This document shows, piece after piece, positions 1 to 64,000 of a DNA stretch of 64,000 nucleotides. The DNA lies in contig NZ_JAHCMU010000009.1 in assembly GCF_018449435.1 (NCBI RefSeq), positions 1-64,000 of the forward strand. Reading direction: 5' to 3'. This stretch comes from Flagellimonas sp. 389. GTDB taxonomy: Bacteria > Bacteroidota > Bacteroidia > Flavobacteriales > Flavobacteriaceae. The notes below the pieces were generated by a model. That model had not been told where the DNA came from. It searched no databases and worked only from the letters and a program-made list of their open reading frames with translations. The translations under genes and the position numbers were made by a program. Numbering within the stretch: position 1 is the stretch's first letter; the number at the start of each line of letters is the position of its first letter.

Positions 1-61
1 ACCCCGCATAAGAACTATACAATCCCTCTCTCAAACGCCTGCCTTATCAGCTAAGCGGGTG

Positions 62-98
62 CAAATATAGAAAGGTTTAAATGATCCTACCAAACAAA
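62..98 (-). promoter_or_regulatory. Promoter reading left out of the window
   Basis: On the minus strand a TATATTTG box (62-69) is preceded by TTTG repeats (91-98) with a 21-base gap, which fits the Bacteroidota -33/-10 pattern TTTG-N19-21-TANNTTTG. Transcription would run off the left edge after about 60 bases. The layout resembles the tRNA-Lys leader at 16.4 kb, so the target may be a tRNA or other stable RNA, but it is not in view. The rest of 1-240 shows no gene. Confidence 0.55.
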
Positions 99-241
99 TT
101 TGAAAAAAAAATCAAAAAAATTTTAATTACCTAAAAATCAATTATTTAAAAACAAAAAACATGATTTAGCGATATACCATTTCACTATTTTAAAGACAAG
201 TTATTGATTAAAAGACCAATATGCTTGAAAGCATTTATCTG

Positions 242-272
242 TTGTAGGCATCAACTCAAGATAGTATCTTTG
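242..272 (+). promoter_or_regulatory. thrS promoter
   Basis: A TATCTTTG box at 265-272 matches the TANNTTTG -10 consensus, with a partial -33 (TTG, 242-244) 20 bases upstream. Its position puts the transcript start after the upstream in-frame ATG at 204, which supports thrS starting at 300. Confidence 0.5.
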
Positions 273-299
273 CAGACTATCCAAAATAACGGAGAACAA

Positions 300-2240
300 A
301 TGATTGAAATTACCTTGCCAGACGGGGCAGTAAAGAAATTTTCTGAAGGCACTACCTCGATGGAGGTTGCAAAAGATATTAGCGAAGGATTGGCCAGAAA
401 CGTTATTTCTGCAAAGTTCAATGATACTATTGTTGAAACGACAACTCCTCTTACCCAAGACGGAAACCTTACTTTGTATACTTGGAACAATGAGGAAGGA
501 AAGAAGGCTTTTTGGCATTCTACCTCACATGTTCTTGCTCAAGCGCTTGAAGAATTGTATCCAAGAGCAAAATTAACTATAGGTCCGGCTATTGAAAATG
601 GATTCTATTATGATGTAGATTTTGGTGAGCAATCAATTTCCGAAAAAGATTTTCCCGCTATAGAGAAAAAAGCTTTAGAAATAGCAAGAGGTAAACACGA
701 TTACAAAATGCGAAGTGTTTCCAAAGCAGAGGCCTTGTCCTATTACAAAGAGCAAAATAATGAATATAAGGTAGAGTTGATTGAAAATCTGGAGGATGGC
801 ACCATAACTTTTTGCGACCACAGTTCTTTTACAGATTTATGTCGCGGTGGTCATATTCCCAACACAGGTATAATAAAAGCTATCAAAGTATTAAGTGTTG
901 CCGGTGCATATTGGAGAGGTGATGAAAATAACAAACAACTCACCAGGGTTTATGGTATTTCTTTTCCAAAGCAAAAGGAGCTTACAAAATACCTTGAACT
1001 CTTAGAAGAGGCAAAAAAGAGAGATCATAGAAAATTAGGAAAAGAGTTAGAACTCTTCACTTTTTCTAAAAAGGTAGGTCAGGGATTGCCTTTGTGGTTA
1101 CCAAATGGTGCTGCTCTAAGGGAGCGACTTGAACAATTTCTGAAAAAAGCCCAAAAGAAGGCAGGCTATGAAATGGTAGTCACTCCTCATATTGGACAAA
1201 AGGAACTTTATGTAACGTCTGGACACTATGCCAAATATGGGGAAGATAGTTTTCAACCTATCCATACTCCAAAAGAGGATGAGGAATTTCTCTTGAAACC
1301 AATGAACTGTCCGCATCATTGCGAAATATATAATAGCAGTCCTTTCAGCTACAAGGATCTCCCAAAACGATATGCAGAGTTTGGTACCGTGTATCGATAT
1401 GAGCAGAGCGGTGAACTACATGGTCTTACAAGGGTGAGAGGTTTTACCCAAGATGATGCACATATATTCTGTACTCCAGACCAATTAAATGATGAGTTCA
1501 AAAAAGTAATAGATCTTTCTTTATATGTATTGGGTTCTCTTGGGTTTGAAAATTTTACGGCCCAAGTTTCGGTTCGTGACCTAGGCAAGCCAGAAAAATA
1601 TATAGGAGAACCTGATAATTGGGAAAAGGCAGAGCAAGCAATTATTAATGCAGCAGATGAAAAAGGACTAACTTATATAGTCGAAAGTGGGGAAGCCGCT
1701 TTTTACGGTCCAAAGCTAGATTTTATGGTCAAAGATGCCCTAGGCAGAAATTGGCAGCTTGGCACCATTCAAGTAGATTACAATTTGCCGGAACGTTTCG
1801 ACCTCACCTATAAGGGTAGTGATAATGAACTGCACAGACCCGTCATGATTCACCGTGCACCTTTTGGAAGTTTGGAGCGTTTTGTGGCATTATTGCTAGA
1901 GCATACTGGAGGAAACTTCCCATTATGGCTCATTCCAACTCAAGCTATACTATTGCCGGTGAGTGAGAAACATGAAAAATATGCAGAAAAAGTTTTAAGT
2001 TCTTTAGAAAATCACGAAATTCGCGCGCTCATTGATAACAGGAACGAGACAGTAGGGAAGAAAATCCGTGAGGCCGAGCTAAAGAAAATCCCATTTATGC
2101 TCATCGTTGGAGAGCAAGAAGAAGCATCTCAAACCATATCGGTTAGAAGACATGGAGGAGACGATATGGGAAGTTTAAATATTAGTGCATTTTCCGACTT
2201 GGTAGCTACTGAAATAAATAGTACCTTAAAGTCGTTTTAA
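300..2240 (+). CDS. thrS: Threonyl-tRNA synthetase
   Basis: Cytoplasmic class II aminoacyl-tRNA synthetase charging tRNA-Thr, 646 residues, full length for the family. In order: an N-terminal TGS domain (starts [14 protein letters not shown]), an editing domain with an HSTSH metal motif, the catalytic core with KPMNCPHH (zinc cysteine), motif 2 around [17 protein letters not shown], motif 3 [11 protein letters not shown], and a C-terminal anticodon-binding domain. An upstream in-frame ATG at 204 would add 32 residues unlike the family, and the promoter lies inside that stretch, so 300 is chosen. It heads the thrS-infC-rpmI-rplT cluster common in bacteria. Confidence 0.97.
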
Positions 2241-2271
2241 CAAAATTTAGTTTAATTAAAAAGTATACGTC

Positions 2272-2826
2272 ATAGCAATACGAAGAAGATTTAGGCCCCA
2301 ACCCAGAAGGGAAAACAAAAACCCTCATAATATCAATGAAAGTATTACAGCTCCAGAAGTTAGGCTTGTTGGAGATAATGTAGAAGTTGGAGTGTACCCA
2401 ATTTCCAAAGCGCTGGCCAAGGCCAACGAACTGGAATTGGACTTAGTGGAAATTTCGCCAAAAGCGAATCCACCGGTCTGTAAAGTTATAGATTACAAAA
2501 AGTTTCTTTACGAGCAAAAGAAACGGGACAAGGCAATGAAAGCCAAAGCCACAAAGGTAATCGTTAAAGAAATACGATTTGGTCCGCAGACGGACGACCA
2601 TGATTATGAATTTAAAAAGCGACATGCCGAAAAATTTTTGAAAGATGGTGCAAAGCTCAAAGCATATGTTTTTTTTAAAGGTCGTTCCATTGTCTACAAG
2701 GATCAAGGTGAAATATTATTATTGAAATTGGCACAGGAACTAGAGGAACTTGGAAAAGTTGAACAGATGCCAAAATTAGAAGGTAAGCGTATGACCATGT
2801 TCATCGCTCCAAAAACGAAGAAGTAA
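2272..2826 (+). CDS. infC: Translation initiation factor IF-3 (ATA start)
   Basis: IF-3 binds the 30S subunit and checks the start codon. The first ATG/GTG-type start in frame (GTG at 2392) would cut off conserved N-domain sequence. Reading upstream in the same frame gives a conserved IF-3 start ([20 protein letters not shown]) preceded by an arginine-rich leader, back to ATA at 2272 (M-A-I-R-R-R-F-R). A stop codon lies at 2257-2259, and no ATG, GTG or TTG occurs between it and the conserved region. ATA is therefore the likely start, giving 184 residues, normal for IF-3. Use of a poor start codon is the known autoregulatory device of infC (AUU in E. coli). The C-domain ends RMTMFIAPK. Confidence 0.9.
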
Positions 2827-2880
2827 ACAATTTAAGCGGGATACCGAAATTGTTTCGGTTTAATATATAAAGAGGAGAAA

Positions 2881-3078
2881 ATGCCTAAGATGAAAACAAA
2901 GTCCAGTGCCAAAAAGCGTTTTAAGCTTACGGGTACGGGTAAAATCAAAAGAAAGCACGCTTTTAAGAGTCATATTTTGACCAAAAAGTCTAAAAAGCGC
3001 AAGCTTAAGTTGACACATTCTACTTTAGTTCATGAATCAGATGTCAACAGTATTAAGGAACAGTTACGTTTAAAATAA
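2881..3078 (+). CDS. rpmI: 50S ribosomal protein L35
   Basis: A 65-residue basic protein starting [28 protein letters not shown], the L35 signature. A purine-rich AAAGAGGAGAAA lies directly before the ATG, an unusually good ribosome-binding site for this phylum. It sits between infC and rplT in the standard order, 54 bases after infC. Confidence 0.97.
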
Positions 3079-3169
3079 TTGTTCAAAACGGTACATTAAA
3101 TATTAACCATGGAGTTAGGCTTTTAAAAGTATTCAAAACGAATCGCCTACTACAAAAAAATGAAACATT

Positions 3170-3514
3170 ATGCCAAGATCAGTAAATTCAGTTGCTTCTA
3201 GAGCTCGTAGAAAAAAAGTGATGAAGCAAGCCAAAGGTTACTTTGGAAGACGTAAAAACGTTTGGACAGTAGCCAAAAATGCGGTAGAAAAAGCTATGCT
3301 TTATGCCTATCGTGATAGAAGAAACAAAAAACGTAATTTCCGTGCACTTTGGATAACCCGTATCAATGCAGGTGCAAGAATGCATGGAATGTCCTACTCT
3401 CAATTTATGGGAAAGGTAAAGTCCAATGGTATAGAACTTAACAGAAAAGTTCTTGCAGATTTGGCCATGAACCATCCTGATGCTTTTAAAGCAATAGTAG
3501 AAAACGTAAAATAG
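3170..3514 (+). CDS. rplT: 50S ribosomal protein L20
   Basis: A 114-residue L20, starting [30 protein letters not shown], full length. L20 binds 23S rRNA early in 50S assembly and autoregulates this operon in several bacteria. The 91-base gap after rpmI contains a short TAGGC/GCCTA inverted repeat (about 3115-3154) that could be a leader structure, but this is weak. A strong terminator follows. Confidence 0.97.
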
Positions 3515-3542
3515 TTATAATATATATCCCGCTTTTAAAAAG

Positions 3543-3568
3543 TCCCGCTCGAATGAGCGGGATTTTTT
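3543..3568 (+). terminator. Terminator of the thrS-rplT cluster
   Basis: A perfect 8-bp stem TCCCGCTC/GAGCGGGA with a GAAT loop is followed by six T, 28 bases after the rplT stop. Confidence 0.9.
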
Positions 3569-3574
3569 GATATT

Positions 3575-3997
3575 TCAATTTCCAAAAGCTGTCAATACCA
3601 AGCTTCTGCAATTTGCCCTATCTCTGTGTTCACACAAGTAGATTCCCTGCCAAATCCCTAAGTTCAATCTTCCATTCGTAATGGGAACCTGAACAGCGTT
3701 TCCCAAGAGAGAAGCTTTGATATGCGCAGGCATATCATCAGGTCCTTCATAGGTATGTACATAGTAAGGAGCATCTTCGGGCACCATTTTATTAAAATGG
3801 CTCTCAAAGTCAACTCGGACAGTAGGGTCTGCGTTTTCATTGATTGTTAATCCTGCAGAGGTATGTTTTATAAAAACATTCAATATTCCTGATGTTATCT
3901 TTTCTATTTCAGGAAAAGCATCAATAATACTATCTGTGATTAAATGAAAGCCCCTTGGGTAAGGTTTAAGTCTTATTTCTGATTGGTAACATTTCAT
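3575..3997 (-). CDS. YjbQ/UPF0047 family protein
   Basis: A 140-residue protein of the YjbQ family. It shows the conserved histidine segment FIKHTSAGLTINENADP, then FNKMVPEDAPYYVHTYEGPDDMPAH, GRLNLGIWQGIYLCEHR and a terminal arginine/threonine-rich strand. Members form trimers with a metal-like histidine cluster. Some have weak thiamine-phosphate synthase activity, but the cellular role is unsettled. It is convergent with rplT and stands alone. Confidence 0.85.
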   Translation of the reverse strand: MKCYQSEIRLKPYPRGFHLITDSIIDAFPEIEKITSGILNVFIKHTSAGLTINENADPTVRVDFESHFNKMVPEDAPYYVHTYEGPDDMPAHIKASLLGNAVQVPITNGRLNLGIWQGIYLCEHRDRANCRSLVLTAFGN

Positions 3998-4019
3998 AAT
4001 CCGTGAAATTAATATAATC

Positions 4020-4052
4020 TTTACATCATTCCTTATTCAACCCCTACCTTTG
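4020..4052 (+). promoter_or_regulatory. Promoter of the HAD phosphatase gene
   Basis: A TACCTTTG -10 box (4045-4052) follows a TTTA -33-like element (4020-4023) at a 21-base gap, with the ATG 17 bases downstream. Confidence 0.55.
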
Positions 4053-4069
4053 CATTTCTAAAATAGAAA

Positions 4070-4864
4070 ATGGACTTATCAAAAATAAAAATGGTAGTCT
4101 CCGACATGGACGGCACCTTATTAAATTCTAATCACGAAGTAAGCGACCGCTTTTTTGAAATTCACGAAAAACTTAAAAAAAGAGACATCAAATTTATGGC
4201 TGCCAGTGGCCGTCAATATCATAGCATCATCGAGAAACTTTTACCAATAAAAGATGATATAATCGTTATTGCGGAAAATGGTGCCTTGGTCAAGCAACAG
4301 GAAGAAGAACTTCTCGTGACCCCACTTGTGAAAACCCATAGACACAACTTACTTTCAAAAATAAATGAAATAGAAGGGGCACATGCGATGTTATGCGGTA
4401 AGTACATATCCTATTTTGATGGAAAATCAGTTTCTTTCTTGGACCAGATTAAAGAATACTACTCAAGTTATGAGATTCATGATGACTATAGCTCAGTAAC
4501 CGATGAGATTTTAAAAATTGCAATATACCATCCCGTAAGCGCAGAAGCGTTTATTTACCCAGAAATGATGTCGCTGGAACACGAAGTCAAAATCAAAGTT
4601 TCAGGTTTGAATTGGGTAGATGTTAACCATATTAATGCCAATAAGGGCTATGCGCTCCAACACGTTTTGGATACTTATGGATTAGCTACAGATGAAGTCT
4701 TGGTCTTTGGCGACTATAACAATGATTTAGAAATGCTTCAAGTAGCGGAATATAGCTTTGCAATGGCCAATGCGCATCCTAACGTTAAAAAAGTAGCTAA
4801 TTTCGAGACTACAAGCAATAATGAATTTGGCGTAGAGCGGGTTTTAGAAAAAATAATCCTTTGA
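4070..4864 (+). CDS. Cof-type HAD-superfamily hydrolase
   Basis: A 264-residue HAD phosphatase of the Cof/IIB group, probably acting on sugar phosphates or related phosphometabolites. Motif I is VVSDMDGTLL near the N-terminus (nucleophile and acid aspartates), motif II is in FMAASGRQY, a lysine is in KIKVSGLNWVDV/NKGYAL, and motif IV is VLVFGDYNNDLEML. The cap domain lies between motifs II and III. Substrate cannot be assigned. Its end is two bases from the end of the converging gene. Confidence 0.85.
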   Translation: MDLSKIKMVVSDMDGTLLNSNHEVSDRFFEIHEKLKKRDIKFMAASGRQYHSIIEKLLPIKDDIIVIAENGALVKQQEEELLVTPLVKTHRHNLLSKINEIEGAHAMLCGKYISYFDGKSVSFLDQIKEYYSSYEIHDDYSSVTDEILKIAIYHPVSAEAFIYPEMMSLEHEVKIKVSGLNWVDVNHINANKGYALQHVLDTYGLATDEVLVFGDYNNDLEMLQVAEYSFAMANAHPNVKKVANFETTSNNEFGVERVLEKIIL

Positions 4865-4865
4865 C

Positions 4866-6149
4866 CTAGGTTTTTTGCTTCTTTTTACGAGCCGCTGGAA
4901 AGAGCACATTATTCAGGATAAGTCGATATCCTGGAGAAGTTGGGTGCAGTTCCAATTCTGTTTTTGGGTCACCCACCCTATGCTGGTAATCTTCCGGGTC
5001 GTGACCTCCATAAAATGTAAAAAAGCCCTTTCCTTTAATTCCATGAATATAGCGAGCTTCACTATTTATTTTGTTTTCACCTAAAACCATTACTGTAGGT
5101 TTTACCTCGTCACGAGTGAACGATGTAGTCTGTCCCATAAAACCCTTTACCAAAGCTGTATGATTCTGGGTAAGCATTGTGGGCACCGGGTCCCATTTGG
5201 CCGAAAACTCCATTAAGGAAAAATAATCGGATTCTTTGGGAACGTTTCTGCGTTTGTTTGTCATATCTATAGAGGAGAACTCGTAGCGCGATGGGTCACG
5301 CTCCAATATAAAGTTGGTAAACGCGAACGTATTGCCATAGTTCAATTTTGACTGGTAATTTGCATCGGAAGCATCTCCATCGAACATGGGTTCACAGATA
5401 TCTACATTTTCTGCCGCTAAAGCAATATCAAAACTATCCGTTGCGGAACACATGGCGAACATAAAGCCACCGCCTACTACATAATTTCTTATTTTTAAGG
5501 CTACGGCACGTTTCGCTTCGGATACCTTAGAAAATCCCAGTTTTTGGGCTAATGCCTCTGCTTCCGATTTGTTCTTTATATACCAAGGTGCTGCTCTGTA
5601 GGCCCCATAAAACTTACCATACTGACCTGTAAAATCTTCATGGTGTAGGTGTAGCCAATCATACAACACCAATTTATTATCCAATACTTCTTCATCGTAA
5701 ATATTGACGTAAGGAATCTCAGCGTATGTCAATACCATGGTGACAGCATCATCCCAAGGCTGATTTCCCTTAGGAGAATATACTGCGATTTTAGGAGCTT
5801 TTTCCAAAATAACCGCTTCTTGATTTTGTGAAGGACTGTTAATTTTATCCAAGATTTTTTCCGCTTGCCCATCAGATAGTATTTCAAAGGAAACACCACG
5901 AATTTGACATTCTTTACGTATAGCTTCTCCATCTGGCAACAAAAAAGACCCTCCACGGTAGTTTAATAGCCACTGTACTTTTTGCTGTTTGGTGAGTACC
6001 CAATAGGTAATACCGTATGCTTTTAAATGGTTCTCTTGTCCGTCGGCATCCATTGGAATGAGAATGACCGAAGCAAAAATATTTACACTAAAGAAAAATG
6101 ATAAAACAAATAGATAATTCCTTGATCTCAAATTAAGCAAGCTTAACAT
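4866..6149 (-). CDS. Secreted protein often labelled asparagine synthetase B
   Basis: A 427-residue protein of a Bacteroidota family commonly annotated 'asparagine synthetase B'. It has no N-terminal catalytic cysteine, no glutaminase domain and no PP-loop, so the label is unsupported. It starts with a signal or membrane segment (LFVLSFFFSVNIFASVIL). Later parts (PKIAVYSPKGNQPWDDAVTMVLTYAEIPY, GGGFMFAMCSATDSFDIALAAE, YIHGIKGKGFFTFYGGHDPEDYQH) recall a class I amidotransferase-like or ThuA-like fold. The ATG at 6149 is preferred over 6218, which would overlap dnaB and precede the signal peptide. It follows dnaB by 31 bases and may be co-transcribed. Confidence 0.7.
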   Translation of the reverse strand: MLSLLNLRSRNYLFVLSFFFSVNIFASVILIPMDADGQENHLKAYGITYWVLTKQQKVQWLLNYRGGSFLLPDGEAIRKECQIRGVSFEILSDGQAEKILDKINSPSQNQEAVILEKAPKIAVYSPKGNQPWDDAVTMVLTYAEIPYVNIYDEEVLDNKLVLYDWLHLHHEDFTGQYGKFYGAYRAAPWYIKNKSEAEALAQKLGFSKVSEAKRAVALKIRNYVVGGGFMFAMCSATDSFDIALAAENVDICEPMFDGDASDANYQSKLNYGNTFAFTNFILERDPSRYEFSSIDMTNKRRNVPKESDYFSLMEFSAKWDPVPTMLTQNHTALVKGFMGQTTSFTRDEVKPTVMVLGENKINSEARYIHGIKGKGFFTFYGGHDPEDYQHRVGDPKTELELHPTSPGYRLILNNVLFPAARKKKQKT

Positions 6150-6180
6150 GAAGAATTTTGGTAATTTAAGAAAAGTGTGT

Positions 6181-7728
6181 TTAAAAGGGCACATCATTAT
6201 CGTCTGGGTCATCTCCATCGTTCATTGCACTACCAAAAGCTTCGTCTGTACTCGGCAAATTCGGTGTTGCAAAGGGATTCTCTTCATCCGCGTTCATCTT
6301 TGATTGAAACTCGAACGGGGAATCAAAGTCATCCAAGTTATCAAATTTACCCAGAGCTCCAATAAACTTTAACCTAATATTATCCAATCCACCATTACGG
6401 TGTTTGGCCACTATAAATTCTGCCTGACCTTGTGTGGGTGTACGTTCTTCATCGTCCCACTCATCTATTTTGTAGTATTCTGGACGATAAATAAAGGATA
6501 CAATATCTGCATCTTGTTCAATAGCTCCAGATTCCCTTAAATCTGAAAGTATAGGACGTTTGCTACCACCTCTCGTCTCCACCGCACGCGATAATTGGGA
6601 AAGTGCTATTACGGGAACACTAAGTTCTTTTGCCAATGCTTTTAGGTTTCTGGAAATAGTAGAAATCTCCTGCTCACGATTTCCCCCTTTTTGACTTCCT
6701 CCCGCCGTCATCAATTGCAAATAATCAATAACAATCAATTTTATTTTGTGCTGTGATGCCAATCGCCTTGCCTTGGCCCGTAAGTCAAAAATTGAAAGTG
6801 AAGGTGTATCATCAATAAATAGTGGCGCCTTTTCCAGTGCCTTGACCTTTACGTTCAGTTGTTCCCATTCATGTTTTTCCAGCCGCCCAGTACGTAATTT
6901 TTCTGATGATAGACCTGTTTCCGATGAAATTAAACGGGTTATCAATTGTACGGATGACATTTCCAAAGAAAAGAACGCTACAGGAATCTCTGAATTGACC
7001 GCAATATTACGTGCCATTGAAAGCGTCAATGCTGTTTTACCCATACCAGGTCGCGCAGCAACAATGACCAAATCACTGGGTTGCCAGCCAGACGTTAGCT
7101 TATCCAATTTGTCAAAACCTGATGGGATTCCACTAAGACCTTCCTTATTGGAAATTTCTTCAATTTTCTTTTTAGCCTGAATCACCAAATTCTGAGCGGT
7201 CTCAGCAGAGCGTTTAAGGTTTCCTTGTGTTACTTCGTATAATTTTGCTTCAGCAGTATCCAATAAATCAAAAACATCTGTAGCATCACTATACGAATCC
7301 TCAATGATTTCGTTCGATATTTTTATAAGGCTTCGCTGAATATATTTTTGCAGTATAATCCGGGCATGGAACTCAATATGAGCGGAAGAAGCTACTTTTT
7401 GGGTAAGTTTAATAAGATAAAAATCACCTCCTGCTGCTTCTAAACGGGAATCTTTCTTTAACTGTGAAGAAACGGTTAATAAATCCACTGGTTCAGATGA
7501 TTCAAACAATTTAAAGATGGCTTCGTAAATAAATCGATGGGCGTCTTTATAAAAAACATCTGGATGTAAGATATCTATTACTTCATCCACACCTTTTTTG
7601 TCAATCATCATAGCTCCAAGCACAACCTCCTCTAAATCAACTGCTTGAGGTGGTATTTTACCGCGCTCTAAATTAATTAGCGTTGACTTATCAACTTTAT
7701 GACCAACAATGGGGTTAGGTTTATCCAT
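6181..7728 (-). CDS. dnaB: Replicative DNA helicase
   Basis: A 515-residue hexameric helicase that unwinds DNA at the fork. The N-terminal domain (about 25-175) starts PPQAVDLEEVVLGAMM. The RecA-like domain has Walker A ARPGMGKT (225-232), Walker B IKLIVIDYLQLM, then ALSQLSRAVETR and SDLRESGAIEQDADIV. The tail is acidic and disordered (DEAFGSAMNDGDDPDDNDVPF). No intein is present and the length is normal. Confidence 0.97.
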   Translation of the reverse strand: MDKPNPIVGHKVDKSTLINLERGKIPPQAVDLEEVVLGAMMIDKKGVDEVIDILHPDVFYKDAHRFIYEAIFKLFESSEPVDLLTVSSQLKKDSRLEAAGGDFYLIKLTQKVASSAHIEFHARIILQKYIQRSLIKISNEIIEDSYSDATDVFDLLDTAEAKLYEVTQGNLKRSAETAQNLVIQAKKKIEEISNKEGLSGIPSGFDKLDKLTSGWQPSDLVIVAARPGMGKTALTLSMARNIAVNSEIPVAFFSLEMSSVQLITRLISSETGLSSEKLRTGRLEKHEWEQLNVKVKALEKAPLFIDDTPSLSIFDLRAKARRLASQHKIKLIVIDYLQLMTAGGSQKGGNREQEISTISRNLKALAKELSVPVIALSQLSRAVETRGGSKRPILSDLRESGAIEQDADIVSFIYRPEYYKIDEWDDEERTPTQGQAEFIVAKHRNGGLDNIRLKFIGALGKFDNLDDFDSPFEFQSKMNADEENPFATPNLPSTDEAFGSAMNDGDDPDDNDVPF

Positions 7729-7895
7729 AGGTACGAAAGTAGGTAATTAACCTTTACTTAACTTTAAATTAATGAGTTGTGATGTCCACAGGTGTTTAAC
7801 AAAATTACTGTTGATAACTAAAAAAATATGTTAACAACATAAAATTGTTGACTTAAATAAGATACTAAAAATTGGTTAATGCGAGAAAACCGCTG

Positions 7896-8849
7896 TTAGT
7901 CATTAAACACACCCATCTCGGCGTATTTTTCCATTCGGGTTTTAACCAGTTCTTTTGGTGATAACTTTTGTAATTCAGCAAAATGGGTCGAAATTTTATT
8001 TTTTACCGTCTCGAAGGTTTTATCTCTATTGGTATGTGCTCCACCTAAAGGTTCTCGAACAATTTCATCTACCAACTTTTGTTTCTTCATATCTGTTGCG
8101 GTAAGCTTCAGGGCTTCTGCCGCTTGTTCCTTATATTCCCAGCTCCGCCATAAAATAGAAGAACAGGATTCGGGAGAAATTACTGAATACCAAGTGTTTT
8201 CCAACATCAGCACCTTATCTCCCACTCCAATGCCCAATGCACCACCTGAAGCACCTTCTCCTATGATTACAACAATAATTGGAACTTTAAGACGGGTCAT
8301 TTCGAGGATATTACGGGCAATCGCTTCTCCTTGACCTCTTTCCTCAGCCTCAATACCTGGATAAGCTCCTGGTGTATCTATAAAGCATACTACGGGAATT
8401 CCAAACTTCTCAGCAGATTTCATTAGACGTAATGCTTTTCTATATCCCTCTGGGTTTGCCATACCAAAATTACGGTATTGGCGGGTTTTAGTGTTGTATC
8501 CTTTTTGCTGACCTACGAACATATAACTTTGGTCACCAATCTTGCCCAAACCACCTATCATTGCCTTATCGTCCTTTACATTTCTATCACCATGAAGTTC
8601 TAAAAATGTATCTCCGCATATGGCATTGATATAGTCCATTGTATATGGCCTGTTAGGATGTCTGGACAACTGGACACGTTGCCAAGCACTAAGGTTTTTA
8701 TAAATATCCTTACGGGTTTCCCCCAGTTTTTTTTCAATTTGCTGGCAGGTTTCGGTAACATCTACTTCACTTTCTTCTCCAATGACCATACATTTTTGCA
8801 GTTGGTCTTCGAGTTCTTTAATAGGTAGTTCAAAATCTAAATATTCCAT
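7896..8849 (-). CDS. accA: Acetyl-CoA carboxylase carboxyltransferase, alpha subunit
   Basis: A 317-residue subunit that, with AccD, moves CO2 from biotin to acetyl-CoA to make malonyl-CoA for fatty-acid synthesis. Family landmarks are [63 protein letters not shown] and [13 protein letters not shown]. It is full length and on its own; accD is not in the window. Confidence 0.96.
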
Positions 8850-8878
8850 GGAAAGTTGGTTTCAGAAAATAATGTGGA

Positions 8879-8886
8879 CAAATATA
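8879..8886 (-). promoter_or_regulatory. accA -10 box
   Basis: TATATTTG on the minus strand, 29 bases before the accA ATG, matches TANNTTTG. No clear TTTG -33 is seen. Confidence 0.45.
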
Positions 8887-8948
8887 AAACTTTAAAGAAC
8901 ACTCCTAATTGGTTGCCTAAATTAATTGAAGAATAAAACTTCAACCCA

Positions 8949-10031
8949 TCAACGCTTGGCCTTCATCAGCATATACACTGCAAAGACACCGAAAATAAGG
9001 TTAGGCACAAGTACTGCCAACAGTGGGGAAAAACCAGATTGTTCCGCCAAGGTCCCAAAAACTTTATCGAAGAAAATATAGATAAACGCAACACCTATTC
9101 CAAACGCAAGATTTAAGCCCATTCCCCCCCTTCGCTTTACAGAGGATACCGCAACCGCTATCACTGTAAGTATAAAAGCCGCTATTGGCAATGCCCATCT
9201 CTTATATTTTACCAAAATATAAGCATTGATATTGGAAGCTCCTTTTTGCTGCTGATCTTCTATAAATTCATTCAGCTCAAATAAATTTTTTGTCTCTGCT
9301 ACATAGGATACAGGTGTTAGGTCCTCAATCTTAAATGTGAAAAGTGTATCCAACCTTCTTTTGGTCTCTACTATTTCAATATTGTTCCTAAGTTTTCGTT
9401 TTGCGTAATTGGTCAACCTGTAGATACTATCTTTTTCTATCCATCTAATATTGGATGCCGATATTTTATAGTCCAATTTTTTAATGGAATCGAAATGTTC
9501 GTAGGTGAAATTGTAGCCTATTTTTCTTGCAGGGTCAAAACTGCTCACATATAAATAATCGTTTTCGTTGAGCTGATTGAATATATTACTGGTCACCCTA
9601 TCTTGACGCCCTTTTTTGAAATATTTATATTCAAATTCATTATACCCAATACTTGCATGTGGAACTATGAACATACCCATCATAAAAATGAGAATTGCCA
9701 CTAATGAAGCACCAATAAGGTACGGACGCAAAAAGCGGGCATAAGAAACTCCAGAGCTCAGTATGGCAACTATTTCGGTATTGCTCGCCAATTTAGACGT
9801 AAAAAAGATAATCGATAGAAATAAAAAGATAGGAAGAAGCAGATTACCGATGACCAAGGTAAAATTGCTGTAAAACACGATTACCTCGCTCAACGGAGCT
9901 TCATTATCAATGATCTTACCAATTTTCTCGGCCAGATTGGCCATTATCCCAATTGGCACAAATAGCAACAACATCCCTAAAAAGGTTACCAAATAGCGTT
10001 TTAAAATATATCTATCGAGTATGGTAAGCAT
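8949..10031 (-). CDS. LptF/LptG (YjgP/YjgQ) family permease
   Basis: A 360-residue inner-membrane protein of the LPS export ABC transporter. It has an N-terminal pair of membrane segments (LVTFLGMLLLFVPIGIMA, LVIGNLLLPIFLFLSIIFF), the conserved SNTEIVAILSSGVSYARFLRP coupling region, a long periplasmic beta-rich domain and C-terminal membrane segments. Whether it is the F or G paralogue cannot be told. Its ATG overlaps the tgt stop in TAATG, implying translational coupling. Confidence 0.88.
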   Translation of the reverse strand: MLTILDRYILKRYLVTFLGMLLLFVPIGIMANLAEKIGKIIDNEAPLSEVIVFYSNFTLVIGNLLLPIFLFLSIIFFTSKLASNTEIVAILSSGVSYARFLRPYLIGASLVAILIFMMGMFIVPHASIGYNEFEYKYFKKGRQDRVTSNIFNQLNENDYLYVSSFDPARKIGYNFTYEHFDSIKKLDYKISASNIRWIEKDSIYRLTNYAKRKLRNNIEIVETKRRLDTLFTFKIEDLTPVSYVAETKNLFELNEFIEDQQQKGASNINAYILVKYKRWALPIAAFILTVIAVAVSSVKRRGGMGLNLAFGIGVAFIYIFFDKVFGTLAEQSGFSPLLAVLVPNLIFGVFAVYMLMKAKR

Positions 10032-11161
10032 TATAGTCTTTTGTCCATTTGTTGCACCATTTTAGTTTTCCATTCTAGAAAATCCCCAGCTAAAATACGT
10101 TCTCTTGCGGTTCGTACCAACCAGAGATAAAAACCAAGGTTATGTATCGTAGCAATTTGCTTGCCCAAATATTCATTGGCCGCGAACAAATGCCTTAGGT
10201 AGGCTTTGGAGTACTCGGTATCCACAAAAGTGATTCCCATTTCGTCTATGGGCGAAAAATCATCTTCCCATTTTTTGTTTTTTATATTGATGGTACCATG
10301 GGCCGTAAACAACATTCCGTTTCTAGCATTTCGAGTAGGCATTACACAATCGAACATATCAACTCCCAAGGCAATATTCTCAAGGATATTTATAGGTGTT
10401 CCTACGCCCATCAAGTATCTGGGTTTATCTTCTGGCAGAATATCGCATACAATTTCTGCCATCTCGTACATTTCTTCTGCGGGCTCCCCCACGGACAGAC
10501 CACCAATGGCGTTACCTTCTGCACCTACCGAAGCAATATATTCTGCAGATTGTGCTCTTAGGTCCTTGTAGGTAGAACCCTGTACAATTGGAAAAAAACT
10601 CTGGGAATAGCCATACTTAAATGGAAGTTTTTCTAAATGGGAGATACATCTATCCAGCCATCTATGGGTCATATGCATCGATTTTTTAGCATAATCATAG
10701 TCACATGGATACGGTGTGCATTCATCAAAGGCCATAATAATATCCGCGCCTATTGTCCGCTGCACTTCCATTACATTCTCAGGAGTAAAAAAATGACTAG
10801 ATCCATCAATATGAGACTTAAAGTTTACTCCTTCCTCATTGATTTTTCTATTGCTGGACAAAGAATAAACTTGATATCCTCCACTATCCGTAAGAATATT
10901 TCTGTCCCAACCCATAAATTTGTGAAGCCCACCTACCTTTTCCAAAATATTGGTTCCAGGCCGTAAATACAGGTGATAGGTGTTTCCTAAAATAATATCG
11001 GGGTCAATCTCTTCTCTCAATTCTCGTTGGTGCACCCCTTTTACGGATGCTACCGTGCCCACTGGCATGAATATCGGTGTTTGTATTTTACCATGGTCAG
11101 TTACCAGCTCTCCTGTCCTAGCCTTACTCTGTGTATCTTTCTGTAATAAACTAAACTTCAA
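10031..11161 (-). CDS. tgt: tRNA-guanine transglycosylase
   Basis: A 376-residue enzyme that swaps guanine-34 for preQ1 in tRNAs for Asp, Asn, His and Tyr. Seen: TDSGGYQVYS (base aspartate D92), DECTPYP, QGSTYKDLR, GGLSVGEP (220-227) and the GVDMFDCVMPTR nucleophile region (266-277). Oddly, the C-terminal zinc site (CxCxxC in E. coli) is absent: residues 305-316 are IDEMGITFVDTE with no cysteine, although the histidine of IATIHNL (340) remains. Other Bacteroidota TGTs, as I recall, look the same. It is upstream of and coupled to the LptF/G gene. Confidence 0.95.
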   Translation of the reverse strand: MKFSLLQKDTQSKARTGELVTDHGKIQTPIFMPVGTVASVKGVHQRELREEIDPDIILGNTYHLYLRPGTNILEKVGGLHKFMGWDRNILTDSGGYQVYSLSSNRKINEEGVNFKSHIDGSSHFFTPENVMEVQRTIGADIIMAFDECTPYPCDYDYAKKSMHMTHRWLDRCISHLEKLPFKYGYSQSFFPIVQGSTYKDLRAQSAEYIASVGAEGNAIGGLSVGEPAEEMYEMAEIVCDILPEDKPRYLMGVGTPINILENIALGVDMFDCVMPTRNARNGMLFTAHGTINIKNKKWEDDFSPIDEMGITFVDTEYSKAYLRHLFAANEYLGKQIATIHNLGFYLWLVRTARERILAGDFLEWKTKMVQQMDKRL

Positions 11162-11179
11162 TACTTCCTTTTAAAACCG

Positions 11180-11187
11180 CAAATATA
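11180..11187 (-). promoter_or_regulatory. tgt -10 box
   Basis: TATATTTG on the minus strand, 18 bases before the tgt ATG, matches the TANNTTTG consensus. The -33 element is not clear. Confidence 0.5.
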
Positions 11188-11266
11188 ACCAACTCATTTC
11201 CACCAAGCCTTAACAAAAAAATAAAGTTTGTTTGGGGATAGTGTTTTATAAATTAATCTATTCCTA

Positions 11267-11298
11267 CTTGTTTAGCCCAACGAATGCGGTTACTTTTG
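11267..11298 (+). promoter_or_regulatory. Transketolase promoter
   Basis: A TACTTTTG -10 box (11291-11298) follows CTTG (11267-11270) at 20 bases. It lies downstream of the first possible ATG (11232), so translation must start at 11319. Confidence 0.55.
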
Positions 11299-11318
11299 AC
11301 ACTATTAAAAATCACACT

Positions 11319-12164
11319 ATGGCAAATACCCAAGAACTACAAGATATTGTAATCCAAGTACGCAGAGATATTCTAAGAATGGTGCACAAAGTAAATTCGG
11401 GACACCCTGGAGGATCTCTTGGTTGTACCGAATTTTTTGTTGCACTGTATCATGAAATTATGGACCTAAAAGATGGTTTTGATATGGACGGAAAGGATGA
11501 AGACCTCTTTTTTCTTTCCAATGGTCATATTTCGCCAGTATTCTATAGTGTCTTGGCAAGAAAAGGATATTTTCCGGTTGAAGAACTAAATACCTTTAGA
11601 TTGATAGATTCCCGATTACAGGGACACCCTACTACGCATGAAGGGTTACCAGGGGTTAGAGTTGCATCTGGTTCGTTGGGGCAGGGTATGTCCGTTGCCA
11701 TTGGCGCTGCTCTAGCTAAAAAACTGAATGGTGATGATCATTTGGTTTATAGTTTGCACGGTGATGGAGAATTGCAAGAGGGGCAAAACTGGGAAGCCAT
11801 TATGTATGCAGCAGGAAATAACGTGGACAATCTTATTGCCACCATAGATTTAAACGGACAACAAATAGACGGAGCTACAAAAGATGTACTCCCATTGGGC
11901 GATGTTGCTGAAAAATTTAGGGTCTTTGGCTGGGATGTCTTGGAAATTGAGAATGGTAATGACCTTGCACAAGTCATTGCAGGATTGAACGAAGCAAAAA
12001 ACAGAACTGGTAAAGGAAAACCCGTTTGTGTTGTAATGACCACAATGATGGGCAATGGAGTCGATTTTATGATGCATACCCATGCATGGCATGGAAAAGC
12101 CCCAAATGATGAACAATTGGAGACCGCACTGGCACAAAACCCTGAAACCTTAGGTGATTATTAA
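11319..12164 (+). CDS. Transketolase, N-terminal subunit
   Basis: The 281-residue thiamine-diphosphate-binding half of a split transketolase (non-oxidative pentose phosphate pathway). Seen: VNSGHPGGSLGCTEFF, GHPTTHEGLPGVRVASGSLGQGMSVAIGAA, and the ThDP motif HGDGELQEGQNWEA...NNVDNLIATIDLNGQQ. Start at 11319 (MANTQELQDIV) is chosen because a promoter lies between it and the upstream ATG. It is followed 17 bases later by the C-terminal half. Confidence 0.94.
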   Translation: MANTQELQDIVIQVRRDILRMVHKVNSGHPGGSLGCTEFFVALYHEIMDLKDGFDMDGKDEDLFFLSNGHISPVFYSVLARKGYFPVEELNTFRLIDSRLQGHPTTHEGLPGVRVASGSLGQGMSVAIGAALAKKLNGDDHLVYSLHGDGELQEGQNWEAIMYAAGNNVDNLIATIDLNGQQIDGATKDVLPLGDVAEKFRVFGWDVLEIENGNDLAQVIAGLNEAKNRTGKGKPVCVVMTTMMGNGVDFMMHTHAWHGKAPNDEQLETALAQNPETLGDY

Positions 12165-12181
12165 TTCTGAAGACTACAAAC

Positions 12182-13135
12182 ATGACAAAATATACAGATC
12201 AAGGAAAACAAGATACTAGAAGTGGCTTTGGAGCTGGAATGACCGAACTGGGAAGAACCAATCCAAACGTTGTAGCACTGTGTGCCGACCTTGTGGGCTC
12301 TCTTAAAATTCAAACCTTTATCGATGAAAACCCAGAACGTTTCTTCCAAGTTGGCATAGCCGAGGCAAACATGATGGGTATTGCCGCCGGTTTGACCATT
12401 GGAGGCAAAATACCCTTTACCGGAACATTTGCAAACTTCTCTACAGGTAGGGTTTATGACCAAATACGTCAGTCCATTGCCTATTCCGATAAAAATGTGA
12501 AGATATGCGCATCCCATGCGGGAATTACCTTGGGTGAAGATGGTGCGACCCACCAAATACTAGAGGACATTGGTCTAATGAAAATGCTTCCTGGCATGAC
12601 AGTGATCAATCCTTGTGATTTTAACCAAACCAAAGCTGCTACATTGGCCATTGCAGAACATCACGGTCCCGTATATCTTCGTTTTGGAAGGCCAAAAGTG
12701 GCTAACTTTACTCCGGTTGACCAAAAATTCGAAATTGGAAAGGCATTACTACTCAATGAGGGTAAAGATGTAACCATAATTGCTACAGGACATTTGGTTT
12801 GGCAATCCTTAATTGCTGCCGAGAATTTAGAAAACCAAGGAATATCCGCCGAAGTAATCAATATTCACACCATCAAACCACTGGATGATAAAGCTATTTT
12901 AGATTCTGTTAAGAAGACGGGGTGCGTGGTTACCGCAGAAGAACATAATTTTCTTGGTGGTCTTGGCGAAAGTGTTTCAAGAGTATTGGCAAGCCACTAT
13001 CCTACGCCTCAGGAGTTTGTGGCAACACAAGATACTTTTGGGGAAAGTGGAACCCCAGATCAGCTTATGGATAAGTATGGTCTAAACAATAAAGCCATTG
13101 AATCTGCCGTTTTAAAAGTATTGAAGAGAAAATAA
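12182..13135 (+). CDS. Transketolase, C-terminal subunit
   Basis: A 317-residue partner half with pyrimidine-binding and C-terminal domains. Seen: TRSGFGAGMTELGRTNPNVVALCADL, RFFQVGIAEANMMGIAAGL (catalytic glutamate), SHAGITLGEDGATHQILEDI and VVTAEEHNFLGGLGESV. The two halves form one active enzyme and are surely co-expressed. Split transketolases are widespread, so this is not a frameshift: the second gene has its own start and normal N-terminus. Confidence 0.94.
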   Translation: MTKYTDQGKQDTRSGFGAGMTELGRTNPNVVALCADLVGSLKIQTFIDENPERFFQVGIAEANMMGIAAGLTIGGKIPFTGTFANFSTGRVYDQIRQSIAYSDKNVKICASHAGITLGEDGATHQILEDIGLMKMLPGMTVINPCDFNQTKAATLAIAEHHGPVYLRFGRPKVANFTPVDQKFEIGKALLLNEGKDVTIIATGHLVWQSLIAAENLENQGISAEVINIHTIKPLDDKAILDSVKKTGCVVTAEEHNFLGGLGESVSRVLASHYPTPQEFVATQDTFGESGTPDQLMDKYGLNNKAIESAVLKVLKRK

Positions 13136-13185
13136 TTTCGGTATCAAGTTTGATACATCTTCATCAATTAAAACGAGAAATACTT

Positions 13186-13797
13186 ATGAAAAAAACACTT
13201 CTAATTGCAGCGGTGTGCCTTATGGGTACGGCTGCATTTGCACAAAGCGGAACTGGCTTCGGTATTAAAGCAGGGCTTAGTTACAACAAAAACGGAGATC
13301 TTATTAGTTCGGTGGGTGATGCTGGACAAAACATAACTGAAGGAGCTGAAGGAAAAGCGGGCTATCATTTTGGATTTTGGGGAAAACTGGATTTTCCAAA
13401 AATCTATCTTAGGCCAGAGCTTGTTTATACAAGAACCCAGAGTAATTATGACGTTTCTGGAGAATCTAGGGATTATGATGTATCCAGATTGGACCTGCCC
13501 GTACTTTTAGGATATAAACTAGTGGGACCTTTACATGTTTTCGCTGGACCGGCTTTTCAATATACCTTGAGCAATGATTTGGAAGGCGTCAATATTGACG
13601 ATGTTGAAAATGACTTCACCGTTGGCCTAAATATTGGAGCTGGTGTCAATCTTGGAAAATTAGGATTGGATGTTCGCTACGAACGTGGATTTTCCAAGAA
13701 CGAAGCCAATTTTATTTCCAATAATATTGCGGACATTGAAGGTAGGGTCGATTCAAGGCCGTCTCAAGTCATTTTTGCTGCTTCCCTAAAATTATAG
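13186..13797 (+). CDS. Outer-membrane beta-barrel protein (PorT-like)
   Basis: A 203-residue protein with a clear signal peptide (MKKTLLIAAVCLMGTAAFAQ) followed by short alternating strands such as GFGIKAGLSYNK, IYLRPELVYTR, LDLPVLLGYKL, LHVFAGPAFQYTL, LGLDVRYERGF and a final strand VIFAASLKL ending in a hydrophobic residue. This is the 8-10-strand small barrel type common in Bacteroidota. Substrate unknown. Start at 13186 is set by the signal peptide. It follows the transketolase genes by 50 bases and shares their downstream terminator. Confidence 0.8.
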   Translation: MKKTLLIAAVCLMGTAAFAQSGTGFGIKAGLSYNKNGDLISSVGDAGQNITEGAEGKAGYHFGFWGKLDFPKIYLRPELVYTRTQSNYDVSGESRDYDVSRLDLPVLLGYKLVGPLHVFAGPAFQYTLSNDLEGVNIDDVENDFTVGLNIGAGVNLGKLGLDVRYERGFSKNEANFISNNIADIEGRVDSRPSQVIFAASLKL

Positions 13798-13820
13798 ACA
13801 AAAAGAATTATTAAAATAAA

Positions 13821-13851
13821 AAAGGGCAACTTTTTAAGTTGCCCTTTTTTT
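13821..13851. terminator. Terminator between converging genes
   Basis: A 12-bp stem AAAGGGCAACTT/AAGTTGCCCTTT with a TTT loop, with A and T runs on either side, so it can serve both the barrel gene (+) and the FKBP gene (-). Confidence 0.9.
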
Positions 13852-13865
13852 GATTTATGTTCTAA

Positions 13866-14831
13866 TTAGTTTACATCTGGGTCTAAATAATCTGGTGTAC
13901 CATCGTTATTTGCATCCGGGTAAGGAAAGATAATATTCCCTTCACTGTCCGAAATCTCATCTCTTGTGGATTTCCCATCTCCATCATCGTCGGCGTCTCG
14001 AAAGTTTGGAAATGCAGTCTGCAACCTAGCATCTATTTCACTTTGCAAATCAGTATTGTCATTAAAAAGATTGCCATCTCCATCTAAATCTTCTAAAATT
14101 GAAGGTATACCATCATTATCGTTATCAGTGTCTTCGATAAACAATCCAACTTCAAGTTTAAAAAGCAATGGGGCATATTGAGGTATATTACCTCGTATTG
14201 CATTATAGTAAGCCAATCCAGATGGCATGACAACTAATCCAATTCCACTGTTAGAAATATTAATTGTGCCATCAGCATTCTGTGTAATTTGATCTGTTGT
14301 ACCAGAAGAAATCTTCGAGACTCCATTTGAAAAACCTCTTAAAAAAAAGGGTAGTTCTTGCCACAAAAAACTAGTAGATCCGTCAAAAAGAGTACCATCC
14401 AGTAATGACCCTTCGTATTTAAGCAATGTGGAATCTGCAATAGTAGGATTCCCCCCTCCTCCATTTCTGGCTATTAAATAATAATATTTATGCTCAATGT
14501 CCTCTTCTTCATCTTCGAGACCCAACTCGGACGAAGATACTTTAATGGCACCTACCTCTATATCCTCCCATAAAGATTTTTTATCAGCATTATCTCCAGC
14601 AATGGTATCTATTCTAATTTTAAAATCAAAATCGACTGGTGGTACTCTAAATTCGTCGTAATTGTAAAAATGCGTCTTTAGAAATTCCTGTATCTCTTCA
14701 TCATTCTCTGGAGCTACTTCAGCCAAAAGTCTTGGTGGAACCGACTCAATATCGGGCCCGTTATCATCATTATTACACGATGTCAATAGCACTACACAAA
14801 ACAAGCAAACAAAAACTCCGTACTTCATCAA
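13866..14831 (-). CDS. FKBP-type peptidyl-prolyl isomerase lipoprotein with calcium motifs
   Basis: A 321-residue lipoprotein (lipobox LLTSC, Cys19). The central part (about 115-230) fits an FKBP domain, with STLLKYEGSLLDGTLFDGS and GLVVMPSGLAYYN. The C-terminal about 90 residues hold aspartate-rich calcium-type loops: DTDNDNDGIPS, DLDGDGN, DADDDGDGKST and DANNDGTPDYLDPD, like thrombospondin type-3 repeats. The likely site is the periplasm or outer membrane, helping fold exported proteins. The active-site residues of FKBP are only partly recognisable, so catalysis is uncertain. Confidence 0.75.
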   Translation of the reverse strand: MMKYGVFVCLFCVVLLTSCNNDDNGPDIESVPPRLLAEVAPENDEEIQEFLKTHFYNYDEFRVPPVDFDFKIRIDTIAGDNADKKSLWEDIEVGAIKVSSSELGLEDEEEDIEHKYYYLIARNGGGGNPTIADSTLLKYEGSLLDGTLFDGSTSFLWQELPFFLRGFSNGVSKISSGTTDQITQNADGTINISNSGIGLVVMPSGLAYYNAIRGNIPQYAPLLFKLEVGLFIEDTDNDNDGIPSILEDLDGDGNLFNDNTDLQSEIDARLQTAFPNFRDADDDGDGKSTRDEISDSEGNIIFPYPDANNDGTPDYLDPDVN

Positions 14832-14867
14832 GTTTAGATTTTAGCTGCGCAAGATACAATTTTCCGC

Positions 14868-14875
14868 TATTTTTG
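14868..14875 (+). promoter_or_regulatory. -10 box for the S4-domain gene
   Basis: TATTTTTG, 31 bases before the ATG at 14907, fits TANNTTTG. No convincing -33 is visible. Confidence 0.4.
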
Positions 14876-14906
14876 TTGATTTCATTAACAAAGATTTGCA
14901 GAGTGT

Positions 14907-15278
14907 ATGCGCATTGATAAATACCTTTGGTGTATTAGATACTATAAAACGCGAAACGTTGCTAGTACAGCTGTTAAAAAAGGGCAGGTTCGGGTTAATG
15001 GAAGTGTGGTGAAACCATCGCGGGAGGTATATCAAATGGACAAGATAGTTTTGAGAAAGAATCAAATTGAATATCAACTAACGGTATTGGACATTCCTGA
15101 AAGCCGTGTTGGTGCGAAATTGGTGGATATCTACAGAAAAGATACCACCCCAAAAGAAGCTTTGGCGCACAACGAACTTGTAAAATCCGCTAAAGACCAC
15201 TACAGAAAAAAAGGGTTGGGAAGACCCACAAAAAAAGACAGGCGAGATATTGATGACTATTTGGACGAATCTGAATAG
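14907..15278 (+). CDS. S4-domain RNA-binding protein (Hsp15 family)
   Basis: A 123-residue protein with an N-terminal S4 domain (MRIDKYLWCIRYYKTRNVASTAVKKGQVRVNGSVVKPS) and a basic C-terminal tail (YRKKGLGRPTKKDRRDI). Hsp15 (HslR) in E. coli binds stalled 50S subunits carrying nascent chains. Here the fold is clear and the role is inferred from the family. It is divergent from the FKBP gene and followed by a phosphoribosyltransferase gene. Confidence 0.85.
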   Translation: MRIDKYLWCIRYYKTRNVASTAVKKGQVRVNGSVVKPSREVYQMDKIVLRKNQIEYQLTVLDIPESRVGAKLVDIYRKDTTPKEALAHNELVKSAKDHYRKKGLGRPTKKDRRDIDDYLDESE

Positions 15279-15288
15279 TTGGTTTCTT

Positions 15289-15296
15289 TATCTTTG
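15289..15296 (+). promoter_or_regulatory. -10 box for the phosphoribosyltransferase gene
   Basis: TATCTTTG, 18 bases before ATG 15315, fits TANNTTTG and lies inside the longer open frame that begins at 15279. This supports the later start. Confidence 0.45.
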
Positions 15297-15314
15297 ATTC
15301 TAATTCCTTTATCC

Positions 15315-15812
15315 ATGAAGAACCAAATATTAAACCACGAGCAGCTACAGCACACTGTAAAACGAATAGCGTATCAGATTTACGAGGCAAACGTTAACGA
15401 AAAGGAAATCATTGTTGCAGGAATAGATGGAGGAGGATTGCTTTTGGCTAAGAAAATAGGTGTAGTTCTCAAAAAAATTACAGAAGCTAAAATTACCTTG
15501 TGCAAGATGTTAATGGATAAAAAAGATCCGCTTAAAAGTGGGGTAAGCACCTCTATTTCTAAAGAGGAATACAAAAACAAGTCCATTGTGCTCGTAGACG
15601 ATGTACTAAATTCGGGAACAACGTTGATCTATGGTGTTCATCATTTTCTTAAGACACCCATAAAGCAATTGAAAACCGCTGTTTTAGTAAATAGAAACCA
15701 CAAAAAATATCCAATTAAGGCAGATTATAAAGGTATTTCTCTTTCAACTTCTTTACATGAACATATTAGGGTAGAGTTTAAACCGAAGAATGATGCCGTT
15801 TATTTAGAGTAA
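15315..15812 (+). CDS. Phosphoribosyltransferase-family protein
   Basis: A 165-residue type I PRTase. It has a conserved early segment EIIVAGIDGGGLLLAKKIG and the PRPP-binding motif IVLVDDVLNSGTTLIYG, and it ends HIRVEFKPKNDAVYLE. It is similar in size to PyrR or hypoxanthine PRTases. Base specificity, or a regulatory role like PyrR, cannot be decided. Its last 9 bases overlap the end of converging aroK. Confidence 0.75.
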   Translation: MKNQILNHEQLQHTVKRIAYQIYEANVNEKEIIVAGIDGGGLLLAKKIGVVLKKITEAKITLCKMLMDKKDPLKSGVSTSISKEEYKNKSIVLVDDVLNSGTTLIYGVHHFLKTPIKQLKTAVLVNRNHKKYPIKADYKGISLSTSLHEHIRVEFKPKNDAVYLE

Positions 15813-16319
15813 CAGTTCTTTAATTTCTGATGTGAGTTCAACTACGCCCTTGTCCGCACTATCAACCGTGTGTTTGGCTTGAGCATAAAACTGTCTTCTT
15901 TCAAACAGGTGCTTTCCAATAAATTCAGGTAGTTCAGAGTTCGAAATATCTTTCACCAAAGGTCTTTTTTCCTTTTCATTTTGTATTCTATCGACCAAAC
16001 TGGGAACAGACAACTGCAGATAAATTGAATGATCGGATTTTTTTAAGATGGTTTCCATGTTGTTGGCATAGCAAGGAGTCCCTCCACCTGTTGAAAGAAC
16101 TATTGATTTATTGTTATTTAAAACCTTTGTAAGCATTTCATGTTCTTTTTTTCTAAAATAAATTTCTCCTTTCTGTGAAAAAACAGTTGCTATCGATTTG
16201 CCCAATTGCTCTTCTATGTATTCATCTAAATCGATAAATTCCATACTTAACTCTTTGGCTAACAATCTACCAATAGATGACTTTCCACTTGCCATATATC
16301 CTACTAAAACTACTTTCAT
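15804..16319 (-). CDS. aroK: Shikimate kinase
   Basis: A 171-residue P-loop kinase phosphorylating shikimate in the chorismate pathway. Walker A is GYMASGKSSIG (7-17); the shikimate site follows with FIDLDEYIEEQLGKSI; then FRKKEHEML, VLSTGGGTPCY and the lid ERRQFYAQAKHTVD. Full length. A TAAATTTG box (16352-16359, minus) lies 32 bases upstream. Confidence 0.94.
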   Translation of the reverse strand: MKVVLVGYMASGKSSIGRLLAKELSMEFIDLDEYIEEQLGKSIATVFSQKGEIYFRKKEHEMLTKVLNNNKSIVLSTGGGTPCYANNMETILKKSDHSIYLQLSVPSLVDRIQNEKEKRPLVKDISNSELPEFIGKHLFERRQFYAQAKHTVDSADKGVVELTSEIKELLL

Positions 16320-16371
16320 TTATTAGAATTAAAATTGATTTCAAAAAAAGACAAATTTATCACTAAATCAT

Positions 16372-16402
16372 CTTGCAAAATAAATTATTGATATTATATT
16401 TG
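16372..16402 (+). promoter_or_regulatory. tRNA-Lys promoter
   Basis: TATATTTG (16395-16402) with CTTG (16372-16375) 19 bases upstream is a good match to the Bacteroidota promoter. Transcription would give a leader of about 33 bases before the tRNA. Confidence 0.6.
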
Positions 16403-16441
16403 CAGCCGCTTAACGCAAGTTCCTTGTGTTGTTAAAAGCAA

Positions 16442-16514
16442 GACCTGATAGCTCAGTTGGTAGAGCATCTCCCTTTTAAGGAGAGGGTCCTGGGTTCGAG
16501 CCCCAGTCAGGTCA
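16442..16514 (+). tRNA. tRNA-Lys (anticodon UUU)
   Basis: A complete 73-base cloverleaf. The acceptor GACCTGA pairs with TCAGGTC plus discriminator A; the D arm is GCTCAGTTGGTAGAGC; the anticodon stem TCTCC/GGAGA encloses loop CTTTTAA with anticodon TTT; the T arm is CTGGGTTCGAGCCCCAG. CCA is not encoded. Its 3' end is the left boundary of the mannan locus, and a decayed copy in the same orientation lies at 54.2 kb. Confidence 0.97.
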
Positions 16515-16538
16515 CAGGAACGGTTATCAAAGAAAACA

Positions 16539-16572
16539 AAAACCCTGCTAATTATATGATTGTCAGGGTTTT
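16539..16572 (+). terminator. Terminator after tRNA-Lys
   Basis: Stem AAAACCCTG/CAGGGTTTT with a 16-base loop, followed by ATG and eight T. The same hairpin in slightly different form follows the tRNA remnant at 54.2 kb. Confidence 0.8.
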
Positions 16573-16748
16573 ATGTTTTTTTTGGAAAATCATTTTGTTT
16601 GATAAAATATGGTATAAAAAGTTCACAAATCGTCAACATAACTCCAAAATGGTCATCTAAGCGATTACCTTCAACATCAGTTAGACATTCTCGTTGGAAA
16701 AAATAGAAAAACCTCAACCACTTATTATTAGTTTCTTCTTACATATTT

Positions 16749-18182
16749 CTATAATAATTCAGGGTAGTCTGTATGTAACTTTATTATCAGTTCACCAAAA
16801 AGTGTATTCGCCCAAGCAAACCAATCGCGTGTATAATCGTTAGGGTCGTCTTTGTGAAACGCTTCGTGCATGAACCCAGTTTCCGCATGGGTAGATTTGA
16901 GCATATTGAGACATTCTTTAATTTCTTCTTTGTCATTAGATGTCAACGCTCTTAAAATAATACCCATTGGCCATATTTTGTCTTTTCCTGTGTGTGGGCT
17001 TCCCTGTCCCTCGGCCACTTTTCCTTTTAAATAGTATGGATTTGCGTCACTGATCAAAAATGACCTGGTATTTTTATAAGTAGTTTCAGTCTGAAATTGA
17101 TTGCTAAGGTAAGCCAATGACATTAAGGAGGGTACATTCGCATCATCCATAAAAACTTTATTGCCATATCCATCCACTTCATATGCATAGATTTTTCCGA
17201 AATCTAGATGTTCCGAAATTGCATATTCATCGATTGCATTCTTAATTTCGTTGGCAAAGTCGTTACATTCTTCTGCAAATTCCGCGTCTTGTAAAACTTC
17301 ACTATAAATTTTCGTGAGCTGCCTGAGCGATAATTCCGCAAATATGTTCGAAGGAATTAGATACGGATATAGTGTGGCATCATCCGATGGCCGAAACATG
17401 GAACAAATCAAACCTGTATATTTAATGGGTCTTCCAGTACCTTCAAACAACGGTGCATCTGTCATTTTACTGGTTTTCCTTATAAATTTATAAGGTGATG
17501 AACCATCTTTTCGCTGTTCCGTTTTAAAAGTTTTTACAATTAATCTCATCGCCTTGTCCCAACTATCATCAAAAATCGAGGTATCGCCTGTCAGGTTAAA
17601 GTAACCGTCCGATAATCTAATAGTGTAGCAAAGCGAATCAATTTCCCATTTTCGTTCATGTACGCCTGGTACTGTTTTAGGAATATCATCGTTCCATTTG
17701 GAAACTTTGGATAAATCCTTATAAAAGGCATTTGCATATGGATCCAGTAAAACGCATTTTACCTGTCGGTTGATCAAACCAGTTATAAGATTCTTAAGTT
17801 TTTCATCTTTTTGAATCAATGGCATGTATGGCCATATTTGTGCCGTTGAATCCCGGAGCCACATCGCATCAATATCTCCTGTTATGATAAACGTATCCGG
17901 TCTACCATCAATTACTTCATGATCAACAGTGGTATCTAAAGTGTTCGGATAACAATTCTCGAACATCCAGGCCAACTCTTTGTCCTTTATAGAAGACTTG
18001 ACTTCAAGAATGAGTTTTTCTACTTCGGAACTTATGAATGTTCTCTTTTCCAAGGATGGTCTTCTCGATATAAAATCTTTTGAAACCTCTAGGAAACCCA
18101 TATCCAAAATGCTGTTCAACGGAAACAGTACAACTCCACTTAGGGCCAATGTATTATTCCTAAAAAAATCTCTTCTCTTCAT
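16749..18182 (-). CDS. GH125 exo-alpha-1,6-mannosidase
   Basis: A 477-residue glycoside hydrolase of family 125, metal-independent inverting enzymes that remove alpha-1,6-linked mannose. Family landmarks are FIITGDIDAMWLRDSTAQIWPYM (about 98-120), VLLDPYANAF, KWEIDSLCYTIRLSDGYF, FRPSDDATLYPYLIPSN, FMDDANVPSLMSLAYL and GSPHTGKDKIWPMGI. The N-terminus MKRRDFFRNNTLALSG is a twin-arginine (Tat) signal, so the enzyme folds before export to the periplasm. It lies at the tRNA-proximal end of the locus, 188 bases after a sulfatase gene on the same strand. Confidence 0.9.
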   Translation of the reverse strand: MKRRDFFRNNTLALSGVVLFPLNSILDMGFLEVSKDFISRRPSLEKRTFISSEVEKLILEVKSSIKDKELAWMFENCYPNTLDTTVDHEVIDGRPDTFIITGDIDAMWLRDSTAQIWPYMPLIQKDEKLKNLITGLINRQVKCVLLDPYANAFYKDLSKVSKWNDDIPKTVPGVHERKWEIDSLCYTIRLSDGYFNLTGDTSIFDDSWDKAMRLIVKTFKTEQRKDGSSPYKFIRKTSKMTDAPLFEGTGRPIKYTGLICSMFRPSDDATLYPYLIPSNIFAELSLRQLTKIYSEVLQDAEFAEECNDFANEIKNAIDEYAISEHLDFGKIYAYEVDGYGNKVFMDDANVPSLMSLAYLSNQFQTETTYKNTRSFLISDANPYYLKGKVAEGQGSPHTGKDKIWPMGIILRALTSNDKEEIKECLNMLKSTHAETGFMHEAFHKDDPNDYTRDWFAWANTLFGELIIKLHTDYPELL

Positions 18183-18370
18183 TTGTTTGACCTGCCTTTA
18201 AATTTTTAATTCACTGTTGATTTTTTCTATGGACGCTTAAAATCCAAAGCTTTGATTCCAAAATTTGTAGGACAACCATTGTTGCTTTGGAAATTAAAAA
18301 ACATAAAAGCTTTAAAATGGGTTTACAAATGAACTTATATGCTTCTTTGGGTCCTTTGCTTAAATAATTA

Positions 18371-19780
18371 TTATCCTTCGGGAACAAACCGTTTCATAAG
18401 CTGTTGTAATCTTTCGAGGTGTACTGTAGAGGCTTTATCATTCACTAAATTATTGGTTTCGCCTGGATCTATTTCAAGATGATACAGTTCAGGTGCCATC
18501 CCTTCCTCGATATATTGGATGTATTTCCACTTTTCAGTTCGGACGGCTTTCCAAGGACGGATTCGTGGTGCAACTTTTTCAAGGAAATATTCGGTTAAAA
18601 ATGCTTTGCGACCTTGAGTTTTAGCTTCTTTGAGCAAGGGCACCATGCTTTCGCCATCCATAGGTTCCAAGGGTACTACGCCTGCAAGCTGTAACAAGGT
18701 TGGTGCAATATCTATGTTCAAGACCATTTGTTCCCTAGTACTTTTAGATCTGATTACAGGAGGATATCGCATAAGCATAGGAATACGAATAACAGGATCA
18801 TACGCCCAACGCTTTATGTTGAACTCGCCATGCTCACCCATAAGCATACCATTATCGCTCACATAAACGATAATCGTATTGTCCAATATACTTTTATCTT
18901 CCAATGCCTTAAAAAATTGACCTATACCCTCATCTACACTTTTTAGGCAACGGTGTTGATCCCCAACTACGATATTTCGCTCCCGACCACGCCCCCTTCT
19001 AGATTCAGGAGGTTCTGGCAATACGTTTTGATACTCATAAAATTTCTTCCGATCTAAGGTCCTTCGCAAATGTGGTTTCCCAGCAAGGTCGTTTTTATCG
19101 ACCGTAATGGAATCAACCCTAAAATTCGGATAAAGCGACTCGTGCCTTTTGGCGGGAAGCAACGGCCAGTGAATTGCTTTGTGGGCGACAATCATAGCAA
19201 AAGGCTGGTTTTTATCGTACTCTTCTAAAAAAGTCAATGCTTTTTCATTGATAATATCCGTCATATAGCCCGTTGTCTGTATCCTTGTATCCTCATCATT
19301 GACGACCCCATCAATATAATCACCCTGCCCCTTAAAACTAAACCATCTATCATAACCTGGTCGGCGGGAGTCATCCAGACCCATATGCCATTTTCCAAAA
19401 AATGCCGTAGCATATCCTGATTCCCTCAACTGTCTAGGCCATGTCAAGAGTGTATGGCTTATAACATCTAAGCCCAATTTATCATTATTGATAACATTGT
19501 GATTGTGGGCATAGTTACCTGTAAGAAAGCTTGTTCTACTTGGCGAACATAAGGGCGTAACCACAAAAGCATTTTCAAAAACAACACCTTCTTTGCCGAT
19601 ACGATCAATATTCGGGGTATTGGAAGTTATATTGCCCTCGATACCCAATAATCCTTTTTGTTGGTCATCAGTTATGATGAAGATAATATTCGGTCTTTCG
19701 TTCTGCTGTTGCCCTATAGCACTGTCGGGGGAGAAAACCAATAGCAATAGCAAACTTGTTATATATGTAAGAATTTTCAT
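18371..19780 (-). CDS. S1 sulfatase A
   Basis: A 469-residue exported sulfatase removing sulfate esters from a glycan. It has a signal peptide (cut near SAIGQ), NIIFIITDDQQ (metal aspartates), the formylglycine motif CSPSR with Cys78, FFGKWHMG, IIVYVSDNGMLMGEHG and a C-terminal domain ending in a YHLEIDPGETNNL segment. The subfamily cannot be assigned by eye. It belongs to the minus-strand set ROK kinase, GmhA, sulfatase, GH125. It needs the formylglycine-making enzyme, which is not in this window. Confidence 0.9.
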   Translation of the reverse strand: MKILTYITSLLLLLVFSPDSAIGQQQNERPNIIFIITDDQQKGLLGIEGNITSNTPNIDRIGKEGVVFENAFVVTPLCSPSRTSFLTGNYAHNHNVINNDKLGLDVISHTLLTWPRQLRESGYATAFFGKWHMGLDDSRRPGYDRWFSFKGQGDYIDGVVNDEDTRIQTTGYMTDIINEKALTFLEEYDKNQPFAMIVAHKAIHWPLLPAKRHESLYPNFRVDSITVDKNDLAGKPHLRRTLDRKKFYEYQNVLPEPPESRRGRGRERNIVVGDQHRCLKSVDEGIGQFFKALEDKSILDNTIIVYVSDNGMLMGEHGEFNIKRWAYDPVIRIPMLMRYPPVIRSKSTREQMVLNIDIAPTLLQLAGVVPLEPMDGESMVPLLKEAKTQGRKAFLTEYFLEKVAPRIRPWKAVRTEKWKYIQYIEEGMAPELYHLEIDPGETNNLVNDKASTVHLERLQQLMKRFVPEG

Positions 19781-19817
19781 TTCGATACCTTTTAAAAGAG
19801 TTCTAGATGATTTAAAA

Positions 19818-20402
19818 TTAAAGATTCATCATTTTTTCGATACTGAAGATGACTGAATGAATAATTTTAATATGTATTTCTTGAATTCTATCTGCGTAGC
19901 CTTCATAAGGAACCAATAGCGAAATATCCGATAGCTGTTTCAATTTTCCGCCCGATTTTCCGGAAAGCAAAATAGTGGTCATGCCTTTGGTCTGTGCAGT
20001 TTTGAATGCTTGTACAATACTTTGTGAATTACCACTGGTACTTATTCCTAAAAGTATATCGCCAGAAGCTCCTATACTCTCCACAAATCTGGAAAATACA
20101 TATTCATAACCATAATCATTGCTGATACACGATAAATGACTTGGGTCAGAAATGGCAATTGCTGGCAATGGTGTGCGATTTTCCCGGTAACGTCCAGTCA
20201 GTTCTTCGGCAAAGTGCATTGCATCACAATGAGAACCGCCATTACCGCAGGATATTACTTTGTTTCCACGGTTGAACGCTTCGGTCATCTGCTTTGAGAT
20301 TTCCAGAATGGTACCAAAATTAGAATCGACAGTTATAAAATCATCAAGCACGTTTCGCGCTTGAATAAATTCTTTTTTTATGTTGCGCTGCAGATGCTCC
20401 AT
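19818..20402 (-). CDS. gmhA: Phosphoheptose isomerase (GmhA-type SIS protein)
   Basis: A 194-residue SIS-domain protein very close to E. coli GmhA, which converts sedoheptulose 7-phosphate to manno-heptose 7-phosphate for LPS heptose. Highly conserved stretches are [44 protein letters not shown] and [15 protein letters not shown], covering substrate and metal residues. The length is right. It starts 3 bases after the ROK kinase stop, so the two are a unit inside a mannan locus, far from any LPS gene here. Either it supplies heptose, or it has been recruited for a mannose-type phosphosugar; the sequence does not say which. Confidence 0.85.
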
Positions 20403-20405
20403 AGT

Positions 20406-21374
20406 TCATATTGTCAACATTGCCGCCCCAAACACGCCAGCACTATCTCCTAATTTTGGTTTCAGGAATGATGTTTCCAGCGTACTATTGAAAATATGTT
20501 GTTTTACGCGTTCTATGCCTTCCGTATACAGCAAATCGATATTACCCACACCCCCGCCTAAAACTATGGCCTCTGGGTCAAGAATATTAATAATGGAGGC
20601 AATAGCTTTGCCAAAGAAACCCAAGAGTCTTTCTGCCGTTTGTTCTGCATATTCATCATTTCCCTTTTCATAGGCTTCCATGATTTCTTTTAATGTCTTT
20701 CGATTTCCACCAAGTGATTTATAGTGACGTTCCAGAGCTGTTCCCGAAATTATGGTCTCTACGCAACCTTTTCGGCCACAATAACATTCACCACCTGAAG
20801 CATCCAAAAAATTATGTCCCCATTCTCCACCAATACCATGCTTCCCGTGTATGGACCGGCCATTGACAACCACACCACCACCTACGCCAGTTCCCATAAT
20901 TACACCAAAGACTACGTTGGCGCTTGGCAACTGTTCGGGTACTGAGCCCATGGTAGCTTCGGCCAATGCAAAGCAGTTGGCATCATTTGCAATTTCAACT
21001 TTAAATCCGAATAGTTCTTCCAAGTCTTCTTTTAGTCGCTTTCCATTCAAACAGACGGTGTTGCTATTTTTTAGGGTTTGCGTTCTAGGATCAAGAGTTC
21101 CTGGCGTGCCAATACCAAGTTTTGAGATTTGGACATCACCTTTTCCTTCGAGTTCGCCAACCAGTTTACCAATTTGGTCGAGGATATGTTTGTACCCTTT
21201 TTGTTGTTCCGTTGGTACGCGAAGCCTTTCGATTATTTCAAAATCATCGTGATTTTTAATGAGTACGATTCCTTCGATTTTAGTACCTCCTAAATCGATT
21301 CCGCAGAAAATTTGCTGTGTTTTGCTTTCCTTCAATTTATGTCCTTTTGAAAAGTTTAAGTAATCATTGACCAA
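20406..21374 (-). CDS. ROK-family sugar kinase
   Basis: A 322-residue cytoplasmic kinase. The ATP motif is GIDLGGTKIEG (25-35), the base aspartate D131 is in ANDANC, the segment GVIMGTGVGGGVVVNG follows, and H187 with Cys197/199/204 (CYCGRKGC) forms the zinc site typical of ROK proteins. By context it probably phosphorylates mannose or another released sugar. Glucose, fructose or N-acetyl sugars are equally possible from sequence. The start at 21374 gives about 20 extra residues before the core; a shorter form is not excluded. Confidence 0.85.
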   Translation of the reverse strand: MVNDYLNFSKGHKLKESKTQQIFCGIDLGGTKIEGIVLIKNHDDFEIIERLRVPTEQQKGYKHILDQIGKLVGELEGKGDVQISKLGIGTPGTLDPRTQTLKNSNTVCLNGKRLKEDLEELFGFKVEIANDANCFALAEATMGSVPEQLPSANVVFGVIMGTGVGGGVVVNGRSIHGKHGIGGEWGHNFLDASGGECYCGRKGCVETIISGTALERHYKSLGGNRKTLKEIMEAYEKGNDEYAEQTAERLLGFFGKAIASIINILDPEAIVLGGGVGNIDLLYTEGIERVKQHIFNSTLETSFLKPKLGDSAGVFGAAMLTI

Positions 21375-21502
21375 TTCAAAAATCTTGAAATATGGTGTTC
21401 AATAACTTCTATTTCGCAAATTGAAATACAAGTAAATATCAGATGGCATACATTGAATTTTTATAAAAAGTGCTTTTACTCAAAGTAATTTTCCAAGATA
21501 TA

Positions 21503-22906
21503 ATGACACAAAAAAATCATAGCACCAGTTTATTCATCTTGACCATTCTATTCTTTCTATGGGGATTTTTGACATGCATGAACGATATTCTAATTCCCTA
21601 TTTGAAGGAAATTTTCGTCTTGAAATATTGGCAGGCCATGTTGATTCAGTTCTGTTTTTTTGGGGCCTATTTTATAGGATCGTTGACCTATTTCTTGATT
21701 TCCTTAAAAAAAGGAGACCCTATCAATAGAATTGGCTATAAAAATGGAATCATCATAGGCCTAGCTGTTTCTGGATTGGGATGTTTTATGTTTTATCCCG
21801 CGGCTGAGTTTGCAATTTATGGCTTGTTCCTATCAGCTCTGTTCATCTTAGGACTTGGTTTTACGCTGTTGCAGATTGTGGCAAATCCATATGTATCGAT
21901 TTTGGGCAGACCAGAAACTGCTTCATCACGTCTAAATATGTCACAGGCCTTTAATTCTTTGGGAACTACGATTGCGCCAATTTTTGGAGGTTACCTCATC
22001 TATGAATTTTTCTTTATTGAAGGTGCTGAGGGTGATTCAGCCAAAATACCCTACGTCATCTTTGGGGCTGTTTTTATATTTCTTGCTATTGTATTCAGGT
22101 TTGTTAAGCTACCTAGATTCAAGAATGAGGATGAAATCGTTAAAGGTATTGGCGCATTGCGTTTTCCCAACTTGTCCATGGGAACAATAGCAATATTCAC
22201 CTATGTCGGTGCCGAAGTCGCAATTGGAAGTTTTTTGATAAATTTCATTGGACTTGAAAGCATTATGGGACTGGACGAATCTGTGGGGAAAAATTTTCTG
22301 GCCTATTATTGGGGTGGTACTATGATAGGTCGTTTTTCGGGGGCGCTATCACTCAGCAGTCTGGATAAATTTAAAAAATACACGTTCATGATTGTTTTGA
22401 CAGCCCTTTCTTTCACTTTAATCTTTGCCATATCTGGAATTGAATTTAACACGGTGTTACCCTATATTGGTATAGTTGGCTTGAATTTTTTAGTATTCTT
22501 GGTAGGAAAAAGTATCCCATCTAGAACCTTGGGACTATTCGCTGTTATGAGTGCAGGCTTGGTGCTATTTACGATAATGGGCACGGGCAGTGCAGCAATG
22601 TGGGCACTTATAGGAGTTGGTATCTTTAATTCGATAATGTGGTCGAACATTTTCACTATAGCAATCAAAGGCCTTGGAAAGTATACCAGTCAGGGTTCTT
22701 CGTTACTTGTAATGGCAATTCTTGGGGCTGCCCTAGTTCCATTGATTCAAGGAATAATGGCTGACACCTTCGGCTTACAGTTTTCATTCTTTGTGCCTTT
22801 TGTATGTTATCTGTATATCATCTTTTACGGCTTTTATAGCCCTAGGTTAACCAAGACAGATGAGTCTCTTGAAGAAGTAGAGCCTAAGAATGTATTACAG
22901 GACTAA
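21503..22906 (+). CDS. FHS-family (FucP-like) MFS sugar transporter
   Basis: A 467-residue inner-membrane proton symporter with about 12 hydrophobic segments. The start MTQKNHSTSLFILTILFFLWGFLTCMNDILIPYLKEIF is the FHS signature shared by FucP and glucose/galactose importers; later SRLNMSQAFNSLGTTIAPIFGGYLI and IGRFSGAL. It should bring the released monosaccharide, probably mannose, across the inner membrane for the divergently encoded ROK kinase. ATG 21503 is preferred to 21470, since the conserved region begins a few residues on. Confidence 0.88.
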   Translation: MTQKNHSTSLFILTILFFLWGFLTCMNDILIPYLKEIFVLKYWQAMLIQFCFFGAYFIGSLTYFLISLKKGDPINRIGYKNGIIIGLAVSGLGCFMFYPAAEFAIYGLFLSALFILGLGFTLLQIVANPYVSILGRPETASSRLNMSQAFNSLGTTIAPIFGGYLIYEFFFIEGAEGDSAKIPYVIFGAVFIFLAIVFRFVKLPRFKNEDEIVKGIGALRFPNLSMGTIAIFTYVGAEVAIGSFLINFIGLESIMGLDESVGKNFLAYYWGGTMIGRFSGALSLSSLDKFKKYTFMIVLTALSFTLIFAISGIEFNTVLPYIGIVGLNFLVFLVGKSIPSRTLGLFAVMSAGLVLFTIMGTGSAAMWALIGVGIFNSIMWSNIFTIAIKGLGKYTSQGSSLLVMAILGAALVPLIQGIMADTFGLQFSFFVPFVCYLYIIFYGFYSPRLTKTDESLEEVEPKNVLQD

Positions 22907-22959
22907 GTGCTTATTACAGGAATACAAAATGTTTTACGTTGGTAAGTAGAATACATTGT

Positions 22960-25248
22960 TTAGTCTTCTTGAGACGATTCGCTGTTCTCAGTCTCAATAA
23001 TCAATAGCTTGTTATCTGAGGTCAATGGTTCATGACGTACCTTGTAATCGACGTCTTTGTCGCCCAAGCGCATTGACTTGATAATACCATCAACAGGACC
23101 TTGGCGCTCAATAACAATTTGATTTCCCTTGTAGAAATCATTGTTCAATGCTATTTCAATCTTATCAAATACAGGGGCAGTGACCATATATTCTGGATTG
23201 CCTGGGGTGTGGGGATAAAGTCCCATCATGGCAAAGACCGCCCAGGAAGACATTGCACCAGCATCGTCATTACCAGGAAGCCCGTTGGGAGCATTTGGAA
23301 AATGTTCTTTTAGAAGACCGTGAACCGTGTGGGCAGTTTTCCAATTCTTTTCTTTCGTCAGATTATAGAAAAACGGAAATCCAAAACCTGGTTCGTTGGT
23401 CATGTCGAAGTACTCTTTGTCAAAAATGGTGTTTAAGCTTTTTAAGAATTGTTCTTCCCCCATCCTATTTTTCAGCGTATCGATCCCGTGGGGTATTGAA
23501 AACAGGTATTGCCATGCGCTGCCTTCCACAAATCCCGGGCCACCGCGTAGACCAAAATTCATTCTATCCCATAATTCTTGAGTAGGATCAAACGGTTCAT
23601 ACCAGCTACCGTCTTTATTCTTTGGTTGAAGCAAACCGATTTCATCATTATATAAGGACATAAAGGATTTTGATCGTTTCAGGTATTTTATGTAATCTTC
23701 TTCGTTGCCCATTAATTTGGCTATTTGGGCTATATTGTAATCCGATAAATTAAACTCCATGGTATTGGACACTGCTCCCCAAACTATCCCATTGTCCCAT
23801 TGAAAATTTTCTACATCACTGAATTCACCATCCATAGTGATATAGCCGTACAAGTTATAATCCTTTATTCCCCGTCTATTGAGATTTCCTTCTTCATAAT
23901 TGGCACTTTTGGTAATAGCTTCGTAAGCTTTCTGCACATTAAAACCCTTAATTCCCTTGGTGTACGAGTCACCGATTACGATTGGCGAAGGGTCGCCCAC
24001 CATTAAGTAAGGCTCAAAATTGAAGATAGGCCATTTGGGAAGCCATCCAGATTCATCATAGATATCCAGCATGTTCTTTACAAATACTTCCTGTTTTTCT
24101 GGATAAACCAAGGTCAACAATGGATGTGTAGTCCTATATGTGTCCCAAAATGAAAAACCTGTGTACCTTGTGTATGGTGATTTCCCGATTTCGGTAGTCC
24201 CCATTTTCACATATTCCCCATTACAATCACTATATGTCATGGGCATCAAAAGGCTGTGATAAAGAGCGGTGTAAAATACAATCTTGTCATCATCAGAATT
24301 ACCCGTCACCTTAATTCTACCCAATTCTTTTTCCCATTCTTCCTGGGCCTCTTCTTTGACCTTTTCAAAGTCATAACCAGTTTGCTCCTTAATTAGGTTT
24401 TGTGCAGCATTGGTAGTAGATACATAAGATACACCAACCTTAATGTACAGTTCGGCAGGTTTGGTATTATTAAAAACATAGACAATTCCACTAGGTTGAT
24501 CATCTAAATCTTGATTGAATCTGGTATCTGATTTGTTATTGTACTTTAAATAGGTTGAGTCCGCATTTTTATTTAGGTGCGTACTAAAAAAAACAGCACT
24601 TCTATTGGCAGATCCACAGAAATTTCCCTCTAGCTGGTATCCGCTCGCAGTACTATCCGTGTAATTTTCGACGACACCTCCTTTTACGTGCGCTTGTTGT
24701 GCAGTAAGGTCTAAATATACCTTTGTACTTCCTTTTGGCAATTCCAATTTGATGAGAGATGACCTTTTAGTGGTGGTAGCGTGCAATACAATAGATTCCT
24801 CATCTAATTTTACACTGTAATATCCTGGTTGGGCTATTTGATTGGAGAATGTTGAACCCTTATACCCTGATGGTAAATCGCGTGTAAAGAATTTAAAAGG
24901 TATACTTCCCGCAGCAGGACATCCAACACCAGAGAAATTCACATTGCTAAATCCAAAGATTTTTTTCTCCTCATGACGATATCCACTTGGTGATTGCATT
25001 TTGGTAAAGTCAAAGGACTGTGGGCTTACGGATACCATTCCCCAAGGACGAACAGCACCTGGATGGACATTACCTATAAAGTGCCTTGTCCCATTCCCTT
25101 CAGTACCAATAAAAGGATTAACGTAGGATGTATATTTAAAATTGGTGCCGTGATTATCAAGCTTATTCTTTGAAGGCCCTTTGCAACTTAAAACAAAAAC
25201 AAACTGCACTAATATAAAGCAAAAAAAGCCATATCTAAATCTTCTCAT
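22960..25248 (-). CDS. GH92 alpha-mannosidase
   Basis: A 762-residue family 92 enzyme, calcium-dependent inverting exo-alpha-mannosidases, mostly alpha-1,2. The lipoprotein signal is VFVLSCKG. Landmarks: YVNPFIGTEGNGTRHFIGNVHPGAV and GMVSVSPQ at the N-terminus, GFSNVNFSGVGCP, FSFWDTYRTTHPL in the (alpha/alpha)6 barrel, and GNDDAGAMSSWAVFAMMGLYP near residue 660. ATG 25248 places the lipobox correctly; the ATG at 25329 would bury it. Linkage preference cannot be read. It is convergent with the sugar transporter gene. Confidence 0.93.
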   Translation of the reverse strand: MRRFRYGFFCFILVQFVFVLSCKGPSKNKLDNHGTNFKYTSYVNPFIGTEGNGTRHFIGNVHPGAVRPWGMVSVSPQSFDFTKMQSPSGYRHEEKKIFGFSNVNFSGVGCPAAGSIPFKFFTRDLPSGYKGSTFSNQIAQPGYYSVKLDEESIVLHATTTKRSSLIKLELPKGSTKVYLDLTAQQAHVKGGVVENYTDSTASGYQLEGNFCGSANRSAVFFSTHLNKNADSTYLKYNNKSDTRFNQDLDDQPSGIVYVFNNTKPAELYIKVGVSYVSTTNAAQNLIKEQTGYDFEKVKEEAQEEWEKELGRIKVTGNSDDDKIVFYTALYHSLLMPMTYSDCNGEYVKMGTTEIGKSPYTRYTGFSFWDTYRTTHPLLTLVYPEKQEVFVKNMLDIYDESGWLPKWPIFNFEPYLMVGDPSPIVIGDSYTKGIKGFNVQKAYEAITKSANYEEGNLNRRGIKDYNLYGYITMDGEFSDVENFQWDNGIVWGAVSNTMEFNLSDYNIAQIAKLMGNEEDYIKYLKRSKSFMSLYNDEIGLLQPKNKDGSWYEPFDPTQELWDRMNFGLRGGPGFVEGSAWQYLFSIPHGIDTLKNRMGEEQFLKSLNTIFDKEYFDMTNEPGFGFPFFYNLTKEKNWKTAHTVHGLLKEHFPNAPNGLPGNDDAGAMSSWAVFAMMGLYPHTPGNPEYMVTAPVFDKIEIALNNDFYKGNQIVIERQGPVDGIIKSMRLGDKDVDYKVRHEPLTSDNKLLIIETENSESSQED

Positions 25249-25440
25249 CCAGCACCTTACTTTGATTAAAAAAAGAAATTTAAAATTAGGGTGCTTAGCA
25301 ATACTGCTATTTTGAAAAATAAGAGACAATATAATTCACTTAAAATCACTTTAAGTTCTATACTAAATTCTTGGAGGCAAATCTTAATGCAACATTTACA
25401 TATTTCAACATGTGTTCAGTTATCAAAACATACACACCCT

Positions 25441-26544
25441 TTATAGTGTCGATGATGTTTCTAAATGCTTCTTTTTATATTGTTTTGGTGTAAGTCCTGT
25501 TAGTTTTTTAAAATTCACATAAAATACCGACTCAGAACGAAATCCACTGTCCACCGCTATGGCAAAAATCGTAAGGTCTTTATGGTCTTCACTTTCCAAT
25601 AATCTTTTTGCTTCGTCTATTCGTTTTTCATTGATATACGAACTAAAGGATTTTCCCAAATGATCATTAAGGACAATCGAAAGTATATAGGATTGGACCT
25701 CCAACGTATCCGCTAATTTTTGTTCGTTCAATTCAGTATCTAAATGAATCTTATCCTCTACTATCAATTTGTTCAGTTTATCAATATAGACTTGACCATC
25801 TGGAACCTTTGAGGTATTCTTTGATTTAAAAATTGGAAGACCCGATAGTATTTTAGGATATTTGAAAAAGAAATATATTGTTATAAATATGATAGAACAC
25901 GTAAAAATGATATAATTGAGCTCTACTAGTTTTTGGATAGTATTCCTAACGGGAGAACCCAAATCAAAATTGGGAACGATCAATAAAAAGTAGCATAGAT
26001 TTAGGAATGTAATATACGTTAGCACTCCTAAAAAATAAGTCAACATTCTGGGCCACCAGAGAATCGCTTTCTTTTTGATAACATCTTTTTGTTCTTGAAT
26101 GATATTCCATCCTTTTAGGAAAAGAAACGATTTCCATATAAGAATAGTCGTGAGTACCACTTTATGGTATAATGAACCTACGTAATTGTAGAAACTAAAA
26201 TCAGTCCTTATAAAAGCACTCAGCACCAAAACTACCCCTGCAAGTATGGGAACGTACAAATACTTTTTGTCCTTTTTGCCGATACCACAACCCACAACTG
26301 CTTTTATGTAGAGGAATAATAGCGTAGGCAACAAAAGATCTAAAAAATCTGGTACAACCAACAATCTAGGAAATTGAAATTTCCAGTCCTGATAGCGTAA
26401 AAGGTATTGAAGCAATATGTTCAGTGAAGTGACAAAAAATATTAGGGAAAGTATATAATTATTTCGGGCCTTTTTAACAATAGGTATGAATATGCCTACT
26501 ATCAGACTCTGAACACATCCCCAAATAAAAAAAATTACTGCCAT
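25441..26544 (-). CDS. AraC-family regulator with membrane N-terminal domain
   Basis: A 367-residue protein. The first about 235 residues contain seven or so hydrophobic segments (MAVIFFIWGCVQSLIVGIFIPIV, ILSLIFFVTSLNILLQYLL, LLLPTLLFLYIKAVV, VVLTTILIWKSFLFL, YIIFTCSIIFITIYFFF). The last about 100 are a double helix-turn-helix AraC domain (EQKLADTLEVQSYILSIVLND, FAIAVDSGFRSESVFYVNFKKLTGLTPKQYKKK). It is the only transcription factor in the locus; no hybrid two-component sensor or ECF sigma/anti-sigma pair is present. It probably senses a ligand or membrane state and controls the mannan genes, which is inference. Confidence 0.82.
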   Translation of the reverse strand: MAVIFFIWGCVQSLIVGIFIPIVKKARNNYILSLIFFVTSLNILLQYLLRYQDWKFQFPRLLVVPDFLDLLLPTLLFLYIKAVVGCGIGKKDKKYLYVPILAGVVLVLSAFIRTDFSFYNYVGSLYHKVVLTTILIWKSFLFLKGWNIIQEQKDVIKKKAILWWPRMLTYFLGVLTYITFLNLCYFLLIVPNFDLGSPVRNTIQKLVELNYIIFTCSIIFITIYFFFKYPKILSGLPIFKSKNTSKVPDGQVYIDKLNKLIVEDKIHLDTELNEQKLADTLEVQSYILSIVLNDHLGKSFSSYINEKRIDEAKRLLESEDHKDLTIFAIAVDSGFRSESVFYVNFKKLTGLTPKQYKKKHLETSSTL

Positions 26545-26660
26545 TCCTTATTGAAAATTAATCAAGTATAACTATCATTCGAATTTAATTTAATAATAAG
26601 AATGAAACCATCCATTACCAATAAATACCTTTAGAAATCGTCAAACTTCAGTTTAAAAGA

Positions 26661-28199
26661 TTAATTCTTGCCTTCTTTCGAAAATTCTTCTAAAGTTTTT
26701 ACTAGCTCCATGTAACTTTCATCCGTGTCTTTAAAAATATTATTGGTTTCCGAAATATCCGTATTTAGATTAAAAAGTTGAAAGGGTTCTTCATTGAATG
26801 AAGGAATCCTATTAAAAGGTATCGTAAACCCACCTGAACCCAAACCAGCAATAAGTTTTAGAGAATCTTTTCGAATGGCAAAAAAGCCCCTTGAAGAGTG
26901 ATGAATCAAAAAATCTCTTTCTTCCAATTCCTGTTTTTTATCTTTTAAAATTGGCAATATACTAACGCTGTCCTCACCCTCGTTTTCCCCAAGGGTCGCT
27001 CCTGTTAAATCGGCAAGTGTTGCCATTAAATCATTTAGCAATATTGGTGTATCCGACTTTGAATTCGCAGGTATCCGATTTTTCCAACTTGCAATGAACG
27101 GAATTCTATGACCACCTTCATAGATATCGGCCTTTTGTCCTCTGTAGATAAAATTTCCATCGTGTTCGTAACTGGGGTCTATGTAGGCTTTTTGAAATGT
27201 GCCATTATCACTTGTAAATATAAAAAGTGTGTTCCCTGCCAAACCTTGTGACCTCAACGTATTGGAAATGGTATTGACCACCTCATCGACCATATGGATA
27301 AAATCCCCATAAGTCCCAGCTCTACTGGTTCCCTTGAATTTTTCCAAAGGCAACAACGGACTATGGGGTGCGGTCAAGGGAAAATATAGAAAGAAAGGCC
27401 GCTCCTTGTTCTCCGTTATAAAGTCTACAGCTTTCTCCGTCAATTTTGGCAAGACCTCGGCATGCCTAAAATCAGTTGCCGCCAAACCGGCATGCCATTG
27501 CGTTAGGCTATCTCTTTCTATTAAAAATTCCTTTTCTACCGATTTCATTGGAAGACCTTGAATGGTCTGGTTTTCTATGTAGCAATAAGGTCGCATGTCC
27601 AAAGATGCCGGAACTCCAAAAAAATAATCAAATCCCACCGAGGTCGGTCCATCCTCAATTGGCTTTGCAAAATCAATGGCATCGCCAGGATATTGAGCTG
27701 GATGAAGGTTTTTATTTTCCCAAGGTACTTCCTTGCCTTCTTTAACGGGCCATGTCATACCAAGATGCCATTTTCCAATACATGCTGTTTTATAACCATT
27801 AGCTTTTAATAACGAAGCTACCGTTGTTCTGGTTGAATCAATCAATGGTGGTGAGTATCCCCAAGTTACCCCGCGCTTCAGCCGGGTTCGCCATGCGTAT
27901 CTACCTGTGAGTATACTGTATCGACTTGGAGTACAAACAGAAGAAGAGCTATGGGCATCCGAAAAACTCATTCCCGAAATTATCAAAGAATCCAAGGTTG
28001 GCGTATTGACCTTGGCGTCGGGATTAAGGCCGCTTATGTCGCCATACCCCATATCATCGGCCAAAATATACACAATATTGGGCTTTATTAACCTATCTGA
28101 CGGATTCTGATCTGATAATTTTCTTTCTTTCTCTTTACAAGAAATAGTAGTCAGCATGGCAAACACAAATACCCCAAAGAAAATATTTTTAAAATTCAT
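26661..28199 (-). CDS. S1 sulfatase B (lipoprotein)
   Basis: A 512-residue sulfatase with lipobox TTISC (Cys21). Seen: NIVYILADDMGYGD (metal site), the formylglycine motif CTPSRYSILTGRY with Cys89, CIGKWHLGM, FFLYFPLTAPHSPLLP, FIFTSDNGTFQ and a C-terminal FQLFNLNTDISETNNI. It resembles arylsulfatase A/N-acetylgalactosamine-6-sulfatase types, but the regioselectivity is not readable. It is last of a minus-strand operon (ADP-ribosylglycohydrolase-like, clan-A-like hydrolase, sulfatase C, sulfatase B), 38 bases after sulfatase C. Confidence 0.9.
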   Translation of the reverse strand: MNFKNIFFGVFVFAMLTTISCKEKERKLSDQNPSDRLIKPNIVYILADDMGYGDISGLNPDAKVNTPTLDSLIISGMSFSDAHSSSSVCTPSRYSILTGRYAWRTRLKRGVTWGYSPPLIDSTRTTVASLLKANGYKTACIGKWHLGMTWPVKEGKEVPWENKNLHPAQYPGDAIDFAKPIEDGPTSVGFDYFFGVPASLDMRPYCYIENQTIQGLPMKSVEKEFLIERDSLTQWHAGLAATDFRHAEVLPKLTEKAVDFITENKERPFFLYFPLTAPHSPLLPLEKFKGTSRAGTYGDFIHMVDEVVNTISNTLRSQGLAGNTLFIFTSDNGTFQKAYIDPSYEHDGNFIYRGQKADIYEGGHRIPFIASWKNRIPANSKSDTPILLNDLMATLADLTGATLGENEGEDSVSILPILKDKKQELEERDFLIHHSSRGFFAIRKDSLKLIAGLGSGGFTIPFNRIPSFNEEPFQLFNLNTDISETNNIFKDTDESYMELVKTLEEFSKEGKN

Positions 28200-28237
28200 T
28201 GACCTTTGTTTTTAATTAAAGAGTTCGTGATAGAGCT

Positions 28238-29977
28238 TTAGTTTGAAGGAATCTCATGTAAAATTGGTTCACTTTCTTCATAACCATAGCGCACCGTTTT
28301 GATTTCAATTTTTTGAAGAGCTGTTTTTGAAACGGGCCCATCATAAATAAGCCATCTTTTTGTATCATTTGTCCTGTAGGCTATAGTTGCTCCATCTGTT
28401 TCACATTCCAGTAAAATACTATCATTCTTAAAAATTATCTTTCCTACTTCGGTTTTTGGTTGCACGCCACCTGGCCACATTTGCTCAGCCTGTTCTACTT
28501 CTGGAACATCCTTTAAATCCCCATAGGTGTTTTGCCAATCTTCCAAGGCATTTCCAAAACGCTCCAGCTCTTTGATATAGTTAGGATTTGAAGCCAAATT
28601 CTTCAGTTCGAATGGGTCCTCGTTCAAGTTATAAAGTTCTTCACTTGGTTTTGGTTCATTTAACCAATAGGATTGATCTTGATTTAACTTACCCAATTTT
28701 TCCATACGTTTGATTTCCACCATCAAAGGCATCTGGTTCAGGAAAGTAATCTCTTGTGAATAGGGTACTTCCGGAGTGAAATTTTTTATGTACTTGTAAT
28801 TTTTATCCCTAACTGCTCTTCTAATATCGTACCTATTGTCCATACGATCTCGGGCCGCATACACATAATTTCTAGGGGTCTGCACCAATTCGGTGACCAT
28901 GGACTTGCCCTGAATCCATTGTGGAACTTCGATACCTGCGAGTTCGAGTACGGTAGGCGCCAAATCAACAAAACTATACAGATTTTTATCCCTTGAAGGT
29001 TGTTCCCTATTTTTGGGAAGATACTTTTTAGGGTAATGAACTATCAAAGGAACCTTTATGCCACTATCATAAATCCATCTTTTGCTTCTGGGCAGGCAAT
29101 CTCCATGATCGCTCATGAACATAACTATAGTATTCTCCAAAAGACCATCTTCCTTCAAATTATTTAATACCTCTCCTATTTGAACATCCATCCTGCTTAC
29201 GTTATCGTACAACCGTGCTATATGGCTACGACTGGTATGGGTATCGGGTAAAAAAGGCGGTACCACTACAGCCTCGGGATTCACGCTATTTTCCTCATTA
29301 AAAGTTGGTCGCTTACGGACATCTGGAGTCAAATTTGGTCTTTTGATTTCAAACTCATCAAAAAAGCGATTTTTGGTACTATCTGGCCAAATATTGATTT
29401 CGTGGGTAATCTCAAAGGTGTAGTAGATAAAGAAAGGGCGTTCCTTATCCGCTTCGGATCTGTTTCGCCATGATGGATATGCCGATACTTCGTCCCAAAT
29501 GGTAAATGGCTCCCCAAACTGATAGTCCAACTTTTTATAGGAAGCGGTCCAATATCCATTCTTTCTGAGAATTTCAGGAAACGCTTTTACCTCAGGTGGC
29601 GGTACAGCATTGTACTTGGGAAAACCAGGGATGTCAATGACCCCGGATTTTTGCCGCATATGTTGCGTTCCAATGCTTGTAGGATACATGCCCGATATCA
29701 TCGAAGAGCGACTGGGAGCGCACACACCAGAAACTGTAAAGGCATTTTCATACACAATACCATTTTTTGTCAATTGGTCTATATTCGGTGTATGGGCCAA
29801 ACTGTCTCCATATGCAGCAAATCTTGGACTAAGATCCTCTGCCACCAACCAAATAATATTGGGGCGATTTTCTACAGAATCCATTTCTTTAGTTGTCTTC
29901 GTATTTTTAGGATTGCATGCCAGAAAAACTAACACAAATGTTGAGATTATTGAAGTGTATCGTAGTCTATATTTCAT
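28238..29977 (-). CDS. S1 sulfatase C (lipoprotein) with C-terminal beta domain
   Basis: A 579-residue sulfatase with lipobox VFLAC (Cys21), NIIWLVAEDLSPRFAAYGD, formylglycine motif CAPSRSSMISGMYP with Cys86, and TIVMFMSDHGDCLPRSKRW. It resembles the heparan N-sulfatase-like group, where SDHGD and a short core are usual. After the sulfatase core, the last about 75 residues (KNDSILLECETDGATIAYRTND, then RYGYEESEPI) look like the small beta domain found at the C-terminus of beta-hexosaminidases. It begins 8 bases after the clan-A-like hydrolase gene. Confidence 0.88.
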   Translation of the reverse strand: MKYRLRYTSIISTFVLVFLACNPKNTKTTKEMDSVENRPNIIWLVAEDLSPRFAAYGDSLAHTPNIDQLTKNGIVYENAFTVSGVCAPSRSSMISGMYPTSIGTQHMRQKSGVIDIPGFPKYNAVPPPEVKAFPEILRKNGYWTASYKKLDYQFGEPFTIWDEVSAYPSWRNRSEADKERPFFIYYTFEITHEINIWPDSTKNRFFDEFEIKRPNLTPDVRKRPTFNEENSVNPEAVVVPPFLPDTHTSRSHIARLYDNVSRMDVQIGEVLNNLKEDGLLENTIVMFMSDHGDCLPRSKRWIYDSGIKVPLIVHYPKKYLPKNREQPSRDKNLYSFVDLAPTVLELAGIEVPQWIQGKSMVTELVQTPRNYVYAARDRMDNRYDIRRAVRDKNYKYIKNFTPEVPYSQEITFLNQMPLMVEIKRMEKLGKLNQDQSYWLNEPKPSEELYNLNEDPFELKNLASNPNYIKELERFGNALEDWQNTYGDLKDVPEVEQAEQMWPGGVQPKTEVGKIIFKNDSILLECETDGATIAYRTNDTKRWLIYDGPVSKTALQKIEIKTVRYGYEESEPILHEIPSN

Positions 29978-29985
29978 TGGGTCAA

Positions 29986-31572
29986 CTATTGAAATTTTAT
30001 TACAGCTATGGAATGTGGAGGCAATTTGATGGTATCTACAAAATCTACCGTATCCATTAGAATGTTTTTCAAGCCTATTACTGGTTCTGAGGGGTTGGAA
30101 GAATAAATGTTCATCCTTCCCTTGGAATCGGGACTAGAGACAAACTCAACTTTCTGCTCGATAAAATCATAGTTTACGATGATAGCAGTTTCTACTTCAT
30201 TTTTCCTGAATATATACCCTTTCAAAGAATTAGATTGTTCTCCCCTATCATCGGTCATAGTGGTAACGGCATCAAAATCCAAAACAGCTCCCTCTACCTT
30301 ATCCTCCATCGCATCACCAAATAATTTTGTTATCATACCGCCTGCGGATAACGTATAGGGTATTGATTTTACACTTTTGGATTTTAGATGTTGATAGTTA
30401 AGCGAATCGGTATGCACCATTCCAAAAAGTGTTCCTGTTAGGTTGTGCATGTGGGCCAATTCAACCTCAGTTTCCAGAAATTTAAAAAGGTATTTGGACA
30501 AAATCAAAGCTTGTGCCCAGCTATGTAGCACGACAGAATTATCGTCCCTGATATTAAATTCAGTGATCCACAGATCCATGTCATCGGGCACATAAAAATC
30601 GTCTATTTTTTTTAGGTTTTTTGTAGCGATTGTAAACATATTGCTGTACGCCTGTTTGTCCTGAAGGAGCTCCAGTTCCCACTGTTGTCTTTCATCAATC
30701 CCTTTTGGGCCTGTCCTAGTGGCAGTTTGGGATGCTCCCAACCCTTCTTTGCCAGGGGCAATCTTTTTCCGCTCCAAACGTCCGTCCAGACCAGAAGGTG
30801 AGTACATATGCAGTACAATTGCATCAGCATTAGTGCATTTTTCCAAGACCCTTTTATTCCAATCTACTTGTCGGGGGTGTCTCGTCATGTAACTACCAAC
30901 TACAGCAAAGGAAGCTTTCGGGAACTCCTTTTTCAAGGTTGCTATCCAAGTTTGACAGGTTTCGCCGTAAGATTCTGGGGTTGGATATCTTAAAAGCGGA
31001 AAAGGAATATTGAAATATAGTTCGTTGCCCATTTCAATATACTTAATGGGAATTCCTAAAGATTCGGCTTTTTTTAAATTTCTGACACTATGTTCCAAAT
31101 CTTTGCTCAGCATATTCAACATAAAAACTGGAACTATCCCTGTTTGTTGATACATTTTTGCCAGACCCTCAATAGTGTATCGGTCGGGGCTCTCCGTATG
31201 ATTGTTCTCGACCACCCATTTTATCATTAAACTATCGGGGACATTTCTATCAATGGCGCCTATATCCCAATCCCAATAATTACCGATGGTACCACCAGGA
31301 TACCGCAATGTTTTTATTTGCGTCTGCCTAGTGATTCCAATTAAATCTTTATTGGCCCAAGGATCATTAAAACTGATAAGATTTGCATTTGCCCCAAGGA
31401 GATTTTCTTGAATAGGTTTCCATTTACCAATATTTGCTTTGGCAGCTTTTTCTTGCGATGTTTCAGATTTACAGCTATAAAACAGTGTGAAAACAGTACA
31501 AAAAAAGAAAATCTTCAAGTCAGTTTCAATTATTTTTTTTTGAAAAACGTGTAAAATACTTTTGTCAATCAT
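29986..31572 (-). CDS. Putative clan-A-like glycoside hydrolase (lipoprotein)
   Basis: A 528-residue lipoprotein (Cys34 in LFYSC) that looks like a (beta/alpha)8 retaining glycosidase of the GH39/51/79 type. It has TLRYPGGTIGNYWDWD (88-102), a candidate acid/base N183-E184 in YIEMGNELYF, and a candidate nucleophile E338 in LWITEFN, followed by a beta-rich C-terminal domain. The nearest name would be alpha-L-arabinofuranosidase-like, but substrate and family are not certain. It is related to the N-terminal domain of the 1466-residue protein at 49.3 kb. Its start overlaps the preceding gene by 8 bases. Confidence 0.7.
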   Translation of the reverse strand: MIDKSILHVFQKKIIETDLKIFFFCTVFTLFYSCKSETSQEKAAKANIGKWKPIQENLLGANANLISFNDPWANKDLIGITRQTQIKTLRYPGGTIGNYWDWDIGAIDRNVPDSLMIKWVVENNHTESPDRYTIEGLAKMYQQTGIVPVFMLNMLSKDLEHSVRNLKKAESLGIPIKYIEMGNELYFNIPFPLLRYPTPESYGETCQTWIATLKKEFPKASFAVVGSYMTRHPRQVDWNKRVLEKCTNADAIVLHMYSPSGLDGRLERKKIAPGKEGLGASQTATRTGPKGIDERQQWELELLQDKQAYSNMFTIATKNLKKIDDFYVPDDMDLWITEFNIRDDNSVVLHSWAQALILSKYLFKFLETEVELAHMHNLTGTLFGMVHTDSLNYQHLKSKSVKSIPYTLSAGGMITKLFGDAMEDKVEGAVLDFDAVTTMTDDRGEQSNSLKGYIFRKNEVETAIIVNYDFIEQKVEFVSSPDSKGRMNIYSSNPSEPVIGLKNILMDTVDFVDTIKLPPHSIAVIKFQ

Positions 31573-33499
31573 GATGCAAATCTTGTATGTTAAACAACAA
31601 TTCCGTATCCCATTGCGATTGATGGGGATGCTTTTCTTTATGCTCTTTTAAGCCTATATTGACCAAAAAATCATCGTTGATAAAATCAAATCGAAGCAAT
31701 AGCCCATTAGTTCCTTTATTTAGTTGGAGCTCAACAGCTTCTGTTCCTGGCCATCTTCGCTTGGACGTACCCGTTGCATGAAGTTTTTTGCTATTTAGCC
31801 ATACGGTACAATAATTACTATGACCAAGACATAGCCATTTTTTCGTATTTTCTGAAGATTCAATCTGGGTGTACAAATAGAGTGTCCGTTCGCCCTTTCC
31901 ATAAAAGTAATCTCCCAAATCTATTTCCATGGATTTAGGAAAAATAAGCTTACATCCATACGGAACTTTTTTAAAATCGTCCGATTCTAAAATACTATCA
32001 ATAGCTTCTTGATTTATAAATTCGGTAGTCGGTCGTTGGGCATCGTGATTCATATAAGTTACCGAAGGTAATGAGCTCATACCGTGATCAGGATATTTTT
32101 CATCCATAGGTATTAAACTGGAATCATCCTCAATAAAGGGTCCTAGCAATAGCCACTTACCATAGTTGGGCATCCCTTTTTCAAAAATTCTTTTTTCCGT
32201 TCCTGAATCAACCTCTATAGTATATGTAAGGCTTGGTTTGGTCGGAAAAGCATCAATTTTACAAACAAGTCTTACATCTATACATTCTATTTGACCAGCT
32301 GATACAGTTATTTTCTCAGAAAAATTTTCAAAAAACTCTGATTTTATATGAATTTCAAGCAAAAGTAACGAGTCCTTAAAATTTTCAATGGTCAGCGTCA
32401 ACAATCCCAGTTTATGTAATCTTAGGCGGGGATATTCCTTAACGCTACTATGAAGTGCATATTCCTTTAATGGGATTTTGGTTGTCGATTTGCCAATAGG
32501 AAAGTCTAAAATTTCAAAATCTGGATTCAAATCAAGAAAAGGCTTTGCTGCACTACAGGTGAGGCCCGTGAGTTGGGTTATCGTGCTGGGACAATTGATT
32601 CCTGTTATTTCAGGACTTACAAGAATCTCGTCCCCCACCCTGTTTTTCCAAGTTTCGGGTAATGCTTCAAACCCCGTTATAACACCCATTAAAGCACCAG
32701 CTGTAGCTATGACACAATCACTATCATGTCCATAGTGCAATGCCGTATTCAAGTTGTCTAAATTTCCTTCAGAATTTAATAAAGAAAGAATGGTGAATCC
32801 GGTATTCATAGGTGCCGATGTAAAATCGGCATCACCATATAGACTCTTTATTTTCTTGGAAGCTATAGTGGCACCGTATTCACGATTCCAAAAGATTACC
32901 GCACGAATTAAGCGAGCGCAAAGTCCTTGTTTTGGTATAAATTCCAGCGCTCTGGTCAAAATAGTGAACATATCATCTTCTACAAAAGCGATTGCGGTAC
33001 ATGCAGATAGATATTGTTCCGCTTCTACCGAAAACCCTTCATGGTCGAGTGTTGAGTCCATCTTTGCATAAAATGCAGCCTTTTCTGGGTTTGCCGCACA
33101 TAACATTCCCCATATCTCACTGCGTATGGGCGAACCCATGCTATGCTTCCAGTAATCGTTATTGTGCGAACCAGAATCAGGATTGTCCAGACCAAGACGT
33201 ATATTCCTTGTGGCTATTCCATATTCGTTCCAAGGAAAAGCGACATGATTTATCCAATGCTCCTTAAAATCACTTTCTCTTACCTGTGCCCCTTTTTTAA
33301 GGACCATATCCAACCATAATAATTGCAGATCAAGGTCATCGTTGGCAAAATTGCTTTCAAAAAGCGTGTCGTTTAATTCGATGGAATTAAATTTTTTATA
33401 CCCTTCAATTGGAGCACCAAGAATTCCCCCAGCACACTTACCTACCCAACCACCTCTTATTTTGTCTATATAGTTGGCATATTCCAATGTTTTTTTCAT
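31565..33499 (-). CDS. ADP-ribosylglycohydrolase-fold protein
   Basis: A 644-residue protein. The first about 330 residues match the ADP-ribosylglycohydrolase fold: GGWVGKCAGGILGAPIEGY, NDDLDLQLLWLDMV (metal aspartates), HNNDYWKHSMGSPIRSEIWG, and LHYGHDSDCVIATAGALMGVITG near 285-310 with the second metal site. The rest is beta-rich, ending in a jelly-roll-like stretch (GKWLLLGPFIEDD, ERTLYLYTQIESS). No signal peptide is evident. It heads the operon with the putative glycosidase and two sulfatases, so removal of a sugar-linked group rather than ADP-ribose is plausible but unproven. Confidence 0.75.
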   Translation of the reverse strand: MKKTLEYANYIDKIRGGWVGKCAGGILGAPIEGYKKFNSIELNDTLFESNFANDDLDLQLLWLDMVLKKGAQVRESDFKEHWINHVAFPWNEYGIATRNIRLGLDNPDSGSHNNDYWKHSMGSPIRSEIWGMLCAANPEKAAFYAKMDSTLDHEGFSVEAEQYLSACTAIAFVEDDMFTILTRALEFIPKQGLCARLIRAVIFWNREYGATIASKKIKSLYGDADFTSAPMNTGFTILSLLNSEGNLDNLNTALHYGHDSDCVIATAGALMGVITGFEALPETWKNRVGDEILVSPEITGINCPSTITQLTGLTCSAAKPFLDLNPDFEILDFPIGKSTTKIPLKEYALHSSVKEYPRLRLHKLGLLTLTIENFKDSLLLLEIHIKSEFFENFSEKITVSAGQIECIDVRLVCKIDAFPTKPSLTYTIEVDSGTEKRIFEKGMPNYGKWLLLGPFIEDDSSLIPMDEKYPDHGMSSLPSVTYMNHDAQRPTTEFINQEAIDSILESDDFKKVPYGCKLIFPKSMEIDLGDYFYGKGERTLYLYTQIESSENTKKWLCLGHSNYCTVWLNSKKLHATGTSKRRWPGTEAVELQLNKGTNGLLLRFDFINDDFLVNIGLKEHKEKHPHQSQWDTELLFNIQDLHHD

Positions 33500-33856
33500 T
33501 TAAACCTTTAGTTCTTTGAGTTTTATTTTTTGACTTTACAATAAAACTTATCCTTTTATTCTTTTCCTTCGGATTTGAAACTTCTTAGTATAAAAATGCC
33601 TTGAAAAAGTATAAAAAAACTGATGCGATACTAACGGTTCTATGATTTTTTTTAAGTGCAACCAATCTTGCATCCCATAAAAAGCGTTATTGATGTCATC
33701 TTTCTATTTTATGTGAATTTGGAAATTAAAAGGGATATGATTTCTATAAATTCAATTTTAGCTTTGTTAAATTGACGATTCTCCAATTAAGTGAATTATC
33801 AATACTAACCAGCAAACTGAAATAACAAAAACTAACTTCAAAAAAACTAAGCTACT
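33500..33856. other. Divergent intergenic region before the SusCD pair
   Basis: A 357-base AT-rich gap between divergent genes with no gene seen. It probably holds promoters for both sides; the only clear element is the -10 box at 33759-33766. Confidence 0.6.
33759..33766 (+). promoter_or_regulatory. Candidate -10 box for the first SusCD pair
   Basis: TAGCTTTG fits TANNTTTG and lies 90 bases before the susC-like ATG. No TTTG is seen at the right distance upstream, so activation by a regulator would be needed. Confidence 0.35.
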
Positions 33857-36800
33857 ATGATGAAAATGTTGTTGAAAAAAGAAACAATAGCTTTCTGTAT
33901 ACTTTTTTGTGGGCTAAGTACAATTATGTATTCCCAACAAATTACAGGAACAGTAACGGACCCTGGTGGTGTTCCATTGTCGGGCGCCACAATTATTGAA
34001 AAGGGCACCACCAATGGTGTCCAAGCAGACTTTGATGGAAACTATACCATTATACCGAGCAATGATAACGCTATATTGGTCTTTTCATATATTGGATTTT
34101 CCAATAAGGAAGAAAATGTAAGTGGTAGGACAACCATTAATGTTACATTGCAAGAAGATGTTTCAAAACTGGACGAAGTCGTTGTCATAGGATATGGAAC
34201 ACAGCGACGTCAAAATGTTTCTGCTGCTATATCCACAGTAGACTCCGAAGCTCTAGAAGGTAGGCCCGTTGCAGATTTTCAAAGCGCACTGCAAGGGCAA
34301 GTTGCAGGGTTACAGATTACGAGTAATTCAGGTAGACCGGGCGCAGGGAACAATATCCAAATAAGAGGTGCAGGAACAATTACAGGTAACAGTAGTCCGC
34401 TTTATGTTATTGACGGCGCTATAGTAGAAAATGGTATCGGTGGTGGCGGTGATCCCTTTGCCACAATAAATCCAGCTGATATCGCATCTATAAATGTATT
34501 GAAAGATGCTTCTGCAGCGGCGATTTATGGTGCAAGGGCAGCCAATGGGGTAATCATCGTTACTACTAAAAAAGGAAAGCCAGGTAAAGCTAGCATCAAT
34601 TTCAATACTTTTAGTGGCTTTCAGAATGTAACGAACAAACTTGACCTTTTAGATTCCCAACAGTATCAAGAAGCTTACAATACTGCTAGAGATAATGCTG
34701 GACAAGCTAGAATACCAAACCTTGATGGCACTACGATAACCACCAATACAGATTGGCAAGATGCCATATTAAGAACTGGAATCATACAAAACTATGAGTT
34801 AAGCGCTTCTGGTGGCAATGAAAAAACAAGATATTATACATCTGTAGCACATTATGATGAGGAAGGTATTGTATTGAACACGGGTTTGGAACGAACTACC
34901 TTGCGTTTTAATTCGACTACCGAACTGGGCAAGTTCACTTTTGGTAATTCGATTACCTATTCCCGTTCTGTATTTGATAGGGAATATTCAGGGAATGGTT
35001 TCAATGTTCTCAATTGGGCAATCAGAAACCCACCAACAGTTGAAGTTTTCAATCCAGAAACGGTCGGTGGTTTCGGCGGACCTGTCGAAGATGATGGTAA
35101 TGATAGAATTCTGAATCCTGTTGCTGCACAATCGCTTATCACGAACCAAAGTACGGTGAACAGATTACTGGGCAACATTTACGGGGCATATAAAGTTCTG
35201 GATGGTCTTGAGTTTAAAATAAGTGTCTCCGCAGATTTGAATACCTTCAAAAATCGAGAGTATTCCCCTTTCTTCAATCAAATTCCTGGGGCTGGCGTAG
35301 GTTCTGTAGTAACATTGGACGATGGGGCTTTTGTTGAAGAGCGCAGGGGAGATGGCAATTCGTTTATCGTTGAAAACACTTTGAACTATCGAAAGGATTT
35401 CAATAAGCATACTGTTGATGCCCTTATTGGCTTCACTACCCAAGAGCGTACCAATAGTTTCATGGAGGCAAGAAATGTGGGCGGAGCCATTAGCGATGGT
35501 TTTCCAGTTTTGACCGCTTCTGTAGATGATAATTTAGGAGCGGCAACAGGTACCATCTCCGAAGTACGTACTGTTTCCTATATCGGAAGGATGATCTATG
35601 ATTATGATGACCGCTATTTGGCCACCGCCAATTTTAGGAGGGATGGTTCATCCGTATTCTCTGCAGGCAATTATTTTGACAATTTTTTTTCTGGATCTGT
35701 TGGATGGGTCGTTAGCAATGAAAAATTTCTAAGAAATAGCGAAGCTATCAGTAACCTAAAGATTAGGGCCAGTTATGGTTTTCTAGGTAACGATCGTATC
35801 AATGCCAATGCGGCAAGATCGACCCTGCAAAACAACATACGCTATATTTTAGGTATCAATGGAGAAGAAGTTTTGGGAACAGCCAGAGCAGGTAGAGTGG
35901 GAAACTCGGCCTTACAATGGGAAAAGCAGGAACAATTGAATATTGGTCTTGATGCAGCATTTGCAAAAAATAAATTAACACTTACCGCCGACTATTTTGT
36001 GAAGAGTTCTATTGATCTACTTCTCAATTTTGATTTACCCGAAACCACCGGTTTTAACAATATCATCATTAATTCAGGTGAAGTGGAAAACAGAGGATTG
36101 GAACTGGCCATTGGCTATCGTGATCAGTTTGGTGATTTCAGCTTCGGATTTTCTGCGAATGCAACATTTTTGGACAATGAGGTAACACAACTTACGGACG
36201 GGTTGGATTTTATAGGCAGGAATTCTAGTAATCTCTATGGAAATCAACCAAGAAACAGAGTTGAGGTAGGCAGGCCTATTTCATCCTTTTTTGGTTACAG
36301 AGTCGAAGGTATTTATCAATCCCAAGAAGAAATTGATAATGGCCCTACACCTATAGCTGCGGCCCAACCGGGTGATTTGCGTTTTTCAGATGTTAGTGGG
36401 CCCGATGGTGTTCCAGATGGTATTATAAACGAGGATGACCAGACTTTTATAGGTGATGCAACACAAGATCTACAATACGGCTTTAGCCTTAATTTAGGTT
36501 ACAAGGGCTTTGATCTTTCGGCACAGTTTCAAGGTGTAGCAGGTAATGATATTTGGAACGATACTAAATTCAATACAGATACTTATTTTCTTTCTGGTAA
36601 CCTATCTACACGCGTTTTAAATGCGTGGACACCTGAAAATCCATCCAACACAGTGCCAAGAGCAACAACCGATGCTACGTTCTTCGCACAACCTTCATCA
36701 TTTTACGTGGAAGACGGATCATACCTTAGACTCAAAAACCTACAGGTAGGCTATTCCTTTTCTGTAGGAACACTAGACCAGATCGGTGTGGGTCTTACAA

Positions 36801-36970
36801 ATGCCCGAATTTATTTTGCAGGACAAAATATTTTTACAATTACCAATTACAGTGGCTATGATCCAGAGATAGGGATAACAAATCCCAATAACAGTAATGC
36901 ACTTGGCTTTGACAACGTATCATACCCCCAAGCAAGAACTTTAACTGTGGGACTTCAATTAGGATTTTAA
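33857..36970 (+). CDS. SusC-like TonB-dependent transporter 1
   Basis: A 1037-residue outer-membrane importer of oligosaccharides. In order: signal peptide (ending near TIMYSQ), carboxypeptidase-D-like domain (ITGTVTDPGGVPLSGATIIEKGT...DGNYTI, about 29-100), a TonB-box-like LDEVVVIGYGT, the plug domain (VSAAISTVDSEALEGRPVADFQSALQGQVAGL) and a 22-strand barrel to the end (SYPQARTLTVGLQLGF). Directly followed by its SusD partner 7 bases on. It is expected to import mannan fragments for the periplasmic mannosidases and sulfatases. Confidence 0.95.
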   Translation: MMKMLLKKETIAFCILFCGLSTIMYSQQITGTVTDPGGVPLSGATIIEKGTTNGVQADFDGNYTIIPSNDNAILVFSYIGFSNKEENVSGRTTINVTLQEDVSKLDEVVVIGYGTQRRQNVSAAISTVDSEALEGRPVADFQSALQGQVAGLQITSNSGRPGAGNNIQIRGAGTITGNSSPLYVIDGAIVENGIGGGGDPFATINPADIASINVLKDASAAAIYGARAANGVIIVTTKKGKPGKASINFNTFSGFQNVTNKLDLLDSQQYQEAYNTARDNAGQARIPNLDGTTITTNTDWQDAILRTGIIQNYELSASGGNEKTRYYTSVAHYDEEGIVLNTGLERTTLRFNSTTELGKFTFGNSITYSRSVFDREYSGNGFNVLNWAIRNPPTVEVFNPETVGGFGGPVEDDGNDRILNPVAAQSLITNQSTVNRLLGNIYGAYKVLDGLEFKISVSADLNTFKNREYSPFFNQIPGAGVGSVVTLDDGAFVEERRGDGNSFIVENTLNYRKDFNKHTVDALIGFTTQERTNSFMEARNVGGAISDGFPVLTASVDDNLGAATGTISEVRTVSYIGRMIYDYDDRYLATANFRRDGSSVFSAGNYFDNFFSGSVGWVVSNEKFLRNSEAISNLKIRASYGFLGNDRINANAARSTLQNNIRYILGINGEEVLGTARAGRVGNSALQWEKQEQLNIGLDAAFAKNKLTLTADYFVKSSIDLLLNFDLPETTGFNNIIINSGEVENRGLELAIGYRDQFGDFSFGFSANATFLDNEVTQLTDGLDFIGRNSSNLYGNQPRNRVEVGRPISSFFGYRVEGIYQSQEEIDNGPTPIAAAQPGDLRFSDVSGPDGVPDGIINEDDQTFIGDATQDLQYGFSLNLGYKGFDLSAQFQGVAGNDIWNDTKFNTDTYFLSGNLSTRVLNAWTPENPSNTVPRATTDATFFAQPSSFYVEDGSYLRLKNLQVGYSFSVGTLDQIGVGLTNARIYFAGQNIFTITNYSGYDPEIGITNPNNSNALGFDNVSYPQARTLTVGLQLGF

Positions 36971-36977
36971 AATAAAA

Positions 36978-38555
36978 ATGAGAAAAATGAGAAAACATAA
37001 TAAGGCCGTTTCAACTATTCTAAAACTAAGTATATGCACTTTCGTGGCATTGCTTTTCACAAGATGTGGTGATAGCTATCTTGAGGATGCTTTGGTGGCT
37101 ACACAGTTAGAGGATGGTAATTTCTTTGCAAGTCAAGAAGACGCCGTAAGTGCACTTAATGCAACTTATGACCCTTTCCATTCAGGGGGTTATTTCAAAT
37201 ATCACTACATAAGTATAGGTCATATGGCCGGTGACACACGACAGACAGATGGCACTACCCAACCCGCGGAACAGGCTTATCCAGGATTTAAATTCAATGC
37301 AGGTACAGGACATTTGATACCTGGTGTATGGAGAGCATGTTACCTAGGTATTCAAAGGGCTAATAATTCTATTGCTGGAATTACGGATATGGACGATGTA
37401 TTGTTTTCAAATCCTGAGCTAAAACAACAATATATTGCTGAGGCACGTTTTCTAAGGGCATTCTACTATTTTGAACTTGTTCGCTTATATGGCGGTGTCC
37501 CACTTATCACTGAAGTATTTGATGGTGATATTACTAATGAAACAGCTATTTTCCCCACCCGTAACAGTGTTGAAGAAGTGTATGCCCAGATTGAAAGTGA
37601 CTTCATGGCAGGAGCAGACAATTTGCCCAATAGCTATAGTGATGCAGATATAGGGCGTCCAACCGCTGGTGCGGCACAAGCCTTTCTTGGTAAAGCATAT
37701 TTGTATCAAAAAAAGTATGCCCAAGCAAGGGATGCCTTTAAATCTATTATAGATGGTAATTTCGCAACATATGTTTTGACCGAAAATTTTGGGGAGACCT
37801 TCACATTGGCAGGTGAGAACAATGCAGAATCTGTTTTTGAGATTCAATTTCAATCCGGTTTCGGCACCGCATTTGCAGTTCCCGTGAATGAAGCCAATTG
37901 GATTGCCAATTGGTTTAATCCTACCGCACAATTTCCGTTCGGTTTTAGAAACTCCGTACCTTCAAAACAAGCAATAGAATTTTTCGAGCAATATCCCGAG
38001 GAAGATGCCGAACGTAGATTTTATACTTATGCTAAACCAGGAGACACATGGGGAAGATGGGATCCTGTAGCAGAAGATCCTGTAGCCGCGCAACAATGGC
38101 GTGCCAGAAATATATTGGTTCCCTATCCTGACGATCCAGATTTTCAGTTATTGGCCATTCGGAAGCACTCTGGTGGATTTGAGGAACGCGGCGGGTTTAA
38201 CCAAAATCCCAATAATCATAGAGTAATGCGATATTCAGACGTACTATTGATGTTCGCTGAAGCAGAAAACGAAGTCAACGGACCTAGCGGTGATGCTTAT
38301 AATGCCATAAATATGGTTAGGCAACGTGCAGGCGTACCAGTTGTAAGTGGTCTTTCAAAGGAAGAATTTTTTGAGCAAATCGTGGTAGAAAGACGACTGG
38401 AATTTATGTATGAATTCCACAGATATTTTGATTTACTTCGTTGGGGAAGGGGTGACGAAATGCCAGGTTTTGTGGCCAACAAGAATGAATTGTTACCAAT
38501 ACCCGCAGCACAGGTAACGAACAACCCTAATTTAAATCAGAATCCTGGGTATTAA
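36978..38555 (+). CDS. SusD/RagB-like glycan-binding lipoprotein 1
   Basis: A 525-residue surface lipoprotein capping the SusC barrel. Lipobox LLFTRC (Cys about 31). Helical TPR-like core with AEARFLRAFYYFELVRLYGGVPLI, GAAQAFLGKAYLYQKKYAQARDAF and the C-terminal VVERRLEFMYEFHRYFDLLRWGR...NELLPIPAAQV...NPNLNQNPGY. Full length and typical. Its ligand should be the mannan target of the locus. Confidence 0.95.
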   Translation: MRKMRKHNKAVSTILKLSICTFVALLFTRCGDSYLEDALVATQLEDGNFFASQEDAVSALNATYDPFHSGGYFKYHYISIGHMAGDTRQTDGTTQPAEQAYPGFKFNAGTGHLIPGVWRACYLGIQRANNSIAGITDMDDVLFSNPELKQQYIAEARFLRAFYYFELVRLYGGVPLITEVFDGDITNETAIFPTRNSVEEVYAQIESDFMAGADNLPNSYSDADIGRPTAGAAQAFLGKAYLYQKKYAQARDAFKSIIDGNFATYVLTENFGETFTLAGENNAESVFEIQFQSGFGTAFAVPVNEANWIANWFNPTAQFPFGFRNSVPSKQAIEFFEQYPEEDAERRFYTYAKPGDTWGRWDPVAEDPVAAQQWRARNILVPYPDDPDFQLLAIRKHSGGFEERGGFNQNPNNHRVMRYSDVLLMFAEAENEVNGPSGDAYNAINMVRQRAGVPVVSGLSKEEFFEQIVVERRLEFMYEFHRYFDLLRWGRGDEMPGFVANKNELLPIPAAQVTNNPNLNQNPGY

Positions 38556-38590
38556 GCAAATGATTTTTTTAGTTAAGTTTAGTTTAAGGG

Positions 38591-38618
38591 CTGCTCTCGC
38601 TGAGAGCAGTCTTTTTTT
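38591..38618 (+). terminator. Terminator of the first SusCD operon
   Basis: An 8-bp stem CTGCTCTC/GAGAGCAG with a GCT loop, then TC and seven T, 36 bases after the susD-like stop. Confidence 0.9.
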
Positions 38619-38638
38619 AAAACCGTAAAGAAATTGAA

Positions 38639-39772
38639 TTAATACAATTTTAAAAAAGTCTTTTCAGCTTCACCTCTACTAGCAAGATATTTTACAACGA
38701 CCTTATCGTTGCTCAATAGCACGTTGGTTGTTTCTAAAAAATCAACTGGAACCTCCATGGTGAACATATAGTAGGTTTTGGTCAAAGTCTGTTCGGCGTC
38801 TATAAATTCAAAAGAAAGATTTCCAAAATAATCGTAATCCTTAGATATCAGCTTCTTAAAGCCAAGCCCCATGCCGCAGGTAGCAAATTCGATAGCCCTA
38901 CCTGCTACTTTGCCACTCACAGCTTGATGCCAAACATTCAACCAAGGATATTCTTCGGTTTTCCAAACATAGCCCACCATTAGTTTTTTATAAGGGTTGG
39001 TGGCGGTTGCCCATCCAATAGTATCCGATTCAGAAAATATATGGGACGTCAAATAGGTCTTTTCCCGACTGCCAGAAGTTCTTAAATCGATTCGACCATC
39101 TGGCAAGATTCCATTGGGCCAATGGAAGGAATCGGCTTCCAAATTGTCATAAGAGGTTCTGGGATAGGCTCCTTTTTGATAGAATCCTCTTCCAGCATTG
39201 GTATCGATTCGTAAGTTTTTGGAAGCAAATTCACCACCAAATGTAGGGTGCTGTAAAAAATTATACACCCTGGATATGGGCAAATCGTTCGTAACCGATT
39301 CTCCCACTTTTACCAGTGCTTCATTATGGTACAATGTGATTTTCCTCTCCAGACTTAGACCTTCGATCTTTGATTGAAAACTTGTTTTCAATATCTTATT
39401 TCCTAGACTATCAATATCGAGGTTATTTCTTTTCCAAATTTGTGCTGTAGGTTCGCCGTATAACCGAATACCCGCATTTTGCTCGCCCTCCGTTGGCATT
39501 CCCCAAGTTCCGAGGCTTATAAAGTGTCCTCGAAAATCAAAACCATTTTTATTTATTTCAGGCTGATTTTCTACAGCAAGCGACCAATCAAATGGGTTAA
39601 CGGGATTGTTCTTAAATTTTAAAGAAGTGATTGCACCTCCGCTTAAGCTTTGAACCAGTTGAAGGTTTTTGTTCTTCAATACAACCGAATCGTTGGTATG
39701 TTGCATGCTTTGAGCCTCAACAGAAATCAAGATTAAAAATACGAATAGACTATAACTATTTATTTGTTTCAT
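38639..39772 (-). CDS. Galactose-mutarotase-like secreted protein
   Basis: A 377-residue exported protein (signal peptide MKQINSYSLFVFLILISVEAQS). The body is beta-rich, with LVQSLSGGAITSLKF near the start, YNFLQHPTFGGEF in the middle, and ITLYHNEALVKVGESVTN and YYMFTMEVPVDF strands, resembling the beta-sandwich of aldose-1-epimerases and related sugar-binding proteins. No sure catalytic residues; it may be an epimerase, a lyase-like enzyme or a binding protein. Its start overlaps the end of sulfatase D by 17 bases, making it the last gene of a GH38-sulfatase D operon. Confidence 0.55.
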   Translation of the reverse strand: MKQINSYSLFVFLILISVEAQSMQHTNDSVVLKNKNLQLVQSLSGGAITSLKFKNNPVNPFDWSLAVENQPEINKNGFDFRGHFISLGTWGMPTEGEQNAGIRLYGEPTAQIWKRNNLDIDSLGNKILKTSFQSKIEGLSLERKITLYHNEALVKVGESVTNDLPISRVYNFLQHPTFGGEFASKNLRIDTNAGRGFYQKGAYPRTSYDNLEADSFHWPNGILPDGRIDLRTSGSREKTYLTSHIFSESDTIGWATATNPYKKLMVGYVWKTEEYPWLNVWHQAVSGKVAGRAIEFATCGMGLGFKKLISKDYDYFGNLSFEFIDAEQTLTKTYYMFTMEVPVDFLETTNVLLSNDKVVVKYLASRGEAEKTFLKLY

Positions 39773-41189
39773 CCCCTATTTTATTGATTGGCATTGGAGC
39801 GTTGGTGTCATCTAGCCATTTAACAATGCTCTCTTTCATTTGGGAAGTAACATCCGGAAACTCTGTACTTAAATCTTCCTGCTCTCCCAAATCATTTTTC
39901 AAGTCGTATAGTTCTGTAGTTTCGTCCTCCAAGGACAAAATTAGTTTCATGTCACCTAGTCGTAACGCGGCCTTTGGTCTTCCACCTTGATTGCTAAAAT
40001 GCGGATAATGAAAATAAAGGGATTCCCTAGTCAAGGTTTCCCCAGCTTCAAAAGCTTTGAGCTTGTTTTCACCATCAATGGTCTGCGGTACATTTTCATC
40101 TTCCCGAACAAGTTTCAAGAACGTCGGGAATATATCAATTGTCGATATGACGGACGAATTAACGTACCCCCCTTCCCAATTCCCTTTCCAATAAGCAATC
40201 ATAGGTACCCGCAAACCGCCTTCGTACATCGTTCCTTTTCCAGACCTCAGCGGATCGTTCACCGTAGGTTTTCTTCCCGCTTCACCGACCGCAAGCCCAC
40301 CGTTATCCGAAACAAATACTAGCAACGTATTTTCCATCAATCCATTTTCCTCAAGGCTTTTTACAATTTTACCTACCGATGTATCCATCTGTTCTATCAT
40401 GGCGCCATACACAGGATTAAAGTCGTTTGGTCTTGGATTTTCCTTCATTTTATACTTCGCTACTAATGTGGAATCTCCTTGAAGCGGTAGATGAACGGCG
40501 AAATGGGCCACGGTCATAAAAAAAGTGGTATCCTTGTTCTGTTCAATAAATTTTATGGAATTCTGCGTAATTTCATCTGTTATATGCGGTAATTCATAAG
40601 CTTCGGTATTGTCACCAATCTTGTACCATTTATAGGTTTCATTTACGGGCAGCAATTCATAATCAAATCCTTCGGTAATGTCAAAACCTTGGAACTTGGG
40701 GTCGGATTTTCCAAAAGTTGTATTCTCTCCCAAGTGCCATTTACCTATTAACGCCGTTTTGTAACCATCTTTTTTAAGTTCCTCCGCTATCGTGATTTCA
40801 TCCAACGGTAGATGGTTCTCATATTCGGCAGGCAATACTGGCGAATCCTCAACTTGTTTCGTGCCATAAAGATAATTCGTCAACCCTACCCTAGCTGGGT
40901 AACGACCTGTTAACAGACTTGCTCTGGTAGGGGAACAGACATGACTACCGGCATAGGCATTATCGAACCGCATGCCGTTTCTGGCCAATTCATCCAAGTT
41001 TGGGCTCTCAAAATAGGTATTTCCGTAAACGCCAAGATCCGACCATCCCAAGTCATCGGCCACAATCAGTACAATATTTGGTTTACGCTGTGTTTCAATG
41101 GGCGAATCCGTGGAATTGTTTTTTTTATATTTACAAGAAGTGATGCAAATTGATAGTATCAGTACTCCTACTATTTTTTTCATGGTCAT
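39756..41189 (-). CDS. S1 sulfatase D (lipoprotein)
   Basis: A 477-residue sulfatase with lipobox ICITSC (Cys19). Seen: NIVLIVADDLGWSDLGVYGN, the formylglycine motif CSPTRASLLTGRYP with Cys85 (Thr in place of the usual Ser, allowed in C-x-P-x-R), LIGKWHLGE, LLVFVSDNGGLAVGEAG, SGKGTMYEGGLRVPMI and a C-terminal ELYDLKNDLGEQEDL. It is the classic arylsulfatase-like form. It starts 3 bases after GH38 and overlaps the following gene, so GH38 and desulfation are tightly linked. Confidence 0.92.
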   Translation of the reverse strand: MTMKKIVGVLILSICITSCKYKKNNSTDSPIETQRKPNIVLIVADDLGWSDLGVYGNTYFESPNLDELARNGMRFDNAYAGSHVCSPTRASLLTGRYPARVGLTNYLYGTKQVEDSPVLPAEYENHLPLDEITIAEELKKDGYKTALIGKWHLGENTTFGKSDPKFQGFDITEGFDYELLPVNETYKWYKIGDNTEAYELPHITDEITQNSIKFIEQNKDTTFFMTVAHFAVHLPLQGDSTLVAKYKMKENPRPNDFNPVYGAMIEQMDTSVGKIVKSLEENGLMENTLLVFVSDNGGLAVGEAGRKPTVNDPLRSGKGTMYEGGLRVPMIAYWKGNWEGGYVNSSVISTIDIFPTFLKLVREDENVPQTIDGENKLKAFEAGETLTRESLYFHYPHFSNQGGRPKAALRLGDMKLILSLEDETTELYDLKNDLGEQEDLSTEFPDVTSQMKESIVKWLDDTNAPMPINKIGDETNK

Positions 41190-41192
41190 ATT

Positions 41193-44100
41193 TTAGTTAT
41201 TGGTTTTTAACCGTATCGTTTTGATTTCAAAAGGTTTGAATTCTAGTTGAATCGTATCGGATACTTTTGGAATTTCGAATAGTATCTTTTCGCTCAAATC
41301 GGTTTCAAATACTGTTGTAATATTTTCAGAAAGTACCATAGAAGCGGTGGTAGTTTTTTTCTCAGTCTCGTAGAGTCTTGCTATGAGACCTTTACCATCC
41401 TCTGCTTTTTTGATGGTTTGCAATATGATGTTGTCGGGTAGGTTTCTTAAAAGTGATGTCAGTTTTTCTGGATGGGTCGATTTTTCAACACTTTTGGCCA
41501 ACAAAGGCGTATTGAACATTTTGGCTTTTTGAACCACATTGGCCGTTATTAAATTTCCCCGATGTGGATATAAGGCATAAGAGAATGTTTCCCCATCCAA
41601 ATCTCCCGATGCTTCATTGTCCCACTTAAGGTTTTTTATTTCCGAATAATCGTGTGGTTTACGCCCGTAAGAAAGAATCAGCCCGATTCCGCCCTCTTTA
41701 AGATTGTACCCATAGCGAACGTTATCGAACAGCGCAATTCCATAATCAGCATCGGACACATCTGCCCATTGAAATGCGCATACTGTATTATCAATGGATT
41801 TGGTATTCTTTGGGTCAACTCTAGCAATTTTATCATGACCCCATTGAATTCCGTAATGTGCTATATCGGTTTTCAAAGTCATGGGAAATGCTACTTCCAA
41901 TGCATTTGGTTCTTGCCAATTGGTGGTTGTTGAAAAATCCAGCTGTTTGCTTCCTTTTTTTAAGAGGATAGTTTGATGGATATTGGAATTCTTATACTTT
42001 TTTTCCACGTCCAAGGAAGCCGTTAAATAGCTAGCCCTTGGGTTTTGAACAGTAACGCTCATAGGAGATGTCTCGATGGTATTCTCCGAGATTTTTAATC
42101 GTGGTACCAACGAACCATTTTCCTTATGGGTTCTTTCATAAAATTTGTTCCAAACCTGCCCTTTCGGAACAAGCTCCTTTTTAACTTCTTTATCAAAATA
42201 GCTCGTGATCTCACCATTAGAATTGAATACAATTTTGACTAGTTCATTTTCCAGTGATTTGGTCGTAGCCTTAAGTTCAGTTTCTTTCTTAGTTTTCTTG
42301 CCTTCATCCCAATAATATTTTTTAAAGGACATAGGTGCAAGGCTATCGATAGCTATAAACATTTGATTATCGACAACAGTGTATTCGGTAGCCGTACCCG
42401 CACTATCTTGCAACTCCAATTCATCGGTATTTGTCACATTGGGGATTTTGGTTACACCATTCATAGTAATTCCAGAGGGATTAAAAACCACAAAACCATC
42501 TTTTTCCATGTTCAATTTTTCTGATAGTAGATCAAACTTGGAATCTCTTATTTTTTTAGCCTCATTATCGATCTTAAGAAGACTGTCACGAGCTGAAATC
42601 AGGACTTCTGGTACTGCCATGCCCGTAATAATATCATGAAAGTGATTGATCAAAAGTGACTTCCAAAGTTTTTTTGTTTTTTCCCTTGGATAAGAATTGC
42701 CGAACTGTTCCGCCATAGCGGACAAAGCTTCCGCTTCGCGTAATCGTTGTTCCACCTTTCTATTTAGGGTTTTTATGCCATTTGCCATTAAAAACGTGCG
42801 ATGAATCCAACTGGAAGAAAGAATACGTCTGTCAAAGACCGCCAATTTCTCGATATTCTTTTTTTGTTCGGTCATGTAGTCATGAAGGGTAGTCCATTCC
42901 GTTTTTGGAAAAGACGGTAGGGAACTTACGCTGCGCTTCAATTCGATTTGGTCTTCGGTACCTCCTCCGCCCCCATCGCCCCAACCAATCAATAATAGCT
43001 GGTTATCGGTGACCTCTTTATTCTTGAACTGTTCCCAAGTTCCTTTAAGTCTTCTGGGACCAGGTTCAGGAGCATTATATGTAGTAATGGTTTCTGGGTT
43101 TTTTATTCGGTATTTATGGACTGCATCCACAAAGGGATATTCCCAAGCTGGGGTACTCAATCCGTTAACCAAAAGTTTTGAACCATCGATTCCCTTCCAT
43201 TGATAAAGTGTATGTTCAAATTCAGGTGAAATAGTTCGCATCCCAATTAAATGGTCTAGTCCGAAACCCTGCGCTATTTGGGGCAAAAATCTAGGGAAAC
43301 CGAAGGTGTCTGGCAAAAAGAGCACATTTTTTTCAACATCCAATTTGTTCTGGTAATAATCCAAACCATAAAGGAATTGACGAACAATACTTTCGTTGCC
43401 TGGTAAATTCATATCGTTCTCCACATACGTGCTCCCGTTGGCGATCCATTGCCCTTCTTTCATCTTTGCCATTACCTTTTCAAATAAATAGGGATAAAGA
43501 CTGCTAAGTCTTTCGTAATGATAGGGTGTTGTAAAAACGTATTTGTACTCGGGATAACGATCCATCAAATAGAGATTGTTCCTGACCAAACGTTCAATTT
43601 TTTCATCAGTATGCTGCAACGTCCATCGCCATGCGGTATCCAAATGACCGTGCGCCAAAATTTTTAAAGTAGGTTGATCAATGGATAGGGATTCCAGCTT
43701 CTTGTATTTTTCAGAAATTATAGGCAAAACCTGTTCAAGTTTTTGTCTGAATTGACTGGTTCCGCTCAGGTTTAAATCCAAGGCATTCATGGAATAGTCA
43801 GCTAATGCTTTGATTTCATTATAACCAACCTCTTCTTCAGAGAGGATCGATTTGGCCTCTATCAACACCCGAAGCTTCCAATAATAGGTATCAATTAAAG
43901 GGTCTCTTTCCACCACGCTTATCACCCTGTACCCTCTAGGGGTATCGAAAACTCCGTAGGACTTTAAGCAGATTTTATTGGGTTTGGTGTCATCAAAAAT
44001 CTGTTCCGTGGCCCAATAAAAATGGTTTCGCAATAAAGCTGCTTTGGATTTGCCATTTACATAGATAGCGGTTTCAGGCCATCCGCTCAATGCCATTTCC

Positions 44101-44549
44101 ATAGGTTTAATACAAAGAAACCTTTCCCAACTATTGATTTTTTTAGGGAGGTCAGGTACAGTAAACCAATAGGTTTCATAGGTATGCCTACCACCTGAAA
44201 TATAGTTTGCACCGACCTTTTTTGAATTTACCTTATGTGGTTCTTTGAAAGGAAAATCTTCATTCCACCCTTCTTTAAAGTGAAGGCTATCTGCTTTCCA
44301 GATGGTTTTGTGCCGCGATTCGCTTAATCGATAGAGGTAGAGAACTTCATGTGCTTCAAAAAAAGGATAGGGCATTACATGACCATCCAAGGCAAGATGT
44401 CCACCTTCAAGAGCCAAATGATCTCCATCTGCAGCTCTTCTTATATAGTCAAGAATATCCTCGGATTGTTCTTCTGAAATTTGGGCGCCTAAAAAACTGC
44501 TTGATAAAACTATAAGGATAAGGATTGTAAAATTTATATATCGTTTCAT
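41193..44549 (-). CDS. GH38 alpha-mannosidase
   Basis: A 1118-residue, zinc-dependent retaining alpha-mannosidase. Signal peptide MKRYINFTILILIVLSSSFLGAQ. The catalytic domain starts at about 290: zinc residues in AHGHLDTAW (H302, D304), the nucleophile D414 in FLPDTFGFP, then helical HFHDIITGMAVPEVL and long beta domains to the end. ATG 44549 is chosen because it directly precedes the signal peptide; 44612 would add 21 residues. A small tandem repeat (HLALEGGHLALDGH, 44-57) lies before the catalytic part. It heads the operon with sulfatase D. Confidence 0.93.
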   Translation of the reverse strand: MKRYINFTILILIVLSSSFLGAQISEEQSEDILDYIRRAADGDHLALEGGHLALDGHVMPYPFFEAHEVLYLYRLSESRHKTIWKADSLHFKEGWNEDFPFKEPHKVNSKKVGANYISGGRHTYETYWFTVPDLPKKINSWERFLCIKPMEMALSGWPETAIYVNGKSKAALLRNHFYWATEQIFDDTKPNKICLKSYGVFDTPRGYRVISVVERDPLIDTYYWKLRVLIEAKSILSEEEVGYNEIKALADYSMNALDLNLSGTSQFRQKLEQVLPIISEKYKKLESLSIDQPTLKILAHGHLDTAWRWTLQHTDEKIERLVRNNLYLMDRYPEYKYVFTTPYHYERLSSLYPYLFEKVMAKMKEGQWIANGSTYVENDMNLPGNESIVRQFLYGLDYYQNKLDVEKNVLFLPDTFGFPRFLPQIAQGFGLDHLIGMRTISPEFEHTLYQWKGIDGSKLLVNGLSTPAWEYPFVDAVHKYRIKNPETITTYNAPEPGPRRLKGTWEQFKNKEVTDNQLLLIGWGDGGGGGTEDQIELKRSVSSLPSFPKTEWTTLHDYMTEQKKNIEKLAVFDRRILSSSWIHRTFLMANGIKTLNRKVEQRLREAEALSAMAEQFGNSYPREKTKKLWKSLLINHFHDIITGMAVPEVLISARDSLLKIDNEAKKIRDSKFDLLSEKLNMEKDGFVVFNPSGITMNGVTKIPNVTNTDELELQDSAGTATEYTVVDNQMFIAIDSLAPMSFKKYYWDEGKKTKKETELKATTKSLENELVKIVFNSNGEITSYFDKEVKKELVPKGQVWNKFYERTHKENGSLVPRLKISENTIETSPMSVTVQNPRASYLTASLDVEKKYKNSNIHQTILLKKGSKQLDFSTTTNWQEPNALEVAFPMTLKTDIAHYGIQWGHDKIARVDPKNTKSIDNTVCAFQWADVSDADYGIALFDNVRYGYNLKEGGIGLILSYGRKPHDYSEIKNLKWDNEASGDLDGETFSYALYPHRGNLITANVVQKAKMFNTPLLAKSVEKSTHPEKLTSLLRNLPDNIILQTIKKAEDGKGLIARLYETEKKTTTASMVLSENITTVFETDLSEKILFEIPKVSDTIQLEFKPFEIKTIRLKTNN

Positions 44550-44713
44550 ATCATCAATTTTGAAGGCTCTATTAGTTACGTCCCTTTTTTGCTGAAGTTG
44601 AAATATCCTCAAAAACTATCCTTAATACCTTGTGTTTTCCAAATTGAAAGAGAAAGACAGTTTAAAAACATGAATTTGAGACAGTGTTTAATCCATGAAA
44701 GGATAAATCAGGT

Positions 44714-46144
44714 ATGAAAGAAAATACAATTTCGTATAAAGAGAAGTTGACCGAAATCGATGAATACGAAAAGGAACCTGTTCCCAAAAAATCGGTCAAG
44801 GGACTCAAGAGCTTTATAGGCATGGTTGCTGGCGAACACATTGCTGGAACTGAATTCATTATTGGGCCCTTGTTCGTATTGCACGGTGTTGCAATGGCCG
44901 ATATTTTTCTAGGGCTGTTTATCGGTAATTTATTGGCAACGCTAAGTTGGGCATTGATCTGTGCTCCTGCCGCCGTAAAGACCAGACTTACCATTTTTTA
45001 CCAACTGGAAAAAATAAGTGGTGTTGGTTTAGTGTCCATTTATAATTTGGTGAACGGTCTTTTGTTCTGTGTTACTGCTTCTGCCATGATAGGGGTTTCG
45101 GCTTCTGCCATTGGTTTGCTCCTAAACATTCCTGGACCGGGGCTTACCGATTTATACCCAACCAGCTTTTTATGGATCTTGATTATTGCTTTCATTGGCC
45201 TGGTCATCACCATCGTGGCAACTTTTGGTTTTGACAGAGTGTCCAGGTTCGCCAATATTTTTGCACCATGGATGCCGCTAATCTTCTTGGCCGCTGGTAT
45301 TGCCATGCTCCCTTCTCTTGGGATAAATTCTTTGGATAGCTTTTGGGAGATTGGAAGTGAAAAAATATGGACAGGCGTTCCCGCCCAAGGACAGACCAAA
45401 TATACGTTTTGGCATGTCCTCATTTTTGCCTGGCTCTGTAATAGTTCCATGCACATTGGTCTTGCGGATATGTCGATTTACAGATATGCAAAAAAATCAT
45501 ACTACGGACTGGCTTCGGCATTTGGAATGTTCATAGGCCATTTTATGGCGTGGATTGCCTCTGGAATTCTCTGCGCTGTGGCATTGCAAGCTGGAAACTC
45601 AAATCCCACTCCAGGCGAAATAGCGTTTATGGGTGCTGGGCTTTCGGGGGCAATCTGCGTAGTCGTTGCTGGCTGGACAACCGCTAATCCAACTATTTAT
45701 AGAGCGGGACTTGCCATACAGGCATTATTGCCAAAATTCAAACGCTGGAAAATTACGATGATTGTTGGAATCACAGCAACAATTCTGGCTTGCTCTCCTA
45801 TTATCATCAGTAAACTGGATCAGTTTTTAGGTCTGTACGCTCTGTTAGCCTCTCCCGTAGGTGCAGTGGTCATTCTCGATATTTTTCTATTTCCTAAAAT
45901 TGGTCTGCAATCCAACCTGGCATCCTTTAAAAATATCAAAGTGAATTTTTCGGTATTGGGTGCATGGGTAATTGCAATTGCCGCAAGTTACTTCATCTAC
46001 GAATATACCAATGCTGATTTTTACTTCTTCGTTGCTGTACCGGGATGGATAATAGGTGGTATTTGTTACCTGTTCCTAGCTTTCATACAACAAAATTATA
46101 TGATGAAAAAGGAAACCATCGAGTTGACTTCAACCGTTAAATAA
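44714..46144 (+). CDS. NCS1-type cytosine/purine-like permease
   Basis: A 476-residue inner-membrane protein with about 12 hydrophobic segments. The features recall the cytosine/purine/hydantoin permease family: SFIGMVAGEHIAGTEFIIGPLFVLHGVAM, ATFGFDRVSRFANIFAPWMPLI, WHVLIFAWLCNSSMHIGLADMS, and VVAGWTTANPTIYRAGLAIQAL. Such transporters take up nucleobases or related ring compounds with sodium or protons. It is unexpected in a glycan locus; the substrate could be a modified or nitrogen-containing product. Divergent from GH38 and followed by a 57-residue membrane protein. Confidence 0.75.
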   Translation: MKENTISYKEKLTEIDEYEKEPVPKKSVKGLKSFIGMVAGEHIAGTEFIIGPLFVLHGVAMADIFLGLFIGNLLATLSWALICAPAAVKTRLTIFYQLEKISGVGLVSIYNLVNGLLFCVTASAMIGVSASAIGLLLNIPGPGLTDLYPTSFLWILIIAFIGLVITIVATFGFDRVSRFANIFAPWMPLIFLAAGIAMLPSLGINSLDSFWEIGSEKIWTGVPAQGQTKYTFWHVLIFAWLCNSSMHIGLADMSIYRYAKKSYYGLASAFGMFIGHFMAWIASGILCAVALQAGNSNPTPGEIAFMGAGLSGAICVVVAGWTTANPTIYRAGLAIQALLPKFKRWKITMIVGITATILACSPIIISKLDQFLGLYALLASPVGAVVILDIFLFPKIGLQSNLASFKNIKVNFSVLGAWVIAIAASYFIYEYTNADFYFFVAVPGWIIGGICYLFLAFIQQNYMMKKETIELTSTVK

Positions 46145-46148
46145 AAAA

Positions 46149-46322
46149 ATGAAAGTAGTAAAACTAATATCGTACGTAGGCCTTATTTTAACGCTAGTTC
46201 CATCATTTTTGGTGTTCATGCAAGTTTTAGAGTTAGAGCTTTACAAGAACTTAATGTTTTTAGGAACACTTATTTGGTGCGCAACGGCTCCTTTTTGGAT
46301 AAATAGGACAAAAAAGAATTAA
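46149..46322 (+). CDS. Small two-helix membrane protein
   Basis: A 57-residue protein starting 4 bases after the permease stop. It begins MKVVKLISYVGLILTLVPSF, giving one hydrophobic helix, then ELELYKNLMFLGTLIWCATAPFWINRTKKN, a second helix with a basic end. It could be an accessory subunit of the permease, as small two-helix partners are known for some solute symporters. The family is not recognised beyond that; spacing and membrane character support a real gene. Confidence 0.6.
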   Translation: MKVVKLISYVGLILTLVPSFLVFMQVLELELYKNLMFLGTLIWCATAPFWINRTKKN

Positions 46323-46433
46323 AGCTATACAATGAAGATACTTTGGGGTCGGGTATTGCAATAGAAAATACTTTTCCTGTGAGGCTTCGAAGTGAACACC
46401 ACTCAACCTATATAATACAATGCTTATTTTTTA

Positions 46434-47990
46434 ATGGAGAAAATTCGCAAGAATGTCATGAGAATCTTTAATTACTTTAAAAGTACGATAGCATCAGACA
46501 AGGTTGGCTTTCTGAATATCTTGATTGTAGCAATTTTAATGATGTCGTTCACCCAGGATTCGACTTTTAAAGATTATAATTCATGGAGTGGTTTGAGAAA
46601 GCTACCAGAGCTGGCCAAAAGCAATTACAAAAGACCAAACATACTTTTAATTTTGGCTGATGATTGGTCTTATCCACATGCCAGTGCATATGGTGACAAG
46701 GTAATCAAAACTCCAAACTTTGATAGGATTGCCAAAAATGGTTTTCTTTTCACCAATGCTTTTGCGGCATCTCCTTCTTGTACACCATCAAGGGCCGCTC
46801 TATTGACAGGACGATATCCGCATGCATTGAAAGAGAGTGGAAATCTCTGGGGAACACTTTCCAAATCCTATCGCAATTATGTAACATTATTGGAAAAGGC
46901 TGGCTACATTGTTGGTTTTCAAGATAAAGGATGGGGGCCAGGAAACTATGAGGCTGGTGGATATACTCGAAATCCTTCAGGACATGAAGAGGCAAATTTT
47001 GATCACTTCTTTAAAAATTTAAAAGGTAACCAACCCTTTTGTTTTTGGTTCGGTACCAGAGACCCCCATAGACCGTATGCTTCAGGTTTGGGAATTGAAT
47101 CAGGTATGGATGTAGATGCTGTCTCACTTCCTGATTTCTATCCAAAGGATTCCATCATTAAAGCGGACTTATTGGACTATTACTACGAGATACAGCGATT
47201 GGATTACGACCTTGGGCGTATTCTGTTTAGATTGGAAAGAACCGGTATGTTGGAAAATACGTTGATAGTGGTCACTAGCGATAATGGAATGCCCTTTCCC
47301 CGCGCTAAAGCCAACTGTTATGATTTAGGTACAAGAGTGCCTTTGGCTATCTCTTGGGGCAATAAGCTGGAAAAAGGCATAGTAAACGACAATTTCATCA
47401 ATCTAATCGACTTGGCACCAACATTCCTAGAAGCTGCACAAATCACTGTTCCAAAAAGTATGCAAGGTGAGAGCCTTTTGTCCTTACTTCTGGGAGAGAA
47501 AAAATCCTATTCAAAAAATCATGTTTTCTTGGAACGCGAAAGACATGCTTACGTTAGAAAAAGTAATCTATCTTATCCCATAAGAGCTGTAAGGGATAGT
47601 AGCTATCTCTTTGTACACAACCTTTTTCCAGATAGATGGCCGGCTGGTGACCCACTAAGAAAATCATTGTTAAAAAGTTTTGGTGATATAGATGACAGCC
47701 CTTCAAAACAGGCTATGTTAAAAAAAAGGGAAAAAAGTGCAATCTATCGAGATTTCTTCCAGTTATCGACTTCCAAAAGACCGGAATTTGAACTGTACCA
47801 TATACCCTCAGATCAATATCAGACAAATAATTTGGTAGGGCAGCAGAAATACAATGGAATCGTCGAGGCATATAGGAAGCAATTAAGAAAATGGCGCACG
47901 GAAACCCAAGATGTAGAAATTTCAGAGAAGACAACTCCATTTGACTTCTACCCCTATTTCGGAAAAGATAACAACGTAATTGAAAGATAG
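46434..47990 (+). CDS. S1 sulfatase E
   Basis: A 518-residue sulfatase with an N-terminal hydrophobic segment (FLNILIVAILMMSF) that may be a signal or an anchor; no lipobox. Seen: NILLILADDWSYPHASAYGD, formylglycine motif CTPSRAALLTGRYP with Cys116, FWFGTRDPHRPY, LIVVTSDNGMPFPRAKANCYD and C-terminal FELYHIPSDQYQTNNL. It resembles the heparan-N-sulfatase-like group. The start is uncertain: ATG 46434 or 46458. It follows the permease and small protein by 112 bases on the same strand. Confidence 0.9.
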   Translation: MEKIRKNVMRIFNYFKSTIASDKVGFLNILIVAILMMSFTQDSTFKDYNSWSGLRKLPELAKSNYKRPNILLILADDWSYPHASAYGDKVIKTPNFDRIAKNGFLFTNAFAASPSCTPSRAALLTGRYPHALKESGNLWGTLSKSYRNYVTLLEKAGYIVGFQDKGWGPGNYEAGGYTRNPSGHEEANFDHFFKNLKGNQPFCFWFGTRDPHRPYASGLGIESGMDVDAVSLPDFYPKDSIIKADLLDYYYEIQRLDYDLGRILFRLERTGMLENTLIVVTSDNGMPFPRAKANCYDLGTRVPLAISWGNKLEKGIVNDNFINLIDLAPTFLEAAQITVPKSMQGESLLSLLLGEKKSYSKNHVFLERERHAYVRKSNLSYPIRAVRDSSYLFVHNLFPDRWPAGDPLRKSLLKSFGDIDDSPSKQAMLKKREKSAIYRDFFQLSTSKRPEFELYHIPSDQYQTNNLVGQQKYNGIVEAYRKQLRKWRTETQDVEISEKTTPFDFYPYFGKDNNVIER

Positions 47991-48054
47991 CTTACTGTTA
48001 AATGAAGTGGGCTACTCTATCTTCCATGACGCAATTTATTGAAATTAAGAACTC

Positions 48055-49086
48055 TCATTTTTTGCCATTTGAAATAAGTGGTACAGCTCCCACCCCTTCA
48101 AAAGTCATTTTTATGGGCTTTATAGTGCCATCATCGTTAAATTCCATTTTATCAATACAAACAACTCTATGGTTTCGATGTTCGTTGGGTATGGGTCTAC
48201 GATGATAAACAATGTACCAATCATCTGTATCTGGCATATGCAGTACCGAATTATGTCCAGCGCCTGTGGCAATATTAGGGTCAGATTCTAAAATAGTCGC
48301 TATCCTATCAAACGGACCGAACGGTCTATCTGCAACGCCATAGGCTACTTTGTAAGAATCTTTTCCCCAACTGCCTTCGGACCACATCATGTAATATTTC
48401 TCCTCACGGTAGAACATTAATGGGCCTTCAACATAATTTTCTGGTGTAATCTCCTTTACAAGTTGTCCGTCTTCAAACGGTACCAAGTCCGTAAAATCAT
48501 CATTTAACTTTCCAATGTTGCATCGGCCCCAACCACCATATACAATATAGTAAATCCCATCCTTGGCTTTAAAGACAAACTGATCTATCGGTTGGGCTTT
48601 GTTCAAAACCTTACCGATCAATGGTTTGCCAATATGATCGGTATAGGGTCCTTGCGGTTTTCTGGATACCGCAACGCCGATTCCACCCACTTCCGTACTA
48701 TCATGTTTTTGCGGATCCCACCAATGACTGTCGGGAGTCTGAATATCGTTGGCGCTGAAAAAGACAAAGTATTTTCCATCTTTTTCAATTGCCGAAGGTG
48801 CCCATAGCTCATTGTTTATCCATGCCACGTTCTTGGGTGTTACTATGTTCTCATGCTTTTTCCAGTTGACCAAATCCTTGGAGGAAAAGGCATCCATAAA
48901 ATCCTGTTTTTTTACAATTCCCGAAAAAGTGGGAAATATCCAGTATGTATTATCGAAGATTACGATTTCTGGGTCGGCGTACCACTCTTTTAATATGGGA
49001 TTGCCAGTTTTTACTTCTTGTTGTGCATTGATTTTTACAGAAATGGATAAGAAAATAATCAATAAAAAGAATCTGTAATATGTCAT
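48055..49086 (-). CDS. GH43-type five-bladed-propeller glycosidase
   Basis: A 343-residue exported enzyme (signal peptide ending KINAQ). The three carboxylates expected in family 43 can be placed: base D38 in WYADPEIVIFDNTYWIFPT, modulator D168 in PIDQFVFKAKDG, and acid E220 in YVEGPLMFYREEKYYMMWSEG. Members cleave arabinose, xylose or galactose linkages with inversion, so here it probably trims a side sugar. It is convergent with sulfatase E and divergent from the large T9SS protein. Exact subfamily not assignable. Confidence 0.82.
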   Translation of the reverse strand: MTYYRFFLLIIFLSISVKINAQQEVKTGNPILKEWYADPEIVIFDNTYWIFPTFSGIVKKQDFMDAFSSKDLVNWKKHENIVTPKNVAWINNELWAPSAIEKDGKYFVFFSANDIQTPDSHWWDPQKHDSTEVGGIGVAVSRKPQGPYTDHIGKPLIGKVLNKAQPIDQFVFKAKDGIYYIVYGGWGRCNIGKLNDDFTDLVPFEDGQLVKEITPENYVEGPLMFYREEKYYMMWSEGSWGKDSYKVAYGVADRPFGPFDRIATILESDPNIATGAGHNSVLHMPDTDDWYIVYHRRPIPNEHRNHRVVCIDKMEFNDDGTIKPIKMTFEGVGAVPLISNGKK

Positions 49087-49272
49087 GGTTGAATGTGTTA
49101 TTTAAGTTAAGTCGAGTTCGCTAAAACTTCAGAATCTTGAAAATGAACTACTACCGCAATTAAAAGATTACACCTACATAATAGCTTTTGATTTACAAAT
49201 CCATCGTTTTAGCTCAACACATTTTATGATTTTCGTTAAGAATTAGTTAAAAAACTGATAAACCCCATAACA

Positions 49273-52200
49273 ATGAAAACAAAAATTACTTTACTGATTT
49301 TTTTCCTTTCCTTATTCGTTGTACATGCACAAATACAGGTAACAGAAGGAACCACGATTTCCAACAATCCTAATATTATAGGATGTAATAACAACACTAC
49401 CCTTATAGAAGAACCTTGGAACAACGAGAATAGAATATCATCATTGATTGAGTCAAGAGTGACGAACCTACGCTTTCCTGGCGGAACGGTATCCGAGAAC
49501 TGGGATTACAGAAACGATACTTTTTTCCCTGCCAAAGGAACTTCAGGTAGTGAGGATGGTTGGGTAGACCCCACACAAATGATAGGGTTTGTAAAATCGA
49601 TTATAGAAAACGGAACGGGAAAGATCAACTCCATCGAAAATTTTTCAAAAGCACAAGAAGCCAATGATTTTCAGCCCGTGTACGTTATGAACATGACCAC
49701 TCCGGGTCTAGATTATTATGCCGAGAAATTCAGTGTCCCAGAGGATAGTGAAACTTTTCAACCCTTGCAACCAGATTGGTGGCGGGCTTTTGAGGACAGG
49801 TTGCAACGTAATTTAGAGATGTTGAGGCGTGCCGAGGCAAGTGGAATGCCCGTTAAATTTATAGAACTGTCCAATGAGGTATATTTTGGTGCTGGAAAAT
49901 ATCAATTCTTGAATTTTCAAGGCTTTAGGGAAGACAATGCGGGATTCGGTTACCCTGAAGCATGCCATTACTTTATAACCGAAATAAAAAAGGAATTTCC
50001 GAATGCCAAATTCTCTGCCGTGGCCTACTTCGACACAGAAGGTTCTGAAGGAAAACGGAAGGACTTTTGGAACGGCTACGTCATTCCTAGATTGGATAGA
50101 AATCTGGTCGACGCGCTTACCATGCATGCGTACATAGAGTCAAATCCCAACCAAACGGCAACAAATCAGGCTGAATTGAATACGATGTTAGATTCTTTTC
50201 GTACAGTATTCGACCAAGCAAAGATCAATACCGATTTTGCCAATGTGGTAACTGCCGCTAATTGGGACGTTTGGTGGACAGAGTACATGCCCAATTTTTT
50301 TAATATCGGTGCTGGAGTCAACCAGGATAGGTTCAGTTGGGAAAATGCACTGGTCGTAAATTATAACATTGCCAGTTATCTCGAATTGCCATCCTCAGAA
50401 CTTTTACAGATGCATGAGTTCAGTGGGATGACTACCAATAATGGAGGCATAAATGCCGTTGGTCGTGCAATTTCTTTGGCCAGTTTGGCTACTTCCGGAA
50501 TGGATCAACGGCAAGAATTGTCTTTTTCTGGAATTTCCAACCTTGCTGGAACAAATGTTCCAGAGCTATTTGGTTTCTCATTTTCGGACAATAACAATAA
50601 AAACTTTTGGATTACCAATGCGAGCGGAGAGAATAAAACATTGGATATTTCCAATTTGGGGTTTTCAGGTAAAGTCATGTACCAATCCGCCGGTACGCTG
50701 GGGAGCAAAAACGATCCGATGGAAACAGTCATTCTACCTAATGGTACCATCGAACTTCCGCCTAATTCCATAACCACATTGTTGACTACTAACCTACCCG
50801 ATATTCAAGTGGTTGCAGGAGTTGATTTAACCCTGGAAGATGGTGGTACATTCGATTTTGGAACCTTACGGTTGGGGAGCAATGGCGTTGTAAATGATTT
50901 TGAAATCACAAATTTAGGAGGTGGCAATCTCAATCTTTCGAACATTACCATTGATGGAGCAAACGCAAACGATTTTCAGATTACGGTACAGCCCAGCACA
51001 TCTTTGGCCAATAGGGAAAATACGATTTTATCCATTAAATTTGAACCTACCGGTGATGGTACACGCGCTGCAACAGTGAACATTGCCAACAATGACCCGG
51101 ATGAGTCCCCATTTAGTTTTACCTTAACGGGAACAACATCACGAGCCTTTGCTTTTAATCGATTGGATGTTACGGTGATTGCAGATGGTTTCAAGGACAT
51201 TCCATATAACGGCAATGATTCGGGAAAACAGAATACCGGATTGCGTTTGACTTCTTTTGGAAGGGTCAAAGATACAAACGGCAACAGCCTTTACACAATT
51301 TGGAGGGTAAGGAACTCATCAGAAGAGAACAAACAGGTAGTTCTAAAATCTGTCGACAACAGTTTTGATTATCCATTTACCATCAAGAAAAACAAAGAAG
51401 CTTTTATCCGAAGTACGTACATCACCAATAGTGCAACGCATAAATTATTCTTTGAGGGAAACAATCTGGACACCAAAGCTTCTAGCCAAACTAGTTATGC
51501 AGATGGGAGAACTGTTTTTGTTGCCAAGAATGGAAACGTAGGTGGAGCAAACCCACCAGGAAGTGTAAGTTCATCCAACGGCGCATTTACCATGGATGCT
51601 TCAGGGTCTGGAATTAATGGAACCTCGGACCAATTTAGATTTATCTATGAAAGACTGGAAGGTGATTTTGAATTTACCACAAAACTATCAACGGTACCAC
51701 AGACAGGAATTTTTGGAATTATGGTGCGTAAATCAAATGTTGCGGACAGTGAAAACCTGTTTCTGGGATTATCGGACGCAACAGCATTGGTACTTCAACA
51801 AAGAACAATGCGTGGCATTGAAACAGAACAAATTTCTACAGTAAGTGCATCTGCACCAATATGGTTAAAGGTCGACCGCTCTGGGAATAGGTTTACTGCT
51901 TCGTATTCAACAGATGGGATAGCTTTTGAAGTTCTGGAAAGCACCATTGTTGTATTTCCTTTTGAGGTATCATTGGGACTTGCAGGCTCAAGTACCATTA
52001 ATGGTCAGCTTGCTACGGCTGTTTTTGAAGAAGCTGTCATAGTTCCAGACTCAGGGCAGCCTGAACCGGATATAGCCCTTTATGATGCAGGAACAAACAC
52101 TTTGATAGCGAGCGGTTCCTTGGATTTTGGCCTTATTGATTTAAATACTTCCAAGACCAAGACTATAAATGTGACAAATGTAGGTACAGCTTTATTACAG

Positions 52201-53673
52201 CTCAACAGTATTGTGGTAGAAGGGCCCGATGCACAACTTTTTACCTTTCAGAACCAAACTGGCAATACATTGGAGCCTGGAGCATCTGCTGCATTGGAAG
52301 TAACGTTTACTGCTTCGCAATCCAGTTCAAGAAGGGCGAGTTTGATTATTGAAAGTAATGACCCCGAAGAAGCAACGGTTACATTATCGCTGAACGGTCA
52401 GGGACCTGGGAACCTTTTGAGTAATGGGGATTTTGAAGACCCATCAAAAACGCCTTGGACAAATGCAGGAACGGTTGTAGATGATCAAACCAATGCGAGG
52501 TCGGGCAGTAAAGCACTTCGCTTGTTTTTACCGCAGGACACGCCCGAAGGTTCACGCTTTTTTGGTGCGGTACAAACAGTACCTGTACAACCATTGGGAC
52601 AATACTCGGTACAAGGTTATTTTAAAGGAGAACGGACTTCTGAAACGGGCGCTTTCCGGATTTTAATAAAGTTTTTGGATGCGGGCAACAATGAAATTGG
52701 ACAGGCTACCTCTAATTTCTTTGCCAACTCGCCCAGTTATAAATTGATGACGACCAGCTTTACCACTCCCGAGGGCTGTACACAGGTAGAGGTAACGCCT
52801 CAGATTTTGGCAGCTACAGGAACTGCATGGTTCGATGATATTGAAATGGCGGACAATAGCAATAGCGAACCCACAAGTATTCTAAGAAATGGTGATTTTA
52901 ATAGCGGTCAAAAAAGTCCATGGACGAATGGCGGTACCGTAGAAACAGATATTGTGAATGCACAGGGCGCCGAAAGTCCGATCATGCGACTTTTCCGTTC
53001 TTCGAAAGGCTTTAGCGGATCTAGACAATTGGTAAAAATCAACGAGGGTAGTACGTACAACTTATCAGGAAAAGTTAAAAGGTCGCTTACCGAAGGATTC
53101 TCTCGATTTTTTGTTCAATTTGTTGATGAAAACGGAAGTTACATTCAAGATGGAAATGGAAAGAATATTACCAAGGCTACTCAATTTGGCAGTTTTGGTG
53201 GTGTGGACCTAACCTATAAATTCATTGGTTTGAACAACATTGTTCCGCCTACTGGCACAGCAAATATGGAGATTAACCTTCAGCTTTTCAACGGCACTGG
53301 CTCTGTATGGTGGGAAGATATCAGGTTAGAAGAAATACTTCCTGCTACAAGCAGTACGGCACTAAGAGCTTCGATTCCTATAGAATCCATCGATTCTGAC
53401 GGGCTATTTGCATTGTATCCCAACCCAGCATCAGAATACGTAACGGTTTCTTTTTCTGAGTTACAACGGGAATCTGGGCTTACAAAAGAAATTATAAAAG
53501 TTCGGATTTATGATATGACGGGAAGAGTAATAGCAAGTTATTCGTATGGTCCAAATCAATTTGCAAAAGATAGCATCATCGTGCCTGTGGAAACACTGGA
53601 AGAAGGACTGTATATTTTTAAGATTGGTTTTGTAAATGGTGATACCGAAGAAAAACTCCTTCGGATAAATTAA
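49273..53673 (+). CDS. Multidomain T9SS-secreted putative glycosidase
   Basis: A 1466-residue protein: signal peptide (1-20); a (beta/alpha)8 clan-A-like hydrolase domain (about 20-510) with NLRFPGGTVSENWDYR (65-80), candidate acid/base N201-E202 in FIELSNEVYF and candidate nucleophile E337 in WWTEYMP; a HYDIN/choice-of-anchor-like beta domain (about 510-620); a beta region (630-740); a concanavalin-like domain (about 770-930, YERLEGDFEFTTKL); a second anchor-like domain (about 945-1065); two jelly-roll CBM-like domains (about 1068-1210 and 1215-1360, each NGDF...SPWTN); and a T9SS tail (from about 1390: LFALYPNPASEYV...KLLRIN). It is the only T9SS cargo here, hence probably surface-bound or released. 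Confidence 0.78.
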   Translation: MKTKITLLIFFLSLFVVHAQIQVTEGTTISNNPNIIGCNNNTTLIEEPWNNENRISSLIESRVTNLRFPGGTVSENWDYRNDTFFPAKGTSGSEDGWVDPTQMIGFVKSIIENGTGKINSIENFSKAQEANDFQPVYVMNMTTPGLDYYAEKFSVPEDSETFQPLQPDWWRAFEDRLQRNLEMLRRAEASGMPVKFIELSNEVYFGAGKYQFLNFQGFREDNAGFGYPEACHYFITEIKKEFPNAKFSAVAYFDTEGSEGKRKDFWNGYVIPRLDRNLVDALTMHAYIESNPNQTATNQAELNTMLDSFRTVFDQAKINTDFANVVTAANWDVWWTEYMPNFFNIGAGVNQDRFSWENALVVNYNIASYLELPSSELLQMHEFSGMTTNNGGINAVGRAISLASLATSGMDQRQELSFSGISNLAGTNVPELFGFSFSDNNNKNFWITNASGENKTLDISNLGFSGKVMYQSAGTLGSKNDPMETVILPNGTIELPPNSITTLLTTNLPDIQVVAGVDLTLEDGGTFDFGTLRLGSNGVVNDFEITNLGGGNLNLSNITIDGANANDFQITVQPSTSLANRENTILSIKFEPTGDGTRAATVNIANNDPDESPFSFTLTGTTSRAFAFNRLDVTVIADGFKDIPYNGNDSGKQNTGLRLTSFGRVKDTNGNSLYTIWRVRNSSEENKQVVLKSVDNSFDYPFTIKKNKEAFIRSTYITNSATHKLFFEGNNLDTKASSQTSYADGRTVFVAKNGNVGGANPPGSVSSSNGAFTMDASGSGINGTSDQFRFIYERLEGDFEFTTKLSTVPQTGIFGIMVRKSNVADSENLFLGLSDATALVLQQRTMRGIETEQISTVSASAPIWLKVDRSGNRFTASYSTDGIAFEVLESTIVVFPFEVSLGLAGSSTINGQLATAVFEEAVIVPDSGQPEPDIALYDAGTNTLIASGSLDFGLIDLNTSKTKTINVTNVGTALLQLNSIVVEGPDAQLFTFQNQTGNTLEPGASAALEVTFTASQSSSRRASLIIESNDPEEATVTLSLNGQGPGNLLSNGDFEDPSKTPWTNAGTVVDDQTNARSGSKALRLFLPQDTPEGSRFFGAVQTVPVQPLGQYSVQGYFKGERTSETGAFRILIKFLDAGNNEIGQATSNFFANSPSYKLMTTSFTTPEGCTQVEVTPQILAATGTAWFDDIEMADNSNSEPTSILRNGDFNSGQKSPWTNGGTVETDIVNAQGAESPIMRLFRSSKGFSGSRQLVKINEGSTYNLSGKVKRSLTEGFSRFFVQFVDENGSYIQDGNGKNITKATQFGSFGGVDLTYKFIGLNNIVPPTGTANMEINLQLFNGTGSVWWEDIRLEEILPATSSTALRASIPIESIDSDGLFALYPNPASEYVTVSFSELQRESGLTKEIIKVRIYDMTGRVIASYSYGPNQFAKDSIIVPVETLEEGLYIFKIGFVNGDTEEKLLRIN

Positions 53674-53696
53674 GATTTGATTGATTAGCGCGGCAA

Positions 53697-53734
53697 CCCA
53701 TTGAACGATACAACATGTTCAATGGGTTTCTTTT
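53697..53734 (+). terminator. Terminator after the T9SS glycosidase gene
   Basis: A perfect 10-bp stem CCCATTGAAC/GTTCAATGGG with a 10-base loop, followed by TTTCTTTT, 23 bases after the stop. Confidence 0.88.
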
Positions 53735-54123
53735 AATTTTTAAAAAAAGTATTTATGAGGATCCATTTCTTTTCTTTTGAGATTCTATTAGTTCCATACC
53801 TGTATGAATTCAAGTCATAATTGTGGAGCACTTATATTATCGGTATAGTTCTTTTTTCCTTTTTCCGTGATTTTATTTCTTACGCACTAATTGATGGCGA
53901 TTTTGTTACCGGACAGTAAGCAAACGCTGTAAAACTGTTGTTGGAAAGAATATCTAAATAACGAAATGATAGTAAAAATAAACCTCAATCCATTATAGGT
54001 GTGGTATCGTATTAAACTAATTATTCAAAAAACCTATTTTATGGATAAATCATTAACTTTAAATCACGAAAGCAAATTTGACATAATGCTTTGATTTAGC
54101 ATTCACTAATCGTCAAAAAAAAT

Positions 54124-54189
54124 AAACAATTAGCGAGCAACCGACTTTAACCAGCCTCCCAACTGCGGGTTCAAACCTCAGTAAGGTCA
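54124..54189 (+). pseudogene. Decayed tRNA-Lys copy (possible attachment-site repeat)
   Basis: The 3' half matches intact tRNA-Lys at 16.4 kb. The 44 bases from GGGTTC (54167-54210 against 16492-16535) differ at six positions by eye, running through the T arm, acceptor 3' strand and flanking sequence. Upstream, TAGC...GAGCA recalls the D arm with its loop lost, and CCGACTTTAACC resembles an anticodon arm that no longer pairs. The acceptor 5' strand is gone. It cannot form a cloverleaf. Orientation is the same as the intact gene. Confidence 0.75.
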
Positions 54190-54213
54190 CTGGAACGGTT
54201 ATTAAAGAAAGAC

Positions 54214-54247
54214 AAAACCCTGCCAATTTAATAATCGGCAGGGTTTT
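54214..54247. terminator. Terminator following the tRNA remnant
   Basis: An 11-bp stem AAAACCCTGCC/GGCAGGGTTTT with a 12-base loop, then ACTTTTTT. It corresponds to the hairpin behind intact tRNA-Lys, with a longer stem, and may also end the converging SusCD operon (-). Confidence 0.85.
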
Positions 54248-54385
54248 ACTTTTTTGAAAATCATTTTATAATGAATTATTGAAAAATTCTTAAAAGGCCA
54301 TTGACCTAATAGTGCCAACGGCCTTATCAAAAACTAAACTAACTCAATATACTTAACTACTTATCTTCTACTGATCGATCTCAAA

Positions 54386-55726
54386 TCAATACCCAGGATT
54401 CTGCGTAATGACTCCATCGGTTGCCAGAATTTCGGAGATAGGAATAGGAAACACATGATAATTGGCATTTATTGTTTCTCCCATTTCCGCATCTACGGTA
54501 CCTGTTCTTACCAAATCAAACCATCGTTGTCCCTCAAAGGCCAGTTCCAAGCGTCTTTCATCTAGAATAGCTTGTTTAACCTCGGCCTGTGAACTTATTG
54601 TCCCTATCAAGCTATTTAGGCCCGCTCTTGCTCTTATATCGTCCAATAATGGAAGTACCTCTGCTGCAGGAGCACCATTTTCATTTAAGGTTTCCGCATA
54701 TAAAAGGATAATATCCGCCAATCTTATTTCTATCCAATCATGGTCAGGCCCTAAATCACCTTCTTTAGGAAACTTTACAGCTGTCAATCCATCATCGTTA
54801 AGTGTTACCGCCCTTCTTAAATCGGTTCCACCACCGCTGGCATCGCTCGCATCAAAAGCGGCAATCAAATCCGCATCTACCGGAAAATCGGATTTTGAAT
54901 CATCCCCTACAAACCAATTCCAAAAACGGGAAGCAGGACTATATTCATCGACTATTGACCTTTCTATCTGTGTTGAAAATATAATCTCTGAATTCTCTAC
55001 CTCATTTTGTGCCCCAAAAATCTCATCAAAGTTTTCTTTTAAGCTAACTCCTGCCGCTTCCGCTCCGTCCACAACAGCAGCCAGAAATGGTTCTGCATTG
55101 GCATAATCGCCCCTGAAGGAATATACCTTGCCCAATAGGCTCTGAGCCGCAAGGCTAGAAGCTCTTCCATCAACAATTTCAACATCCAAAGCTGCGATGG
55201 CGTCTTCCAAATCTGGGATGATCACATTATCATATACTTCCGAAGTAGGTCGTCTTACCAAAATAGAGGTATCTGTAAAGTCTGGATCCGGAGATAGATT
55301 TACCGTGATATCCCCAAAAACCTGTACGAGCTTGAAATAGGACAACGCCCTTAAAAACTTGGCTTCACCTATCTCGGTAGCATCCGAGGAATTTTCAATG
55401 ACGATATTCGTACTTAATATTGACCTGAACAATGCGGTGTAAAAAGGCCCAAAAAAATCATCTTCCATAACGGGTAAGCCATTATCGTATTCATCAAATT
55501 CAGTGTATGGCGGCTCAAACATAAATGCATTATCTGATCTGAACTCACCCATTATTGCCATGGGTGTTACCGCACCAAGCTGATAGTAATATGCGGCATT
55601 CAACACTCCACTAAAATCCGTTAAGGAATCAGCTTTGGCTTTATTGGGTGGAACTTGATCTAAATCATCACCACATGCTGTTATCAGGAACAATAATCCG
55701 ATTGATAGTTTATATATTGTTTTCAT
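54386..55726 (-). CDS. SusD/RagB-like glycan-binding lipoprotein 2
   Basis: A 446-residue surface lipoprotein (lipobox LFLITAC, Cys18). Seen: EAKFLRALSYFKLVQVFGDI, LAAQSLLGKVYSFRGDYANAEPFL, and the C-terminal LDERRLELAFEGQRWFDLVRTG...HVFPIPISEI...VITQNPGY. Shorter than the first SusD here and not closely similar to it. It ends the minus-strand SusC2-SusD2 operon, starting 9 bases after susC2. Confidence 0.94.
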   Translation of the reverse strand: MKTIYKLSIGLLFLITACGDDLDQVPPNKAKADSLTDFSGVLNAAYYYQLGAVTPMAIMGEFRSDNAFMFEPPYTEFDEYDNGLPVMEDDFFGPFYTALFRSILSTNIVIENSSDATEIGEAKFLRALSYFKLVQVFGDITVNLSPDPDFTDTSILVRRPTSEVYDNVIIPDLEDAIAALDVEIVDGRASSLAAQSLLGKVYSFRGDYANAEPFLAAVVDGAEAAGVSLKENFDEIFGAQNEVENSEIIFSTQIERSIVDEYSPASRFWNWFVGDDSKSDFPVDADLIAAFDASDASGGGTDLRRAVTLNDDGLTAVKFPKEGDLGPDHDWIEIRLADIILLYAETLNENGAPAAEVLPLLDDIRARAGLNSLIGTISSQAEVKQAILDERRLELAFEGQRWFDLVRTGTVDAEMGETINANYHVFPIPISEILATDGVITQNPGY

Positions 55727-55735
55727 TTCTTTTTT

Positions 55736-58700
55736 TTAAAAATTAACGTTCAAACCAAGTGTAAAGCTTCTAACAATTGGACTTGCACCTACTTGTGCCC
55801 CATACGTTGTAGGGCCTAAATAATCACTACCGGCCGTTTGCACACCTTCCGGGTTGTAAGAGGTGTAATCATCACCCCAGAGATACAGTAAATTGGTTGC
55901 CGCAACGTACAGTCTGACATTGTTTACGCCCACTTTTCCAGTAAGTTCTGGATTAAGCGTATAGCCGATGGTAAGGTTTCGCAACGCTACGTATGAAGCA
56001 TCTTGAATATAAGCATCGGTCTGAAACCTTTTACCAATGTAAAATTCGCCGTTATTATCGGCGATACCATCCTCATTGGCGTCAAAACTGTCCACTAATC
56101 TACCTCCAAATTCCGACCCATAATAATGGGGGTCGATATTGTAAACCTCTCCTCCATGTGCCCCTTGAAATTGGAACGACATGTCAAAAGCTTTGTAATT
56201 GATTGAACTGTTTAAACCCCAATAAAAATCTGGTGTATTCTGACCAATTTTGACCAAGTCTCCGCCATCTTCAACAGTTCTGGTATTATCGATAACCCCA
56301 TCACCGTTTTGGTCTACCACATACGCTGTACCTGTTCTATTGTTGGGATTTCTCGTACCATCCTCCAAATAAATCATTTCAACGTTTCCGATAGTCTCCA
56401 ATCCCCACATTTCACCGATTTCACCACCAACATAATTTCTAAATACCGGACCTCTTCCACTTTGCCCGTAAACTGCTTGGGGCAATTCGGTTAGGCCACC
56501 TAAATCGGTTATTTCGGTTTCAACTGTAGCTAAGTTGGCCCCAAAATTCCATGAGAAGTCTTCATTGTTCACTACTTTTGCATTCAATTCAAACTCGAAA
56601 CCAGAACTTCTCACATCACCCGAATTTAATATTACTGAGCGAGTCCCTAGTACTTCCGAAACACTTTGGTTGATTAAAATGTCTTCAATATCCGAAGTAT
56701 AGTAATCCACACCTAATCGAATGCGATTGGAAAAGAATCCCAAATCAATACCATAGTTGCGTTCTGTATTGGTTTGCCACGTCAATTCTGGATTCTCCAC
56801 ATTATCGGGAATCAAGAAGCCAATCCCATAAACCGTGGGTTGTGGCTCCAAAAGTCTCAAGGCACTGAACGACCCCAAGAAGGAAGTGGTCCCTAAAGAG
56901 CCCATGCTAAATCTTGGTTTGAAAATACTTACCCATTCTGAAAGAGGCTCCCAAAATGCTTCATTATGAAGGTTCCAACCCACAGAAAGCGCTGGGAATG
57001 TCTCGAATCTTCTATTTGCTCCAAAACGGGAATCCCCATCCCTTCTTAAGGATACAGAGAATAAGAAACGATTGTCATACGTATAGTTAATTCTTCCAAA
57101 AACACTTTCCCGTGCCACAGTTTCATCTCTTTCCGTTACTGTAATATCCTCAGGCTCGAACAATTCGAAATTTTGAATTTCTGTATCTGGCACATTAGTA
57201 CCCGATAAGGCAGTCCCTATAAATTTGTTGGTTTGAAATTCAAGACCCAATACAGCGGATATGTCATGCTTGCCAAAGGTTCTTGCAAAGTTCAAGGTAG
57301 TCTCACTCAATACCGAGAACTCCTTTAAATCCGTTTGGTTCATGTAGGTTTCGGTAGACCTTGCCCTGGAATCAAATCCCAATAGTCGGTGTTCATAAAA
57401 TTGGGTATCCCTTAAATCACCACCCAAAACGGTTTTTATATTCAGCCCATCTATAATTTCATATTGCAAATAAGTGCTAATGTTCCCAAAAAATGTTCTT
57501 TCCCAACGCTCGGTATTATCAAGTTTGGCTGCTGGACCGGCATCACCAGAACCACCAATACCATTATTCGCCCTACCGTAGTGCCAATCTTGAGCGGCCA
57601 TACCGGGCTGTAGCTCAGAGATACTACTTGCTTCGTATGTAGAACCTCTAAAACCATTATCAAACGGATCTAGCCCCAAGGCCTGTGCCTGCTGATCTAA
57701 TTGTTGGACAAAGGCAATGGATTCTTCTGTGTGGTAAATAGGATGCACACCATACGCCCTTAAAAGATCCCTCATATCATGACCAAGAATGTCCCTATGG
57801 GATTTAAAACCATTGAAGCTAATGCCTGTTCTAATCTTCTCTCCCAGTTTAGCGTCGATGTTCAAACGTGCGTTCAACCGTTCAAAGCCTTCGGTAATGA
57901 TGACACCTTCAGCATTTTGATAGCCAAGCGAAGCAAAGTAGTTCACATCGTCCGTACCCCCACTGACACTAAAGTCATGACTCATAATACTACCATTTTG
58001 AAAAAGCCAATCCTCTGGGCTTATGGCACCAGGTGAATTTTCATAGGCATTTAACCTATATTCTACAAAATCGGGATCAATTTGGGAAAGGTCCCAATTC
58101 CCGGCGGCAATTTCCCTTCTCGATATCTCTGCCCACTCGGGCCCTGACTTGAGAATATTGTCTCGATACTTACTTGAGGTGCTGGTAAAGGCATTGTAAC
58201 TAAAACTTACTTTACCGGATTTTCCTTTTTTAGTTGTAATCAAAATCACACCATTTGCACCCCTAGAACCATAAATAGCGGCCGAAGCTGCATCTTTCAA
58301 CACTTCCAAACTCTGTATGTCGTTAGGGTTAACGGTTGCCAAACTTCCTGAAATTGGATACCCATCGACAACTATCAACGGGTTTGAATCACCTGATATG
58401 GACGATGCTGCCCTAATCTGAATTTTAGGGTCGGCACCTGGTGATCCATCCTGATTTTGAATTAAAACACCTGGTAACTTACCTGCCAAAGCATCATCTA
58501 CCCTAGTTGCTTGAATACCTGCGATTTCTGAACCATCTACCTTGGCAACGGCCCCGGTCAATGAGGATTTTTTTCGCGTACCATATCCGATGACAACCAC
58601 TTCGTCCAACACTGAGGTGTCCTCCAATAATGTAATGTCCACTGTTGTTTGATCAGTAATTGTAACTGTTTTCGCTCCATATCCTATGTATGAGAACTGT

Positions 58701-58909
58701 AGCGTTTCTCCACTTGAAACAGTAATGGCATAATTTCCATCAAAGTCAGTTTGAGTTCCTCTTGTTGTGTTCAATACTATAATATTAGCCCCTGGTATGG
58801 GTGTATTGTTCACATCGGTAACAGTACCCGTTACCGAAATTTCTTGGGCAAATAGCTGTATGTTGACCAGCAACACCACAACCATAATTAGTTTCCTTCT
58901 TAAATTCAT
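55736..58909 (-). CDS. SusC-like TonB-dependent transporter 2
   Basis: A 1057-residue outer-membrane transporter. Signal peptide from MNLRRKLIMVVVLLVNIQLFAQ, the carboxypeptidase-D-like domain ISVTGTVTDVNNTPIPGANII...DGNYAI, box LDEVVVIGYGT, plug (SSLTGAVAKVDGSEIAGIQATRVDDALAGKLPGVL), and a barrel ending PIVRSFTLGLNVNF. ATG 58909 is chosen over 58948 from the position of the signal peptide. Upstream, three operator-like decamers overlap a TATATTTG box about 315 bases from the start. Pairing with KDG kinase suggests import of uronate oligosaccharides. Confidence 0.94.
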   Translation of the reverse strand: MNLRRKLIMVVVLLVNIQLFAQEISVTGTVTDVNNTPIPGANIIVLNTTRGTQTDFDGNYAITVSSGETLQFSYIGYGAKTVTITDQTTVDITLLEDTSVLDEVVVIGYGTRKKSSLTGAVAKVDGSEIAGIQATRVDDALAGKLPGVLIQNQDGSPGADPKIQIRAASSISGDSNPLIVVDGYPISGSLATVNPNDIQSLEVLKDAASAAIYGSRGANGVILITTKKGKSGKVSFSYNAFTSTSSKYRDNILKSGPEWAEISRREIAAGNWDLSQIDPDFVEYRLNAYENSPGAISPEDWLFQNGSIMSHDFSVSGGTDDVNYFASLGYQNAEGVIITEGFERLNARLNIDAKLGEKIRTGISFNGFKSHRDILGHDMRDLLRAYGVHPIYHTEESIAFVQQLDQQAQALGLDPFDNGFRGSTYEASSISELQPGMAAQDWHYGRANNGIGGSGDAGPAAKLDNTERWERTFFGNISTYLQYEIIDGLNIKTVLGGDLRDTQFYEHRLLGFDSRARSTETYMNQTDLKEFSVLSETTLNFARTFGKHDISAVLGLEFQTNKFIGTALSGTNVPDTEIQNFELFEPEDITVTERDETVARESVFGRINYTYDNRFLFSVSLRRDGDSRFGANRRFETFPALSVGWNLHNEAFWEPLSEWVSIFKPRFSMGSLGTTSFLGSFSALRLLEPQPTVYGIGFLIPDNVENPELTWQTNTERNYGIDLGFFSNRIRLGVDYYTSDIEDILINQSVSEVLGTRSVILNSGDVRSSGFEFELNAKVVNNEDFSWNFGANLATVETEITDLGGLTELPQAVYGQSGRGPVFRNYVGGEIGEMWGLETIGNVEMIYLEDGTRNPNNRTGTAYVVDQNGDGVIDNTRTVEDGGDLVKIGQNTPDFYWGLNSSINYKAFDMSFQFQGAHGGEVYNIDPHYYGSEFGGRLVDSFDANEDGIADNNGEFYIGKRFQTDAYIQDASYVALRNLTIGYTLNPELTGKVGVNNVRLYVAATNLLYLWGDDYTSYNPEGVQTAGSDYLGPTTYGAQVGASPIVRSFTLGLNVNF

Positions 58910-59190
58910 TTGTTGTTCCGTTAATTTCAAAAGTTTAGTTAATCGCATGTCCCTTTTGGGAATGCTTACAAATCCGTTCAGCGTTCCACATTGAGTCTAC
59001 AAATTTTAAGGAATCAGATTACTTTTGAATTCATCTAATTTGCATGCATATAATGTGTATTTGTTGAATTATACTTCCCTCCTACAAGAAGTAATCAATA
59101 AAAGGATAGACGTGCACCTATTCCTTTTTTATGCAAAATTTAGTTTCATAGAGATAGCGGTTGAAGTTGCTTGTTTATTATTGTTTTCAG

Positions 59191-59226
59191 TGGTTTACCA
59201 ATTTGGTTTTCCAAATTGGTAAACCA
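59191..59226. promoter_or_regulatory. Three operator-like decamers (SusCD 2 side)
   Basis: Three copies at exact 13-base spacing: TGGTTTACCA (59191-59200), TGGTTTTCCA (59204-59213), TGGTAAACCA (59217-59226). Together they make a perfect 16-bp inverted repeat around TTTT. The decamer fits the TGGTNNNACCA-like pattern of GntR/FadR-type regulators. A minus-strand TATATTTG overlaps the last copy, and no T-run follows, so an operator is likelier than a terminator. Confidence 0.75.
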
Positions 59227-59232
59227 AATATA
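59225..59232 (-). promoter_or_regulatory. -10 box for SusCD 2
   Basis: TATATTTG on the minus strand shares two bases with the operator cluster, so a bound repressor would cover the promoter and transcript start. No TTTG -33 at the usual distance. The leader would be about 310 bases. Confidence 0.45.
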
Positions 59233-59729
59233 TGTTATCAAAGGGTTAAAAAAAAATCATTTTAGTATTTAAATGTTAAAATTTTAGGGAATCGATACTT
59301 TTGTTAAGTCTTATTGCTAAATGATTAAACAAAGCTTATTTATCGAGACAATAATTTCACAAAGTCTTTATGAATCGTACAAAAAATGTCAATTAAAATC
59401 ACAGTATTTTCGCATATTCTTCACAGGAACAAATGAGTAGGATATCTACTTTTTTCAGCACTATTATTAATGTTTTTTTTATTTCAAATACGGTTATTTC
59501 TTAATAAAATGATATTTATTATTGCTATAAACCGGAGAGAAACCGAATTGGATTTTGTGAAGGTCGTGGCTATTATTTTAAGTTTAATGCAATAGTAGTA
59601 CTTGGACAAAGTTTTTTGGGCAGTTTCATGAATTCTGCAATCGTCGAAAAGTAAACTTTAACTGATTGTTCTTTTAAATACTTAGTAAATTAGTTATAAA
59701 AAATAGGAGAAAATCGATGTATTTAAAAT

Positions 59730-59752
59730 TGGTTTACCAGATTGGTTTACCA
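59730..59752. promoter_or_regulatory. Two operator-like decamers (KDG kinase side)
   Basis: TGGTTTACCA occurs twice (59730-59739 and 59743-59752), again at 13-base spacing, ending 8 bases before a TATATTTG box. This is the same word as on the SusCD side, so the two transcription units probably answer to one regulator. Confidence 0.75.
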
Positions 59753-59760
59753 AAAATACA

Positions 59761-59768
59761 TATATTTG
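59761..59768 (+). promoter_or_regulatory. -10 box for KDG kinase
   Basis: TATATTTG lies just downstream of the operator pair, which covers the place where a -33 element would be. The ATG is 127 bases further on. Confidence 0.5.
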
Positions 59769-59895
59769 TAATAGTATTAAGTTCTTAACCCGAAAGTGGA
59801 TGTGGAACTATCAATTACTAGTCATTATCCTCTGAGAAGTCCTCAAGCATTAAGAACTTTTGAGGCCTAAAAACAATAAAAATTCAAATTAAAAC

Positions 59896-60900
59896 ATGGC
59901 TAAAAAATTAGTGACCTTTGGTGAAGTAATGATGCGTTTATCTCCTCCTGGATATTCCAAATTTGCTCAAGCATCCTCTTTGGAACTAGCTTATGGAGGT
60001 GGTGAAGCAAATGTTTCAATTTCTTGTGCCTACCTTGGCATGAAAGCGGCTCACGTGACCCGGTTTCCCAATAATGCCCTTGGAAAAGCGGCTACGCAAT
60101 TTTTGCGCAAGCATTGGTTAAGTACTGAACATGTTATTTATGGCGATACCATGATTGGTAAATACTTTTTGGAAAAAGGAGCTGTTCACCGGTCGAGTGA
60201 AGTAATCTACGAAAGAGAAGGGTCCTCTTTCTCGGCAATAAAACCATCAATGATCGATTGGGAAATTATACTTAAAGATGCAGATTGGTTTCACTGGACC
60301 GGAATCACCCCGGCCATTTCAGAAGGTGCCGCCTTATGCTGTTCGGATGCCATTACAACAGCAAACCGAATGGGCGTTAAAGTCTCTGGAGATATCAATT
60401 CACGGGACAATATGTGGAACTATGGAAAAACCATGCAAACAGTGATGCCAGAATTGGTACAAAATTGCGATATCGTCATTACAAGTAGCCGTGGAATTCA
60501 TGAGCTATTCGGTACAGGGGAATCGAAAGATAAATTTCGCACAGCCGCCGAAAAACTTATGGACAAATTCCCGAAAATTGATAAAGTGGTGGGGAAAACC
60601 AGAAAATCAGTAAGTGCATCGCACCAACAAATACACGGTAAAATGTGGAATGGGTGCGAATACATAAAAACAGAGACTCTAAATATTACACCCGTTATTG
60701 ACCGGGTTGGCACCGGTGATGCCTTTGCCGCTGGCTTAATCTATGGATTGTTGCATTATGATACTGATGAACAGGCCTTAAATTTCGCATCTGCAGCATG
60801 TGCACTTAAACACACCGTTCCTGGGGACGTAAATTTGGTATCATTGGATAATGTTACAAGTTTAATGGCTGGAGACACTTCGGGAACGATAAAAAGATAG
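59896..60900 (+). CDS. kdgK: 2-keto-3-deoxygluconate (KDG) kinase, PfkB family
   Basis: A 334-residue cytoplasmic ribokinase-family enzyme. N-terminal VTFGEVMMRLSPPGY and AYGGGEANVSISCAYLG are typical of KDG kinases, which phosphorylate KDG from alginate, pectin or other uronates; the next step is KDPG aldolase. The C-terminal VIDRVGTGDAFAAGLIYGLL holds the catalytic aspartate. An additional loop (about 240-260, KTRKSVSASHQQIHGK) is usual in Bacteroidota members. Other PfkB substrates are not excluded. No aldolase, lyase or isomerase gene is next to it in the window. Confidence 0.82.
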   Translation: MAKKLVTFGEVMMRLSPPGYSKFAQASSLELAYGGGEANVSISCAYLGMKAAHVTRFPNNALGKAATQFLRKHWLSTEHVIYGDTMIGKYFLEKGAVHRSSEVIYEREGSSFSAIKPSMIDWEIILKDADWFHWTGITPAISEGAALCCSDAITTANRMGVKVSGDINSRDNMWNYGKTMQTVMPELVQNCDIVITSSRGIHELFGTGESKDKFRTAAEKLMDKFPKIDKVVGKTRKSVSASHQQIHGKMWNGCEYIKTETLNITPVIDRVGTGDAFAAGLIYGLLHYDTDEQALNFASAACALKHTVPGDVNLVSLDNVTSLMAGDTSGTIKR

Positions 60901-61265
60901 TGTTAGATTTCTTAAAACCACGAAATATGAGATTTTGCCATTGAATGAAAAGCACTAGTCCAGCTAAACGAATAATTTAAAGTACTTATTTTATTGATAA
61001 ACTAGCAATATTGAACAATGAAGGTAAATATGATGTATCACCTTGATTAAGAGTTCATAAATCGTTAACAAGAGAATAGAAAGAATATGATTCGGTCTTA
61101 AAAATCAACAAATTTTCAACACTTGAACAAATTGAACTTTTAAAGGCCTTAACGGGTTGATTTTGAATCCCATCTAAATAAATGTCTGACCATTCAAACG
61201 TAAACTATCCTATTTATTAACGGCTATACCATTTTCTAGCTTTAAATGAAATACTACTATTATAC
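60901..61265. other. Gene-free gap between converging kdgK and cydB
   Basis: 365 AT-rich bases. No gene, RNA or clear terminator hairpin could be recognised. Confidence 0.6.
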
Positions 61266-62303
61266 TCAATAACTAGTGTCATCCAATTTAACCTTGCCAT
61301 GGAAGGTTTTGTACAAAAAGAGGAAATAGCCAGCTAAGAGTGGTGCTCCAATAAGTACGATAGTTAACATAATACCCAATGATTTTTGTGAAGAAGCTGC
61401 ATTATAAATAGTCACGCTGTGCAATGGGTGTATTGTAGAAGGCAACAAAACGGGATATAGCTGAAAAGCAACCAGCATCAGTAAAAATGCCATGGTCAAT
61501 GATGAAAATACCAGAGCATTGGCATATTTTTTCTTGGATACAAGTCGAGGTATGTTGGCCACCGCTAAAAATGCCAATACTGGTAAAACAAAGAATATTG
61601 AATTTTCTTTAAACTTATCGGTAACACCAGGAATAAATATTAAGGTGTAAACGGAGGTAACAGCAAAACTGATGATGAAAAAAATCATTCCTTTTTTTAA
61701 TAAAAAGGTTAATCTGGCATGTAAACGTCCCTCTGTTTTTAATAATAAAAAAATAGCACCTTGCGTCATAAAGATAGATAAGGTTGTTAAACCGATCATA
61801 ATGGCATAAGGGCTTAAGAAAGAAAAGAAGATACCGCCCTTATAGCTAAAGTTTTCTCCTATCTCGAAACCTTGTACTATATTTCCAAGAACAACGCCCA
61901 ATAAAAAGGCGATTAATATGTTGGACGTAAAATAGACAATATCCCAAGTTTTTCTCCACCATTTCATTTCTTCGGCACTTCGGAATTTTATCGCTGCAGA
62001 ACGTAAGACCAGCAACATTAAAAACAACATAAAAGGAATATACATGGCAGATAACATGGTAGCGTACATAACAGGGAATCCTGCAAACAATGCTCCACCA
62101 CCAATAATAAGCCATACTTGATTGGCATCCCATAGAGGGCCTATGGCATTAATGGCTATACGCCTGCTTAAATCTTTCCTAAAAAACAGATGCCATGCCC
62201 CAGCACCATAATCGAACCCTTCTAAAATAGCATACCCTGAAAATAATAATCCGACTACCAAATACCAAAGTGTGGGATAATCTATACCTAAAAATGTTTC
62301 CAT
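61266..62303 (-). CDS. cydB: Cytochrome bd oxidase subunit II
   Basis: A 345-residue membrane subunit of the high-affinity quinol oxidase. Starts METFLGIDYPTLWYLVVGLLFSGYAILEGFDYGAG, the CydB signature, with RRIAINAIGPLWDANQVWLIIGGGALFAGFPVMYA and about eight membrane helices. It starts 12 bases after cydA. No CydX-like small ORF was recognised downstream. Confidence 0.95.
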   Translation of the reverse strand: METFLGIDYPTLWYLVVGLLFSGYAILEGFDYGAGAWHLFFRKDLSRRIAINAIGPLWDANQVWLIIGGGALFAGFPVMYATMLSAMYIPFMLFLMLLVLRSAAIKFRSAEEMKWWRKTWDIVYFTSNILIAFLLGVVLGNIVQGFEIGENFSYKGGIFFSFLSPYAIMIGLTTLSIFMTQGAIFLLLKTEGRLHARLTFLLKKGMIFFIISFAVTSVYTLIFIPGVTDKFKENSIFFVLPVLAFLAVANIPRLVSKKKYANALVFSSLTMAFLLMLVAFQLYPVLLPSTIHPLHSVTIYNAASSQKSLGIMLTIVLIGAPLLAGYFLFLYKTFHGKVKLDDTSY

Positions 62304-62315
62304 CTGATTTTGTTT

Positions 62316-63662
62316 TCAAATAATTTCCAATGCATTTTTAGCTTCATCATAAGGTCCATGTTTTATTTTTTTATTCATCGAATAAATAAACAAGAGAAAG
62401 AGTATGGTATACACCACTAAAAATAATATTAGAGAAAATAATATTTGATTTGATGATACCTCTTGCGAAAAGCCCTCACTTGTTCTTAAATGCCCATAGA
62501 CAATCCAAGGCTGCCTTCCCATTTCAGCGGCAAACCAACCCACTTGATTGGCTATCTGGGGTAAGATCACTGATAAGGCAAAAATCTTCAATAGCCATTT
62601 TTTATCGAACAGTTTGCCTCTCCACCATAAAAAACTCGCATATAATGTGAGCCCAATTAAAAACATCCCAATGGAAATCATAATGTGATAAAACTGAAAA
62701 ACAGCATTTACCTGACTTGGTCTATCTTCTTCGGGAAATGCATTTAGACCTGTAATGGGTTCGTCAAATTTTTGATGTACCAAAAAGGATAAACCGCCCG
62801 GTAACTTAACACCTGTGACTTCTTTGGTTTTATTATCCACCCAACCAAAGAGATATAAATCTGCTGGTGCCGAAGCTTCATAATGACCTTCCATAGCTGC
62901 TAGTTTAGCTGGTTGGTTTTCTGCAACACCTTCGGCCGAACTATGACCGGATACTAATTGCGTTAACGAAATCACTGTAGCAACACCTAACGCTATTTTA
63001 AAAGCTTTCTTTGAAATCTCAATATATCTACCTTTTAGAAGGTAATAAGCGTGTACACTCAATACTAAAAATGCTCCTGCAAGGAATGCACCTTGCCATA
63101 CATGAATAATTCTATCAACACTTGATGGGTTAAAAACCATTGCCCAAAAATCAGTGACTTCTGCCCTTGCATTGAAACCTTCGCCGACTATGTGATAACC
63201 GGCCGGTGTCTGCTGCCAACTATTTGCAACTACGATCCAAACTGCCGAAAACATAGACCCAAGAAAAACGCCAATGGCAGAAATAAAATGTACCTTGGGC
63301 GATACGCGGTTCCATCCAAAAATGAGAACACCTAAAAATGCACTTTCCAAACCAAATGCAAATAAACCCTCAGCTGCCAATGCACTACCAAAAATATCAC
63401 CCACATATCTTGAATATACGGCCCAATTAGTGCCAAATTCAAATTCCATTATAATTCCTGTGGCCACACCAATACCAAAGGTAATCGCAAATATCTTTAA
63501 CCAAAAACGGGTTAAAATCTCATAATGCTTATTTCTTGTTTTCAGGTAAAGTCCTTCCATAATAACCATGATCAAGCCTATACCGATACTCAAGGGAGGA
63601 TAGATGTAATGAAAGGCTATTGTAAAGGCAAACTGTATTCGGGCGAGAATTTCTGTGTCCAT
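62316..63662 (-). CDS. cydA: Cytochrome bd oxidase subunit I
   Basis: A 448-residue catalytic subunit carrying the hemes and quinol site. Seen: ARIQFAFTIAFHYIYPPLSIGIG (heme histidine), FEFGTNWAVYSRYVGDIFGSALAAEGLFAFGLES, SVWIVVANSWQQTPAGYHI-like segment (here SAVWIVVANSWQQTPAGYHI), and a short Q loop (GHYEASAPADLYLFGWVDN...) followed by PQIANQVGWFAAEMGRQPWIVYG. The short loop places it in the CydA class with a small quinol-binding domain. It is used at low oxygen or under nitrosative stress. Confidence 0.95.
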   Translation of the reverse strand: MDTEILARIQFAFTIAFHYIYPPLSIGIGLIMVIMEGLYLKTRNKHYEILTRFWLKIFAITFGIGVATGIIMEFEFGTNWAVYSRYVGDIFGSALAAEGLFAFGLESAFLGVLIFGWNRVSPKVHFISAIGVFLGSMFSAVWIVVANSWQQTPAGYHIVGEGFNARAEVTDFWAMVFNPSSVDRIIHVWQGAFLAGAFLVLSVHAYYLLKGRYIEISKKAFKIALGVATVISLTQLVSGHSSAEGVAENQPAKLAAMEGHYEASAPADLYLFGWVDNKTKEVTGVKLPGGLSFLVHQKFDEPITGLNAFPEEDRPSQVNAVFQFYHIMISIGMFLIGLTLYASFLWWRGKLFDKKWLLKIFALSVILPQIANQVGWFAAEMGRQPWIVYGHLRTSEGFSQEVSSNQILFSLILFLVVYTILFLLFIYSMNKKIKHGPYDEAKNALEII

Positions 63663-63681
63663 AGCTCCAAGGGGTTTATTT

Positions 63682-63725
63682 CAAAGGTATTTTTAAGCAC
63701 ATCTAAATAAAGTAACCTCAGTTAC
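63682..63725 (-). promoter_or_regulatory. cydAB promoter with CRP/FNR-like palindrome
   Basis: A minus-strand TACCTTTG -10 box (63682-63689) lies 19 bases before the cydA ATG. The palindrome GTAAC-CTCA-GTTAC (63712-63725) is centred about 43 bases upstream of the predicted transcript start, the class II activator position. No TTTG -33 is present, which fits activator-dependent transcription. Confidence 0.45.
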
Positions 63726-63765
63726 ATATAGAAAGAAAGACGCGTTTTTTTGTGTTAAATAAAAC

Positions 63766-63802
63766 AAAAAAGAGACCCCCAAAACAGAAGGCCTCTTTTT
63801 TT
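63766..63802. terminator. Terminator after the peroxiredoxin gene
   Basis: Stem AAAAGAGACC/GGCCTCTTTT with one mismatch and a T-run on the plus strand and an A-run upstream (a T-run on the minus strand). It lies 18 bases after the peroxiredoxin stop (minus) and upstream of cydA. Confidence 0.65.
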
Positions 63803-63819
63803 AGTTTAAAAGTGATGTC

Positions 63820-64000
63820 TTAAATCTCCTTTTTAGCTAGGTACCAGGTTACTTTTTGTATGGAATCATCTTCCAACCTTTCATTTAGTGCATCAAGTGT
63901 TTTTGGTGGTGGAACAATAACCTTATCCCCTTTCTTCCAATCTAAAGGCATCGCCACTTTATGTTCATCTGAAGTCTGTAAAGCTTCTAAAGCTCTAATA
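63820..64000 (-). CDS. 1-Cys peroxiredoxin (Prx6 type), C-terminal part
   Basis: The last 60 codons of a gene that begins beyond the window. The visible protein reads IRALEALQTSDEHKVAMPLD, then WKKGDKVIVPPPKTLDALNE and ends VTWYLAKKEI. This matches the C-terminal domain of Prx6-type peroxiredoxins (IRAxxSLQ...HKVATPANW...GDxVIVPP). These reduce peroxides in the cytoplasm. The catalytic cysteine lies outside the window. Confidence 0.8.
   Translation of the reverse strand, partial: IRALEALQTSDEHKVAMPLDWKKGDKVIVPPPKTLDALNERLEDDSIQKVTWYLAKKEI

Follow-up and report, generated by a model that had tools for sequence, protein, structure and literature searches.

The window analyzed here, a 64,000-nucleotide stretch of the Flagellimonas sp. 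389 genome (G000), contains an interval at positions 16502–54190 that very probably (~0.85) is a fossil integrative-element slot, bounded by attachment sites and built by a tyrosine-recombinase element at the 3′ end of tRNA-Lys. Two traits by which islands are recognized were assessed at the ends of the interval: an intact tRNA gene faces a direct repeat of its 3′ part at the opposite end, and no integrase is present within the window's slot beside the tRNA. As the integrase is not in the slot, the interval is referred to as a slot, or decayed island, and not as an intact element. A composition unlike that of the host, which is not an essential feature of islands, was not observed. In the proposed mechanism, a tyrosine-recombinase element would have entered at the 3′ end of tRNA-Lys by recombining within CCCAGTCAGGTCAC. 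Entry would have restored an intact tRNA at the left, the element adding its own hairpin and inner repeats, and a tRNA fragment with the old hairpin would have remained at the right end of the element. The integrase would later have been lost from the window's slot, which a locus of the sulfated-mannan type now occupies nearly end to end. That these ends belonged to an element which brought in the mannan genes as its cargo is marginally favored.

The intact tRNA-Lys(ttt) gene at the left end of the slot (16442–16515, + strand) was called by ARAGORN and matched Rfam RF00005 at 16442–16514 with 72.8 bits. The segment 16492–16596, which includes the T arm, acceptor end and downstream hairpin, recurs in the same orientation at 54167–54267 (80% over ~105 nt, E = 1.5e-20). 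A preliminary description of the DNA had counted six differences in 44 bases between 16492–16535 and 54167–54210 and had noted a related hairpin after each copy. Both observations were borne out, the similarity continuing across the AAAACCCTG...CAGGGTTTT hairpin. The local alignment score for the two copies was 66.1 compared with 23.5 for the best random window pair, the control consisting of up to 1000 pairs from the window with pairs <600 bases apart excluded. When the assembly of 4.16 Mb was searched at the DNA level with tRNA-Lys, eight places matched: the gene itself, the right-hand copy, five other tRNAs (Asn, Gly, Met, Gly, Val) and a single place where no tRNA was called.

The right-hand copy contains a 3′ fragment of tRNA-Lys (54167–54190, + strand), located by DNA search and alignment score, which is decayed with 4 mismatches in 23. 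No 5′ half of a tRNA was detectable at this copy: the 55 nt upstream scored 6.0, a value equalled by 986 of 2000 shuffles. An anticodon-arm-like similarity that was perceived by eye upstream of 54167 was rejected as no better than shuffles. The proposed crossover region of the window is the left core CCCAGTCAGGTCAC (16502–16515, + strand), assigned from a core that is common to attL, attR and the empty site in the G042/G041 pair described below. The core in the right fragment (54177–54190) has 2 mismatches. The terminator-like hairpin that follows the intact tRNA (16538–16583, + strand) was read from the sequence and is conserved in the left ends of relatives, as if supplied by the left end of the element; a simple terminator scan gave no entry for it. 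The right-hand hairpin (54214–54256, + strand), assigned from its likeness to left hairpins, is closest to the left hairpin of G040 (84.6% over 78 nt), followed by those of G039 (84%) and of the window itself (80%). It may derive from an earlier occupant or an older site, and its resemblance favors a left end that once belonged to an earlier occupant, of the same family, and was displaced.

A 17-nt repeat is found on the inner side of both tRNA copies. The left inner repeat, TTCACAAATCGTCAACA, is exact (16622–16638, + strand), and the right inner repeat, TTCACTAATCGTCAAAA, has 2 mismatches and is positioned 66 nt before the tRNA fragment (54102–54118, + strand). These repeats are putative integrase-binding sites. 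The genome includes six sites with ≤2 mismatches to the repeat; at ≤3 mismatches there were 25 sites compared with 18 for a reversed-pattern control, which is little difference, and the argument therefore rests on the position of the repeat and not on its number. A left-end profile built without G000 and G039 detected the window at 16578–16642 (E = 1.3e-11) and G039 (E = 2e-5), and a right-end profile built in the same way detected G039 (E = 9.1e-7), the match to the window's right end being weak (E = 0.32). The inner right end that is common to the window and G039 (54038–54166, + strand, blastn) is 73% identical between the two over 130 nt, compared with 60–64% for five other elements and with a mean of 58% and a maximum of 64.8% for random 128-mers. 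A third inner-repeat-like site with 2 mismatches is located on the same strand at 61054–61070, 7 kb beyond the right end. No tRNA fragment is visible after this site, which is a weak candidate that may mark an older right end. The earlier remark that no integrase is visible also was confirmed: no convincing integrase or clear relic was found in the window, the best match (E = 0.005, 55025–55141) lying outside the cargo, and none of the 16 Phage_integrase matches in the genome falls on the window's contig.

The tRNA-Lys site was examined in searches of 71 genomes of the genus, including that of the window, 64 of which were oriented at tRNA-Lys. The seven unoriented genomes were G051, in which no tRNA-Lys was called, and G046, G048, G055, G059, G060 and G061. 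The sequence examined after tRNA-Lys extended from 1.9 kb (G008) to ~130 kb and mostly was 8–19 kb, with right ends located farther away being missed. A full-length tyrosine integrase occurs ≤3 kb after tRNA-Lys in 17 of the 64 genomes and a partial match in seven, and each of six integrases scanned possessed Arm-DNA-bind_5, Phage_int_SAM_5 and Phage_integrase domains. The TTCACAAATCGTCAACA repeat (≤2 mismatches) begins at +177 to +180 from the start of tRNA-Lys, likewise in 17 of 64 genomes: eight of these have a full integrase, four a partial match and five, among which are the window and G039, have none. The same repeat precedes the tRNA-Lys 3′ fragment by 66–69 nt in G000, G004, G018, G032, G037, G039 and G042. 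We infer that an integrase built the slot in the window.

Other arrangements also were encountered at this site. A second integrase subfamily, 38–40% identical to the first, is located after tRNA-Lys in nine of the 64 genomes without the TTCACAAATCGTCAACA repeat, and several of these genomes have GGTGCGCA-like repeats in its place. The tRNA-Leu(gag) gene is situated 52–53 bp after tRNA-Lys in three genomes (G022, G053 and G066) and 105 kb away, at contig position 121293, in the genome of the window. SusC-like genes are present within 18 kb of tRNA-Lys in 18 of 64 genomes, a raw count with no matched background.

The mode of insertion is evident from an empty/filled pair of genomes, G041 and G042, in which the 600 bp to the right of the G042 fragment correspond to the sequence directly after tRNA-Lys in G041 (98.8%). 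The left end of G042 has the order tRNA, a different hairpin, repeat and integrase. G017 and G037 form a weaker pair (83% over 177 bp). When eight right ends were compared with the tRNA-Lys flanks of other genomes, a partner that matched from the first base was found for G042 and G037 only and not for G000, G039, G018, G032, G027 or G004; the right ends of G000 and G039 match other tRNA-Lys flanks in the hairpin part only. The elements in G042 and G004 have 8.2 kb in common at 92% identity and 1.6 kb at 89%, and the 615-bp right flank of G042 has no match in the right flank of G004. Elements at tRNA-Lys recombine in CCCAGTCAGGTCAC, restore the tRNA, supply their own left hairpin and leave the old hairpin at the right. 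The similarity between the two ends passes beyond the tRNA into the terminator because elements at this site bring their own terminator.

An empty site joining 16514 to 54189, which had been suggested as a sign of insertion, did not turn up in the searched genomes of the genus, and neither did an empty site for this exact locus. G040, whose left end is 97% identical to that of the window, was considered as an empty site and was rejected as it carries its own integrase; a search of 127 kb of G040 revealed no right end. Directly after tRNA-Lys in G015 there are a hairpin, one inner repeat, ~67 nt, a tRNA fragment and a second hairpin, an arrangement that fits a collapsed slot, the scar of a lost element, produced by deletion between two inner repeats.

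Two of the six repeat sites in the genome of the window frame a 52-kb element on contig C1, which is bounded by 3′ fragments of tRNA-Asp and has the same end layout as that at tRNA-Lys. The integrase of this element is 54–57% identical to four first-subfamily integrases at tRNA-Lys, and the element encodes a TraG ATPase, a coupling protein and TraM. The element spans 269.4–321.9 kb, and efflux genes accompany its integrase and conjugation genes. A further integrase at tRNA-Asp itself (251.5–253 kb) adjoins it. Thus, the original proposal of insertion at a tRNA gene is supported by the integrase-bearing elements of congeners with the same ends and spacing, by the G041/G042 pair and by an element in the same genome that has conjugation genes and the same end layout.

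The cargo of the slot is a 20-gene utilization locus of the sulfated-mannan type (16749–53673), annotated with Pfam and NCBIfam. The families represented are GH125, GH92, GH38, GH43, five sulfatases, SusC/SusD, an AraC-type regulator and an MFS transporter, and further genes specify a ROK kinase, a SIS-domain protein and an ADP-ribosylglycohydrolase-family protein. A 476-aa protein has a weak transporter match, a 377-aa protein has a DUF4432 match below threshold, a 528-aa protein shows a weak arabinofuranosidase match only, and a 1466-aa protein ends in a T9SS tail. No integrase, conjugation or relaxase families were detected among the 20 cargo proteins scanned. The combination of a SusC/SusD pair with GH92 and several sulfatases, by which utilization loci of this type are recognized, is present, and judged from gene content the substrate probably is sulfated alpha-mannan. 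The comparison of GC content and codon use with the flanks that the preliminary description advocated was negative: GC content is 0.398 in the cargo compared with 0.388 in the flanks, and the codon distance between the two was reached in 134 of 1000 label shuffles, so that the composition is not unlike that of the host.

The flanks of the slot, together with both of its ends, are found again in G039, the nearest relative of the window's genome: the left flank matches up to window position 16655 (92.3%), and the right flank matches from 54038 onward (88.7%). The interior between these same ends in G039 is 46.8 kb in length and is a different cargo, in which neither a tblastn match of ≥45% identity to the window's cargo proteins nor, at E 1e-5, any nucleotide-level similarity to the cargo was found. 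The right neighbors of the slot, which encode SusD, SusC and a PfkB-type sugar kinase (54386–60900), are common to G039. The Ks values of flanking genes in G000 and G039 are very uneven, ranging from 0.03 to 1.03, and the 100 bp that precede tRNA-Lys are identical in the two genomes, a pattern expected if tracts of recombination ended close to the slot. Within 8949–16441, Ks relative to G039 is 0.03 for an outer membrane protein and 1.03 for an S4 protein. In the G039 island, a module resembling a left end also lies on the opposite strand, ~34 kb after tRNA-Lys (E = 1.3e-13, obtained with a profile that included the left end of G039 itself), and perhaps is an inverted second element.

The distribution of the cargo is patchy. 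The SusD protein of the locus was detected in 2 of 71 genus genomes (up to 20 candidates scored per genome) and, with the window's own genome included, in 3 of 397 sampled genomes of the family (3 candidates scored per genome). G020 carries 18 of the 20 locus genes in the same order (G020 contig C1:219555–260900), with four additional genes near one end and with Sulf1 and Sulf5 absent; the matches to the latter two (28% and 26%) do not represent orthologues and were disregarded. The 190–290 kb region of G020 showed no tRNA, inner repeat or integrase of this kind, making this a copy of the locus without such ends. The site in the window's genome that corresponds to the G020 locus is without the entire 66-kb block. 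Homology with G020 begins 88 bp inward of the left conserved end (16743 compared with 16655) and stops 289 bp short of the right conserved end (53749 compared with 54038). The mannan locus thus takes up almost the whole slot.

Between the G000 and G020 copies of the locus, Ks is 0.35–0.57 for five genes and 0.79–1.62 for nine others. Of six core genes, five gave values of 1.10–2.40 and one was saturated; the ranges for locus and core genes overlap (TktA, AraC and GH38 were dropped due to stops in the aligned stretch, and Tgt was saturated). The five low values suggest horizontal exchange, and the mannan locus probably was acquired horizontally. The SusC/SusD proteins (33857–38555) are 67% and 47% identical to those of G020, with Ks >2.6, and protein identity is 80–97% for 13 further genes that are common to both loci and could be aligned usably. 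The pair seems to have been exchanged within an otherwise similar locus.

The preliminary description had seen in the interval, which holds nearly the whole mannan locus, the usual layout of an element inserted at a tRNA gene. Insertion at the tRNA stands; however, the tRNA fragment and the mannan locus are separable, because G039 retains the fragment with other cargo and G020 has the locus without a tRNA, and the fragment need not date from the mannan locus. It probably was left by an element that entered before the split of G000 and G039, with the mannan locus as the present occupant. The occurrence of the same genes at an unrelated site with the tRNA remnant still in place, which had been named as evidence against insertion, was encountered in half measure: G020 has the locus at a site without a tRNA.

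A substantial possibility, short of even odds, is that an integrative element made the slot and that the mannan locus entered later by another route, for example by homologous recombination between conserved flanks or fossil ends, and replaced an earlier cargo. This scenario departs from the explanation favored here in the last step only. It gains from the presence in G039 of the same ends and flanks around other cargo, from the G020 locus, which has no tRNA, repeat or integrase of this kind in the 190–290 kb region, and from the uneven Ks of the G000 and G039 flanks (0.03 to 1.03) and the identical 100 bp before the tRNA, as recombination would leave. Against it, cargo delivery is a simple explanation for a locus that takes up almost the entire slot, and a donor with the locus between these ends was not found. 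A wider speculation, which is unlikely, holds that integrase-built tRNA slots outlive their integrases and become passive sites at which whole sugar loci are swapped by homologous recombination. If so, this would account for the two ends that G000 and G039 have in common, with no cargo gene detected in both, and for the apparent lack of mobile DNA in many such locus islands.

Delivery by an element at tRNA-Lys also accounts for the ends better than an old tandem duplication of tRNA-Lys and its terminator that was split later by insertion, an alternative raised in the preliminary description and now highly improbable. The inclusion of the terminator in the similarity is compatible with duplication, as are the two intact tRNA-Lys genes 10.3 kb apart in G038, the second of which is at a contig end and the first of which is followed by a truncated integrase. 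Nevertheless, the right copy has no tRNA 5′ half, inner repeats are present at fixed spacing at both ends, and G041/G042 show displacement of the hairpin without duplication. That the ends resemble each other by chance and the locus is ordinary inherited chromosome can virtually be discounted: base composition and codon use do agree with the flanks, but the alignment score (66.1, with 23.5 the highest for random pairs), the scattered occurrence of the locus and its absence between the same ends in G039 speak otherwise.

The movement of large sugar-utilization loci among environmental Bacteroidota mostly has been a matter of indirect inference so far. The slot is an instance of two different cargoes lying between the same ends in sister genomes. 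Its ends are still legible, and their tRNA fragment, displaced hairpin and regularly spaced inner repeat are a signature to seek beside other loci. Porphyran loci sit on ICEs. Work on gut Bacteroidetes places polysaccharide utilization loci on mobile elements (PMC6907783). The window similarly has a SusC/SusD-containing locus linked to a mobile element, but differs from those cases in the environmental genus, the slot without integrase and the other cargo in a sister genome. In Bacteroides ovatus/xylanisolvens, another report describes locus islands between core genes with no mobile DNA, and its authors consider ICE entry at tRNAs with later deletion to be one possibility (PMC8845570). The same report notes many sugar loci between core genes without a mobility gene and treats the role of mobile elements as unsettled. 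The window matches the islands as described there in its variable sugar-utilization cargo, fixed neighbors and lack of a mobility gene inside, whereas its element ends still are recognizable.

Among known tRNA-integrated elements, ICECleSHZ29 of Chryseobacterium (PMC12561888) and the 10K island of Riemerella anatipestifer (PMC6764341) offer the closest comparison. Insertion at a tRNA gene with direct repeats is common to these elements and the window (at the 3′ end in ICECleSHZ29). However, the two elements use other tRNAs (Met, Glu, Arg) and have an intact integrase and perfect repeats, whereas the window's slot has lost its integrase and has a decayed right repeat, with one sugar-utilization locus as its cargo. 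Loci for sulfated alpha-mannan, including that of diatoms, are described from Polaribacter, Formosa and others (PMC13063451, PMC6298971), and the diatom pathway involves GH195. The window's locus is similar to those loci in gene content, with SusC/SusD, GH92 and several sulfatases, and differs from them as described there in having GH38 and GH125. None of the titles and abstract openings among the matches listed from the open-licence literature reported the locus beside a tRNA gene. G297, which carries the locus and is only distantly related, has a similar integrase (42–45% identical to the first subfamily) ~24 kb beyond the locus, situated behind what by eye is an apparent tRNA fragment.
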